Of a stretch of DNA of 41,847 nucleotides, positions 1 to 41,847 are shown piece by piece (position 1 is the stretch's first letter; each line of letters begins with the position of its first letter). The position numbers and the translations under genes were made by a program. Source of the stretch: Sanguibacter inulinus (GTDB taxonomy: Bacteria; Actinomycetota; Actinomycetes; Actinomycetales; Cellulomonadaceae); assembly GCF_013415325.1 (NCBI RefSeq), contig NZ_JACBYE010000039.1:1-41847 (forward strand), written 5' to 3'. The notes below the pieces were generated by a model. That model was not told where the DNA came from, did no database searches, and saw nothing but the letters and a program-made list of their open reading frames with translations.

Positions 1-773
1 GCGGGGGCGGGGGCCGGGGCCGCCGGTGCGGGTGCGGCGACCTGTGCGGGTGCCGAAGCGGGTGCAGGTGCCTGCGCGGGCGGTGCAGACGGAGACGCGG
101 CGACGACAGCGGCGGTGACGGCAGCAGCCGACATCGCGGCGGCGACGGCGCGGTCGCCCTGGTCTGCGTCGGTCGCGGCGCGCACGGCGTCGGTCGCGTC
201 CTGAGCGGCGGCGGCTGCAGCGGCTGCGGCGAGAGGTGCAGCCTCAGCAGCGGCTGCTGCGGCGAGGTCCTCTGCGGTCGGCTGACCGATCTGCGCGAGC
301 GTGGGCTCGGCCGGGGTGGGCTCGGCGGCGGGCTCCGGTGCTGCCTCTGCGGCGGGCTCGGGTGCGACCTCGGCCGCTGCCTCGTCCTCGCCGTCGAGGG
401 CGCGCTGGATCACGGCGATCACGCCGTCGACCTCGATGCCGGCCTCGCCACCCGTCGACTCGATCCGACCGAGCAGGTCGCGGATGGTGTCGACCATGCG
501 CAGCAGCACGTCTGTCGTGTGCTGGTCCATGAGGCGGCGTCCGTCACGCAGCTCGACGAGGAGGCTCTCCCCGACGTGCGCGACCCTCTCGAGGTCGCCG
601 AAGGCGAGGAACCCGCTGGTGCCCTTGATGGTGTGGATCGTGCGGAAGACGCTCGAGAGCAGCTCACGCGACCCCGGGGCGCTCTCCAGCGCGACCAGGT
701 CCTGGTCCAGCTGGTCCAGGTTCTCGTAGCTCTCGATCAGGAACTCCCGAACGATGTCGTCAATGTCGTCCAC
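1..773 (-). CDS. cheA: Chemotaxis histidine kinase CheA, N-terminal part (3' end outside window)
   Basis: CheA autophosphorylates on its P1 (HPt) histidine in response to chemoreceptors and passes the phosphate to CheY. The first 110 residues form an HPt domain: FLIESYENLDQLDQDL, then IHTIKGTSGF with the phosphorylatable His at about residue 47. From about residue 115 to the window edge there is only an Ala/Pro-rich linker, as commonly joins P1 to later domains. The P2 to P5 domains lie beyond base 1. The start is a GTG at 773-771 with a GGAGGGAG ribosome binding site about 8 bases upstream; no ATG fits. A flagellar-sigma promoter precedes it. Identity from the P1 domain is clear; the missing kinase domain is inferred from the family. 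Confidence 0.9.
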   Translation of the reverse strand, partial: MDDIDDIVREFLIESYENLDQLDQDLVALESAPGSRELLSSVFRTIHTIKGTSGFLAFGDLERVAHVGESLLVELRDGRRLMDQHTTDVLLRMVDTIRDLLGRIESTGGEAGIEVDGVIAVIQRALDGEDEAAAEVAPEPAAEAAPEPAAEPTPAEPTLAQIGQPTAEDLAAAAAAEAAPLAAAAAAAAAQDATDAVRAATDADQGDRAVAAAMSAAAVTAAVVAASPSAPPAQAPAPASAPAQVAAPAPAAPAPAP

Positions 774-797
774 TGATCGCACTCCCTCCGACTCACG

Positions 798-817
798 GAC
801 GGGTAGACCTACCCGTC
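798..817 (-). repeat. Perfect inverted repeat in the cheA leader
   Basis: GACGGGTAG and CTACCCGTC are exact reverse complements separated by two bases. The element lies between the inferred cheA transcription start (about 821) and the GTG start at 773, so it would form a hairpin at the very 5' end of the mRNA or act as a DNA operator. No function is known to me. Confidence 0.5.
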
Positions 818-826
818 ACTCCCTGC

Positions 827-854
827 AGATCGGTCGCAGCCCACCGGGTATGAG
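827..854 (-). promoter_or_regulatory. FliA/sigma-28-type promoter of cheA
   Basis: Minus-strand reading gives CTCA (854-851), a 16-base spacer and ACCGATCT (834-827). The same arrangement precedes five other flagellar units in this window. The -35 is preceded by ACAAAAC. A second CTCAT lies about 15 bases further upstream and GGGTGA lies at 875-880. Confidence 0.8.
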
Positions 855-944
855 GTTTTGTCACATGAGGCACCGGGTGACTCCGTGCTCGTGCGTCGCT
901 GGCGTGTCCCGCAGGACCGTCGCGCCGCGCCGAAGACGCTGGGG

Positions 945-950
945 TAGGGT
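945..950 (+). promoter_or_regulatory. Possible -10 element of csrA
   Basis: TAGGGT ends six bases before the csrA ATG. A TANNNT -10 at this distance would start transcription at or next to the ATG, giving a leaderless mRNA. The same bases contain AGGG, which could instead be a weak ribosome binding site. There is no clear -35. The sequence alone does not decide. Confidence 0.3.
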
Positions 951-956
951 CGTCGC

Positions 957-1265
957 ATGCTGGTGCTGAGTCGACGAGTCGGAGAGAAGCTCCTCATCGG
1001 CGACGACATCGTCATCACGATCATCGACACCCGCGGAGACGGTGTGCGGATCGGGATCGACGCCCCCCGCTCGATGCGCGTCAACCGCGCCGAGGTCGTC
1101 GAGGCCGTCCAGGCCAGCAACCTCGCCGCCGTCTCAGCCGACGACGACGCCCAGGCCGCGCTCATCGCCCTGGTCACCCAGGCCACACAGTCGGGGCAGT
1201 CGGCGCAGGCACCCGACGCCAGCACCCCCGAGACGACCCCGGACGAGGGCCCCTCCCCCGCCTGA
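957..1265 (+). CDS. csrA: Carbon storage regulator CsrA (translational repressor)
   Basis: CsrA is a small dimeric RNA-binding protein that blocks translation at GGA sites in mRNA leaders. In Gram-positive bacteria its main target is flagellin mRNA, and it is sequestered by FliW. Residues 1-55 are a canonical CsrA fold: MLVLSRRVGEKLLIGDDI, then VRIGIDAP and VNRAEV, with the RNA-binding residues Leu4 and Arg44 present. A tail of about 47 residues rich in Ala, Gln, Thr and Pro extends beyond the usual 60-75 residue length. It is divergent from cheA and far from fliW (34.0 kb), so the two regulatory partners sit at opposite ends of the cluster. Confidence 0.95.
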   Translation: MLVLSRRVGEKLLIGDDIVITIIDTRGDGVRIGIDAPRSMRVNRAEVVEAVQASNLAAVSADDDAQAALIALVTQATQSGQSAQAPDASTPETTPDEGPSPA

Positions 1266-1332
1266 CCGGCGCGCCACCCTCCTCGCTGCACAGCCTCGCG
1301 CCAGGAAGAACCGTCCCCCGGCGGACCTTCGC

Positions 1333-1338
1333 TAGGCT
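1333..1338 (+). promoter_or_regulatory. Probable housekeeping -10 element
   Basis: TAGGCT lies 27 bases before the ATG of the next gene, followed by a good ribosome binding site (AGGAGAAGAGG). A start about seven bases downstream would give a leader of about 20 bases. The -35 is not distinct, as is usual for GC-rich actinobacterial promoters. Confidence 0.45.
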
Positions 1339-1365
1339 GGACTGACAGCCAGGAGAAGAGGTCTC

Positions 1366-1725
1366 ATGATCGCCGACGACAAGGGCGCGGTGCCCCGCGG
1401 GTACAGGTTCGCCGACCACGTCCCCTATGACACCCCGGACGATCTCTCCGAGCTGCAAGGACCGACGTCCGGCATCGTCCGCGTGGGGCCGCACATCGAC
1501 ACCAGCCAGGACCCCACCTATCACCTCGCGGACGCCAGCGACCTGATCGCGTTGTACTCAGCGGTCGTCCGCGCCGGTTCGGCCGACGACCACCGACGCC
1601 TCCTGGACCGAGCCACGCTCGAAAGGCTGTGGCCAGACCTCGTGCTGCCACACAGGTGCCGCGAGACCTGGACCGCGCACTTCCCGCGCCTGCGCACCCT
1701 GGGCCTGCGGGCCCTGAGCATCTAG
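1366..1725 (+). CDS. Conserved-looking hypothetical protein, 119 aa
   Basis: I do not recognise this family. The protein is soluble, with no signal peptide or membrane segment. It starts MIADDKGAVPRGYRF, and its middle reads HLADASDLIALYSAVVRAGSA, followed by a basic, Trp-containing C-terminal half with several predicted helices. The start is supported by AGGAGAAGAGG seven bases upstream and a TAGGCT -10. Codon use is G/C-rich at third positions, like its neighbours, which supports real coding. It lies between csrA and the convergent end of the fliM-flhA operon; a flagellar role would be guesswork. Confidence 0.7.
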   Translation: MIADDKGAVPRGYRFADHVPYDTPDDLSELQGPTSGIVRVGPHIDTSQDPTYHLADASDLIALYSAVVRAGSADDHRRLLDRATLERLWPDLVLPHRCRETWTAHFPRLRTLGLRALSI

Positions 1726-1779
1726 CCCGGTGCGTCCCTTCCACGAGCGTCTGGCGCGTATCGGCCTAGCGGCGACCAC

Positions 1780-1810
1780 CTGAGCGACGTCAGGTAGTCC
1801 CGTCGCTCAG
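1780..1810. terminator. Bidirectional hairpin between convergent genes
   Basis: CTGAGCGACG (1780-1789) pairs with CGTCGCTCAG (1801-1810), a 10-bp stem with an 11-base loop. An alternative stem, ACCTGA/TCAGGT, lies inside it. The right arm contains the stop codon of the FlhF-like gene. There is no T-run, as is usual in high-GC genomes. Confidence 0.5.
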
Positions 1811-3279
1811 TCCCAGGCGGGGTCGTCGAGGTGCTCGTCGAGCAGGGCCGCCCAGACGAGGGCCGAGGCCGCGAAGCCGTCGAGCAGACCGACAGGCACA
1901 CCGAGCTCGAGGATCGCCGCGGGCTGCGAGGTCGACGAGACGTTGCGGGCCGCGAGCGCGTCGAAGGGCCGGTGCTGGCCGACGGCCGTCATCCAGCGGC
2001 GGGCGTCGGCGAGGCTGCGGTCGGCCTCGACGACGGCCCACACCTGGTCCGGGTCGAAGGACGCGACGAGCGACGACGCGATGGTCCAGTCGGAGGCGTC
2101 GGCCCCGACGCCGAGGGCGACCACGAGCGGCGCCTCGGACTCGACGGTCGCCGCGCGGAGCCTGCGCGCGGACATGCCGGTGATGACCCACGGCCCGTAG
2201 CCGGTCTGCGGGTCGAGCCTCCCGGCGAGGGCGATGCCGGAGTCGGGCACGCCGATGCGTCGGGCGATGAGCCGCGCGGCCTCGACCACCTGCTCACCCT
2301 GCCCGGCGACCACGACGACCGAGGCGGGCTCGCGGACGACGGCGGGTGCGCGCGGGACCTTCGAGAGGACCTGCGACAGGGGGTACGTCCCCTGCCCTGC
2401 CGGCAGCTCGGAGAGCAGCCGGCGCGGGACGCCGACCTGGAGCAGCTCGGGGATGCTCGCACCCGTGGTGCGCACGACGACGAACTCGGCGGGTCGCACC
2501 TCTTTGTCGAGCACGACCGGGGTCGGGCCTGACGGGGTGGTCTTGCGGGCCCAGGGGTTGCTGCGCCGGGCCGAGGTCTGGCCGAGCGGTGGGGCGACCG
2601 GGGGCGTCGGCGCTGCCGAGACCGGACCGCCCGTCGCTGCAGCCCCGAAGGCAGCAGCCCCGGCAGCTGCGGTGCCACCCGAGGCTGCCGCGGCAGCGCC
2701 GAGCCCCGTGGCAGGTCCGGCGGTGGCGGAGGCCGCCGCGGCGGCCGCGGCCTCGTCGGCCTGGCGGGTCTCGGAGGCGAGCTGGCGCACCGAGTCGAGG
2801 ATCGAGGCGAAGGTGTCCTGCTCGGTCGAGACGGGGGCGATCTCGTCGTCCGCGCTCTCCCCGCGCGGGGCGCCGTGCCTGTCGGCGGCGTCGGCGGCGG
2901 CGAGGAGCGCGTCGATCCCCACGGGCTGCACCTCGGCGGTGCCCGCGTCGACCTCCGCGCGGCGGGCCGCGTCGTCACCGCCGCTCCACCGGGCGGCAGA
3001 CCCGGGCACAGTGCCCACAGACCCGCCACCCGCAGACCCGCCGCCTGCGGAGCCGACAGGCCCGCGGCTGCCCGGCGTGACGAGCGGCCCCGGGACGTAG
3101 GCGACCTCGTCGGGGACCTCGACGGTCAGCTCGAAGCGTTCTTTGGCGAAGAACCCGGCGACGCCGCCGGTCCGCACGCGCTCGGCCTTGACCACCTTGG
3201 CGGTCGGGCCGATCTCGCCGTGGACCCGGACGATGAGCGCCTCGAGGTCGGTGCCCTCAAGCAGCAATCGCTTCGACAT
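1807..3279 (-). CDS. FlhF-like protein with degenerate GTPase domain, 490 aa
   Basis: Position after flhA and the N-terminal motif (KRLLLEGTDLEALIVRVHGE, then a GPTAKVVKAERV-type strand) match the B domain of FlhF, the SRP-type GTPase that places flagella and recruits FliF. A long Ala/Gly/Pro-rich linker (about 75-290) follows. The last 175 residues keep the layout of the FlhF G domain: a hydrophobic strand VVVVAG, a late strand VWAVVEADRS, and an ending like the FlhF stretch before its final helix (LGVPVGLLDGF). However, the P-loop is replaced by AGQGEQVVEAA (about 325-335), with no GKT/GKS. GTP binding is therefore unlikely. The ATG at 3279 has GGGGG nine bases upstream; a TTG at 3288 would add three residues. 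The gene overlaps the end of flhA. The homology is my reading of the pattern, not a search result. Confidence 0.65.
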   Translation of the reverse strand: MSKRLLLEGTDLEALIVRVHGEIGPTAKVVKAERVRTGGVAGFFAKERFELTVEVPDEVAYVPGPLVTPGSRGPVGSAGGGSAGGGSVGTVPGSAARWSGGDDAARRAEVDAGTAEVQPVGIDALLAAADAADRHGAPRGESADDEIAPVSTEQDTFASILDSVRQLASETRQADEAAAAAAASATAGPATGLGAAAAASGGTAAAGAAAFGAAATGGPVSAAPTPPVAPPLGQTSARRSNPWARKTTPSGPTPVVLDKEVRPAEFVVVRTTGASIPELLQVGVPRRLLSELPAGQGTYPLSQVLSKVPRAPAVVREPASVVVVAGQGEQVVEAARLIARRIGVPDSGIALAGRLDPQTGYGPWVITGMSARRLRAATVESEAPLVVALGVGADASDWTIASSLVASFDPDQVWAVVEADRSLADARRWMTAVGQHRPFDALAARNVSSTSQPAAILELGVPVGLLDGFAASALVWAALLDEHLDDPAWD

Positions 3280-5317
3280 CGCGGACAACCCCCACAGCCT
3301 CGATCTTCACACCGGATCCGGTGACCTCGGAGTATGACATCACGGGGGCCTCGCCGTGGTGCGTGGCCACGAGCGAGCGCAGCGCGGGCCGCAGGGCCGG
3401 TGCGCAGACGAGCACGACGTCGACGCCCTGGCTCTCGGCTGCGGCGCGACCGGCCGCGAAGGACCGCAGCATGGCCTCGAGCCGGTTCGGGTCGAGCAGG
3501 ATCTGCGTGCCCTGCTCCCCCGGGCGCAGACCCTCGAGGAGCGCCTGCTCGAGCACGGGCTCGAGGGTCATGACGCGCAGCACGCCCTCGTGGGTGTGCG
3601 CGGCGGTGAGGGCGGGGGCGAGCTGGAGGCGGGCGGCCTCGACGAGCCCCTCGGCGTCGGTCGAGATCTTGGCGCGCAGGGTGAGCGCCTCGTAGATGCG
3701 CCCGAGGTCGCGGATCGGCACCTGCTCGGAGAGCAGGCGCTGCAGCACGCGCTGCACCTCGCCGAGGGACAGCAGCCCGGGCACGAGCTCTTCGACGACG
3801 GCGGGGTTGACCTGCTTGACGCCCTCGGTGAGCACGCGGACGTCCTCGCGGCTGAGCAGCCTGTCGGCGTTGCTCGCGATGACGTTGGACAGGTGCGTGA
3901 TGAGCACCGACACCCGGTCGACGACGGTTGCTCCCGTCATCTCCGCGGCGAAGCGCATCTCGGCGGGCACCCACTTGCCGGCGAGACCGAAGACGGGCTC
4001 GTGCACCTCGCTGCCGGGCAGCGAGCCGAGGTCGTCGCCGAGGGCCAGCACACGGCCGGGCGGCACCTCGCCGCGCGCGGCCTCGACACCCGAGATGCGC
4101 AGCACGTAGGTGGACGGTGGCAGCTCGACGGAGTCGCGGGTGCGGACCGGCGGGACGACGATCCCGAGGTCGAGGGCGACCTTGCGGCGCAGTCCGCGGA
4201 TGCGGGCGAGCAGGTCGTCGTCGGAGCCCGAGCTCACGAGGTCGACGAGGTTCGGGGCGAGCAAGATCTCGAGGGCGGAGACGCGCATCTCCTCGATGAG
4301 CTTCTCGGGGGTGTCGGCCACAGGCGCGACGGTCTCCCGGATCGCGGCGTCGAGCTTGGCGTCCTGCTCGGCCTTGGCGTCGCGCGCCTTGATGCGCTGC
4401 GCGCCCAGGAGCAGCGCGGCGCCGACGAGGATGAAGGGCAGCTTGGGCATGCCGGGCAGCAGGGCGAGGGCGATCGCGGCGCTCCCCGCGATGAGCAGCG
4501 AGTTGCGCGACTGCGACAGCTGCTTGGACGCCGAGCTGCCGAGGTCGGAGTCGGCGGTGGCCCGGGTGACGATGAGGCCGGTCGACACGGAGAGCAGCAG
4601 GGCCGGGATCTGGGTGACGAGGCCGTCGCCGATGGTCAGCAGCGAGTACGTCTCGACGGCCTCGCCGATCTCCATGCCGCGCTGCATGAGGCCGATCGCG
4701 ATGCCACCGACCAGGTTGATGATCGTGATGATGATGCCGGCGATCGCGTCGCCCTTGACGAACTTCGAGCCACCGTCCATCGCACCGTAGAAGTCGGCCT
4801 CGGCGGCGACGTCGGCGCGGCGCTGGCGTGCCTGGTCTTCGGTGATGAGCCCGGAGTTGAGGTCGGCGTCGATGGCCATCTGCTTGCCGGGCATCGCGTC
4901 GAGGGTGAAGCGGGCGCCGACCTCGGCCACACGGCCGGCACCGTTGGTGATGACCACGAACTGGATGACCACGAGGATGAGGAAGATGACGAGGCCGATG
5001 ATGAGCGAGCCGCCGACGACGAAGTGGCCGAAGGCACCGATGACCTCGCCCGCGTAGCCGTCGCGGAGCACGAGGCGGGTCGAGGCCACGTTGAGCCCGA
5101 GCCTGAACAGCGTCGCGATGAGGATGAGCGAGGGGAACACCGAGAAGTCGAGCGGCCGCTGCACGTACATCGTGGTGAGCAGGATGACCAGCGACATGAC
5201 GATGTTGACGACGATGAGCACGTCGAGCAGCATCGCGGGCAGCGGGATGACCAGCAGCATGACGATGCCGACGACACCGACAGGGACCGCCAGCTTGGCG
5301 AGGTCACGGTTCTTCAT
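3257..5317 (-). CDS. flhA: Flagellar type III export gate protein FlhA
   Basis: FlhA forms the nonameric ring of the flagellar export gate and couples ion flow to secretion. The length of 686 residues is normal for the family. Residues 1 to about 310 hold a run of membrane segments (LAVPVGVVGIVMLLVIPLP and following). The conserved cytoplasmic loop is present: RFTLDAMPGKQMAIDADLN, then ITEDQARQRR and DFYGAMDGGSKFVKGDAIA. The C-terminal half is the soluble chaperone-docking domain, with DPNRLEAMLRSF near the end. The ATG at 5317 overlaps the flhB stop by four bases (ATGA), indicating translational coupling. Confidence 0.97.
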   Translation of the reverse strand: MKNRDLAKLAVPVGVVGIVMLLVIPLPAMLLDVLIVVNIVMSLVILLTTMYVQRPLDFSVFPSLILIATLFRLGLNVASTRLVLRDGYAGEVIGAFGHFVVGGSLIIGLVIFLILVVIQFVVITNGAGRVAEVGARFTLDAMPGKQMAIDADLNSGLITEDQARQRRADVAAEADFYGAMDGGSKFVKGDAIAGIIITIINLVGGIAIGLMQRGMEIGEAVETYSLLTIGDGLVTQIPALLLSVSTGLIVTRATADSDLGSSASKQLSQSRNSLLIAGSAAIALALLPGMPKLPFILVGAALLLGAQRIKARDAKAEQDAKLDAAIRETVAPVADTPEKLIEEMRVSALEILLAPNLVDLVSSGSDDDLLARIRGLRRKVALDLGIVVPPVRTRDSVELPPSTYVLRISGVEAARGEVPPGRVLALGDDLGSLPGSEVHEPVFGLAGKWVPAEMRFAAEMTGATVVDRVSVLITHLSNVIASNADRLLSREDVRVLTEGVKQVNPAVVEELVPGLLSLGEVQRVLQRLLSEQVPIRDLGRIYEALTLRAKISTDAEGLVEAARLQLAPALTAAHTHEGVLRVMTLEPVLEQALLEGLRPGEQGTQILLDPNRLEAMLRSFAAGRAAAESQGVDVVLVCAPALRPALRSLVATHHGEAPVMSYSEVTGSGVKIEAVGVVRDVEAIAA

Positions 5318-6552
5318 GCTCGGGCCTCCGAGAGGGTGGACGTCCCCGGTGCGGGGTCGGTGTCGGGCTGCGGGTCAGGACTGTCTGCGGGGCGCGCTGT
5401 GCGCGACGCCCGGGTGCGGCGGGCCGGTGGTGGGCTGCCGGGAGGTGGTGCAGGGATCGTGGGGCCGGGCATGGTGCGGACCCCGTCGGTGCTGCCGCCG
5501 CGGCGCTTGAGCGCCATGACGAAGGCGAGCACCTGGGCGACGGCCGCGTAGAGGTCGGCCGGGATCTCCTCGCCGATCTCGCACGCGCCGTGCAGCGCAC
5601 GGGCGAGCGGGACGTCGGAGATCATCGGGACCTTCTTCTCGGCGGCGACCTCGCGGATGCGGGCCGCGACGTGCCCGGCCCCCTTGGCGACGACCCGCGG
5701 TGCGCCGGTCCCCGCCTCGTACTTGAGGGCGACGGCCACGTGGGTCGGGTTGACGAGCACCACGTCGGCGTCGCCGACCGAGGCGATCATGCGGTTGCGG
5801 CTCATCGCGATCTGCTTGGAGCGGATGGCGCCCTTGAGCTGCGGGTCACCCTCGGACTGCTTGTTCTCCTGCTTGACCTCGTAGAGGGACATGCGGGTCT
5901 TCTTGCGGTTCCGCTTCATCACCACGACGAGGTCGAGCACCGCGAGCCCGAGACCGGCGGCGACGGCGCTCCACAGGAGCGAGGTGATGCCGCCCCCGGC
6001 TGCCGAGAGCAGCGCACCGACCGACAGACCGCCTGCGGTGAGCAGGACGGGCATGAGGTTCTGGACCGCGATGTACAGCACGGCGCCGACCACGACGGTC
6101 TTGGTGAGCGCCTTGACCCCCTGCCAGAGCGCCTGACCGCCGAAGGTGTTCTTGACACCCTTGAGCAGGTTGAACTGGTCGACCCTCGGCTTGAGCTTCT
6201 TGGTCGCGATGTGCAGCCCGCCCTGGGCGACGTTCGCGACGATCGCGGCGATCACCACGACGATGAGCATCGGCGTGACGCTGTCGAGGATCGAGTCGAG
6301 CCCGCGTCCGAGCAGGTCGACCACGACGAGGGGGTCAGGGTTCGCGACGACGTCACGGACCGCGCTCAGCTGGTCGACCGCTGCGGAGGCGCCGCGGCCG
6401 AGGACGACCGGGAGCATCACGGCGGCGGCACCGATCCCCAGCCACGAGCTGAGGTCCTGGGACTTCTGGAGCGAACCGTCCTTGCGGTTCTGCTTCATCC
6501 GTTTTGGTGTCGCCTGCTCGGTCTTCTCCCCCGAGTCCCCACCCCCGCTCAC
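5314..6552 (-). CDS. flhB: Flagellar export switch protein FlhB
   Basis: FlhB switches export specificity from hook to filament substrates after self-cleavage. The N-terminus (SGEKTEQATPKRMKQNRKDG) is the family signature, and four hydrophobic segments follow between about residues 40 and 212. The autocleavage motif NPTH is intact at residues 268-271 (VLVNPTHVAVAL). After the usual C-terminus (about residue 350) there is a tail of about 60 residues rich in Pro, Arg and Thr, longer than in typical FlhB. The start is a GTG that overlaps the fliR stop by four bases. Confidence 0.97.
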   Translation of the reverse strand: MSGGGDSGEKTEQATPKRMKQNRKDGSLQKSQDLSSWLGIGAAAVMLPVVLGRGASAAVDQLSAVRDVVANPDPLVVVDLLGRGLDSILDSVTPMLIVVVIAAIVANVAQGGLHIATKKLKPRVDQFNLLKGVKNTFGGQALWQGVKALTKTVVVGAVLYIAVQNLMPVLLTAGGLSVGALLSAAGGGITSLLWSAVAAGLGLAVLDLVVVMKRNRKKTRMSLYEVKQENKQSEGDPQLKGAIRSKQIAMSRNRMIASVGDADVVLVNPTHVAVALKYEAGTGAPRVVAKGAGHVAARIREVAAEKKVPMISDVPLARALHGACEIGEEIPADLYAAVAQVLAFVMALKRRGGSTDGVRTMPGPTIPAPPPGSPPPARRTRASRTARPADSPDPQPDTDPAPGTSTLSEARA

Positions 6553-7307
6553 GAGGTCACCCCGAGGACGGCGTCGAGCGACCGTCCGGTGAGGTTCTCG
6601 ATGATGCGCGGCAGCGCGAGGTACGTGAGCGAGGCGAGGCTGAGCGTGAGCAAGATCTTCAGCGGGAAGCCGAGCGCGAAGGCGTTGAGCGCCGGGGCCA
6701 CCCGGGTCAGCAGACCGAGCCCGACGTCGGCGAGGAACAGCACGACCACGAGCGGACCGGCGATCTGCAGGGTCGCGAGGAACATCCCGGTGACGCTCGC
6801 CGTGAGGGCGTCACCGAGCTTCGACAGGTCGAGGCTCGCACCGAGCGGGAGCGCGTCGAAGGTGCGCACCAGTCCGGAGATGACCATCTGGTAGCCGTCC
6901 GAGACGAAGAGGATCACGACGGCCGTGAGCTGGTACAGCCTGGCGAACTGCGCGCCGTTGACCTGGGTCATCGGGTCGAAGCCCTGCGCGAGCGAGAAGC
7001 CGCCCATGAGGTCGATGAGCGACCCTGCCGACTGCACGGCCGCGAAGACGACAGCGACGAGGAAGCCGAGTCCGACCCCGATCACGGCCTCGCCCACGAG
7101 GAGCACGACGTACTCACCCGTGCTCGCGGGCGCTGTGGTCACGACCCGGGGTGCGATGGCGAGCGCGAGACCCGTCGCGAGCATGACCTTCACGGTCGCG
7201 GGGATGCCGCGGTGCGAGAAGGGCGGTGCGACGACGAGGAAGGCGACCATGCGCACACCGACGAGCATGAGCGACTCGAGCGCGCCGAGGGAGAGGCTGA
7301 GGGTCAC
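6549..7307 (-). CDS. fliR: Flagellar export gate protein FliR
   Basis: FliR is a membrane component of the export gate core formed with FliP and FliQ. The 252-residue protein is almost entirely hydrophobic, with about six membrane segments. Family features include VRMVAFLVVAPPFSHRGIP near the start, the GFSLAQGFDPMTQV loop in the middle, and NAFALGFPLKILLTL toward the C-terminus. The start is a GTG four bases after the fliQ stop. Confidence 0.96.
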   Translation of the reverse strand: MTLSLSLGALESLMLVGVRMVAFLVVAPPFSHRGIPATVKVMLATGLALAIAPRVVTTAPASTGEYVVLLVGEAVIGVGLGFLVAVVFAAVQSAGSLIDLMGGFSLAQGFDPMTQVNGAQFARLYQLTAVVILFVSDGYQMVISGLVRTFDALPLGASLDLSKLGDALTASVTGMFLATLQIAGPLVVVLFLADVGLGLLTRVAPALNAFALGFPLKILLTLSLASLTYLALPRIIENLTGRSLDAVLGVTS

Positions 7308-7310
7308 CGG

Positions 7311-7583
7311 TCAGCCCCCGAGCAGACCGGGGATGCGGGCGAAGAGCTCGTGGGTGAACGACACCATCTCGGAAATCATCCAGTGGCCGCTGATGAGCAG
7401 CGCGAGCGAGACCGCGATGGCCTTGGGCACGAAGCTGAGCGTGACCTCCTGGATCTGGGTGATCGACTGCAGGAGGGAGACCGCAAAACCGACGACGAGG
7501 GCGGTGATGAGGATCGGTGCGCACAGCTTGGCCGCGATGATGAGGCCCTGCACGCCGATGTCGAGGACTGCTGAGGTGTCCAT
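7311..7583 (-). CDS. fliQ: Flagellar export gate protein FliQ
   Basis: FliQ is the small two-helix membrane protein that packs around the FliP/FliR core. Its 90 residues are the usual size. Two membrane hairpin segments are visible (LIIAAKLCAPILITALVVGF and ALLISGHWMISEMVSF), joined by the conserved loop LLQSITQIQEVTLSFVPK. It starts five bases after the fliP stop. Confidence 0.96.
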   Translation of the reverse strand: MDTSAVLDIGVQGLIIAAKLCAPILITALVVGFAVSLLQSITQIQEVTLSFVPKAIAVSLALLISGHWMISEMVSFTHELFARIPGLLGG

Positions 7584-7588
7584 GGCCG

Positions 7589-8518
7589 CTACCCGTAGCT
7601 TCCGACGAGGGCCGTGATGATCATGCCCCAGCCGTCGATGAGGACGAAGAGCAGGATCTTGAACGGCAGCGAGATCATCACCGGCGGCAGCATCATCATG
7701 CCCATGGACATCAGGGCGGACGAGACCACGAGGTCGATGACCAGGAACGGGATGAAGATGACGAAGCCGATGATGAAGGCGGCCCGGAGCTCGGAGAGCA
7801 TGAAGGACGGGATGAGCGTGAGCATGGGGACCGACGCCGCGTCGGTCGGGTTCGGCTGGTCGGCCGCCCGGGTCATCAGCGCGATGTCCTCCTCACGGGT
7901 CTGACCGAGCATGAACTCGCGCAGCGGGGCGGATCCGGCCTCGACGGCGGCGCTGAAGTCGAGCCCGCCGTTGACGTAGGGCTGCACGCCGAGCTCGTTC
8001 ACCTGGCTGATGATCGGCGCCATGATGAACAGCGAGAGGAAGAGCGCGAGGCCTGCGAGCACCTGGTTCGGCGGGACGCCGGTGAGCCCGAGGGCGTTGC
8101 GGGTCAGCGCGAGCACCACGAAGATCTTGGTGAAGCTGGTCATCATGAGCAGCAGCGACGGGGCGACCGACAGCAGGGTGATGCCCAGGAGCACGACGAT
8201 CGAGCTGCTCGGGGTCGTCGAGGTGCCGTCGAGGTCGACTGTCACGACACCGGGCGCCGGGGCGACGGGGTCGACCGGGGCGATCGGGTCGCCGGGAGCC
8301 GCAGGGTCACCGGGGGCCAGCGGGTCGCCCGGCTGGGCGGGGAGCACCGTGGCGACGGCGGAGCGGACGGCGGTGCTCTGCGCACCCTGCACGGGCGTCG
8401 CGGCCGAGGCTGAGCCTGCGGTGAGCGTCGCACCGGCGACGGTGAGCACCGTGAGCACGAGGGCGAGGAGCGCGAGGACCAGCAGCCGCAGCGAGCGACG
8501 GCCTGCGGCGGCGGTCAC
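7589..8518 (-). CDS. fliP: Flagellar export gate protein FliP
   Basis: FliP builds the pentameric pore of the flagellar export gate. The GTG start at 8518 overlaps the fliO stop as GTGA. A longer reading from 8560 exists but would sit inside fliO, so I prefer 309 residues. The first 40 residues look like a signal peptide (LRLLVLALLALVLTVLTVAG, then ASAATP); many FliP proteins carry a cleaved signal. A Pro/Ala-rich linker with repeated PGDP/APGDP units follows. The conserved membrane domain begins near residue 110, with MMTSFTKIFVVLALTRNALG and VPPNQVLAGLALFLSLF, and ends with DGWGMIITALVGSYG. Confidence 0.95.
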   Translation of the reverse strand: MTAAAGRRSLRLLVLALLALVLTVLTVAGATLTAGSASAATPVQGAQSTAVRSAVATVLPAQPGDPLAPGDPAAPGDPIAPVDPVAPAPGVVTVDLDGTSTTPSSSIVVLLGITLLSVAPSLLLMMTSFTKIFVVLALTRNALGLTGVPPNQVLAGLALFLSLFIMAPIISQVNELGVQPYVNGGLDFSAAVEAGSAPLREFMLGQTREEDIALMTRAADQPNPTDAASVPMLTLIPSFMLSELRAAFIIGFVIFIPFLVIDLVVSSALMSMGMMMLPPVMISLPFKILLFVLIDGWGMIITALVGSYG

Positions 8519-9279
8519 CGCCGGGTCCGCGACTGCACGGCGCTGACGGCCTGCCGCCACGTCGCAGGAGACAGGACAGAACCGGCGACGAGGCTGGTCG
8601 AGACCGACGCGGCTGTGCCCGTGGGCTGTGCGGCGACGGGCTGAGTCGCGATGAGCTGTGCGGCGACGGGCTCGGTCGCTGTCGCGTCCGAGGCGACAGG
8701 TGCGAGACGCGCTGTGGTGCCCTGCGCGCCCTCGGGCTGCTGGGCGACGATCCCGGCGAAGACCTCGTCGAAGGCGACAGGGGCCGCAGGCCCGTCGGAC
8801 GTGGGCGCGGGCGTGCCGGCCGCGACGACAGGCGTGGTCTCAGACGTGGCGACAGGTGCCGTGCCGGGCGTGGCGCCGCCCTTCACGAGGGACGTCGCGG
8901 CGGACGGGACAGCCTCGACGACCTCGACAGGCTCGGCCTCGACGGCCGGGGCCTGCATCGACGTGAGGAGCGTGACGCCGGCCTCGCTCACGCCGAGGAC
9001 CAGACGCTGGTCGCCGACGTCGACGACAGCGACGCTCGCCTTGGGCCCCAGGCCCTGGCGGCCGACGACAGTGAGCACGGCCGCGGGCCGGCGGCGCTGC
9101 TTCGGCGCGGCGGTCCGGCCGGGCAGCAGCGCCCTGAAGGGCGAGAGGAGACGGGACACGATGCCGTCCTGCGTGCGCCCGGCGGCGCGGTCGTCGAGCA
9201 CCCGGCCCAGGACCACGACGAGGCCGACGACCACGACGAGGGCGAGCACGGTGCGCAGCGCGAGGACGGCGGTGTCCAT
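8515..9279 (-). CDS. fliO: Flagellar export assembly protein FliO
   Basis: FliO helps assemble the FliP ring. There is one N-terminal membrane helix (about 5-25, LALRTVLALVVVVGLVVVLG), then a basic stretch and the small FliO domain (about 65-110: AVLTVVGRQGLGPKASVAVVDV, then RLVLGVSEAGVTLL). Residues 120-254 are a low-complexity Ala/Thr/Val tail with repeated ATxPVAAQ units, not usual in the family. The ATG shares one base with the fliN stop (TGATG). The assignment rests on architecture and on position between fliN and fliP. Confidence 0.9.
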   Translation of the reverse strand: MDTAVLALRTVLALVVVVGLVVVLGRVLDDRAAGRTQDGIVSRLLSPFRALLPGRTAAPKQRRRPAAVLTVVGRQGLGPKASVAVVDVGDQRLVLGVSEAGVTLLTSMQAPAVEAEPVEVVEAVPSAATSLVKGGATPGTAPVATSETTPVVAAGTPAPTSDGPAAPVAFDEVFAGIVAQQPEGAQGTTARLAPVASDATATEPVAAQLIATQPVAAQPTGTAASVSTSLVAGSVLSPATWRQAVSAVQSRTRR

Positions 9280-10022
9280 CAGGCGGAGGCCTCGGCGAGG
9301 TCGACGATCTCGGTGATGCGCAGACCGTAGTCCTCGTCGATGACGACGACCTCGCCGCGGGCGATGAGGCGCCCGTTGACCATGAGGTCGGCCGGGCTGC
9401 CGGCGACGCGGTCGAGCTCGATGACAGCACCCGGGACGAGCTCGAGGACCTGGCGGACGGGCAGCTTGGCGCGGCCGATCTCGGCGGAGAGCGTCATCTC
9501 GACGTCGTAGAGCAGGCGCAGGTTGTCGCCGACCGAGGCACCCTTGCCCGCACCGGCTGCGCCGGCGGGGGCTGCCGGGACCACGTCCTGGTCGGCGCGC
9601 AGGCGCAGGCCGAACCAGCCGCGGACCACACCTGCGGCCTCGAGGGCGAAGACGTGCACGTCCTCGGCGCCGAAGGCGGTCCCGGCGTCGCGGATCTGCG
9701 CCTCGCCGAGGACTCCCTCGCCGAGGGTCGAGGCCGCGGCCTCGAGGGCGGGGCGCAGCGCGTCGGCGACCGACACGAGCGCACCCGCGCCGGCGCCCGA
9801 GAGCGCCTCTTCGATCGCGGTCTTGGCGATCACGGCGAGGTCGGCGCTGCGGGTGCCCACGAGCGACGCCGTCACGGCGACCTCGTCGGCCCCGGGGCCT
9901 GTGCCGGGCTCGCAGGGGCTCACGACGAGAGGCACGTCGGAGGGGACGAGGCGCGCGAGCGCCTCGGCGGCGGCCCGGACCAGCTCTGCGGCCTCGGCAG
10001 CCTGTGCGTCTGCGGTGTTCAT
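9279..10022 (-). CDS. fliN: Flagellar motor switch protein FliN, with long N-terminal domain
   Basis: FliN forms the lower part of the C-ring with FliM and FliG. The C-terminal 85 residues are a clear SpoA/FliN domain: LLYDVEMTLSAEIGRAKLPV, then VLELVPGAVIELD, DLMVNGRLIARGEVVVIDE and YGLRITEIV. The preceding 160 residues are about twice the length of a simple FliN and resemble the CheC-like region of FliY (ALRPALEAAASTLGEGV, VHVFALEAAGVVRGWFGLRL). The usual phosphatase E-x2-N signature is not evident. ATGA overlap with fliM. FliY-like is an alternative name. Confidence 0.92.
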   Translation of the reverse strand: MNTADAQAAEAAELVRAAAEALARLVPSDVPLVVSPCEPGTGPGADEVAVTASLVGTRSADLAVIAKTAIEEALSGAGAGALVSVADALRPALEAAASTLGEGVLGEAQIRDAGTAFGAEDVHVFALEAAGVVRGWFGLRLRADQDVVPAAPAGAAGAGKGASVGDNLRLLYDVEMTLSAEIGRAKLPVRQVLELVPGAVIELDRVAGSPADLMVNGRLIARGEVVVIDEDYGLRITEIVDLAEASA

Positions 10023-10954
10023 CGGTCTTCTCCTTCAGCGTCCACGATCTTGCAGGCGAGTTGTCGTCCGTTGTTCCCTGCGACCCCTCGGGCGAGGACG
10101 ATGCCGTCCACCACCACGTCGAGGGGGCGGGACACGGGGTGGTTCAGGTGGATGACCTCGCCGACCGTGAGGTTGACGACGTCGCGCGGGTGGACCGTCA
10201 CCGGGCGCATCCGCACGGACACGTCGACGGGGACGGTGCTCATGGTGCGGTGCAGGCGGTCGCTCGCGTCAGCGGCCTCGGCGATCTCGTCCTTGCTGCG
10301 CTGGACCAGGCCCTCTCCCGCACGCAGCGGGGCGAGCAGCACGTCGGCGGGGATCATGAGCGTCGCGGTCGTGGGGCGCTCCGCGATGGTCAGCGTGAAG
10401 GTCGCGACGATCACGGCCTCCGACGCCGGGGCTGCCTGCACGAACTGGGGGTTGTACTGGATCCCCTTGACGCGGACGTCGAGCGGGACGACAGCCACGA
10501 AGGCGTAGCGCAGGTCGGCCAGCGCCCCGGACAGCATGTCCGTGATGAGCGTCGTCTCGATCTCGGTGAGCTCGCGCGGGAGCTCTTCACGGATCAGGCC
10601 GGGGCCGCCGAGCACGTAGTCGACCCAGAGCATCGAGGTCTCCGAGGTCACCTGGAGCACGGCTGTCGAGCGCGTGGTCTCGATGCTGCAGAGCACCATC
10701 GTGGTGTGGGTGGGGAGCCTGCGGACGTACTCGTCGTAGGAGACCATCTCGACACCGTCGAGCCCCACGCCGACCATCACGCGCAGGCGCGAGGTGAGCT
10801 GGGTGCCCCACTGGCGGGCGAAGGTCTCGAAGGCCATCTCGAAGGCTCGGCCGTGCTCGCGGGCGAGCGTCATCGGGCGTCTGAAGTCGTACGCCTCGGG
10901 CTGGGCTGGGCGCTGTCGGCGCACAGCGGGGCGCGTCTTGTCCTGGACCGTCAC
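10019..10954 (-). CDS. fliM: Flagellar motor switch protein FliM lacking the CheY-binding peptide
   Basis: FliM is the middle C-ring protein and in most species binds CheY-P through an N-terminal LSQxEIDALL peptide. Here the protein goes almost directly into the core domain (EAYDFRRPMTLAREHGRAFE), and the peptide is absent from any possible start. The core is intact: YDEYVRRLP, LGGPG, LTEIETTLITDML, VQYNPQF-like IQYNPQF. The C-terminal SpoA domain ends at about residue 305 (VVDGIVLARGVAGNNGRQL). The longest reading begins at ATG 10966, but that ATG lies inside the promoter -10. I therefore place the start at GTG 10954, which would make the transcript leaderless or nearly so. Confidence 0.9.
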   Translation of the reverse strand: MTVQDKTRPAVRRQRPAQPEAYDFRRPMTLAREHGRAFEMAFETFARQWGTQLTSRLRVMVGVGLDGVEMVSYDEYVRRLPTHTTMVLCSIETTRSTAVLQVTSETSMLWVDYVLGGPGLIREELPRELTEIETTLITDMLSGALADLRYAFVAVVPLDVRVKGIQYNPQFVQAAPASEAVIVATFTLTIAERPTTATLMIPADVLLAPLRAGEGLVQRSKDEIAEAADASDRLHRTMSTVPVDVSVRMRPVTVHPRDVVNLTVGEVIHLNHPVSRPLDVVVDGIVLARGVAGNNGRQLACKIVDAEGEDR

Positions 10955-10962
10955 GAAGAGCA

Positions 10963-10990
10963 CCATCGGCTCGTCCAGCGCGGGTATGAG
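10963..10990 (-). promoter_or_regulatory. FliA/sigma-28-type promoter of the fliM operon
   Basis: Minus-strand CTCA (10990-10987), a 16-base spacer, then GCCGATGG (10970-10963). The 13-mer AGGCACCGGGTGA (plus strand 10998-11010), just upstream of the -35, also occurs upstream of the cheA promoter (868-880). Transcription should start near 10957-10954, practically on the GTG chosen for fliM. Confidence 0.8.
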
Positions 10991-11149
10991 GAAAAGCAGG
11001 CACCGGGTGAAAAGAACTTCTCAGGTTGCGGCCCGGGGCCCCTCGTGGGCGTCCGTACCGCAGGTGCTGCGTCCCTCCCCTCGTCGTGCACGCGATGCGT
11101 CCACGAGAAGCACGAGGGTCGTGTGGCGCCCTCCATGGCGCCCCGACTC

Positions 11150-11167
11150 ACCGGCATCCGTGCCGGT
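11150..11167 (-). terminator. Hairpin after fliL
   Basis: ACCGGCA and TGCCGGT pair perfectly (7 bp) around a 4-base loop, 12 bases after the fliL stop. This separates the flbD-motA-motB-fliL unit from the fliM unit, which has its own promoter. The remaining bases to 10991 hold no gene that I can support. Confidence 0.5.
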
Positions 11168-11178
11168 CACTGGTCACC

Positions 11179-11685
11179 TCACTGGGTGACGTAGTCCGTC
11201 AGGTAGACGCCCATCACCTCGCCCTCGTACAGGTGCTCGAGCGACTCGGCGAGCTCGGTCTTGAGCGTGTCGCGGGTCGCGGGGTCGGTGACCTCTGCCA
11301 CGGACTTGCCGGAGTAGAGGGCGATCGCGGCGTCTCGAGCCTTCGCGGCGTCGAGCTCGTGGGCCTCGAGGGTCAGCTGGAGGCCGAAGCCGAGACGCAG
11401 GTAGTGGCCGTCGGCGAGGTTGATGCTCATCGCCTCGACGGTGAAGACCTCGCCAGGCTCGGGGGCGGGCTCTGCGGCCTCGCCGCCCTTCGACATGACG
11501 AGGAAGTAGTAGGCAGCCGCAGCGAGGACCACGACGGCGATGCCGACGATGACGAAGAGCTTCTTCTTGCTCTTCTTCGGGGTCTCCTCGGGGGCAGCAG
11601 CCTCGGCCTTCGGCTTGATGCCGCCGCCGGACGCGGCGGCGCCTGGACGCTGGGGCGCGTTCATCACGCGCTGTTCGATGGGCAT
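11179..11685 (-). CDS. fliL: Flagellar basal body-associated protein FliL
   Basis: FliL is a single-pass inner membrane protein that surrounds the stator units. After a Lys-rich cytoplasmic stretch (PKKSKKKLF) there is one membrane helix at about residues 45-65 (FVIVGIAVVVLAAAAYYFLV). A periplasmic domain follows, with VEAMSINLADGHYLRLGFGLQL and a typical ending (LEHLYEGEVMGVYLTDYVTQ). The start is ATG 11685, seven bases after the motB stop. A reading that starts farther upstream would run through the end of motB. Last gene of the flbD unit. Confidence 0.92.
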   Translation of the reverse strand: MPIEQRVMNAPQRPGAAASGGGIKPKAEAAAPEETPKKSKKKLFVIVGIAVVVLAAAAYYFLVMSKGGEAAEPAPEPGEVFTVEAMSINLADGHYLRLGFGLQLTLEAHELDAAKARDAAIALYSGKSVAEVTDPATRDTLKTELAESLEHLYEGEVMGVYLTDYVTQ

Positions 11686-11692
11686 GGCGGGC

Positions 11693-12580
11693 TCAGCCTT
11701 CGGGGAGGGTCGGGACGATGGGGAGGAGCGCACGGATGCGCTCGGGCTCGTCGCTGAGGACGACGAGGTCGACACGACGGTTGGCCGTCAGGCCCTCCGC
11801 GGTCTCGTTGGGCTGGAGCGGGCGCGAGTCGCCGTAGCCGACGGCGGAGATCCGGGGGGCCGGCATCCCGTCAGACTCGACCATGCGGCGCAGCACCTGG
11901 GTGGCGCGGTCCGAGGACAGCTCCCAGTTCGACGCGTAGCGGGCTGTGGGCACCGAGTCCGCGTGGCCCTCGATCGAGATCTCGTTGGGCAGCGGCACCA
12001 GGAACGGCGTCATGGTGTCCACGACAGCCTGCGAGGTCGGTGTGAGGACCGCACTCTCGGAGGCGAAGAACACCTCGTCGGTGATCATGCCGATGACCAG
12101 GCCGCGCTCGTCGATCCGGAACTGCACCACGCCTTCCATGCCACCGGCGGCGAGGGCCGTGTCGATGGACTTCGCGAGCTCTTCGAAGCTCTGGTACTCC
12201 ACGCGCGCCGCGGCGATGTCGGCGTCCGAGGCTGCGTCACCGGCCCCCGTGGACTCTCCGCCGTCGCCCGAGGTCGACTCGTCCACGGTCGACGGGACGA
12301 TCTTCTCGATGGCCGGCAGGACCGCCTCGGTCGGGTTGTCGGCGAGGACACCGGCACCGTCGGACAGGATCGACACCTGCGGGGCGTTGAAGCCTGCGGC
12401 GAGCGACTGGCGCAGCTGGTCGTACTTGACCTCGTCGACCTGGCTGATCGCGTACAGCACGATGAACAGCGCCACGAGGACGGTCATCATGTCGGCGTAG
12501 CTCACGAGCCACCGCTCGGCGTCCTCGTGCTCCTCCTCGAGCTCTTTCTTCCCGCGCTTCTTGCCGCCGCCGCTGCTCAC
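11693..12580 (-). CDS. motB: Flagellar stator protein MotB
   Basis: MotB anchors the stator to peptidoglycan and carries the ion-binding aspartate. The membrane helix begins WLVSYADMMTVLVALFIVLYA, with the essential Asp at residue 30. The C-terminal OmpA-like peptidoglycan-binding domain is complete: NEISIEGHADSVP, then WELSSDRATQVLRRM and ISAVGYGDSRPLQPN, ending TANRRVDLVV. The linker (about 60-120) is rich in Glu, Ser and Gly. GTG/ATG overlap of four bases with motA. Proton or sodium use cannot be decided from this reading. Confidence 0.96.
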   Translation of the reverse strand: MSSGGGKKRGKKELEEEHEDAERWLVSYADMMTVLVALFIVLYAISQVDEVKYDQLRQSLAAGFNAPQVSILSDGAGVLADNPTEAVLPAIEKIVPSTVDESTSGDGGESTGAGDAASDADIAAARVEYQSFEELAKSIDTALAAGGMEGVVQFRIDERGLVIGMITDEVFFASESAVLTPTSQAVVDTMTPFLVPLPNEISIEGHADSVPTARYASNWELSSDRATQVLRRMVESDGMPAPRISAVGYGDSRPLQPNETAEGLTANRRVDLVVLSDEPERIRALLPIVPTLPEG

Positions 12581-13353
12581 GCCGCTTCCTTCTCGACCTG
12601 CTGCTGCTCGCTCAGCGGCAGCAGGCTCCGCAGGCGCTCACCCACCAGACGCGGGTTGGCACCGGCCTGGACGGAGAGGAGTCCTTCGAGGACGATCTCC
12701 ATCTGGCTGCACTCGAGCTCGGAGAGGCGCTTCAGGCGGTTGCCGATCGGCAGCCACAGGACGTTGGCCGAGAGGATGCCCCACAGCGTGGCGACGAAGG
12801 CCGCGGCGATCATGTGGCCGAGCTCGTCAGGGTTCGAGAGGTTCTCGAGCACGTGCACGAGCGAGATGACAGTGCCGACGATGCCGATGGTCGGCGCGTA
12901 GCCGCCCATGTCGTGGAAGAACTTGTACGACGTCTTGTCCGAGACCCGCTTGGAGTGGATCCGGTCTTCGAGGAGGGCCCGGAGGTCTTCGGGGTCGGTG
13001 CCGTCGATCGCGGAGCGCAGACCGCTCTTGAGGAACTCGTCGTCGATGTCGCGGGCCGCCTCCTCGAGGGACAGCAGACCCTCGCGGCGAGCCTTCTCGG
13101 CCAGCGTGACGATCGTGTCGATCGAGTCGGCCGAGGTCTTCGCCTTGCCGAGGAAGGCCTTGGGCAGCGACTTGAGGCCACCGATCGTGTCCTTCAGGGT
13201 CCCGCCGGCGAGGGCCACCGCGAAGGACCCGCCGAAGACGAGGATCATCGGGGCCGGGAGGAGCACGGCCATCGGGCTCGCGCCCTCGAGGATGATCATC
13301 GCGAGGATCGAGCCGAGCGCGATACCGATGCCGAGCATGGTTGCCGGATCCAT
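12577..13353 (-). CDS. motA: Flagellar stator protein MotA
   Basis: MotA forms the ion channel of the stator with MotB and pushes on FliG. The 258-residue protein has four membrane segments. The first is IGIALGSILAMIILEG; the last two flank the conserved GGYAPTIGIVGTVISLVHVL and AAAFVATLWGILSANVLWLP. The cytoplasmic loop carries the charged torque motif ARREGLLSLEEAARD (conserved Arg and Glu). Its start shares one base with the flbD stop. Confidence 0.97.
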   Translation of the reverse strand: MDPATMLGIGIALGSILAMIILEGASPMAVLLPAPMILVFGGSFAVALAGGTLKDTIGGLKSLPKAFLGKAKTSADSIDTIVTLAEKARREGLLSLEEAARDIDDEFLKSGLRSAIDGTDPEDLRALLEDRIHSKRVSDKTSYKFFHDMGGYAPTIGIVGTVISLVHVLENLSNPDELGHMIAAAFVATLWGILSANVLWLPIGNRLKRLSELECSQMEIVLEGLLSVQAGANPRLVGERLRSLLPLSEQQQVEKEAA

Positions 13354-13628
13354 CAGGAGTCCTCCTCTGAGATCTTCTTCACCAGCGCCAGGTCCGGGCG
13401 GGTCGTCGGCGGCTCTGAGAGCTCTGCCTGCTGGATCTGCTGGGCGCGGGCGATCATGTGGGAGCGGTGGTCGTTGACCAGCTCGATGACCTCGGCCATG
13501 GACTCCTGGACGATGAACTTGGTGCCGTCGACGAGGGTGAGGATCGTGTCGGGGGCGCTGTCGATGCGCTGCACGAGGTCAGGGTTGACCGCGAAGGGAG
13601 GCCCGTTGAGGCGCGTCACGACTATCAC
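13353..13628 (-). CDS. flbD: FlbD family flagellar protein
   Basis: The N-terminal half matches the short FlbD family found upstream of motA in many Gram-positive bacteria: MIVVTRLNGPPFAVNPDLVQRI, then TLVDGTKFIVQESMAEVIE. The C-terminal 40 residues are a charged, helical extension with no recognised domain. The start is a GTG at 13628. The biochemical role of this small protein family is not established. It is the first gene of the flbD-motA-motB-fliL unit and has its own flagellar promoter. Confidence 0.93.
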   Translation of the reverse strand: MIVVTRLNGPPFAVNPDLVQRIDSAPDTILTLVDGTKFIVQESMAEVIELVNDHRSHMIARAQQIQQAELSEPPTTRPDLALVKKISEEDS

Positions 13629-13685
13629 TTGTTCATCCGTCCGTGGGGTGCTGCTAGAGGTCCGTCCATGAACCCGTCAGAGATC

Positions 13686-13713
13686 TCTTCGGCGGGTGAC
13701 CACGGGGTATGAG
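13686..13713 (-). promoter_or_regulatory. FliA/sigma-28-type promoter of flbD-motA-motB-fliL
   Basis: Minus-strand CTCA (13713-13710), a 16-base spacer, then GCCGAAGA (13693-13686). The -10 differs from CCGAT by one base but keeps GCCGA. The inferred leader is about 50 bases to the GTG at 13628. Confidence 0.75.
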
Positions 13714-13774
13714 GCTTTGCGGGGGGTGCTGCTGCGACCGCAGGCCGCGGTCCGTGCGGGCCCGGAGCAGCGCC

Positions 13775-13804
13775 CGCCCGTCCGCGTAGGCGGTCGGACG
13801 GGCG
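13775..13804 (-). terminator. Hairpin after flgE closing the basal-body operon
   Basis: CGCCCGTCCG (13775-13784) pairs with CGGACGGGCG (13795-13804), a 10-bp perfect stem with a 10-base loop, 50 bases past the flgE stop and upstream of the flbD promoter. No T-run is present. Confidence 0.6.
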
Positions 13805-13853
13805 TGCGTGCGTGCGGGCCGGTCAGGGCAGGGCGCGGACGCCTGCGCCGGTG

Positions 13854-15041
13854 TCAGCGCTTGAGGTTGACGAGCTCCTGGAGCAGCTCGTCCGAGGTGG
13901 TGATGACGCGCGAGTTCGCCTGGAAACCACGCTGGGCGATGATGAGGTTGGTGAACTCCTGCGAGAGGTCGACGTTCGACATCTCGAGCGCACCACCGAC
14001 GAGGGAACCGCGGCCACCCGCTCCGGCGGTGCCGATCGCGGCCTCGCCCGAGTTGACCGTGGTCGTGTAGAGCGAGCCACCGGCCTTCTCGAGACCGACA
14101 GGGTTGGCGAAGGTGCCCAGGGCGATGCGGCCGACGGGCGACTTCAGACCGTTGGAGAACGCACCGATGATCGTGCCGTCGGCGTTGATCGTGAAGGACT
14201 GCAGGCTGCCGGCACGCTGGCCGTCCTTGGAGGCCGTCTCGATGCTCGTGAGCTTGGCGAAGCCCGTGACGTCGGCGAGGGAGACCGCGACGCCGTCGAC
14301 GGTCACGGTGCCGGGCGAGGCGAGCGTGCCGTCGGCGTTGAAGGCGACGGGCTGGGCTGCGCCGCCGTCGGAGGTGGTGAGCATCCAGCGGTTGGGGTCC
14401 GCCGGGGCGGCGCCGGCCGACTGCGTGAAGGACAGCGTGATGGTGCGGGCGTTGCCGAGGGCGTCGTAGACCTCGACATCACGGTTGAGCACCGTGCCCA
14501 GCGCGGCGTCGGAGGGCAGGTTGCCGTCGAAGCCGACCTGCGTGGTCGCGCTCGCCGGGTTGAGGACTGAGGTGGGCAGGCGCAGCGGCGCGAGCGGCCC
14601 GTTCGGGTCGACGGCCCCGTCGACAGCCGCCCAGCCCTGGACGAGCGCACCCTCGGCGGTGACGAGGTTGCCGTTGGCGTCGAAGTCGAAGGCACCAGAA
14701 CGGGTGTAGAAGTTCTCACCGTTCTTGGACACCACGAAGAACCCGTCACCCGAGATCATCATGTCGGTCGAGCGGTTGGTGACCTGGGCGGCGCCCTGCT
14801 GGAAGTTCGTCGTGACACCGGCGAGCTGCACACCGAGACCGACCTGCGCCGGGTTGGTGCCACCGACGCCGCCCTGGGCGCCACCGGCGTTGGTGAGCAC
14901 CTGGGACAGGGTGTCCTTGAACTGCGTCTGCGAGGCCTTGAAGCCCGTGGTGTTGACGTTGGCGATGTTGTTGCCGGTGACGTCGAGCATGGTCTGGTGG
15001 GTGCGGAGCCCGGAGATGCCGGAGAAGAGCGAGCGGAGCAT
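13854..15041 (-). CDS. flgE: Flagellar hook protein FlgE
   Basis: FlgE polymerises into the hook, the universal joint outside the cell. The N-terminal rod/hook signature is complete (MLRSLFSGISGLRTHQTMLD, then GNNIANVNTTGFKAS), and so is the C-terminal one (ALEMSNVDLSQEFTNLI, then QRGFQANSRVITTSDELLQ). The middle holds the variable surface domains. At 395 residues it is a standard hook protein and too long for FlgG. A ribosome binding site (AAGGGA) precedes the ATG. It is the last gene of the flgB operon. Confidence 0.95.
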   Translation of the reverse strand: MLRSLFSGISGLRTHQTMLDVTGNNIANVNTTGFKASQTQFKDTLSQVLTNAGGAQGGVGGTNPAQVGLGVQLAGVTTNFQQGAAQVTNRSTDMMISGDGFFVVSKNGENFYTRSGAFDFDANGNLVTAEGALVQGWAAVDGAVDPNGPLAPLRLPTSVLNPASATTQVGFDGNLPSDAALGTVLNRDVEVYDALGNARTITLSFTQSAGAAPADPNRWMLTTSDGGAAQPVAFNADGTLASPGTVTVDGVAVSLADVTGFAKLTSIETASKDGQRAGSLQSFTINADGTIIGAFSNGLKSPVGRIALGTFANPVGLEKAGGSLYTTTVNSGEAAIGTAGAGGRGSLVGGALEMSNVDLSQEFTNLIIAQRGFQANSRVITTSDELLQELVNLKR

Positions 15042-15067
15042 GAGAAGTTCCCTTCGGGATGTACGGA

Positions 15068-15610
15068 CTAGGCGGAGGCTGTGGCGGGGGCGGTCGGCGT
15101 CCCCGGTGCGGTGGTGTCGTCGTCGGGGTCGGCCGGCGTCGTGGGTGCGGGCGGCACGACAGGTGCGCCGGCGGCTGTGACCGTCTGCACGGCGTCGAGG
15201 GTGACCTCGACCCCGCCGACGACGACCATCGGGACCGAGTACTTGTAGGAGACAGACTCGGCGACGCCCGTCTTCACGGTCCCGTCGGCCTGCGTGTAGC
15301 TCACCTGCTTGCCGAGCAGGTTCGCGGCGTTGTCACGCATCTGGAGGGCAAAGCTCTCCGCGATGGTGTCCGTCATGGTGGTGAGCTTCTCCATGCTGGC
15401 CAGCTGGGTGGTCTGCGCCATCATCTCGGTGGTGTCCATGGGCGAGCTCGGGTCCTGGTACTTCAGCTGGGCGACGAGCAGCGTCATGAAGGTCTCGTTG
15501 TCGAGGGACTTCTTCGACGTGCTCGCGCCGTTGGCCCCGGCGTGCAGACCCTGCGCGTTCTTGACGGACGTGGTGTCGACCGGGGTGGTCATGGTGGTGT
15601 CGATGGGCAT
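15068..15610 (-). CDS. flgD: Flagellar hook cap/assembly protein FlgD
   Basis: FlgD caps the growing hook. Residues 35-100 hold the conserved core: LDNETFMTLLVAQLKYQDPSSP, then DTTEMMAQTTQLASMEKL. The region to about residue 145 (LLGKQVSYTQADGTV, then VGGVEVTLDAV) fits the FlgD Tudor-like part. The remainder is a short Pro/Thr/Asp tail; the FnIII-like domain of longer FlgDs is missing or reduced. GAGGAG ribosome binding site. Confidence 0.95.
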   Translation of the reverse strand: MPIDTTMTTPVDTTSVKNAQGLHAGANGASTSKKSLDNETFMTLLVAQLKYQDPSSPMDTTEMMAQTTQLASMEKLTTMTDTIAESFALQMRDNAANLLGKQVSYTQADGTVKTGVAESVSYKYSVPMVVVGGVEVTLDAVQTVTAAGAPVVPPAPTTPADPDDDTTAPGTPTAPATASA

Positions 15611-15621
15611 CGGCGTTCTCC

Positions 15622-17163
15622 TCAGGTCAGGACGTCGACGCCGAGGGCGCCAGTGGTCGGGGTCGTGGGTCGGGTGGTCTCGGGGAGCGTGGCCGCCGCG
15701 AGGGTGGCTGTGCGCTCGGCGCGGCTGCCGGCGCTGCCGTTCCCGCCGCGGGTGCCCTGCTGGCCTGCGCCCCAGTCGCCGGCGAGGCCGCCCTGCGACC
15801 TGTCGGAGTCACCGGCGAGGGTGAGCGAGGCGTTCATGCCTGTGCCCGCGAGGTCGCGGCGCAGGTCGGTGAGCAGCGCGCGCAGGCCCTCACGGCCCGC
15901 GTCGGTCGCACCGAGGAGCTCGATGCGCACGCCCGCCGCGCCGATGTGCGCCTTCACCTGGACGGGCCCGAGGCTGTCGGGCGTCACCTGCAGGGTGAGG
16001 GTGTGCTCGCCGGGGGCCGCGTGGCGCAGCGCGACGAGAGGTCCGCGGACCTGTTCGGCGAGGGACGGTGCCTGGGCGGCCACCGGGACCTGGGGTGCTG
16101 CGGCGACCCGCTCCCCCGGAGCGGTCGGCGTGAGCCCGGCGAGAGTCTGGGAGAACGTGCTCGTCGAGGAGGTCGTGCTCGCGGGCGCCGGGGCCGCGGC
16201 GGCGGCGCCACCGGCTGCGGTCTCGGCCGAGGCCGAGCCGGAGCCGCCCTGCGACAAGTCAGCGCCCTGGGCGGACGACGCGTCGGTCGCGGGCACCGGC
16301 ACAGCACCGCGTGCTGCGGCCGTGTCTGCCCCAGCGGCAGCCGGAGTCCCGGGACGAGCCGTCGTCGTGGTGTCTGCGGCGACCCCTCCCGCCGCGGCTC
16401 CAGCCTGGGCCGCGACCGGGGCGGACGACGCGACCTGCTGGTCGGCGGCCGGCGCGGTGGGCGCCTGCTGATCGGTGGCGGTGGCGGAGGCAGCGGCAGC
16501 AGCAGCCGCACCGGGTGCCGGTGCAGCCTGGACAGCCGGTGCCGGGACCTGGGCCGTCGCGTCGGTCTCGGCCCCGGTCGTCGCCGCCGGCGCAGCGGCC
16601 GACGCCTGCGGGTCGGCGACCACGACAGCCCCGGCCGCGGCGATCTGCTGGGCGAGGAGCGTGGCGGCGTCGACGGGCACGGCCGGGACCGTCACCGGGG
16701 CGACGGTCTCGCCCGTGGCACCGGTCGTCGGCGCAGCGTCGGTCGGGGCCGTCGCTCCGGTCGAGGTCGCGCCGTCGGTCGGCGCCGTGGTGCCGGTCGT
16801 GCCGGCGGACGCGGACGTCCCCTCGGACGGCTCGGTCGACCGGGTCGTCCCAGCCCCAGGCGTCCGGGGCTTCGGCATGCCGAGGTCGTGCCCCGGGCGC
16901 TCGCGCTGGAGCGTCGAGGGTCCACGGTCCGTCGAGAGCTCGCTGCGGCGCGGCTGCACGGCCTCGAGCCTGCGGGGCTGCACGGGCTCGGGGCGCTCGA
17001 CGGCGCGCTGGGCCGGGCGCCGCTGGTCGGCGGCCCTGTCGGTCTGCGAGCGGCTGAGCGCAGCCGCGAAGGCGTCGCCGCTGGACGACGACGCGCCACG
17101 CGGCGCTGAGGCCGGCTGGGCTCCGCGGACGCCGAGCGTCGAGAGGGTGGTCGGGGTGGTCAT
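15622..17163 (-). CDS. fliK: Flagellar hook-length control protein FliK
   Basis: FliK measures hook length and triggers the FlhB specificity switch. Of 513 residues, about 1-370 are low-complexity Ala/Thr/Pro/Gln, as expected for the ruler part. The C-terminal hook-length domain is present: APGEHTLTLQVTPDSLGPVQ, then VRIELLGATDAGREGLRALL and AGTGMNASLTLAGD. Its start overlaps the stop of the NlpC/P60 gene by four bases. Identification rests on the C-terminal domain and on position before flgD-flgE. Confidence 0.92.
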   Translation of the reverse strand: MTTPTTLSTLGVRGAQPASAPRGASSSSGDAFAAALSRSQTDRAADQRRPAQRAVERPEPVQPRRLEAVQPRRSELSTDRGPSTLQRERPGHDLGMPKPRTPGAGTTRSTEPSEGTSASAGTTGTTAPTDGATSTGATAPTDAAPTTGATGETVAPVTVPAVPVDAATLLAQQIAAAGAVVVADPQASAAAPAATTGAETDATAQVPAPAVQAAPAPGAAAAAAASATATDQQAPTAPAADQQVASSAPVAAQAGAAAGGVAADTTTTARPGTPAAAGADTAAARGAVPVPATDASSAQGADLSQGGSGSASAETAAGGAAAAAPAPASTTSSTSTFSQTLAGLTPTAPGERVAAAPQVPVAAQAPSLAEQVRGPLVALRHAAPGEHTLTLQVTPDSLGPVQVKAHIGAAGVRIELLGATDAGREGLRALLTDLRRDLAGTGMNASLTLAGDSDRSQGGLAGDWGAGQQGTRGGNGSAGSRAERTATLAAATLPETTRPTTPTTGALGVDVLT

Positions 17164-17930
17164 GCGGCATCTCCCAGGAGTGCGGTCATGGACGAGCGGT
17201 CGGCGGCGCTGCTGGCGAGCAGCTGCTCGACCTGGGCCGCGGTCGAGAGGGCGGGCGCTGCGGCCGCTGCGGTGGCGGCGGCCTCGGAGGCTGTCGGCAG
17301 GACGCGGCGGATGGCCGTCGGCGTCTCGTAGACGTCGCGCTCGCGCACCCTGTCTCCGGGCTTGGGTGCGTCGATCATGCGACCCTCACCGAGGTAGATG
17401 CCGATGTGCGAGCCGCCGTCGAAGACGAGCAGGTCGCCCGGCTCCGCCTGGTCGAGGGAGGCCACGGGGGTCCCCTGCGTCATCTGCTCGCGGGCGACGC
17501 GCGGCATGTCGACGCCGAGGGCCGAGAGCGAGAGCTTGACGAGGCCTGAGCAGTCGAGCCCCTGCGGGGTCGCGCCGCCCCACACGTAGGGGACGCCCAC
17601 GTACTTGCGGGCCTCGGCGACGAGGTCGGCGCCCGTCGGTCCGGTCGCCGACGCGGGTGCCGGGGCGACCGCGGCCGCACCCGAGAGCGCGGCGAGCTGG
17701 GTCGCGAAGTCCTGCGAGGTCCCGGTCGACGCCGAGGCACCGGTGAGGGCCTGGACGGCGGACGTCGTGCTCGTCGTCGCGAGGGAGGCACCGGCCGCAG
17801 ACGTCGCGGTCGAGGCCGACCCCGAGCCGAGCACCGCGACGCCCATCGCCTGCTGGGCGGTCGGCTGGGTCAGGCTGCGGATGCTCGACTGGATCTGGCT
17901 GATCCGGCCCATCGCCTCGACGGCGCTCAT
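17160..17930 (-). CDS. NlpC/P60 peptidoglycan hydrolase in the flagellar operon
   Basis: The 256-residue protein carries a C-terminal NlpC/P60 cysteine peptidase domain (about 100-205): YVGVPYVWGGATPQGLDCSG with the catalytic Cys at about 127, and GGSHIGIYLGEGRMIDAP with the catalytic His at about 175. The first 95 residues are Ala/Ser/Thr-rich; no classical signal peptide is visible, so export through the flagellar channel is possible. Position between fliJ and fliK, with 4-base overlaps on both sides, suggests it opens the cell wall for rod growth, the job of the FlgJ muramidase in other bacteria. That role is inferred. The start is ATG 17930; a longer reading runs into fliJ out of frame. 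Confidence 0.9.
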   Translation of the reverse strand: MSAVEAMGRISQIQSSIRSLTQPTAQQAMGVAVLGSGSASTATSAAGASLATTSTTSAVQALTGASASTGTSQDFATQLAALSGAAAVAPAPASATGPTGADLVAEARKYVGVPYVWGGATPQGLDCSGLVKLSLSALGVDMPRVAREQMTQGTPVASLDQAEPGDLLVFDGGSHIGIYLGEGRMIDAPKPGDRVRERDVYETPTAIRRVLPTASEAAATAAAAAPALSTAAQVEQLLASSAADRSSMTALLGDAA

Positions 17931-18397
17931 GACTCTCCTCGAGTTCCGTCGGTCGTGGGGGCTGCGGGGGCTGCGGGTGAGGCCGGGCCGGTCGAGCGGG
18001 ACCCGATCTCGTCGAGCACGATCTGCTCCTGGCGGAGGTCTTCGACAGCCTCGCGCTCGGCGTGCTTCTCGGAGAGCTTCTCGAGCGGCACGAGCTGGCG
18101 GCGAGTCTGGGTCCAGGCGTCCTCGCGGCGGGTCACCTCGATGCCGGCGAGCTCGGTCGCGGCACCGGCCTCGGAGGCGAGGCTGCGCAGCGCGGCGCGG
18201 GTGGCGACCGAGGACAACCAGGCACCGGCCTCTTCGACGGGGTCGAAGCCGTGGTCGGCGAGGGCCCCGTCGGCCCGGCTCTGACGCTGCGCGGCGGCGC
18301 GGCGCGCGGCGTGCGCGACGGCGAGGTCCGCGGCGGCCTGGTCTTCCTGCAGCTTGCGGAAGCGCAGCAGACCGGCGAGGCGGAAGGCGCGGCTCAT
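17927..18397 (-). CDS. fliJ: Flagellar export chaperone-like protein FliJ
   Basis: FliJ is a small coiled-coil protein of the export ATPase complex. The N-terminus (FRLAGLLRFRKLQEDQAAADLA) resembles the family start, and most of the chain is helical and charged (AWTQTRRQLVPLEKLSEKHA, then EREAVEDLRQEQIVLDE near the end). A Pro/Ala/Thr tail follows. The length of 156 residues is typical. Assignment rests on coiled-coil character and on the fliI-fliJ order, with a 4-base overlap. Confidence 0.88.
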   Translation of the reverse strand: MSRAFRLAGLLRFRKLQEDQAAADLAVAHAARRAAAQRQSRADGALADHGFDPVEEAGAWLSSVATRAALRSLASEAGAATELAGIEVTRREDAWTQTRRQLVPLEKLSEKHAEREAVEDLRQEQIVLDEIGSRSTGPASPAAPAAPTTDGTRGES

Positions 18398-19788
18398 GCG
18401 GCCACCCCCATGCCCTGCACGAGGCCGCGGAGCGCAGCCCAGGACTGCTCGGACGGCGCGGGCTCGTCCACGCCCTGCTGCAGGAATGCGTCGATCTGGC
18501 CCTGGTGGGCGAGGGCGGCGTCGACGAGAGGGTTGCTGCCCTGCACGTAGGCGCCGACGTCGACGAGGTCCTGGACCGCACGCCGGGCCGACATCACCTT
18601 GCGCAGGGCCGTCGCGTCGGCGCGCTGCTGCGGGCTGGTGACACGGGTCGCCACGCGCGAGATCGAGCCGAGGGCGTCGATGCTCGGGAAGTGCCCGGCG
18701 ACGGCGAGGCGCCTGTCGAGCACGACGTGGCCGTCGAGGATCGAGCGGGCCGCGTCGGCGATCGGCTCGTTGTGGTCGTCGCCGTCGACCAGGACCGTGT
18801 AGATGCCCGTGACAGAGCCGCGCGCGGAGGTGCCGGCACGCTCGAGGAGCTCGGCGAGGACCGAGAATGTGGAGGGCGGGTAGCCGCGGGTCGCGGGGGG
18901 CTCGCCGACCGACAGACCGATCTCGCGCTGGGCCATCGCCACACGGGTGAGCGAGTCCATCATGAGCACGACGTCCTGGCCGGCCTCGCGGAAGGACTCG
19001 GCGATCCGGGTCGCGACGAAGGCTGCACGCAGGCGGACGAGCGCGGGCTCGTCGGAGGTGGCGACCACGACGACAGACCGGGCCAGGCCCTCGGGCCCGA
19101 GGTCGTCCTCGAGGAACTCGCGGACCTCACGGCCACGCTCGCCGACGAGGGCGATCACGCTGATCGCCGCGTCGGTGCCGCGGGCCACCATCGAGAGGAG
19201 CGTCGACTTGCCGACACCCGAGCCTGCGAACAGGCCCATGCGCTGGCCGCGGCCCACGGTGGTGAGGGTGTCCAGGGTGCGCACGCCGAGGGTGAGCGGC
19301 TGCGCGACGCGCTGACGCTCGAGGGGGTGCGGCGCCTTGCCGTCGAGCGGCACGGAGGACGTCCCGACGAGCGGGCCCTTGCCGTCGAGCGGACGACCGA
19401 GACCGTCCACGACGCGGCCCAGCAGACCGGCGCCGACGGGGACCTGGAGCGCGCCGCCTGTCGTGCGGGCCTGGAGCCCGGGGCGGATGCCGCGCATCGC
19501 GCCGAGGGGCATGCAGCGGGCCGTGGACCCGGTGACGGCCACGACCTCGGCGAGCATCGACGCAGACTCGGGCGAGGAGCCGCGGCCCTTCTCGCCGAGG
19601 GTGAGGACGTCACCGAGGGCGCAGTCGAGACCGACCACGTCCAGGGACAGACCGACGGCCGCGCTGACCTGGCCGACCCGCTCGGGCCGCGCCGCGCCCA
19701 GCACGCCGGACCAGGCGGCCGCGGCCGACGGGGTCGGGTGCGGGGCCGTCGTCGCGGACCGCTCGGCGGTCGCCAGGTCGGCGGTCAT
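18394..19788 (-). CDS. fliI: Flagellar export ATPase FliI
   Basis: FliI is the F1-beta-like hexameric ATPase at the export gate. Walker A is AGSGVGKSTL (GSGVGKST at residues 189-196), Walker B is VVLMMDSLTRVA, and the family stretch LVGERGREVREFLEDD lies between them. Other signatures include EPPATRGYPPSTFSVLAELLERAG and GRVVDGLGRPLDGKG. The length of 464 residues is normal. The start overlaps the fliH stop by four bases. Confidence 0.97.
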   Translation of the reverse strand: MTADLATAERSATTAPHPTPSAAAAWSGVLGAARPERVGQVSAAVGLSLDVVGLDCALGDVLTLGEKGRGSSPESASMLAEVVAVTGSTARCMPLGAMRGIRPGLQARTTGGALQVPVGAGLLGRVVDGLGRPLDGKGPLVGTSSVPLDGKAPHPLERQRVAQPLTLGVRTLDTLTTVGRGQRMGLFAGSGVGKSTLLSMVARGTDAAISVIALVGERGREVREFLEDDLGPEGLARSVVVVATSDEPALVRLRAAFVATRIAESFREAGQDVVLMMDSLTRVAMAQREIGLSVGEPPATRGYPPSTFSVLAELLERAGTSARGSVTGIYTVLVDGDDHNEPIADAARSILDGHVVLDRRLAVAGHFPSIDALGSISRVATRVTSPQQRADATALRKVMSARRAVQDLVDVGAYVQGSNPLVDAALAHQGQIDAFLQQGVDEPAPSEQSWAALRGLVQGMGVAA

Positions 19789-20444
19789 CGGGGCTCGTCC
19801 GAGGGGACGAGCTCGACGCTCGTGCGCAGCGCCTCGACGGCGCGGGTGAAGGCCACCTCGATGCGGGCGTCGAAGAACCCGCCCTCGAAGGTGCTCACGG
19901 CGTCGCCGCGGGACAGCGAGGGGTCGGCCACGAGGACCACACCGTCGAGGGACGGCAGGTCCTGCGTGCCGCGGGCGCTCTCGGCGGCGCGGACCGCAGC
20001 GAGGTCGGCGGGGTGCAGACGGACCGTCTGCACCTGGACGTCGTGCGGGACGTCGAGGGCGCGGGCGAGCGCCGCACGGGCCGACCGCTCGGTGTCGGCG
20101 AGCTCGGTCGCCAGGACAGCGCGGGCCAGCTCGACGGCACCCGTGTAGAGGAGACCGCGGGCGTCGTCGAGGACCGGGATCACCCGCGCCGCAGCACCGT
20201 GCGCGGCACGGTTGAGCACGGCGACGGCTGCGGCGTGCTCGGCGGTGCGGGCGGCCTCGGCCGCGCGCGCCTCGGCGACCAGGCGCTGGTGCAGCGTCTC
20301 GGTCGCCGCGGCTGCGGCCCGGCTGCCGGCCGCGAAGCCGGCAGCGTAGCCGGCCACGCGGGCCCGCTCCTGGGTGTCGCGGACACGGTGGTCCTCGACG
20401 ACTGTGAGCCTGGCGGAGCCGAAGGTGGGGGCGTCAGGACACAT
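19785..20444 (-). CDS. fliH: Flagellar export ATPase regulator FliH
   Basis: FliH binds FliI as a dimer and tethers it to the C-ring. The ATG at 20444 (MCPDAPTFGSARLTVVED) gives 219 residues and overlaps the end of fliG by 11 bases; a longer reading would run far into fliG. The central part is a long Ala-rich helix with the AGYAAGFAAGSRAAA pattern common in FliH/YscL. The C-terminal domain has VRLHPADLAAVRAA and LVADPSLSRGDAVSTFEGGFFDARIE, the conserved end of the family. Confidence 0.92.
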   Translation of the reverse strand: MCPDAPTFGSARLTVVEDHRVRDTQERARVAGYAAGFAAGSRAAAAATETLHQRLVAEARAAEAARTAEHAAAVAVLNRAAHGAAARVIPVLDDARGLLYTGAVELARAVLATELADTERSARAALARALDVPHDVQVQTVRLHPADLAAVRAAESARGTQDLPSLDGVVLVADPSLSRGDAVSTFEGGFFDARIEVAFTRAVEALRTSVELVPSDEPR

Positions 20445-21447
20445 ACTCGTCCTCGCCCTCGCGGCGGATGACGATCTGGCCGCTCTCCTCGAGGCGTCGG
20501 ATGACCTGGACGATCTCCGCCCGTGCCTCCTCGACCTGCGACATGCGGACGGCACCGAGCAGCTCGATCTCCTCGAGCAGGTTCTCGCTCGCACGCTCGG
20601 ACAGGTTGCGGAGCACGGCGTCGCGCTCCCCCGGGCCAGCACCCTTGAGGGCGAGGGCCAGGTTCGCAGACTCCACGCCGCGCAGCACGAGCTGGAGCGC
20701 GCGGTCTTCGAGCAGCACGATGTCGGCGAAGACGAACATGCGCGAGCGCACCTCTTCGGCGAGCTCGACGTCGCGGGTCTCGAGTCCTTCGAGGATGAGC
20801 TTCTCGGTGCCCGGGTCGGCGCGGTTGATGATCTCCACGAGAGGACCGACACCACCCACGGCCGAGGTCTCCCGCGGGGTGAGGACGGCCGAGGCCTTCT
20901 TGTGCAGGGAGTCGGCGACGACCATGACGACGTCGGGCGCGGCACGCTCCATGAGCGCGATGCGGTGCGCGACCTCGCCCTGGGTCTCGTTGGGCAGCCC
21001 GGCGAGGATCGCCGATGCGTGCTCGGGACGCAGGTGCGCGAGCACGAGGGCCATCGTCTGCGGGTGCTCGCCGTTGAGGAGCGCGAGGACCTGGCGGGCG
21101 TCGGCCTGCTGGAGGAACTCGAAGGGCTGGCCGGCCATGCTCGTGGCGAGACGGTCGAGGAGCTCTTGCGCCTTGACGCCGCCCATCGAGGCCTCGAGGA
21201 GCTGCTGGGCGAATCCGAGGCCGCCGTTGCTGATGCTCGAGCCGCCACCGAGGGTCACCGCGTGGAACTCGGCGATGACCTCGTCGGCCATGTCGCGGTC
21301 GACCCGCTCCATGCGCAGGATCTCGGCGGTGAGCTCTTCGATCGACTGCTCGTCGAGCTGGGCCATCACCTTGGCCGCACGGTCGCGGCCGATCTGCATG
21401 AGGACGAGGGCGGCCTTCTGGGTCCCGGTCAGGGTCGCGGTGCTCAT
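20434..21447 (-). CDS. fliG: Flagellar motor switch protein FliG
   Basis: FliG couples the stator to the rotor. All three domains are seen in 337 residues: LTGTQKAALVLMQIGRDRAA at the N-terminus; the middle domain EHPQTMALVLAHLRPEHAS; and the torque domain with MFVFADIVLLEDRALQLVLRG and LALALKGAGPGERDAVLRNL, which keeps the charged face. It ends VIRRLEESGQIVIRREGEDE. It overlaps fliF by four bases (ATGA). Confidence 0.97.
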   Translation of the reverse strand: MSTATLTGTQKAALVLMQIGRDRAAKVMAQLDEQSIEELTAEILRMERVDRDMADEVIAEFHAVTLGGGSSISNGGLGFAQQLLEASMGGVKAQELLDRLATSMAGQPFEFLQQADARQVLALLNGEHPQTMALVLAHLRPEHASAILAGLPNETQGEVAHRIALMERAAPDVVMVVADSLHKKASAVLTPRETSAVGGVGPLVEIINRADPGTEKLILEGLETRDVELAEEVRSRMFVFADIVLLEDRALQLVLRGVESANLALALKGAGPGERDAVLRNLSERASENLLEEIELLGAVRMSQVEEARAEIVQVIRRLEESGQIVIRREGEDEYVS

Positions 21448-23042
21448 ACGGAGGACCTCTGGTCCATCCAGCCGCGGAGCAGCTCGGCAACCTGCTCAGG
21501 CTGCTCGTCGACGAGGAGGGCCACGTCGTTGCGCTTGCGCTCGATGCTGATCTGCTCGGCCGAGGGGAGCTCGGGGACCTCGGGCAGCTCGAGGAGCTGG
21601 GTGTCGAGGTCGGCGGGCTCGAGCGCCAGCGGCTCGTCCATGATCGGCAGGTCACCGAGGTCGAGGGACTCGCGCGGGTCGGCACGGTTGCGGTTGCGGC
21701 GGGCCAGGAAGATCGCGAGCAGGATCACCGCGAGCAGCGCGGCGCCGGCGATGATGAGGGTGCGCATCATCTGGCTTCGTGCGGCGGCCTCGTCGGCGGC
21801 CGCGGCGGCGTCGAGGGCGGCCTGGGCCGACTCGGCGCTCGAGGTGTCGAAGGGCATCTGCGAGACGGTCACGACGTCGCCGCGTGCCTCGTCGAAGCCG
21901 GAGGCGGAAGAGACCATCGCCTGCAGCTGGGCCATGTCGACCGCAGCGGCAGCGGCCGCGTCGACGGCCACGGAGACCGACTGACGACGGACCGTGCCGG
22001 GCGCCGTGACGGTGTGCTCGGTGAGCTTGTCGACGGCGTTGTTGGCCTCGTTGGTCTCGTTGGTGTAGCTGCCGTCACCGGCGCCCTCGCCGACGGGGAC
22101 CTGGATGTTGTCAGGTCCGAGCACGCCCGTCGCGGGGTTGCCGGTGCCTGTGTAGTTCTCCGTCGTGCTGCGCTCGGTGAGCGGGAGGACGCCCTCGGCG
22201 CTCGAGAAGGACTCCTGGGTCCGCTCGGTCGCGTCGTAGTCGAGGTCGGCCGTGACGGTGACGACGGCCTTGCCCTGCCCGACGATCGGCTCGAGCATCG
22301 ACTGGATCGAGTCAGCGACCCGCTGCTCGTACTCGACGGTCTGCTTGTTGGCGCCGCCGGCGGCGAGGCCGGTCCCGACGGCGGAGAGCACGGTGCCCGA
22401 GGCGTCGATGACGGCGACGTCGGTCGCCTTCATGCCCTCGACGCTCGCCGAGACGAGGTTGACGATCGACTGCACCTGGTCGTCGGTCAGCGTGACGCCG
22501 GAGCGGGTCTTGACGAAGACCGACGCCGTCGGGTCGGTCGCCTCGTCGACGAAGACCGACTCGGCCGGCATCGCGAGCTTGACCGTCGCGAGCTCGACGC
22601 CCTCCATGGAGGAGACCGTCTTGCCCATCTCGCCCTCGAGGGCGCGCTTGTACGTGACGTCCTGCTGGAACTCCGAGGAGGTCATGCCCATGTCGTCGAG
22701 CAGCGAGTAGCCGCCGTCGGCCGAGGGGGACATCCCGCTCGCCGCGACCTTGAGGCGCATGTCGTAGACCGACTCGGTCGGGACCAGGACGGTCGAGCCG
22801 CCGTTGGTCAGCTGGTACTTGACGCCCTGGGTGGTGAGCTGGTCGACGATCGCGCTGGCGTCGGCCGGTGCGAGGTCGGTGTAGAGCGGGGAGAACTGGG
22901 GACGGTTGAACCACATGCTCAGGGCGACGACGCCGACGACGGCGACCGCGAGGCCGATGAGCGCGAGGGTGCGCTGGGCGACCGTGAACTCACGGATGGA
23001 CGAGGTGACCCGGCCCAGCGCGGAGGTGATCTGCTGCGGCAT
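21444..23042 (-). CDS. fliF: Flagellar MS-ring protein FliF
   Basis: FliF builds the MS ring in the cytoplasmic membrane. A first membrane helix (about 25-45, TLALIGLAVAVVGVVALSMW) is followed by the YscJ-like ring domain (RPQFSPLYTDLAPADASAIV, YSLLDDMGMTSSEFQQDV, LEGEMGKTVSSMEGVELA, MPAESVFVDE). The second helix is near residue 440 (LIIAGAALLAVILLAIFLAR), and the FliG-binding C-terminus is ERKRNDVALLVDEQPEQVAE. The length of 532 residues is normal. Its start shares one base with the fliE stop. Confidence 0.97.
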   Translation of the reverse strand: MPQQITSALGRVTSSIREFTVAQRTLALIGLAVAVVGVVALSMWFNRPQFSPLYTDLAPADASAIVDQLTTQGVKYQLTNGGSTVLVPTESVYDMRLKVAASGMSPSADGGYSLLDDMGMTSSEFQQDVTYKRALEGEMGKTVSSMEGVELATVKLAMPAESVFVDEATDPTASVFVKTRSGVTLTDDQVQSIVNLVSASVEGMKATDVAVIDASGTVLSAVGTGLAAGGANKQTVEYEQRVADSIQSMLEPIVGQGKAVVTVTADLDYDATERTQESFSSAEGVLPLTERSTTENYTGTGNPATGVLGPDNIQVPVGEGAGDGSYTNETNEANNAVDKLTEHTVTAPGTVRRQSVSVAVDAAAAAAVDMAQLQAMVSSASGFDEARGDVVTVSQMPFDTSSAESAQAALDAAAAADEAAARSQMMRTLIIAGAALLAVILLAIFLARRNRNRADPRESLDLGDLPIMDEPLALEPADLDTQLLELPEVPELPSAEQISIERKRNDVALLVDEQPEQVAELLRGWMDQRSSV

Positions 23043-23383
23043 CAGGCCTGCATCCTCATGATCTCGGAGAAGGCCTCGACGGCCTTGTTGCGGACGGCGG
23101 CGGTGAGCTCGAGGGTCACCTTCGCCTCGGTCGAGGCGATCGTGTAGTCGTGGATGTCGTCGAGGTCACCGGTGACGGCCTTGACCGCGAGGGCGTTCGA
23201 GGTGTCCTGGAGCGACTGCAGGTTCGAGACCGCGCCCGTGAGGACGTTCCCGAAGGCGTTCGAGGTCTCGGCGGTGCCCGAGGTGCTGGGCACCCCGATG
23301 ACGTCGGGGCCCGACAGGTAGCCGGTCGGCGAGACGCCGCCGGCGCCGGAGAGGGAGATTCCCTCGATCGCAGGGATGCTCAT
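23042..23383 (-). CDS. fliE: Flagellar hook-basal body protein FliE
   Basis: FliE links the MS ring to the proximal rod. The 113-residue protein has the family core in its C-terminal two thirds: FGNVLTGAVSNLQSLQDTSNA, then LDDIHDYTIASTEAKVTLEL and VRNKAVEAFSEIMRMQ. The ATG at 23383 shares one base with the flgC stop (TGATG). A longer reading upstream overlaps flgC and is not used. Confidence 0.95.
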   Translation of the reverse strand: MSIPAIEGISLSGAGGVSPTGYLSGPDVIGVPSTSGTAETSNAFGNVLTGAVSNLQSLQDTSNALAVKAVTGDLDDIHDYTIASTEAKVTLELTAAVRNKAVEAFSEIMRMQA

Positions 23384-23787
23384 CAGCCTCGTCCGATCTG
23401 CAGTGCTGCTTCGTAGGTGGCCTTCGCGCGGTCGACGACCGACGCGTTCGCCTGGTAGCCGCGCTGGGCCATGATCATCTGGGACATCTGCCCGGCCATG
23501 TCGACCTCGGGGTACTTGACGTAGCCCTCGCCGTCGGCGAGCGGGTGGTCGGGCTCGTAGACCATCCGGCCCTCGGCGCTGCCGAGCTCGATGCCGGCGA
23601 CCTGGACGCCCTGGCCGTTCTCGGGGTAGCCGACCGCGCTCGCCACGACGTAGCGGGCCTGGAAGGCCGCCTCGTCGGAGGGGCGGACGGTGTTGATGTT
23701 GGCGAGGTTGTCGCTCACCGCGTCGAGCCACTTGCGGTTGACGGTCATGCCTGTGCTGGCGATGCCGATCGCTCCGAAGGTTGTCAT
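23383..23787 (-). CDS. flgC: Flagellar proximal rod protein FlgC
   Basis: FlgC is a proximal rod subunit. The N-terminal rod motif is ASTGMTVNRKWLDAVSDNLANI, followed by NTVRPSDEAAFQARYVV; the C-terminal motif is VDMAGQMSQMIMAQRGYQANA and ASVVDRAKATYEAALQI. The length of 134 residues is typical. The ATG at 23787 shares one base with the flgB stop. Confidence 0.96.
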   Translation of the reverse strand: MTTFGAIGIASTGMTVNRKWLDAVSDNLANINTVRPSDEAAFQARYVVASAVGYPENGQGVQVAGIELGSAEGRMVYEPDHPLADGEGYVKYPEVDMAGQMSQMIMAQRGYQANASVVDRAKATYEAALQIGRG

Positions 23788-24128
23788 CAGCTGGTCCTCA
23801 TGGCTGTTCGGAGGGACGAGAAGGTGCCGTCCACCGCTTGGGTGGCCAGCTGGTAGCGCAGGTTGGTGTCGACGTTGAGCAACGTCTCCGCGTCGAGGTT
23901 GACGTTGTTGCCGTCGAGACGCGTGGGCTCGAGGGAGCGGGCCTCGGTGGGCTTGGCCGCACCGGTGCCGCGGCGTACCGCGGAGGCGAGCTCGCTCTCG
24001 AAGGAGACACGGCCCGCGAGGTAGTTCGGGGTGTTGATGTTCGCGACGTTGTTCGCGATCACCCGCTGGCGCAGGGCAAGGCCGTCCAGAGCGCTGTTGA
24101 GCGCGACGAAGGTCACTGAATCGAACAC
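23787..24128 (-). CDS. flgB: Flagellar proximal rod protein FlgB
   Basis: FlgB is a proximal rod subunit. The family N-terminus reads FVALNSALDGLALRQRVIAN, then NVANINTPNYLAGRVSFESEL; the C-terminus is NVNLDAETLLNVDTNLRYQL. I chose the GTG at 24128 because GGGGAT lies six bases upstream; a GTG at 24140 would add four residues without a ribosome binding site. The leader from the inferred start near 24197 is about 70 bases. First gene of a 12-gene operon that runs to flgE. Confidence 0.93.
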   Translation of the reverse strand: MFDSVTFVALNSALDGLALRQRVIANNVANINTPNYLAGRVSFESELASAVRRGTGAAKPTEARSLEPTRLDGNNVNLDAETLLNVDTNLRYQLATQAVDGTFSSLRTAMRTS

Positions 24129-24202
24129 GACTATCCCCACGTGATGGTGACTGATCGGCCGATCCATGGCCTCCTGCGCGAGCCTTCCTGGCTCGTAAAG
24201 CA

Positions 24203-24230
24203 CTATCGTCAGGTCCTCGCAACCCATGAG
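24203..24230 (-). promoter_or_regulatory. FliA/sigma-28-type promoter of the flgB-flgE operon
   Basis: Minus-strand CTCA (24230-24227), a 16-base spacer, then GACGATAG (24210-24203), preceded by GAGAAAACC. The promoter lies between the upstream FliT-like gene and flgB. Confidence 0.75.
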
Positions 24231-24235
24231 GGTTT

Positions 24236-24253
24236 TCTCACCCCCGGGTGAGA
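24236..24253. promoter_or_regulatory. Perfect palindrome TCTCACCC-CC-GGGTGAGA abutting the flgB promoter
   Basis: Two 8-base arms separated by two bases, ending six bases upstream of the -35 CTCA. The position suits an activator or repressor site. The half-site GGGTGA recurs at several other flagellar promoters of this window. No regulator is identified. Confidence 0.45.
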
Positions 24254-24265
24254 GGACCTGTTCTT

Positions 24266-24682
24266 TCACCCGACGGCGTCGAGGTACACCGCCGTCGTCG
24301 TGTCGTTCGTGCGCATGGAGCTGACCGCGCGCAGGTGCGCCCGAGCGGTGCTGGCGGCCTCTTCGAGCCGCTGCGTGAGCTCCAGCTGACGGTCGAGGAT
24401 CGTCACGGCGCGGTCCGCGAGACCGGCCGGGATCGGTCCGAGCCCGGCTGGCGGCGTCCAGGAGAGGTCGGGCAGCACGTCCGAGTCGTCGATCAAGAAC
24501 CCCGGGGCGACAAGAGCCTCTGCCTGGTCCATCGACCTGTCGAGCTCGTCGAGCGCGGCCTCCCACGCGGACCGCACGGGGGCCGGAGCCTCCGGCGGCG
24601 TGGAGACAGTCTCTGGTGCGGACACCAGCACAGGCACGAGAGCCTGCTCGGTCCGGTCGGCCGTGAGAGCCTCAGCCGACAC
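24266..24682 (-). CDS. FliT-like small protein downstream of fliS (138 aa)
   Basis: The GTG at 24682 overlaps the end of fliS by 11 bases and gives 138 residues. Two helical, charged segments are visible (AWEAALDELDRSMDQAEALV and ILDRQLELTQRLEEAASTARA), separated by a Pro-rich stretch (DLSWTPPAGLGPIPAGL). Size, helix content and the fliD-fliS-X order fit a FliT-type chaperone for the filament cap. I see no decisive motif, so the name is positional. The first 35 residues look disordered. Confidence 0.6.
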   Translation of the reverse strand: MSAEALTADRTEQALVPVLVSAPETVSTPPEAPAPVRSAWEAALDELDRSMDQAEALVAPGFLIDDSDVLPDLSWTPPAGLGPIPAGLADRAVTILDRQLELTQRLEEAASTARAHLRAVSSMRTNDTTTAVYLDAVG

Positions 24683-25133
24683 CGAGCACTCCCCCGGTCT
24701 GCTGCGGTGCACCGACCGTGGCCAGCTCGCCGGTCCGGCGCGTCGCGCCGCCGAGCTCGGCGGCGGCCTCGTGCCAGGCGGCCCGGAGCGGCTCGACGAC
24801 GGCCCGGCACTGCTGCGTGCGGTCGGCGTCGTGGGTGATGTTGGCCTGCACGAGCTCACCCATGAGGTGGGTGTACAGGGACTGCAGCGCCGGGCCGCCG
24901 GACCACGCCTCGACGTCGAGGGTGACCATCAGCTCGGCCAGGATGTCCTGCGCGTGCAGGAGCTGGACGTTCGCCTCGGCGGCGTCGCCCGCTCGCTGCG
25001 CCTTCTCGGCCCTGTCGAGGTCGAGGACCATGCGGTCGTACAGCATGGTCAGGAGGCGAGCAGGGGTGGCGCTGAGGACGGCATCGCTGAGGAACCGTGC
25101 GCGCTGTGCTTCGGAGCTCATCATGTTGCTCAT
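24672..25133 (-). CDS. fliS: Flagellin export chaperone FliS
   Basis: FliS binds the C-terminus of flagellin and keeps it unfolded for export. Family features: VLSATPARLLTMLYDRMVLDLDRA near the N-terminus, LHAQDILAELMVTLDVEAWSGG in the middle, and LQSLYTHLMGELVQANITHD. The C-terminal 25 residues are an Ala/Gly/Thr tail. The ATG has GAGGA five bases upstream. The 110-base gap to fliD holds no gene I can support. Confidence 0.95.
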   Translation of the reverse strand: MSNMMSSEAQRARFLSDAVLSATPARLLTMLYDRMVLDLDRAEKAQRAGDAAEANVQLLHAQDILAELMVTLDVEAWSGGPALQSLYTHLMGELVQANITHDADRTQQCRAVVEPLRAAWHEAAAELGGATRRTGELATVGAPQQTGGVLGVG

Positions 25134-25244
25134 GTGGTCCTCATCGGCAGCAGACCGGGCGGTGTGAGAGAAGCGGGAGACCGAAGATCGACTCCTCGTC
25201 GGGAGACCAGCCCGGGGCCGGACCGACAGAGCCGGCTGGGGGGG

Positions 25245-26627
25245 TCAGTTCCAGGTGGGCAGCGACGAGACCTGGCCGGCGAGCCAGCTCGACTGCGACT
25301 GGAGACCGCTGAGCGTCACCTCGAGCGAGGCGTAGGTCCGCTCGAGCCCGGACCTGCGGGTGGCCAGACGACGGTCCCAGTCGCTCACCTGCTCGGTGAG
25401 GTTCTTGGTGAACGACTCCTGGCTCTTGATCTTCTGCGTGAGGCTGCCGTCGATAGGGCTCGAGATCTTGGTCGCCGTCTCGGCCACCCGCTCGGCGAGC
25501 CCGGAGACGACCTTCTGGACCTTGGCCGGGTCGCTGGCGAGCGCTGCCGCGAACTTCTCGGGCTCGAAGGTGAAGGCACCGTCCTTGCCGAGGACGATCC
25601 CGACCTCCGAGGGCGAGATGCCGTCCACGGGGTAGGCGAGGGCCGAGGTGAGGGACTGCTGGATCCCGCGGGTCGCGCTGTCGCCCGAGAGCACACCTCC
25701 GGCGATGACCGTCCGGCCGTCGGCCGAGGTCGTCGTCGTGGTCGCGGTCCGCGAGGTGATCTCGGAGAGCACGACGCCCATCGAGCCGACGAGGTCGGAG
25801 GCGAGCTTGGTGAGGGCCGCGTCGTTGCGCGTGGTGGTCACGGTGACGGGTGCGGTCTCGAGGGCAGAGACCGTGAAGCTCACGCCGGTCAGCACGTCGC
25901 TGAAGGTGTTGCTCGCCGAGGTGACGGTCTGCCCGTCCCAGAGGCTGATGGCCGCGTCGGCCGAGGCCACCAGGGCTGCCGACCTCGAGACGACGAGGTC
26001 CGAGGCACCGGCTGCGAGGTCGTCCTTGGTGACGGTCCCGCGGTGGATGTCGAAGGCTGCGTCGTCTCCGGTCGCCTTGCCGGTGATCTGCAGGCGCGAC
26101 TCGGTCGGGGAGACCTTGACGACGCTCGCCGTGATGCCGGTCCCTGCGGTGTTGAGCTTGGTGGCCAGCCCGGCCAGGTCTGTCACGCCGGCGAGGTCGA
26201 CGGCGACCAGGGTCGGCTTGTCGGCGGGACCGGAGACGATCGTCAAGGAGTCGGGGACGCCGCCGGGGAAGTAGGAGTCGAGGTCGGTGACGTTGCCGCT
26301 CACCGAGGTCTGGGCCTTGGCCAGGCGGTCGACCGTGAAGCTCAGGGTCGAGGGCTGCGAGCCGGCGCTCGTGGTGACCTTGACGCTCGGCGCTGTCGAG
26401 ACGGCCGACGTGGCCTGCCAGGACGCGGGCTTCGCGGCGGTCTTGGCGACGTCGGTCAGCGACGCGACGCGGGTGTTGAGGCCCTGCAGCGCGGTGATGA
26501 AGGTCTGCGTGGTCGAGACCTTCTGCTTGAGCATGGTCTGAGGCATCGCCTCGACCTGCATCAGCTGGTTGATGAGGTCGCTCGTCTTGAGACCGCTGAT
26601 CATTCCGTCGATACCCAGGCTGACCAT
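25245..26627 (-). CDS. fliD: Filament cap protein FliD
   Basis: FliD (HAP2) forms the filament cap that folds incoming flagellin. The N-terminal domain reads LGIDGMISGLKTSDLINQLMQVEA, then TFITALQGLNTRVASL. The C-terminal coiled-coil part is ISSPIDGSLTQKIKSQESFT, then DRRLATRRSGLERTYASLEV. The length of 460 residues is typical. A GAGGAG ribosome binding site is seven bases from the ATG. No CTCA-N16-CCGAT promoter lies directly upstream, so it may depend on read-through from the flagellin gene past a strong hairpin. Confidence 0.95.
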   Translation of the reverse strand: MVSLGIDGMISGLKTSDLINQLMQVEAMPQTMLKQKVSTTQTFITALQGLNTRVASLTDVAKTAAKPASWQATSAVSTAPSVKVTTSAGSQPSTLSFTVDRLAKAQTSVSGNVTDLDSYFPGGVPDSLTIVSGPADKPTLVAVDLAGVTDLAGLATKLNTAGTGITASVVKVSPTESRLQITGKATGDDAAFDIHRGTVTKDDLAAGASDLVVSRSAALVASADAAISLWDGQTVTSASNTFSDVLTGVSFTVSALETAPVTVTTTRNDAALTKLASDLVGSMGVVLSEITSRTATTTTTSADGRTVIAGGVLSGDSATRGIQQSLTSALAYPVDGISPSEVGIVLGKDGAFTFEPEKFAAALASDPAKVQKVVSGLAERVAETATKISSPIDGSLTQKIKSQESFTKNLTEQVSDWDRRLATRRSGLERTYASLEVTLSGLQSQSSWLAGQVSSLPTWN

Positions 26628-26691
26628 TCGACGCTCCTCGTTCGGTGTGGCGGTGCGGTGCCCGCCAGGCGGCGCGCGGGTTCGTCACAGA

Positions 26692-26730
26692 CCGACGGCG
26701 GTGAGGGACGGTGTCCCTCACCGCCGTCGG
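26692..26730 (-). terminator. Very strong hairpin between flagellin and fliD
   Basis: An 18-bp perfect stem (starting CCGACGGCGGTGAGGGAC) closes on a 3-base loop, 65 bases past the flagellin stop. It is the longest perfect hairpin in the window. No T-run follows. It could be a terminator, a partial attenuator or an mRNA 3'-end stabiliser that makes flagellin much more abundant than FliD. Confidence 0.7.
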
Positions 26731-26794
26731 ATCTGCGGTACTGCGGTGGTGCTGTGCTGCTGTCGTGCGGTGGTGCTCGGTCAGTCAGACCGGA

Positions 26795-27967
26795 TCAACG
26801 CAGGAGCGAGAGGACGCCCTGGGGGATCTGGTTGGCCTGCGCGAGCATCGACGTGCCAGCCTGCGAGAGGATCTGGGCACGGGTGAAGCTGACCATCTCG
26901 GACGCCATGTCGGTGTCGCGGATGCGGCTCTCCGAGGCGGAGAGGTTCTCGACGGAGACGTTGATGTTCTTGACCGTGTGCTCGAAGCGGTTCTGCAGTG
27001 CACCGAGGTTGGCGCGAGCCGTCGAGACGGACGAGATCTTCTCGTCGATCTTCGTGATGGACGCCTGAGCAGCGGCGGCGGACGAGAAGTCCAGACCCTG
27101 CTGCGTGTTGGCGACCTGGTTGCCGGCGGCGAGGCCAGCACCCGGGGCGGTCACGTCGACGTCGCCGCCGTTGAGCGCCTTGACCGAGATGCCGGTCGCA
27201 GCACCGTTCGCGTCCTTGATCACGTCGACGCTGAAGTTCGCGTTGAAGTTCGCGTCAGCGGAGAGCGCGTCGGCGAGACCCTGGACCGAGGTCGGAGCAG
27301 TCGCGAGGGTGACCGCGATGTCCGAGGTGACGCCCGAGCCGTTGTCCACCGAGAAGGTGTACGCGGAGGCGGTGAGCGCAGCGGTCGAGACCGTGAACTC
27401 GGTGCCGCCGACGGCGAGCGATCCGGTGCTGAGGTCCGAGGCGATCGCCTTGATGTTGGCGCCCGACAGGTCCACCGTGATCTGGCTGTTGGCGTCGCCG
27501 TCAGCACCGACCTGGAACTGGAGCTTGCCCGAGCCGCCACCGGCGGTGCCGTCGAGGAGGTTCGTGCCGTTGAAGTTGGTGGACTTCGAGATGCGGTCGA
27601 GCTCCGACACGAGCTGGGTGGCCTCGGTGTCGATGTTCTTGCGAGCCTCGGCGTTGTTGGAGTCGTTACCAGCCTGGACGGCGAGGTCACGGACACGCTG
27701 GAGGATGGCGTGCGTCTCGGTGAGTGCACCTTCAGCGGTCTGCACGACGGAGATGCCGTCCTGAGCGTTACGAGCAGCGACCTTGAGGCCACCGACCTGC
27801 GAGCGCAGGCCCTCGGAGATCGCCAGACCGGCAGCGTCGTCAGCAGCGCGGTTGATGCGGAAGCCGGAGGAGAGCTTCTCCAGCGACTTGCTCAGGTCGT
27901 TCTGCGTGTTCGAGAGGTTGCGGTAGGAGTTGACTGCCGCGATGTTCTGGTTGATCGAGAGACCCAT
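26795..27967 (-). CDS. fliC: Flagellin
   Basis: Flagellin is the filament subunit. The N-terminal D0/D1 domain is canonical (MGLSINQNIAAVNSYRNLSN, then LEKLSSGFRINRAADDAAGL and NAQDGISVVQTAEGAL), and so is the C-terminal one (ARANLGALQNRFEHTVKNIN, then SRIRDTDMASEMVSFTRAQI and MLAQANQIPQGVLSLL). The central 150 residues are the variable, Ser/Thr/Ala-rich surface domain and a likely target for glycosylation. The ATG at 27967 follows GGAAGAAG. A leader of about 55 bases carries two CsrA-type sites. Only one flagellin gene is present in the window. Confidence 0.97.
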   Translation of the reverse strand: MGLSINQNIAAVNSYRNLSNTQNDLSKSLEKLSSGFRINRAADDAAGLAISEGLRSQVGGLKVAARNAQDGISVVQTAEGALTETHAILQRVRDLAVQAGNDSNNAEARKNIDTEATQLVSELDRISKSTNFNGTNLLDGTAGGGSGKLQFQVGADGDANSQITVDLSGANIKAIASDLSTGSLAVGGTEFTVSTAALTASAYTFSVDNGSGVTSDIAVTLATAPTSVQGLADALSADANFNANFSVDVIKDANGAATGISVKALNGGDVDVTAPGAGLAAGNQVANTQQGLDFSSAAAAQASITKIDEKISSVSTARANLGALQNRFEHTVKNINVSVENLSASESRIRDTDMASEMVSFTRAQILSQAGTSMLAQANQIPQGVLSLLR

Positions 27968-27978
27968 GATGTTCTTCT

Positions 27979-28017
27979 TCCGTGAGTGGGGCCGAGATGC
28001 GGCGCCCATCCGTGGGC
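27979..28017 (-). promoter_or_regulatory. Putative CsrA-binding sites in the flagellin leader
   Basis: Two ACGGA motifs lie in the 55-base leader. The upstream one is presented in the loop of a small hairpin (GCCC-ACGGAT-GGGC, 28017-28004). The downstream one (27983-27979) overlaps the purine-rich ribosome binding site of flagellin. CsrA recognises ANGGA, preferably in hairpin loops, and a pair with one site on the Shine-Dalgarno is the known layout at Bacillus hag. csrA and fliW are both in this window. Confidence 0.6.
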
Positions 28018-28028
28018 TGCCACCCGTC

Positions 28029-28056
28029 CTATCGGTACCCCCCAGGGGGGCATGAG
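28029..28056 (-). promoter_or_regulatory. FliA/sigma-28-type promoter of flagellin
   Basis: Minus-strand CTCA (28056-28053), a 16-base spacer, then ACCGATAG (28036-28029), the closest match in the window to the classical CCGATA -10. Upstream is an A-rich stretch (GAGAAAAT). Confidence 0.85.
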
Positions 28057-28086
28057 GATTTTCTCGAGAAGTTTTTCTCGGGTCTC

Positions 28087-29754
28087 TCAGGCGAGCGAGA
28101 CGAGGCCCGGGGCGACGATCTCGAGGTGCGAGGCGAGCTCCGCCTCGTGCTCCGGGGAGACGTCGGCGAGGGCCGCCTCGAGACCGGGTACGGCGCGCTC
28201 GTCGGAGTACACGTCGACGGCGATCGCCGCGGCGACAGCCCGCTGGCGGGGGTCCTGCGCCTCGTCCCGGCTCAGGGCGACGAGCGGGCAGCGCTCGGCG
28301 AGCCCGTGCGTGCGCAGCCGGACCGACCAGGCGACGGCCTCTTCGATGCTCAGCGCCGGCGCGAGCGCCGCACCGCACAGCAGGACGGAGACGTCCCCGG
28401 GTCGCGCAGCGTCCATCGCCTCGAGGAAGAGGCGCGCCGGGCGGCTCCCGTCGGAGACGGTCTGGAGCGCCAGGTCACCCCAGAGCGGGCCGTCGACCAC
28501 GGCGAGCAGGTCGGCGAGCGGACGGTCGGCGTCCCGGAACACCCCGACCAGCCGGGCAGGTGCGACCGACGGGAGTCCAGCAGCCGCAGCCCGGACGGCG
28601 ACCTCGGCCGCGTCGGCGGCGCGGCCGGCGGACAGCAGCGCCCACACCTCGACGGGGGCGAGCTCGGTCTTGCGGAACGGGACCTGCTGGTCGTCGACGG
28701 CGTGGGCGGGGATGAGGTCGAGCGTCTCGAGGGTGCGCGCGGCGTCCTGGCGGAGTGCCAGCACGTAGGCCTTGCGGGCGAGCGGACGGGCGGGGAGCGT
28801 GTCGAGGGCGAGCCACGCGTCGAGCAGCTCGTCGACCACCTCGTCTTGGCCGAGGGCGAGGGCCAGCTCGACGAGTGCGGGGACGAGGGCGACCGCCGCG
28901 TCGCGGGCCAGCAGCCCGCTGCCGAGCACGCGCCGTCCGAGCTCGAGACCTTCGGCGGTGTCACCGTGCAGGCCGAGAGACCTGGAGAGGTTGGCCTCGA
29001 GGACCGCGACCTGCGGTGCCGGGAGACCGTCCCGGCGCGCCGCGGCGACGTCGAGCCGGGCGAGGTCGAGGTTCCGGCGGGCCTTGCTGCGGTCGGCCAT
29101 CCGCTCGGTGAGGTAGCCGCTGTGCGCGAGCCGCGCCGTCGGGACGGGGGTCGCCGCGCGCAGGTCGGCGCCGGGGCGCGCGGCGACCATCTGCTCGTGC
29201 AGCCTGCCCGACCACGTGAAGGCACCGCGGAGGTAGAGCCGCACCGACGCCATGCTCTTGGTGACTGTCGCCTCTCCGACGCCGCCGCCCGCGACGTTGT
29301 CGACGAGCACGAGGTGGCAGCCGACGGTGGGGTCGAGGGCCGCGCGCACTGTCGCGGGGTCGCCCGAGAACACCTCGTCGGCGTCGACGGTGAGGACCCA
29401 GTCGCCTGTGGCGTGCTCGACCGCCCTGTTCCGGGCCGCCCCGAAGTCGTCGTCCCAGTACCCCTCGACGACGGTGCTCGCCCATGCCGAGGCGATCTCA
29501 CGCGTGCGGTCTGTCGAGCCCGTGTCGTAGACGACGATCTCGTCGACCCAGCCGAGGGCGGCGAGGGAGGCCTCGAGCACGTCTTCTTCGTCCTTGACGA
29601 TGAAGACTGCGGAGATCCGGCTCCCCGGGTGGCCCGTCGTGCTGTCGTGGCGAGCGGGCGAGGGGGACGCCGGCGCGGCTGGGGTGCGCGCCGCCCCGGA
29701 GGTGGACCGGAGCGGCGGCTGCGCTGGAGCGGTCTGGGTGTCGTCGTGCGGCAT
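28087..29754 (-). CDS. Family 2 glycosyltransferase with helical repeat C-terminus
   Basis: The N-terminal GT-A domain (about 45-250) starts RISAVFIVKDEEDVLEASLA and has the nucleotide-sugar motifs DTGSTD (77-82) and DAD (124-126), plus DDDFGAARNRAVEHATGDWV. The remaining 300 residues are Ala/Leu-rich helix pairs resembling TPR-type repeats (LGRRVLGSGLLARDAAVALV), as in GT2-TPR enzymes that glycosylate proteins. It sits directly upstream of flagellin and downstream of the flagellar sigma gene, so flagellin is the likely acceptor; this is inferred. The ATG at 29754 has CGGGAGCA seven bases upstream; a longer reading adds 20 residues. Confidence 0.85.
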   Translation of the reverse strand: MPHDDTQTAPAQPPLRSTSGAARTPAAPASPSPARHDSTTGHPGSRISAVFIVKDEEDVLEASLAALGWVDEIVVYDTGSTDRTREIASAWASTVVEGYWDDDFGAARNRAVEHATGDWVLTVDADEVFSGDPATVRAALDPTVGCHLVLVDNVAGGGVGEATVTKSMASVRLYLRGAFTWSGRLHEQMVAARPGADLRAATPVPTARLAHSGYLTERMADRSKARRNLDLARLDVAAARRDGLPAPQVAVLEANLSRSLGLHGDTAEGLELGRRVLGSGLLARDAAVALVPALVELALALGQDEVVDELLDAWLALDTLPARPLARKAYVLALRQDAARTLETLDLIPAHAVDDQQVPFRKTELAPVEVWALLSAGRAADAAEVAVRAAAAGLPSVAPARLVGVFRDADRPLADLLAVVDGPLWGDLALQTVSDGSRPARLFLEAMDAARPGDVSVLLCGAALAPALSIEEAVAWSVRLRTHGLAERCPLVALSRDEAQDPRQRAVAAAIAVDVYSDERAVPGLEAALADVSPEHEAELASHLEIVAPGLVSLA

Positions 29755-29885
29755 GGGTGCTCCCGAGATGGTCGTGTGCCATCCCATCGGCACCGACCCC
29801 GCAGGCATGAGCACGACCCGGGGTCCTGTGCCTGCCGAGACTCTGTCCCTGACGGAGCCCTGCGCCTGCTGCTCGGGCGAGCCGG

Positions 29886-30797
29886 TCAGCCGACGGCGAC
29901 GAGCGGGAGGTGCGGGGCCGGGAACCCGGCCGCTCCCTGGGGCACGCGGGGCGTCTCGCCCGTGGCGGTGCCGACAGCGCTGACGCCGGCCGCGACGGCG
30001 GTCGAGGCGTGCAGGCTGGCGCGCTCGGCGATCGCCGCGAAATAGCTCTCGCGGCGACGCTGTGCGACACCGTCGGGGGCAGCGGCGGCGGGGACCTGCG
30101 CGGGGTCGAGGTGCGTGTTGAGCCCGTCGCGCAGCAGCACCATGGCCTCGGCGCGGAGCTGGCTGACACGGGACTGGGTGACGCCCATGTCCTTGGCGAT
30201 GTCCGTGACCGTGCGGTCGTGGAAGAACACCTGCTCGACGACAGTGCGCAGACGCTCGGGGAGCGTGGCGACAGCGGCGTGGAGGTAGGTGAGGCGCTCG
30301 TCGAGGATGACCGACTCCTCGGGTCCGACCTCACGGGCGGGGAGGACCTCGGCGAGTGCGCCGTCGTAGCCCTCGAGGCTGAGGACGCGGGTGGCGGCCG
30401 CCTCGCGGGCGGTGTCCACCTCGGAGACGTCGACACCGAGGGCGAGGGCGATCTCGTCGCGGGTCGGCGCGCGGCCGAGGTCTGCGGTGAGCTCGTCGGC
30501 GACGGTGGTGAGCTTGCGGGCGCGCTGGCGGGCGCCGCGGCTGACCCAGTCCATCGAGCGGAGCTCGTCGACCATCGCGCCCTTGATGCGGATCGCGGCG
30601 TACCTGTTGAAGGGCACCCCGGTCGTCGCGTCGTAGGCTCGGGCGGCCTGGACCAGAGCGAGCGCTCCGGCGGACGCCAGGTCGTCTCGCGACACATGGC
30701 TGGGGACACGCATGAGCATCTCGCTCACGTGGTACCCGACCAGCGGGAGATTCTCGGTGACCAGACGTGCCTGGTCGGCGTCCATGGGGTGCGGCAT
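29886..30797 (-). CDS. fliA: FliA/WhiG-family flagellar RNA polymerase sigma factor
   Basis: This sigma factor should direct the CTCA-N16-CCGAT promoters of the window. Region 2 is clear: LVTENLPLVGYHVSEMLMRV, RDDLASAGALALVQAARAYD, FNRYAAIRIKGAMVDELRSM and DWVSRGARQRARKL. Region 3 is ELTADLGRAPTRDEIALALG. Region 4 is ATLPERLRTVVEQVFFHDRT, then VTDIAKDMGVTQSRVSQLRAEAM. About 70 residues follow region 4, an extension beyond the usual C-terminus. The start is taken as ATG 30797; no good ribosome binding site is seen, and ATG 30785 is possible. Its own promoter is not of the CTCA type. Confidence 0.93.
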   Translation of the reverse strand: MPHPMDADQARLVTENLPLVGYHVSEMLMRVPSHVSRDDLASAGALALVQAARAYDATTGVPFNRYAAIRIKGAMVDELRSMDWVSRGARQRARKLTTVADELTADLGRAPTRDEIALALGVDVSEVDTAREAAATRVLSLEGYDGALAEVLPAREVGPEESVILDERLTYLHAAVATLPERLRTVVEQVFFHDRTVTDIAKDMGVTQSRVSQLRAEAMVLLRDGLNTHLDPAQVPAAAAPDGVAQRRRESYFAAIAERASLHASTAVAAGVSAVGTATGETPRVPQGAAGFPAPHLPLVAVG

Positions 30798-31007
30798 GGC
30801 ACAACCATGCGGTGCGCACTCAGGTTTCTTCAAGGCTTTGACAAACGTTTTCACCCAGTAACAACCACGTGACCTCCACAACAGCAATGGGGAGAACTAC
30901 CCATGGGGGTCCCCACCGCCCCACCTTGCGGGCTCGGCCGGGTCGTGGATCGGCCTCTGACCTGCACAGACACAGTCTCATCCTCGCCAGGAGCCCATGG
31001 GTACCCC

Positions 31008-31013
31008 TAGGCT
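31008..31013 (+). promoter_or_regulatory. Possible housekeeping -10 upstream of flgN
   Basis: TAGGCT, the same hexamer as before the 1366 gene, about 190 bases upstream of flgN. It could give flagellar-sigma-independent expression of flgN-flgK-flgL-fliW. No clear -35. Confidence 0.3.
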
Positions 31014-31019
31014 GAGAGG

Positions 31020-31094
31020 ATGCCGGAGGGTGAAATGACTCACCCTGCTGCTCACGACGAAAACCTCATGGTGCGGTGCGAGCGTCCGATGTGA
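31020..31094 (+). CDS. Doubtful 24-codon leaderless ORF
   Basis: An ATG lies six bases after TAGGCT, so a transcript from that -10 would begin on it. The frame runs 24 codons (MPEGEMTHPAAHDENL...) to a TGA at 31092-31094. Third positions are often A or T (GGT, GAA, ACT, CCT, GCT), unlike real genes here, and the frame covers the flgN promoter. It is probably not coding. Confidence 0.1.
   Translation: MPEGEMTHPAAHDENLMVRCERPM
31027..31046. promoter_or_regulatory. Inverted repeat AGGGTGA-N6-TCACCCT upstream of the flgN promoter
   Basis: Two perfect 7-base arms separated by six bases, ending 18 bases before the CTCA -35. It uses the same GGGTGA half-site as the flgB palindrome, with the arms in the opposite relative orientation. 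Function unknown; it may be an operator. Confidence 0.4.
31065..31092 (+). promoter_or_regulatory. FliA/sigma-28-type promoter of flgN-flgK-flgL-fliW
   Basis: CTCA (31065-31068), a 16-base spacer, then TCCGATGT (31085-31092), preceded by GAAAAC. It is the only member of the set on the plus strand. The leader to flgN is about 100 bases. Confidence 0.8.
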
Positions 31095-31198
31095 CCTCCA
31101 GAGCCGGACCACACCCACGGTCTCGGCCGCCGATCGGGCGCCCGCCACCGGCCGGAGACACCCACCGTTCATCGGATCGACGAAGGAGTACGAGCGCG

Positions 31199-31681
31199 AT
31201 GAGTCTGCAAGCGCTGAGCAGCGTCCTGTGGCGCGAGCGCCAGCTCCTCGAGCTGCTCCTGTTCAAGCTCGAGGAAGAGCAGCTGCTGCTCACCAGCGGC
31301 AAGACCCGCTGGCTCGGCCACGCCACCCGCGAGGTCGAGAACGTCCTCGAGCAGATCCGCGAGGTCGAGCTCGGCCGGTCGGTCGAGTCCGACGCCGTCG
31401 CACGTCTGCACGGGCTCGAGCCCGGCCGCAGCCTGCACGAGCTGGCCGAGGCCGTCCCCCCGCCGTGGGACGACCTGCTGCGCACGCACCGTCAGGCCTT
31501 CCTCGACATCACGCACCAGATCGAGTCCCTCGCCGCCGGGAACCGAGAGCTGCTCTCAGCCTCCCACAGGGCGACGCAGGAGGCTCTCGCGAACCTCACG
31601 CAGGACTCGCACACCTACGACGCGACCGGATCGACCGCGCACGGTGAGTCCACAGCCCGCATGCTCGACCAGGAATTCTGA
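31199..31681 (+). CDS. flgN: Flagellar export chaperone FlgN
   Basis: FlgN is the chaperone of the hook-filament junction proteins FlgK and FlgL, encoded directly downstream. The 160-residue protein is nearly all helix: LSSVLWRERQLLELLLFKLE, then EEEQLLLTSGKTRWLGHATRE and VENVLEQIREVELGRSVES, with a second coiled part (ITHQIESLAAGNRELLSASH). The start is ATG 31199 with GAAGGAG ten bases upstream; a longer reading would begin inside the promoter. Confidence 0.9.
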   Translation: MSLQALSSVLWRERQLLELLLFKLEEEQLLLTSGKTRWLGHATREVENVLEQIREVELGRSVESDAVARLHGLEPGRSLHELAEAVPPPWDDLLRTHRQAFLDITHQIESLAAGNRELLSASHRATQEALANLTQDSHTYDATGSTAHGESTARMLDQEF

Positions 31682-31687
31682 GGAACC

Positions 31688-33115
31688 ATGAGCACCTTCT
31701 CCGGACTGTCCACAGCCCTGTCCTCGCTCATCGCGCAGCGTCAGGCCATCGAGGTCAGCGGCCAGAACCTCGCCAACATCAACACCCCCGGCTACACGCG
31801 CCAGCGGCTCGAGATGCAGTCGGTCAGCGCCGGCCAGGGCGCGACGATGTTCTCCCAGGGCAACGGGATCGGCAACGGCGTCCAGGGCGTCACCGTCGCC
31901 CGCCTCGGCGACATCTTCATGGACGCCCGTGTGCGCACCACGTCGTCGTCTGCCGAGTACCTCGCGGCCCGGACCGACGCCTACAAGCGGCTCGAGTCGA
32001 CGATCGCCGAGCCTGGCGCCAACGGCATCTCGGCCGACCTCGACAAGCTGTGGGCCAGCTGGAGCGACGTCGTCAACTCCCCCACGAGCGACGCCGTCGG
32101 TGCTGTGCTCCTCGAGAACTCCTCGGCCGTCCAGCGGTCGATCGCGACGGGGTACTCGGCCGTCGTCACGCAGTGGGACCAGACCCGCACCAAGGCGCAG
32201 TCGCTCGTCTCCGACGTGAACTCCGCAGCCTCGTCGGTCGCCCTCCTCAACGACCAGATCCAGCAGATCACCGTCTCGGGCGGCAACGCCAACGAGCTGA
32301 TCGACCAGCGCAACGTGCTCACCACGGCGCTCGCCTCGCTCGCCGGTGCGACGGTCCGCCTCCAGCCCAACGGCACCGCAGACGTCAACATCGGCGGGAA
32401 CCCGCTCGTCACCGGCAGCACGGCCAACAAGATCAAGCTCGTGGGCAGCCAGGAGATGGTCGGCGCCGCCGGCAACCAGGTCCGCGTCGAGTGGGACCGC
32501 GTCCCGGCCGGCACCCCCGCCCCGCTCGAGGGCGGCGAGCTCGCCGGCGTGCTGAGCGTGCTCGCCCCGGCCGACGGCGGTGCCGGTGGCCTCCTCGCCG
32601 AGTCCGCAGAGTCGTACAACGCCCTCGCCACGAAGCTCGCGACCTCGGTCAACGCGCTCCACTCCGCGGGCGCCGACCGCGCCGGCACCACAGGCGTCGA
32701 CTTCTACTCGCTGCCGACCGACGGCTCCCCCGCCGCCCTCGGCCTGCGCGTCGCGATCACGTCACCGGACAAGATCGCCGTGCGCAACCCCGCCAACGGC
32801 GCCAACGACACCTCCGTCGCCGATGCGATCGGCCAGCTCGGCGCCTCGAAGGACGGCCCGGACAGCGTCTGGTCGACCTTCGTCGTCTCGACAGGGGTCA
32901 AGGCCAAGTCCGCGCTGCAGAGCGCGACTGTCGCCGAGGCCGCCCGGGTCACCGCAGAAGGCCTCCAGCTCGCGCAGACGAGCGTGGACCAGGACGAGGA
33001 GAGCGTCAACATGCTGTCCTTCCAGCGCGCCTACCAGGGCGCAGCCCGTGTCATGACAGCTGTCGACGAGATGCTCGACCAGCTCATCAACCGGACAGGA
33101 GTCGTCGGACGATGA
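31688..33115 (+). CDS. flgK: Hook-filament junction protein FlgK (HAP1)
   Basis: FlgK joins hook to filament. The N-terminal signature is complete (FSGLSTALSSLIAQRQAIEV, then GQNLANINTPGYTRQRLEM), as is the C-terminal one (SVDQDEESVNMLSFQRAYQG, then AARVMTAVDEMLDQLIN). The length of 475 residues is typical. It starts six bases after flgN with GAGGAA upstream, and its stop overlaps the flgL start as ATGA. Confidence 0.96.
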   Translation: MSTFSGLSTALSSLIAQRQAIEVSGQNLANINTPGYTRQRLEMQSVSAGQGATMFSQGNGIGNGVQGVTVARLGDIFMDARVRTTSSSAEYLAARTDAYKRLESTIAEPGANGISADLDKLWASWSDVVNSPTSDAVGAVLLENSSAVQRSIATGYSAVVTQWDQTRTKAQSLVSDVNSAASSVALLNDQIQQITVSGGNANELIDQRNVLTTALASLAGATVRLQPNGTADVNIGGNPLVTGSTANKIKLVGSQEMVGAAGNQVRVEWDRVPAGTPAPLEGGELAGVLSVLAPADGGAGGLLAESAESYNALATKLATSVNALHSAGADRAGTTGVDFYSLPTDGSPAALGLRVAITSPDKIAVRNPANGANDTSVADAIGQLGASKDGPDSVWSTFVVSTGVKAKSALQSATVAEAARVTAEGLQLAQTSVDQDEESVNMLSFQRAYQGAARVMTAVDEMLDQLINRTGVVGR

Positions 33116-34023
33116 TCACCCGAGTCACCCACCAGTCCACGCAGCGTGCTGCGCTCACCAACCTCCAGGCCACCCAGAGCCAGCTCGCCCAGCTCCAGCA
33201 GCGCGCCTCGAGCGGCAAGATGGTCACCAAGGCCTCCGACGACCCCGCCAAGGCTGCCGACGCGATGGCGCTCCGCAAGGAGCAGCAGGCGGCTGCGCAG
33301 TACTCGCGCAACGTCCAGGACGGCGTCAGCTGGCTGACCTCGATCGACACGGCGATCAACACCTCGCTCTCCTACCTCAACCGCGCCCGCGACCTCGTCG
33401 TCCGAGGCGCGAACTCGGGTGCGACCAACGCGGAGGCCCGCGAGGCGCTCGCTGTCGAGATCGAAGGGCTCCGCGGGTCTCTCGCCGCCCAGGCCAACAC
33501 CACGTACCTCGGACGCTCGGTGTTCGCCGGGACCTCCGACGGACCGGCCTACACTCAGGACACAGTCACCGGCGACTACACCTACAACGGGTCCCCCGGG
33601 ATCGTCGAGCGCCGGACCGGTGCTGGCACGACGGTCCGCGTGGACGCGGACGGAGCAGCAGTGTTCGGCACCAGCAACGACCCCGACGCCCCTGACGCGT
33701 CGGTGTACGCACTCCTCACCGACATCGCTGCCAAGCTGCGCGCCGGCGAGGACGTCCAGTCCGACATCACGAAGATCGACGCACGCAGGGACAAGATGCT
33801 CAGCGAGATCACCGGGGTGGGCGCCAGGACGAACCAGCTCGAGAGCGCCAAGGAGCTGCTGGGCCACAAGGCCATGTCGCTCAAGGGCGACCTCTCGGCC
33901 GTCGAGGACATCGACCTCCCCGCCACCCTCATCGAGCTGCAGATGCAGGAGGTCGCCTACCAGGCGGCCCTCGGCGCCACAGCCCGCGTGCTCCAGCCGA
34001 GCCTCCTGGACTACCTCAAGTGA
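33112..34023 (+). CDS. flgL: Hook-filament junction protein FlgL (HAP3)
   Basis: FlgL is the second junction protein and resembles flagellin. Features: RVTHQSTQRAALTNLQATQS, LQQRASSGKMVTKASDDPAK and SYLNRARDLVVRGANSGATN in the N-terminal part; LGHKAMSLKGDLSAVEDIDL and LIELQMQEVAYQAALGATAR at the C-terminus. 303 residues. Four-base overlaps on both sides couple it to flgK and fliW. Confidence 0.96.
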   Translation: MITRVTHQSTQRAALTNLQATQSQLAQLQQRASSGKMVTKASDDPAKAADAMALRKEQQAAAQYSRNVQDGVSWLTSIDTAINTSLSYLNRARDLVVRGANSGATNAEAREALAVEIEGLRGSLAAQANTTYLGRSVFAGTSDGPAYTQDTVTGDYTYNGSPGIVERRTGAGTTVRVDADGAAVFGTSNDPDAPDASVYALLTDIAAKLRAGEDVQSDITKIDARRDKMLSEITGVGARTNQLESAKELLGHKAMSLKGDLSAVEDIDLPATLIELQMQEVAYQAALGATARVLQPSLLDYLK

Positions 34024-34406
34024 TCTCCAGCATCCACTTCCTCGAGTCCCTCCCGGGCCTGTCGCCGGCCACGGACTTCGACCTCACGTCCCTCGACGAC
34101 GCCGGGCTGCTGTTCAGCCTGCGCGGCGCCCAGGACTCGACGCGGCTCTTCGCGATCCAGCCCGGCCCGTACTTCTCGGAGTACGAGCCGACCTTCGGCT
34201 CCGAGGTGCTGTCTGCGCTCTCCCTCGACGGCGCCGACGACGACCGCCGCGCCGTGCTCGTCATCGTCACCCCGAGCCAGCCGGACACCCCCGCGACGGC
34301 CAACCTGCTCGCCCCGCTCGTCGTCAACACCGAGACGGGCGACGCCCTGCAGGTGATCCTCGAGGGTGCGTCCTGGCCCGTCCGGGCTCCCCTAGTCGCC
34401 GCCTGA
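34020..34406 (+). CDS. fliW: Flagellar assembly factor FliW (CsrA antagonist)
   Basis: FliW binds flagellin and CsrA in a mutually exclusive way. When flagellin is secreted, free FliW takes CsrA off the flagellin mRNA. The 128-residue protein has the family pattern HFLESLPGLSPATDFDLTSL, then LFAIQPGPYFSEYEP and VTPSQPDTPATANLLAPLVV, with VNTETGDALQVIL near the end. The start is a GTG overlapping the flgL stop (GTGA). csrA is 33 kb away in this cluster instead of adjacent. Confidence 0.95.
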   Translation: MISSIHFLESLPGLSPATDFDLTSLDDAGLLFSLRGAQDSTRLFAIQPGPYFSEYEPTFGSEVLSALSLDGADDDRRAVLVIVTPSQPDTPATANLLAPLVVNTETGDALQVILEGASWPVRAPLVAA

Positions 34407-34461
34407 CCGCGACACCCGTCTTTCCCCGAGCGTCCCCTCGCAGCACAGACAGAGGAGTCCG

Positions 34462-35718
34462 ATGGACCACCCCAGCCCGTCACCGGCGGCTGAGGCCGCA
34501 CCCGTGAAGTTCGCCGTCCCGGCGTTCCCCGGGGAAGGCCTCTCCGACGTGACGCCGACCTTCGGCCGTCTGGCGATCGTCGACCGCCAGCGCCAGGTCC
34601 TCGCCTACGCGCTCCCCGTGCTCAGCGCCCTCGACGGTGACGTCGCCGACGCTGCGGCCGCCGCGACGCTGCACCACGTGTACAGGACCGTCGACCTCGA
34701 GAAGTACGTGGCCGACAGGCCCGCGTTCATCTGGTCGACCCCCGCGATGCTCGCCGGCCAGGAGTCCGTCCCACCGAGCCACGGCGGGGTCGGGCTGCTC
34801 GTGCACCCCTCGGCGACCCGACGCGCTGACGGCGCGGAGCAGATCATCGCGCTCTCCGAGCGGGGCACCCCGACGATCCTCGTCAAGTTCGCGGACGAGC
34901 CGGGCCAGCGCGCCCTGCTGCCCTTCGTCACGCACGTGATGGTCGACGTCTCCGACACCACGCTCCCCCACGCCGAGCTCGTGACCGTCGCGCACAACGC
35001 CGGCGTCACGGTGATCGCCGAGAACGTCCAGGGCACCCTCGGCCCGGCGAAGGCCTGGGGCCTCGGCGTCGACTACCTCATGGGCTCGATCTACCACCAC
35101 GAGAAGCCCACCGTCGTGCGCAGCCTCGACCCCGGTGAGATCCAGTGCCTCGAGGTCGTCAGGCTGCTCTCGGCACCCGACGTCGACACCACGCGCATCG
35201 CCGAGGTCCTCTCGAGCGACCCCGAGATGACAGTCCGGGTGCTGCACCTGGTCAACTCCGTCGCGATGGGCCTGCCCCAGCGCGTGGACTCGCTGCACAG
35301 GGCGATCATCATGCTCGGCCCGTCGCGGCTGACGACGCTGGTCATGGCCTCGCTCATCAGCTCGCGGATCCAGCAGATGGACGCGCTCTGGTTCCTGCTC
35401 GCCCGCGCCGCTGCGTGCCGTGAGCTCTCGGGCGACGACACCGGCTACACCGTCGGTCTGCTGTCGGCCTTCGCCGAGGAGACCGGGATCCCGGTCTCGG
35501 TGCTCGTCGAGAAGTCGCTCGTCTCGGACGAGGTCGCCCGCGCCCTCGACTCCTACGAGGGTCACCTCGGCTCGACGCTCGCCGCCGTCGTCGCCCACGA
35601 GCACGGCGACACCGCAGCCGTCGAGGCCACCGCCTGGCGGCCCGAGCAGGTCGCGCACGCGTACCTGGTCGCCCTCCCCTGGGCCCTCGAGACCGTCCGC
35701 CACCTCAACCTCACCTGA
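34462..35718 (+). CDS. EAL-like/HDOD signalling protein (YuxH family)
   Basis: Residues 35-195 resemble an EAL fold (LAIVDRQRQVLAYALPVLSA, then ILVKFADEPGQRALLPFVTH and AENVQGTLGPAKAWGLGVDY) but lack the EAL triad and the metal-binding acidic set, so c-di-GMP hydrolysis is unlikely. Residues 210-400 form an HDOD domain (CLEVVRLLSAPDVDTTRIAE, then DPEMTVRVLHLVNSVAMGLP and HRAIIMLGPSRLTTLVMASL). Such pairs act in signalling, sometimes motility. It follows fliW by 55 bases with a GAGGAG site and no promoter of its own that I can see, so it is probably co-transcribed. Substrate and partner are unknown. Confidence 0.85.
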   Translation: MDHPSPSPAAEAAPVKFAVPAFPGEGLSDVTPTFGRLAIVDRQRQVLAYALPVLSALDGDVADAAAAATLHHVYRTVDLEKYVADRPAFIWSTPAMLAGQESVPPSHGGVGLLVHPSATRRADGAEQIIALSERGTPTILVKFADEPGQRALLPFVTHVMVDVSDTTLPHAELVTVAHNAGVTVIAENVQGTLGPAKAWGLGVDYLMGSIYHHEKPTVVRSLDPGEIQCLEVVRLLSAPDVDTTRIAEVLSSDPEMTVRVLHLVNSVAMGLPQRVDSLHRAIIMLGPSRLTTLVMASLISSRIQQMDALWFLLARAAACRELSGDDTGYTVGLLSAFAEETGIPVSVLVEKSLVSDEVARALDSYEGHLGSTLAAVVAHEHGDTAAVEATAWRPEQVAHAYLVALPWALETVRHLNLT

Positions 35719-35774
35719 GGCCAGACGCACCACCCGCGATGCGCCCCTTCAGGCGCCGACGGACCAGCACGCCC

Positions 35775-35806
35775 GACGGCGGCCGACCCACGGGTCGGCC
35801 GCCGTC
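35775..35806. terminator. Bidirectional terminator hairpin
   Basis: GACGGCGGCCGACC pairs with GGTCGGCCGCCGTC (14 bp) around a 4-base loop, between the plus-strand EAL/HDOD gene and the minus-strand ATPase gene. It marks the right border of the flagellar region. Confidence 0.75.
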
Positions 35807-35834
35807 TCGCATACCGGGCCGTGCCCGGCCGGGC

Positions 35835-38800
35835 TCAGGGCTCCCAGGAGCGGGCGAGGTCGACGTCTCGAGCGCGCGACGGGTCGGCGAGCAGGATCTC
35901 CACGAGGTGCCGGTCCGTCCAGCGACCGGCCGACTGGGCCAGTCCCTGCGCGGTCGTGGCGAGCGACGTCCCGGTGCGCACGTGCACGGTCCCGTCGGCA
36001 GTCACCCACCAGTCGACGTCCTGGCCCTCGACCACCAGGTCTGCGTGCTCGAGCCACCCACCCGGCAGACCAGGGAGCAGCGCGAGCAGCGGAGCCGGGA
36101 CCACGCGCTCTGCAGGGTCGTCGGAGGCCTGGACCGACGCTGTCGTCGCGTCAGCCACGGGGACGTCCAGCAGGTCGGCGACGGCCTCGGCGGTCTCGAC
36201 GTCCCGGGCCGGGACGACCCAGCGCACCTGCGACCACATCGGTCCGACCGCGACGAGGACCTCCTGCGCGTCGACCGTGCGGCACACCCCGCCGCGCACG
36301 GCGACGACGACGTCCGGGAGGTCGTCGAGCTCGAGGCCAGCAGCCGCAGCAGCGCCGAGCCCCGCCCACACGGCACGTGCGACCGGCAGGGCGACCGAGA
36401 CCCCGTCCGCGACCTCCGGCCGGTCGAGCGCGGCGAAGAGTCCGTCCCACGTCACCGGGTCAGGGTGCGAGAGCAGCTGCGCCAGGTCTCCGACGGACAC
36501 GACGCCACCGAGCGCCGCGAGCAGCGCGGCATCGCTGCCGTCGAGAGCATCGAGACCGCCGGGACCGCCGGGACCGCCAGGACCGCCAGGACCGTCAGGA
36601 CCGTCGAGACTGCCGCGACCGTCCGCGCTGCGCTGGTGTCCGGGTCCCCTCAGGCCGTCCAGGTCGGCTGGCACGCCAGGGAGCAGCGCCAGGAGGTCGG
36701 GGTCGCTCGCACCGTCCTCGTCCGGCACGACGAAGGGTGCATCGAGCACGTCTCGCAGGCACCAGGCCGCGTAGGACAGCGCCGACGGCCCGGACCCTCC
36801 GGAGCCACCCAACCGGGTGACGACTGCGCGGCGCACCTCGGGGTCTTGCCGGGCGAGCCTGAGGACCTCTCCCCACGCGTCGTCGTGGACCACGTCGAGG
36901 TCGAGGAGCACGGGGACCTCGTCGAGGTGCGTCCCTGCCCCGAGCACTGCGCAGAGGTACGCGTCGTAGTCGGCCCAGCCAGGCACGTCGGGGGCACCCG
37001 AGCCGCCGGGCTCGAGACCGTCGTCTGCGTCGCCGGTGTCGAGCTCGACAGTGCGGACCGTGAGCGTGGAGCGCACCCCGCACACGAGGGCTGCCTGTCG
37101 GTCGAGCGCCTTCGTGTCGACCACGTCGAGGTCCAGGTGCGACGCCGCCCACGAACCGGGCCAGGCCAGGTCGCGCGCCGCGCTCCACACACCGCCGGCC
37201 CCAGGCAGCGGCAGGTCGCCCCACCACGCGGGGACGTCGGCAGGCTCGACGCCGTGCGCAGCCGTGACCCCGGCGAGCAGAGCGAGCAGGCCCGGGAGCG
37301 GACCGAGGTCGTCGCCCGAGAGGTCCGAGCGGCTGCGGTCTCGAGCATCGTCCGGCGCGTCGACGTCGAGGTCGAGCAGCAGCTCGGAGGCGTCGCGCAC
37401 GGCTGCCTCGACCGCAGCGAGGCTCAGGACCGACGGGTCGTCCGCGTCGGCGGCGCCGAGCCTGCGCAGCAGGGGGTGGACCGCATCGGGGTGCACGAGC
37501 CTGAGACCTGGGAGGGTCAGCAGACCGTCGACCTCGTCCGCACCCGGCAGCACCAGCCCGCGAGGTCCGCGGGCCGTCGTGCCGTCGGCCAGCGGCACGA
37601 AGATCCCGTCGAGGGCCTCGCGCACGGCTCGGTCCGTGTCGGCCGACGACGCGAGCGCGTCGTAGAGCGTGCGCCACTGAGCGGGGGTGAGGCCTGAGGG
37701 CAGCGCGTCGACCACGTCGACCACCGAGAGGACCGGCATGTCGAGGGCGCGAGCCGCCGCGCGCCGCCCAGGTACCACGTCGACGGCCCCGAGGCCCGTC
37801 GGTGCCAAGGCCTCGAGCAGCGCAGTGCTCGCCCCAGGCCCGAGGGCGACCACGTCGCGTGCCCGGCGGCCCCCGAACAGCGGAGCCTCCCGCAGCGCGG
37901 CCGTCACCGACTCACGGACGAGGGCGTCCAGCCGACCTGCCGGCAGGCCCGTCGGCACGAGGGAGAGCGGGTCGTCGACCTGGCCGGCGAGGTCGGCCAG
38001 GACGGGCCCTGTCTGCTCGGCGACAAAAGTCGCGAGCGCCCCGTCGGCCACGTGCCGACGTGACGGGTCGAGCGGGAAGGTCGCGACGAGCACCGCGGGG
38101 ACCGTGAGCGGCTCCTCGGTAGGCGTCGGGGCCCTCACCACGCCGGTGGCGCGAGGCCCGCCGAGGCCTGGTCGACCAGCGAGAGGCTCGGACGCACTGT
38201 CCTCGGCAGGCGCAGTCCCGCCAGTCTCGCGCGGGAGGGCCCAGACGATGGTCCACGTGGAACGGTCACGCTCTTCGACAGGACGGTCGACGACGAGGTG
38301 CGCGGGGACCGCCCCAGACTCCTCGGCCACCCACCACCGCGTCCTGACGTCCGTGAGCACCCTGTCGGCTACGCCCTCGTCCGTGGCAGCCCCGGCACGG
38401 CGCACGTGCTGGATCTCGACGGTCGCCAGCCCGGGCAGCGCGAGCAGCAGGGTGTCGTCGACCTGGGCCAGCTGGCGGCGCACCTCGTCGACGGCCGTCT
38501 CGTCGCGCAGGGTGAGCTCGACGACCGTCGCGTAGGCGTCCCGCGCGTCACCAGCACCAGCACCAGCACCAGCACCAGCACCAGCACCAGCACCAGCACC
38601 AGCACCAGCACCAGCGGACGGTAGCTGCCCGAGGGGGTCGTCGCCCTCCGCGAGGACAGGCGATCTCGCTCCGGTGGCGAAGGGCAGCCGCAGCGCCGGC
38701 AGAGACCCGCCGCGTGCAGCGACGGAATCCGCGAGGTCGCCAGCACCGTCCGGCCCCGTGGCCACAGCCGCGAGCGCGTCACGCGTCTGCGCGACGGAGA

Positions 38801-39242
38801 AGCGCACGCCTCCGGATGCCGCCCGCACGACGATGTCGTCGGCGACCGCGCGCACAGCGGCGAAGCCGACACCGAAGCGCCCGACTGTCGTCGACCCGCT
38901 GCCCGACTTGGACGAGGCGCGCATCGAGGCGAGGGAGACGACACCGGGCCCGTCGAGCGCCTCGCCGGTGTTGGCGGCCACGAGCGTCGCGCCGCCCGCG
39001 TGCTCGACGAGACGTAGCAGGAGCGTCCCGGGAGCACCGGCCCGGACCGCTGCGTCGGCAGCGTTCTGCGCGAGCTCGACGACCACCCGGTCTCGGTAGT
39101 AGCCCGTCGCGTGGTCTTCTTCGGTGTTCGCGTCTTCACGCAGCCGCGTGGGGTTGCGGGCCCACGCGTCGAGGACCGCCGACCGCAGAGCAGCCGTACC
39201 GAAGGGATCGCTGCTCACGGCGTGGTCCTCACGCGGGTTCAC
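35835..39242 (-). CDS. Large sacsin-like GHKL ATPase protein, 1135 aa
   Basis: The N-terminus is a GHKL (Hsp90/MutL-type) ATP-binding domain: VVVELAQNAADAAVRAG (N-box, Asn about 60, Asp about 63), NTGEALDG (91-98) and GRFGVGFAAVRAVAD (121-127 for the glycine box). This layout is like the N-terminal repeat of sacsin and of bacterial 'sacsin N-terminal-like' proteins. The remaining 900 residues are Asp/Leu/Ala-rich with no domain I recognise. Two simple repeats interrupt the chain: Ala-Gly x11 (about 210-231) and GGP units (about 880-895). The GTG start overlaps the stop of the DUF3027 gene as GTGA; a GTG at 39218 is an alternative. A chaperone-like role is inferred only from the ATPase fold. 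Confidence 0.85.
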   Translation of the reverse strand: MNPREDHAVSSDPFGTAALRSAVLDAWARNPTRLREDANTEEDHATGYYRDRVVVELAQNAADAAVRAGAPGTLLLRLVEHAGGATLVAANTGEALDGPGVVSLASMRASSKSGSGSTTVGRFGVGFAAVRAVADDIVVRAASGGVRFSVAQTRDALAAVATGPDGAGDLADSVAARGGSLPALRLPFATGARSPVLAEGDDPLGQLPSAGAGAGAGAGAGAGAGAGAGAGDARDAYATVVELTLRDETAVDEVRRQLAQVDDTLLLALPGLATVEIQHVRRAGAATDEGVADRVLTDVRTRWWVAEESGAVPAHLVVDRPVEERDRSTWTIVWALPRETGGTAPAEDSASEPLAGRPGLGGPRATGVVRAPTPTEEPLTVPAVLVATFPLDPSRRHVADGALATFVAEQTGPVLADLAGQVDDPLSLVPTGLPAGRLDALVRESVTAALREAPLFGGRRARDVVALGPGASTALLEALAPTGLGAVDVVPGRRAAARALDMPVLSVVDVVDALPSGLTPAQWRTLYDALASSADTDRAVREALDGIFVPLADGTTARGPRGLVLPGADEVDGLLTLPGLRLVHPDAVHPLLRRLGAADADDPSVLSLAAVEAAVRDASELLLDLDVDAPDDARDRSRSDLSGDDLGPLPGLLALLAGVTAAHGVEPADVPAWWGDLPLPGAGGVWSAARDLAWPGSWAASHLDLDVVDTKALDRQAALVCGVRSTLTVRTVELDTGDADDGLEPGGSGAPDVPGWADYDAYLCAVLGAGTHLDEVPVLLDLDVVHDDAWGEVLRLARQDPEVRRAVVTRLGGSGGSGPSALSYAAWCLRDVLDAPFVVPDEDGASDPDLLALLPGVPADLDGLRGPGHQRSADGRGSLDGPDGPGGPGGPGGPGGLDALDGSDAALLAALGGVVSVGDLAQLLSHPDPVTWDGLFAALDRPEVADGVSVALPVARAVWAGLGAAAAAGLELDDLPDVVVAVRGGVCRTVDAQEVLVAVGPMWSQVRWVVPARDVETAEAVADLLDVPVADATTASVQASDDPAERVVPAPLLALLPGLPGGWLEHADLVVEGQDVDWWVTADGTVHVRTGTSLATTAQGLAQSAGRWTDRHLVEILLADPSRARDVDLARSWEP
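36554..36607. repeat. Imperfect 9-base tandem repeat (GACCGCCGG type)
   Basis: Six consecutive units (GACCGCCGG twice, GACCGCCAG twice, GACCGTCAG, GACCGTCGA), with weaker copies beyond. They code in frame for Gly-Gly-Pro-type units in the ATPase-like protein, so unit gain or loss would not shift the frame. Confidence 0.8.
38550..38615. repeat. Perfect hexanucleotide tandem repeat ACCAGC x11
   Basis: Eleven uninterrupted copies of ACCAGC (plus strand), coding on the minus strand for (Ala-Gly)11 in the sacsin-like protein. Perfect identity suggests recent expansion by slippage. Six-base units keep the frame. Confidence 0.95.
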
Positions 39243-40408
39243 GCGTCGGCGACCGACCCCTGGCTCGTGCTGTCCTGGCCCTCGTCGGTGCCGGTCGGAC
39301 CGGTCACAGTCGAGTCGCCCTCGGACGTGTCGTCCTCTGACGTGCCACGGTCGGTCGACCCGGCCGCAGCCGTCTCGACCGGGGTTGTCTCGACCGGGGT
39401 CGTCTCCTGGACCGAGTCGTCGAGCGTCATCTCGGCCTGGCCCGTGCCGCCGTCGTGGTCGTCGGCTGGCTCAGCCTGAGACTTGGTGTCCACAACCGGC
39501 TTGGTCTGAGATGCGGCCTCCGCAGCCGGATCAGCCTGAGACTCGGTCTCCGCAACCGGCTCAGTCTGAGACGCGGCCTCCGTGGCGCTCGCGTCGGCTG
39601 CAGCCGCAGGCTGCGTGCCGAGGTCGACGATCTCCACGGTCATCTCGTCGATCACGGGAGCGTCGTCCGGCCAGTCGGTCGGGTGCGGCTCGACGTCGGT
39701 CTCGGAGTGCGCACCGCAGCCGTGGTCGAGGGAGACCACGCGGCCGTCGTCCTCGGACCACTCGTTGGCGCAGACGCCGAACACCTGGCCGAGAGACCCC
39801 TGCAGCAGCACCAAGAAGCCGCAGGACCCGCAGTCCGACGCGGCCTGGACCGAGCCCGGCGTGGTCGGCCCGCGAGAACCTGCGTACCAGCGCTGCGCGG
39901 CCTCGTCGCGCCCCTCGGGCGAGAGCACCCGGGCGCGTGCGAGGGCGAGCTCTTCGATCGCGACGCGGTCTTCTTCCTCGTCCCCGGTCGGCGTGTAGCC
40001 GGGCACCAGGCGCGGGTCGTCGGCGCGGAAGGGCAGCACGTCGCCGGGGCCGATGTCGCCCGGGCGCAGACGCTCGGACCACGGGAGCCACTCGGGGGCG
40101 AGGATCGCCTCGGCGCCGGGCAGGAGCTCGACCTCGCAGACCGTGACGGTCTTCGAGCGGGGGGCACGGGCGACAGTGACGGTCCAGTGCCACCCGCGGT
40201 AGCCGCGCATCGTGCACGCGAAGGTGTGGGACGCCAGGCGGTCGGCGTCCATCGTGGCGGCGAGGTGCTCGCCGACGTCGCCAGGGTGCTCGGCGGCCTC
40301 GCGCGCGGCTGAGAGCGCGACGTCGACAGCGTCGACGAGCACCGCGTCGACCTTGGGGCGAGCGGCGCGTGGCCGCTTCGCCGGGGTGGGCAGTGTTGCA
40401 GCTGGCAT
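39239..40408 (-). CDS. DUF3027 domain protein, 389 aa
   Basis: This is an actinobacterial protein of unknown function. The DUF3027 core spans about 20-245: HTFACTMRGYRGWHWTVTVA, VCEVELLPGAEAILAPEWLP, then WSERLRPGDIGPGDVLP. A cysteine-rich segment holds CGSCGF, VFGVCANEW and DHGCGAH, which may bind zinc. From about residue 265 the chain is acidic and repetitive, with four ten-residue units beginning SQ. AGGA lies five bases before the ATG, and the gene starts seven bases after the cold-shock gene stop, so the two are probably co-transcribed. Confidence 0.88.
   Translation of the reverse strand: MPAATLPTPAKRPRAARPKVDAVLVDAVDVALSAAREAAEHPGDVGEHLAATMDADRLASHTFACTMRGYRGWHWTVTVARAPRSKTVTVCEVELLPGAEAILAPEWLPWSERLRPGDIGPGDVLPFRADDPRLVPGYTPTGDEEEDRVAIEELALARARVLSPEGRDEAAQRWYAGSRGPTTPGSVQAASDCGSCGFLVLLQGSLGQVFGVCANEWSEDDGRVVSLDHGCGAHSETDVEPHPTDWPDDAPVIDEMTVEIVDLGTQPAAAADASATEAASQTEPVAETESQADPAAEAASQTKPVVDTKSQAEPADDHDGGTGQAEMTLDDSVQETTPVETTPVETAAAGSTDRGTSEDDTSEGDSTVTGPTGTDEGQDSTSQGSVADA
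39475..39594. repeat. Tandem repeat in the DUF3027 gene (two 60-base copies, 30-base subunits)
   Basis: Two related 60-base units, each made of two 30-base subunits starting GCCTGAGAC or GTCTGAGA, encode SQTEPVAETE, SQADPAAEAA, SQTKPVVDTK and SQAEPADDHD. The copies differ by several substitutions, so the duplication is older than the ACCAGC repeat. Confidence 0.8.
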
Positions 40409-40414
40409 GTGTTC

Positions 40415-40798
40415 CTAAGCCTCGATGTCGTCGGCGACGGCGCGCAGCACCGTGGCGACCTTCGTCGCCGTCGACTTCTCTGGGTATCGTCCCCGACGCA
40501 GGGAGCTGCCGACGGTGTCGAGCAACGTGATGAGGTCTTCCACGATGACGGCCATGTCGTGGGCGGGCTTGCGCTGCGCCTTCGCGACAGAGGGGACAGG
40601 GTCGAGGAACTTCACCGAGAGCGCCTGCGGGCCCTTGCGGCCGTCGGCCACGCCGAACTCGACCTTGGCACCGGGCTTCAGGGCGGTGACTCCCTCGGGG
40701 AGCGCGGAGGCGTGCAGGAAGACCTGCTCGCCGTCGTCGCTGGCGATGAAGCCGAAACCGCGTTCGGTGTCGAAGAACTTGACCTTGCCGGTGGGCAC
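40415..40798 (-). CDS. Cold-shock-domain protein with C-terminal extension
   Basis: Residues 1-65 are a cold-shock domain that binds single-stranded nucleic acid: GKVKFFDTERGFGFIASDDG carries RNP1, and QVFLHASAL carries RNP2. A further 60 residues (VAKAQRKPAHDMAVIVEDLI, then DTVGSSLRRGRYPEKSTATK) form a helical extension that classical 67-residue CspA proteins lack but that is common in actinobacterial homologues near DUF3027 genes, as far as I recall. The start is a GTG with GAGG six bases upstream. First gene of the three-gene group leading to the sacsin-like ATPase. Confidence 0.92.
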   Translation of the reverse strand: MPTGKVKFFDTERGFGFIASDDGEQVFLHASALPEGVTALKPGAKVEFGVADGRKGPQALSVKFLDPVPSVAKAQRKPAHDMAVIVEDLITLLDTVGSSLRRGRYPEKSTATKVATVLRAVADDIEA

Positions 40799-40835
40799 GT
40801 GAAACCTCGAGGTGCTCGTCGGGACATGACCTCAC

Positions 40836-40841
40836 AGGATA
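40836..40841 (-). promoter_or_regulatory. Possible -10 of the cold-shock gene
   Basis: Minus-strand TATCCT lies 38 bases before the GTG. A small CGGGC/GCCCG hairpin lies just upstream of it. GATAAT at 40878-40873 is another candidate. Neither has a good -35. Confidence 0.3.
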
Positions 40842-41008
40842 CCGGGCAGGCGCCCGACGGTGAGTCCCGATCATTATCCGCGCACAACCCCTCTCCTGCC
40901 TAACCGCCACGAGATCCCCCTGGTCTTCACCCGGTCGCGCACGCGCGTCCGGTCACGTTCTCCGTCCCGGCCCGCCCCTCACACCCCCAGCCGTGGCTGC
41001 GCCTTGCC

Positions 41009-41014
41009 TACACT
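41009..41014 (+). promoter_or_regulatory. Probable -10 giving a leaderless SDR mRNA
   Basis: TACACT ends six bases before the ATG at 41021, and no ribosome binding site is present. Transcription would begin at the ATG itself, a common arrangement in actinobacteria. Confidence 0.5.
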
Positions 41015-41020
41015 GACGCG

Positions 41021-41788
41021 ATGTACCTCCAGCACCTGTTCGGCCTCGACGGACGCACGGCCCTCGTCACGGGCGGCAGCTCCGGGATCGGCCGGGCGAT
41101 CACGCTCGCGCTGGCCGGCGCCGGTGCGCACGTCCTGGTCGCCGCTCGCACAGCGTCCGCGATCGACGAGACCGTCGCGGCCGTGCGGGCCGCGGGCGGC
41201 TCGGCAGACGGCATCGTCGCCGACCTCTCGACCCGCGCCGGGGCGCACGCCCTCGCCGACGCTGCCACGGACGCCGCGCGGACGGTCGACGTGCTCGTCA
41301 GCTCCGCCGGCATCAACCTGCGACCGCCGATGGTCGACCTCGACGAGACGGTCTGGGACGCGACGATGGCCGTCAACCTGGAGGCCCCGTTCCTCCTCGG
41401 TCAGCGCCTCGCCCCGGCGATGGCCGAGCGTGGTCACGGGCGGCTGATCCACATCAGCTCGCAGCAGGCGCACCGTGCCTTCGCGACGAGCGGCGCCTAC
41501 GGGGTGTCCAAGGCGGCCGTCGAGGCCCTGGCCCGGTCGCAGGCCGAGGCCTGGTCACCCCACGGCGTCACCGCGAACGTCCTGGTCCCCGGATTTGTCC
41601 CGACCCCGCTCAACCGCCGGCTGAGCTCCGACCCGGCGACCGTCGCAGCGCTCGCCGCGCGGACCCTCGTGGGCCGCAACGGCCACCCGGACGACTTCGC
41701 CGGGGCGGCCGTCTTCCTCGCCAGCCCGGCGTCGGCCTATGTCACCGGCCAGTCGATCGCCGTGGACGGCGGCTTCTCCGTCCACTGA
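41021..41788 (+). CDS. Short-chain dehydrogenase/reductase (SDR) family oxidoreductase
   Basis: Classical SDR of 255 residues. The cofactor motif is TGGSSGIG (17-24), DLS near 70 follows the usual acidic position, and the catalytic residues are Ser (146/147, HISSQQ), Tyr160 and Lys164 (YGVSK). The NNAG motif is SSAG here (94-97). The C-terminus is SAYVTGQSIAVDGGFSV, typical of gluconate 5-dehydrogenase or 3-oxoacyl reductase relatives. The substrate cannot be deduced. It is divergent from the cold-shock gene and appears to stand alone. The last 59 bases of the window hold no feature I can support. Confidence 0.93.
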   Translation: MYLQHLFGLDGRTALVTGGSSGIGRAITLALAGAGAHVLVAARTASAIDETVAAVRAAGGSADGIVADLSTRAGAHALADAATDAARTVDVLVSSAGINLRPPMVDLDETVWDATMAVNLEAPFLLGQRLAPAMAERGHGRLIHISSQQAHRAFATSGAYGVSKAAVEALARSQAEAWSPHGVTANVLVPGFVPTPLNRRLSSDPATVAALAARTLVGRNGHPDDFAGAAVFLASPASAYVTGQSIAVDGGFSVH

Positions 41789-41847
41789 GGACAGCCTCCA
41801 CCGTCCTGCTCCCTATCTCCCCGCCCCACTCCTGCTCCTCCCCATTC

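Follow-up and report, generated by a model that had tools for sequence, protein, structure and literature searches.

The window, a 41,847-nucleotide stretch of Sanguibacter inulinus DNA, contains a flagellar gene cluster in which one short sequence recurs before several transcription units, and the question is whether these repeats are promoters and which sigma factor reads them. A preliminary description had listed six sites with CTCA followed by 16 bases, and a search of both strands for CCTCAT-N{12,16}-NCGAW found exactly six matches, which agree with it in letters and positions. As had been claimed, the -35 box extends to CCTCAT at each of them; the spacing is 16 throughout, the longest of the five permitted. 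Pfam assignments of the downstream genes confirmed that every site precedes a flagellar unit. On the minus strand, predicted FliA promoters are located before cheA (829–855; CCTCAT-N16-CCGAT, 36.5 bits, from the pattern search; the gene has an Hpt domain), fliM (10965–10991), flbD (13688–13714), flgB (24205–24231), and flagellin (28031–28057), the last four being found by the pattern search, in orthologue upstream regions, and with a scoring matrix. The predicted promoter of flgN (31064–31090, plus strand) was found by the pattern search and the matrix. By gene order, the flbD site may also serve motA-motB-fliL, the flgB site the basal-body and hook genes up to flgE, and the flgN site flgK-flgL-fliW. 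The GTG start codon of fliM lies only 10 bases past GCCGAT, and the fliM transcript is therefore probably nearly leaderless. All six sites are real, but the list was incomplete: a seventh predicted FliA promoter, TCTCAC-N15-GCCGAT, precedes fliS (25143–25169, minus strand), 9 bases before the ATG, a distance shared by six of six Sanguibacter genomes. A weak candidate, GCTCAT-N15-GCCGAT (16.5 bits), is positioned before a glycosyltransferase gene (29786–29812, minus strand). Scoring of upstream regions in Sanguibacter inulinus found no FliA site before fliA.

In a GC-rich genome, six such sites might be coding or composition matches without promoter function. The core pattern alone is not unique, since it occurs 30 times outside the window, and 18 of the 24 outside matches with examined flanks are in a stop-free frame with a third-position GC of at least 0.85, coding-like frames that were judged by reading the fetched flanks. 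However, shuffled windows contained a mean of 0.45 and a maximum of 3 matches, and none of 100 reached six. Of the 36 matches genome-wide, 6 fall in the window, which represents 1% of the genome (Poisson P 2e-6). A run of three A/T bases within 6 bases before CCTCAT is present at 6/6 window sites and at 0/24 outside matches. The window sites score 31.0–40.0 bits with a matrix trained partly on these same sites, whereas the best of the 24 outside matches reaches 15.5 bits. Furthermore, a de novo search found the motif upstream of orthologous genes across genera. Chance matching is thus extremely improbable.

De novo expectation maximization returned AA..cCTCATa-N15-CCGAT from 32 Sanguibacter upstream regions and aA...cTcA-N17-CCGAT from 136 regions of other Cellulomonadaceae. 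The distance from the -10 element to the start codon is 1–13 bases for fliM in 11/15 genomes, 52–81 for flbD in 20/22, 71–88 for flgB in 22/25, and 56–70 for flagellin in 22/26; these counts come from a loose hand-made score that slightly favoured spacing 15 and whose cut-off of 14 is passed by 60% of shuffled regions. Start codons were mostly the first ATG or GTG of the open frame or were inferred from alignment. Orthologue matches starting after query residue 15 (distance counts) or 12 (de novo search) were dropped, as were upstream regions shorter than 80 bases and, for the de novo search, repeated regions (318 reduced to 302). Near relatives were kept and are not independent, the FliA of one (G019) being 90% identical. 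The de novo search returned no sigma-28 site from nine regions of Micromonosporaceae or twelve of Arthrobacter. In 13 Micromonosporaceae loci, CTCA-N15-17-NCCGAW occurs at 21 places, some of which resemble coding sequence; only the matches of Dactylosporangium and Virgisporangium looked promoter-like by eye. The motif supplies a rule by which flagellar gene promoters can be read throughout the Cellulomonadaceae.

Chemoreceptor genes elsewhere in the genome carry the site as well. Seven of the 12 own chemoreceptor open reading frames examined exceed the 99th percentile of shuffle scores, compared with 2 of 35 other genes (Fisher P 4e-4); shuffles made by the analysis scripts were drawn from a first-order Markov model and do not preserve dinucleotide counts exactly. 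The remaining 5/12 have no site, and two of the seven matches lie inside the reading frame as started in the analysis. In relatives, the site precedes 4/10 evaluated chemoreceptor genes of G019, 3/4 of G082, and 0/1 of G016, and 2/17 of the other genes beside them. Evaluated frames represent 12/13 family matches in Sanguibacter inulinus, 10/17 in G019, 4/9 in G082, and 1/12 in G016. The sites, their spacing and conservation, the sigma gene of the cluster, and the chemoreceptor sites are established.

The -10 element of the window sites is close to the sigma-28 element GCCGATAA; it reads NCCGAW at five of the six and GACGAT at flgB. The sigma-28 (FliA) promoter consensus of E. coli is given in PMC2859248 as TAAAGTTT-N11-GCCGATAA. 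The preliminary description considered the -10 classical and the -35 different from TAAA. The letters do differ, yet they probably do not form a separate kind of element: TCAT aligns with TAAA at equal spacing, so that TCAT-N15-NCCGAW, with 15 bases at all six window sites, shares the geometry of TAAA-N15-GCCGATAA. The -35 letters are TCAT at the window sites and TAAA, TAAT, or TTAT at some sites of AT-richer relatives. A CCTCAT box unrelated to TAAA was rejected on the basis of this 15-base alignment and of the letters in the AT-richer relatives. The strict CCTCAT box does not hold as a consensus either, as its first C and final T vary in relatives; the conserved -35 core is TCA. The results suggest that the unusual -35 is a TAAA element that changed in step with base composition.

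The FliA-type sigma factor gene is located within the cluster (29886–30797, minus strand), as had been stated, and belongs to the FliA/WhiG family with Pfam Sigma70 regions 2, 3, and 4. Among its PDB matches are 6pmi and 1rp3, which both carry the name FliA. Its best NCBIfam match is FliA_WhiG, TIGR02479, at about 174–175 bits, under the cut-off of 189.6. A WhiG-type sigma encoded elsewhere (C12:42106–42783) fits this model better, with 257 bits and above the cut-off, and FliA and WhiG have the -10 GCCGAT in common, which would also allow the WhiG-type sigma to read the six promoters. However, a comparison of match lists showed that the C12-type sigma is absent from 16 of the 102 family genomes with the cluster FliA, and in all seven of these that lie outside a divergent clade the motif is retained before at least one flagellar gene (a count made with no shuffle control). 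Conversely, 26 of the 112 genomes with the C12-type sigma are without the cluster sigma. Reading by the WhiG-type sigma is very unlikely, and its role as sole reader was rejected because relatives lacking it retain the motif.

Promoter letters and the recognition helix of the cluster sigma differ together among lineages. Among sigmas in which the helix pattern could be located, CTCA occurs with T(Q/E)SR(V/I)SQLR, CTAAC with THSA(V/I)SQ, and nCAC...GCCGA(G/C)AGT with (G/S)HSTVSH. Since the sigma and its promoters changed along one and the same tree, this match rests on about three lineages. The TCA, TAAC, and nCAC types offer three natural sigma/promoter pairs for the study of DNA reading by region 4.2.

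Based on the de novo motif, fixed spacing, start distances, chemoreceptor sites, and persistence of the motif in relatives without the C12-type sigma, which together support the FliA regulon first proposed for this cluster, we put the probability that the six sites and the fliS site are promoters read by RNA polymerase with the FliA-type sigma of 29886–30797 at roughly 90%. Region 4.2 of the sigma would read the -35 element, with TCA as its core and the full CCTCAT at the six sites, perhaps assisted by the A/T tract directly upstream. The -10 NCCGAW, placed 15 bases from the TAAA equivalent as is canonical for sigma-28, would be read by region 2. Going by gene order, motor, export, basal-body, hook, filament, and chemotaxis genes of the cluster could all be transcribed from these sites, and many chemoreceptor genes outside it carry a site of their own. 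Recognition by the cluster sigma, the start points, the operon extents, and single-tier behaviour are what we infer from sequence. FliA sites precede the early genes flgB and fliM as well as late genes, and FlgM (PF04316) had no match in the genome at E up to 1, a search that a very divergent FlgM would escape. Therefore, flagellar transcription is probably single-tier.

Sequences upstream of the FliA sites raise the possibility that transcription of flgB, fliM, and flbD depends chiefly on a different activator, such as one binding GGGTGA/TCACCC boxes, with FliA adding to their expression. TCACCC boxes lie upstream of the cheA (875–880), fliM (11005–11010), and flgB (24246–24251) promoters on the minus strand, and a GGGTGA-N6-TCACCC inverted pair lies upstream of that of flgN (31028–31045, plus strand). 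Upstream of FliA sites, few words are as strongly enriched as GGGTGA/TCACCC, and in non-flgB regions the box occurs in 9/26 of Sanguibacter (expected 1.3) and 23/103 of other Cellulomonadaceae (expected 4.7). Upstream of fliA, too, a GGGTGA box is present at 59 bases from the start (30851–30856, minus strand), and at 55–59 bases in 6/6 Sanguibacter genomes. However, the box has no known regulator, its orientation and distance vary, just 2/21 flbD regions contain it, and it is not enriched in Microbacteriaceae (5/43, expected 2.1). Part of the signal at flgB resembles, by eye, the Gly-stop end of the preceding gene. We consider such an activator doubtful; it would be compatible with reading of the late units by the cluster FliA.

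The cluster also encodes CsrA (957–1265, plus strand) and FliW (34020–34406, plus strand), and predicted CsrA-type hairpins were an unexpected observation on three of the seven units. On the minus strand, candidate hairpins are gccc-ACGGAT-gggc in the flagellin leader (28004–28017), ggcc-ATGGATC-ggcc in the flgB leader (24157–24171), and gggttc-ATGGAC-ggacct in the flbD leader (13658–13675). ACGGA at the presumed Shine-Dalgarno sequence of flagellin (27979–27983, minus strand) may form a second CsrA-type site. An AxGGA hairpin is present in 74/84 flagellin leaders (the window's own included), 65/70 flgB leaders, and 19/26 flbD leaders, compared with only 5/122 fliM, cheA, and flgN leaders together. 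GGA is located near the start codon in 79/84 flagellin leaders, again counting the window's own; A-x-GGA in this position is also frequent in cheA (6/12) and flgN (35/92) leaders, where it is probably the Shine-Dalgarno sequence. None of the four leaders that were folded is clearly more stable than its shuffles (z of -1.07 for flagellin, -0.83 for flgB, +1.48 for flbD, and -0.68 for cheA), and in Sanguibacter inulinus the flbD leader is predicted to adopt a minimum-energy fold other than the hairpin, so the case for the hairpins is one of conservation, not stability. AxGGA hairpins are not rare: the two strands of the window together contain 25, including one upstream of fliD. Rfam found no family in the window at gathering thresholds. 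We tentatively speculate that in these actinobacteria the export checkpoint of FlgM is gone and its role now resides in RNA, although the odds are against it. FliA would start early and late units together, and CsrA would set the order by acting on the flagellin, flgB basal-body, and flbD-mot leaders, with FliW releasing or holding it according to flagellin export. The fliM, fliS, cheA, and flgN transcripts, those of fliM and fliS being nearly leaderless, would escape CsrA. The candidate hairpins make it possible to test how assembly is ordered in flagellated actinobacteria without FlgM.

FliA-type promoters of Actinoplanes missouriensis, also a flagellated actinobacterium, have been described with the motif CTCA-N15-17-GCCGAA. 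The Sanguibacter motif resembles it in the CTCA -35 and the CCGAA/CCGAT -10, and differs in that its six sites have a single spacing and a strict CCTCAT; the core finding adds to a known promoter type. Unlike in the enteric-type flagellar hierarchy, the FlgM anti-sigma checkpoint was not found. In that hierarchy FliA serves late genes alone; predicted Sanguibacter sites are positioned before flgB and fliM too. The E. coli FliA promoters (PMC2859248) share with the Sanguibacter sites the -10 GCCGAT, the 15 bases from the -35 tetramer to the -10 octamer, and the sigma family, whereas the Sanguibacter -35 is TCAT, not TAAA, and early genes are preceded by sites as well. WhiG from Streptomyces, together with its orthologues (PMC4255298), belongs to the same sigma family as the cluster sigma; in Sanguibacter, by contrast, the flagellar cluster carries a separate FliA-type gene, and the one of WhiG type lies elsewhere. 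The Hag-FliW-CsrA system of flagellin homeostasis in Bacillus subtilis, as outlined in PMC6529632 and PMC7652899, is similar in that the Sanguibacter cluster contains csrA and fliW, a candidate flagellin hairpin with a GGA loop, and GGA near the flagellin start codon. In contrast to that system, FlgM was not found in Sanguibacter, and candidate hairpins are present in the flgB and flbD leaders as well.

The window, which is one complete contig of the 4.26-Mb genome of Sanguibacter inulinus, holds a flagellar gene cluster. The closest named relatives are Sanguibacter gelidistatuariae and S. suaedae. The minus strand carries cheA (truncated by the contig end), flhA, flhB, fliR, fliP, fliO, fliN, fliM, fliL, motB, motA, flbD, flgE, flgD, fliK, an NlpC/P60 protein gene, fliI, fliH, fliG, fliF, fliE, flgC, flgB, fliS, fliD, flagellin, a glycosyltransferase gene, and the FliA-type sigma gene. 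The plus strand carries csrA (957–1265), which adjoins cheA, and flgN, flgK, flgL, fliW, and an HDOD protein gene. The six sites before cheA, fliM, flbD, flgB, flagellin, and flgN were present with the positions and single spacing reported in the preliminary description, and none of 100 shuffled sequences reached six. The core pattern CCTCAT-N{12,16}-NCGAW is not specific by itself, with 36 matches in the genome, six of them in the window and 30 elsewhere. Among the 24 outside matches whose flanks were inspected, 18 sit in coding-like frames. An A/T tract directly precedes CCTCAT in all six window sites and in none of these 24, which score at most 15.5 bits with a matrix trained on flagellar sites, including those of the window, whereas the window sites score at least 31.0 bits. 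Many equally good matches elsewhere, which would have spoken against a FliA regulon, have so far not appeared when the flanking tract is counted and 24 of the 30 matches are considered.

Orthologues in the flagellar regions of relatives were located by tblastn. With a hand-made score, 95 of 115 upstream regions reached 14 or more at their best match and had spacing 15 there; the score is loose, as 60% of shuffled sequences reach 14, and it slightly favours this spacing. Stronger evidence of conservation was provided by a de novo expectation-maximisation search of 220 upstream bases, to which no motif was supplied. It recovered AA..cCTCATa-N15-CCGAT in Sanguibacter (32 regions), aA...cTcA-N17-CCGAT in other Cellulomonadaceae (136), CTAACg-N14-GCCGATAGc in Microbacteriaceae (62), and CAC-N15-GCCGA(G/C)AGT in a divergent Cellulomonadaceae clade with FliA about 45% identical (30 regions, some lacking the site). 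No such site was recovered from Micromonosporaceae (9 regions) or Arthrobacter (12). In the matches of the hand-made score, the distance from the −10 element to the start codon is 1–13 bases for fliM (11/15), 52–81 for flbD (20/22), 71–88 for flgB (22/25), and 56–70 for flagellin (22/26). The divergent clade (loci L133, L134, L135, and L221–L226) uses a promoter dialect distinct from the others, GCCGA(G/C)AGT, and its FliA groups with those of Microbacteriaceae and Arthrobacter in a tree that carries a long-branch warning.

The matrix identified a seventh site 9 bases before the fliS ATG, at equal distance in 6/6 Sanguibacter genomes. At the fliM site, 10 bases remain to the GTG. Because of these short distances, and assuming a start 6 bases past the octamer, the position mapped for E. 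coli aer (PMC2859248), the fliM and fliS transcripts would be nearly leaderless. Matrix sites were found at seven of 12 evaluated chemoreceptor ORFs of the genome, two of them within the ORF as started here. Among 35 other genes there were two, both brought in by the pattern search itself. In relatives, 4/10, 3/4, and 0/1 of the evaluated chemoreceptor genes have a site; the count for other genes beside own and relatives' chemoreceptors is 2/17. A plus-strand chemoreceptor ORF from about position 922 of locus L069 in the same genome is preceded by a canonical-looking TAAA-N15-GCCGAT in place of TCAT. It does not reach significance with the TCAT matrix (p 0.14) and may be a site for the WhiG-type sigma. 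In Cellulomonadaceae, 24 of 37 regions upstream of fliA contain the word CTCAAG/CTTGAG, with 1.5 expected, which suggests autoregulation of fliA outside Sanguibacter. By eye, CTCAAG, about 16 bases, and CCGA precede fliA in loci such as L121, L122, L131, and L154.

The genome encodes a second sigma factor, of WhiG type, on contig C12. In a census of 200 family genomes per list, cluster-type FliA (E at most 1e-40) was found in 102, the C12 type in 112, and both in 86. Of the 16 genomes with FliA and without the C12 type, nine belong to the divergent clade, and each of the other seven has a motif match before at least one flagellar gene, counted without a shuffle control. Since the motif is retained there, the FliA encoded in the cluster at 29886–30797(−), proposed earlier as the cognate sigma, is the better candidate reader than the WhiG-type factor. 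The genome contains no match to the FlgM profile PF04316 even when E values up to 1 are allowed, and FlgM-less later actinobacterial classes are already published (PMC10746217, PMC4255298). Together with the sites before flgB, fliM, and flagellin, this suggests a single tier of transcription.

A third signal, weaker than the leader hairpins described below, is the GGGTGA/TCACCC box, which is enriched in the family upstream of FliA promoters. In the window, boxes lie upstream of four FliA sites (875–880, 11005–11010, 24246–24251, and 31028–31045) and of fliA (30851–30856), where they are present in 6/6 Sanguibacter genomes. By eye, some copies upstream of flgB look like the Gly-stop terminus of the gene that precedes it. 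Actinoplanes TcrA is described as binding GCA(A/C)CCG direct repeats 4 bases apart (PMC12691653); the resemblance to TCACCCG is a lead only.

In leaders, taken as the 110 bases that precede the start codon, a scan was made for hairpins in which A-x-GGA opens a loop of 5–7 bases closed by at least four pairs. Such hairpins occur in 74/84 flagellin (shuffled mean 2.4), 65/70 flgB (1.8), and 19/26 flbD leaders (1.0), versus 1/18 for fliM (0.3), 0/12 for cheA (0.3), 4/92 for flgN (2.6), 1/28 for chemoreceptors, and 1/44 for other genes. The window as a whole contains 25 such hairpins; those in its leaders are at 28004–28017(−) for flagellin, 24157–24171(−) for flgB, and 13658–13675(−) for flbD, and the three are conserved across most Actinobacteria examined. 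Their arms differ among relatives with pairing retained, a result biased in that direction because the hairpins were picked for their pairing, and the leader folds are not unusually stable. A-x-GGA lies no more than 20 bases from the start in 79/84 flagellin, 23/26 flbD, 35/92 flgN, and 6/12 cheA leaders. The csrA gene is present in 91 of 102 genomes with FliA and in one of 98 without. The predicted loops fit the known CsrA site, GGA within a six-base hairpin loop (PMC7652899), and hag of Bacillus subtilis is controlled by CsrA with FliW (PMC6529632). A limited literature search found no description of the flgB and flbD hairpins, which may nonetheless have been published. Of all these results, it is the predicted CsrA-type hairpins of early and late transcripts that deserve a bench test. 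The cheA leader contains an inverted repeat, GACGGGTAG..CTACCCGTC, between promoter and start codon (798–817(−)), whose arms are changed yet, by eye, mostly pairing in L227 and L228.

The FliA-promoter reading was upheld overall and needed corrections, among them the nature of the −35 element, which had been set apart from TAAA. The letters do differ. Among 183 scored sites from Cellulomonadaceae and some others, the −35 tetramer begins with T in 178, has C (146), T (22), or A (15) in second place and A in third (169), and ends in any base. TAAA, TAAT, TAAG, and TTAT occur in AT-richer genomes (L128, L129, L163), and the higher the GC content, the larger the share of C in second place (Spearman 0.50, 49 loci, P 2e-4, kinship and repeated genomes uncorrected). 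Letters are mixed in L118 and L119, where the best windows are partly out of register, and the cheA sites of three of these AT-richer genomes (L235–L237) retain TCA. The sigma recognition helix T(Q/E)SR(V/I)SQLR goes with TCA promoters, THSA(V/I)SQ with TAAC promoters (17/24 Microbacteriaceae rows, the others missed by the pattern), and (G/S)HSTVSH with nCAC promoters (9/9). An altered helix thus appears to accompany altered promoter letters, although the helices track the sigma tree, so that the match represents about three lineages rather than statistical proof. Promoters of E. coli sigma-28 read TAAAGTTT-N11-GCCGATAA, that is, TAAA, 15 bases, and the −10 element (PMC2859248), and Sanguibacter has TCAT, 15 bases, and NCCGAW. 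Because of this equal geometry, the TAAA-type letters of AT-richer genomes, and the correlation with GC content, the −35 appears to be the standard element in which changes of the second base are tolerated. The promoter class belongs to a kind already known.
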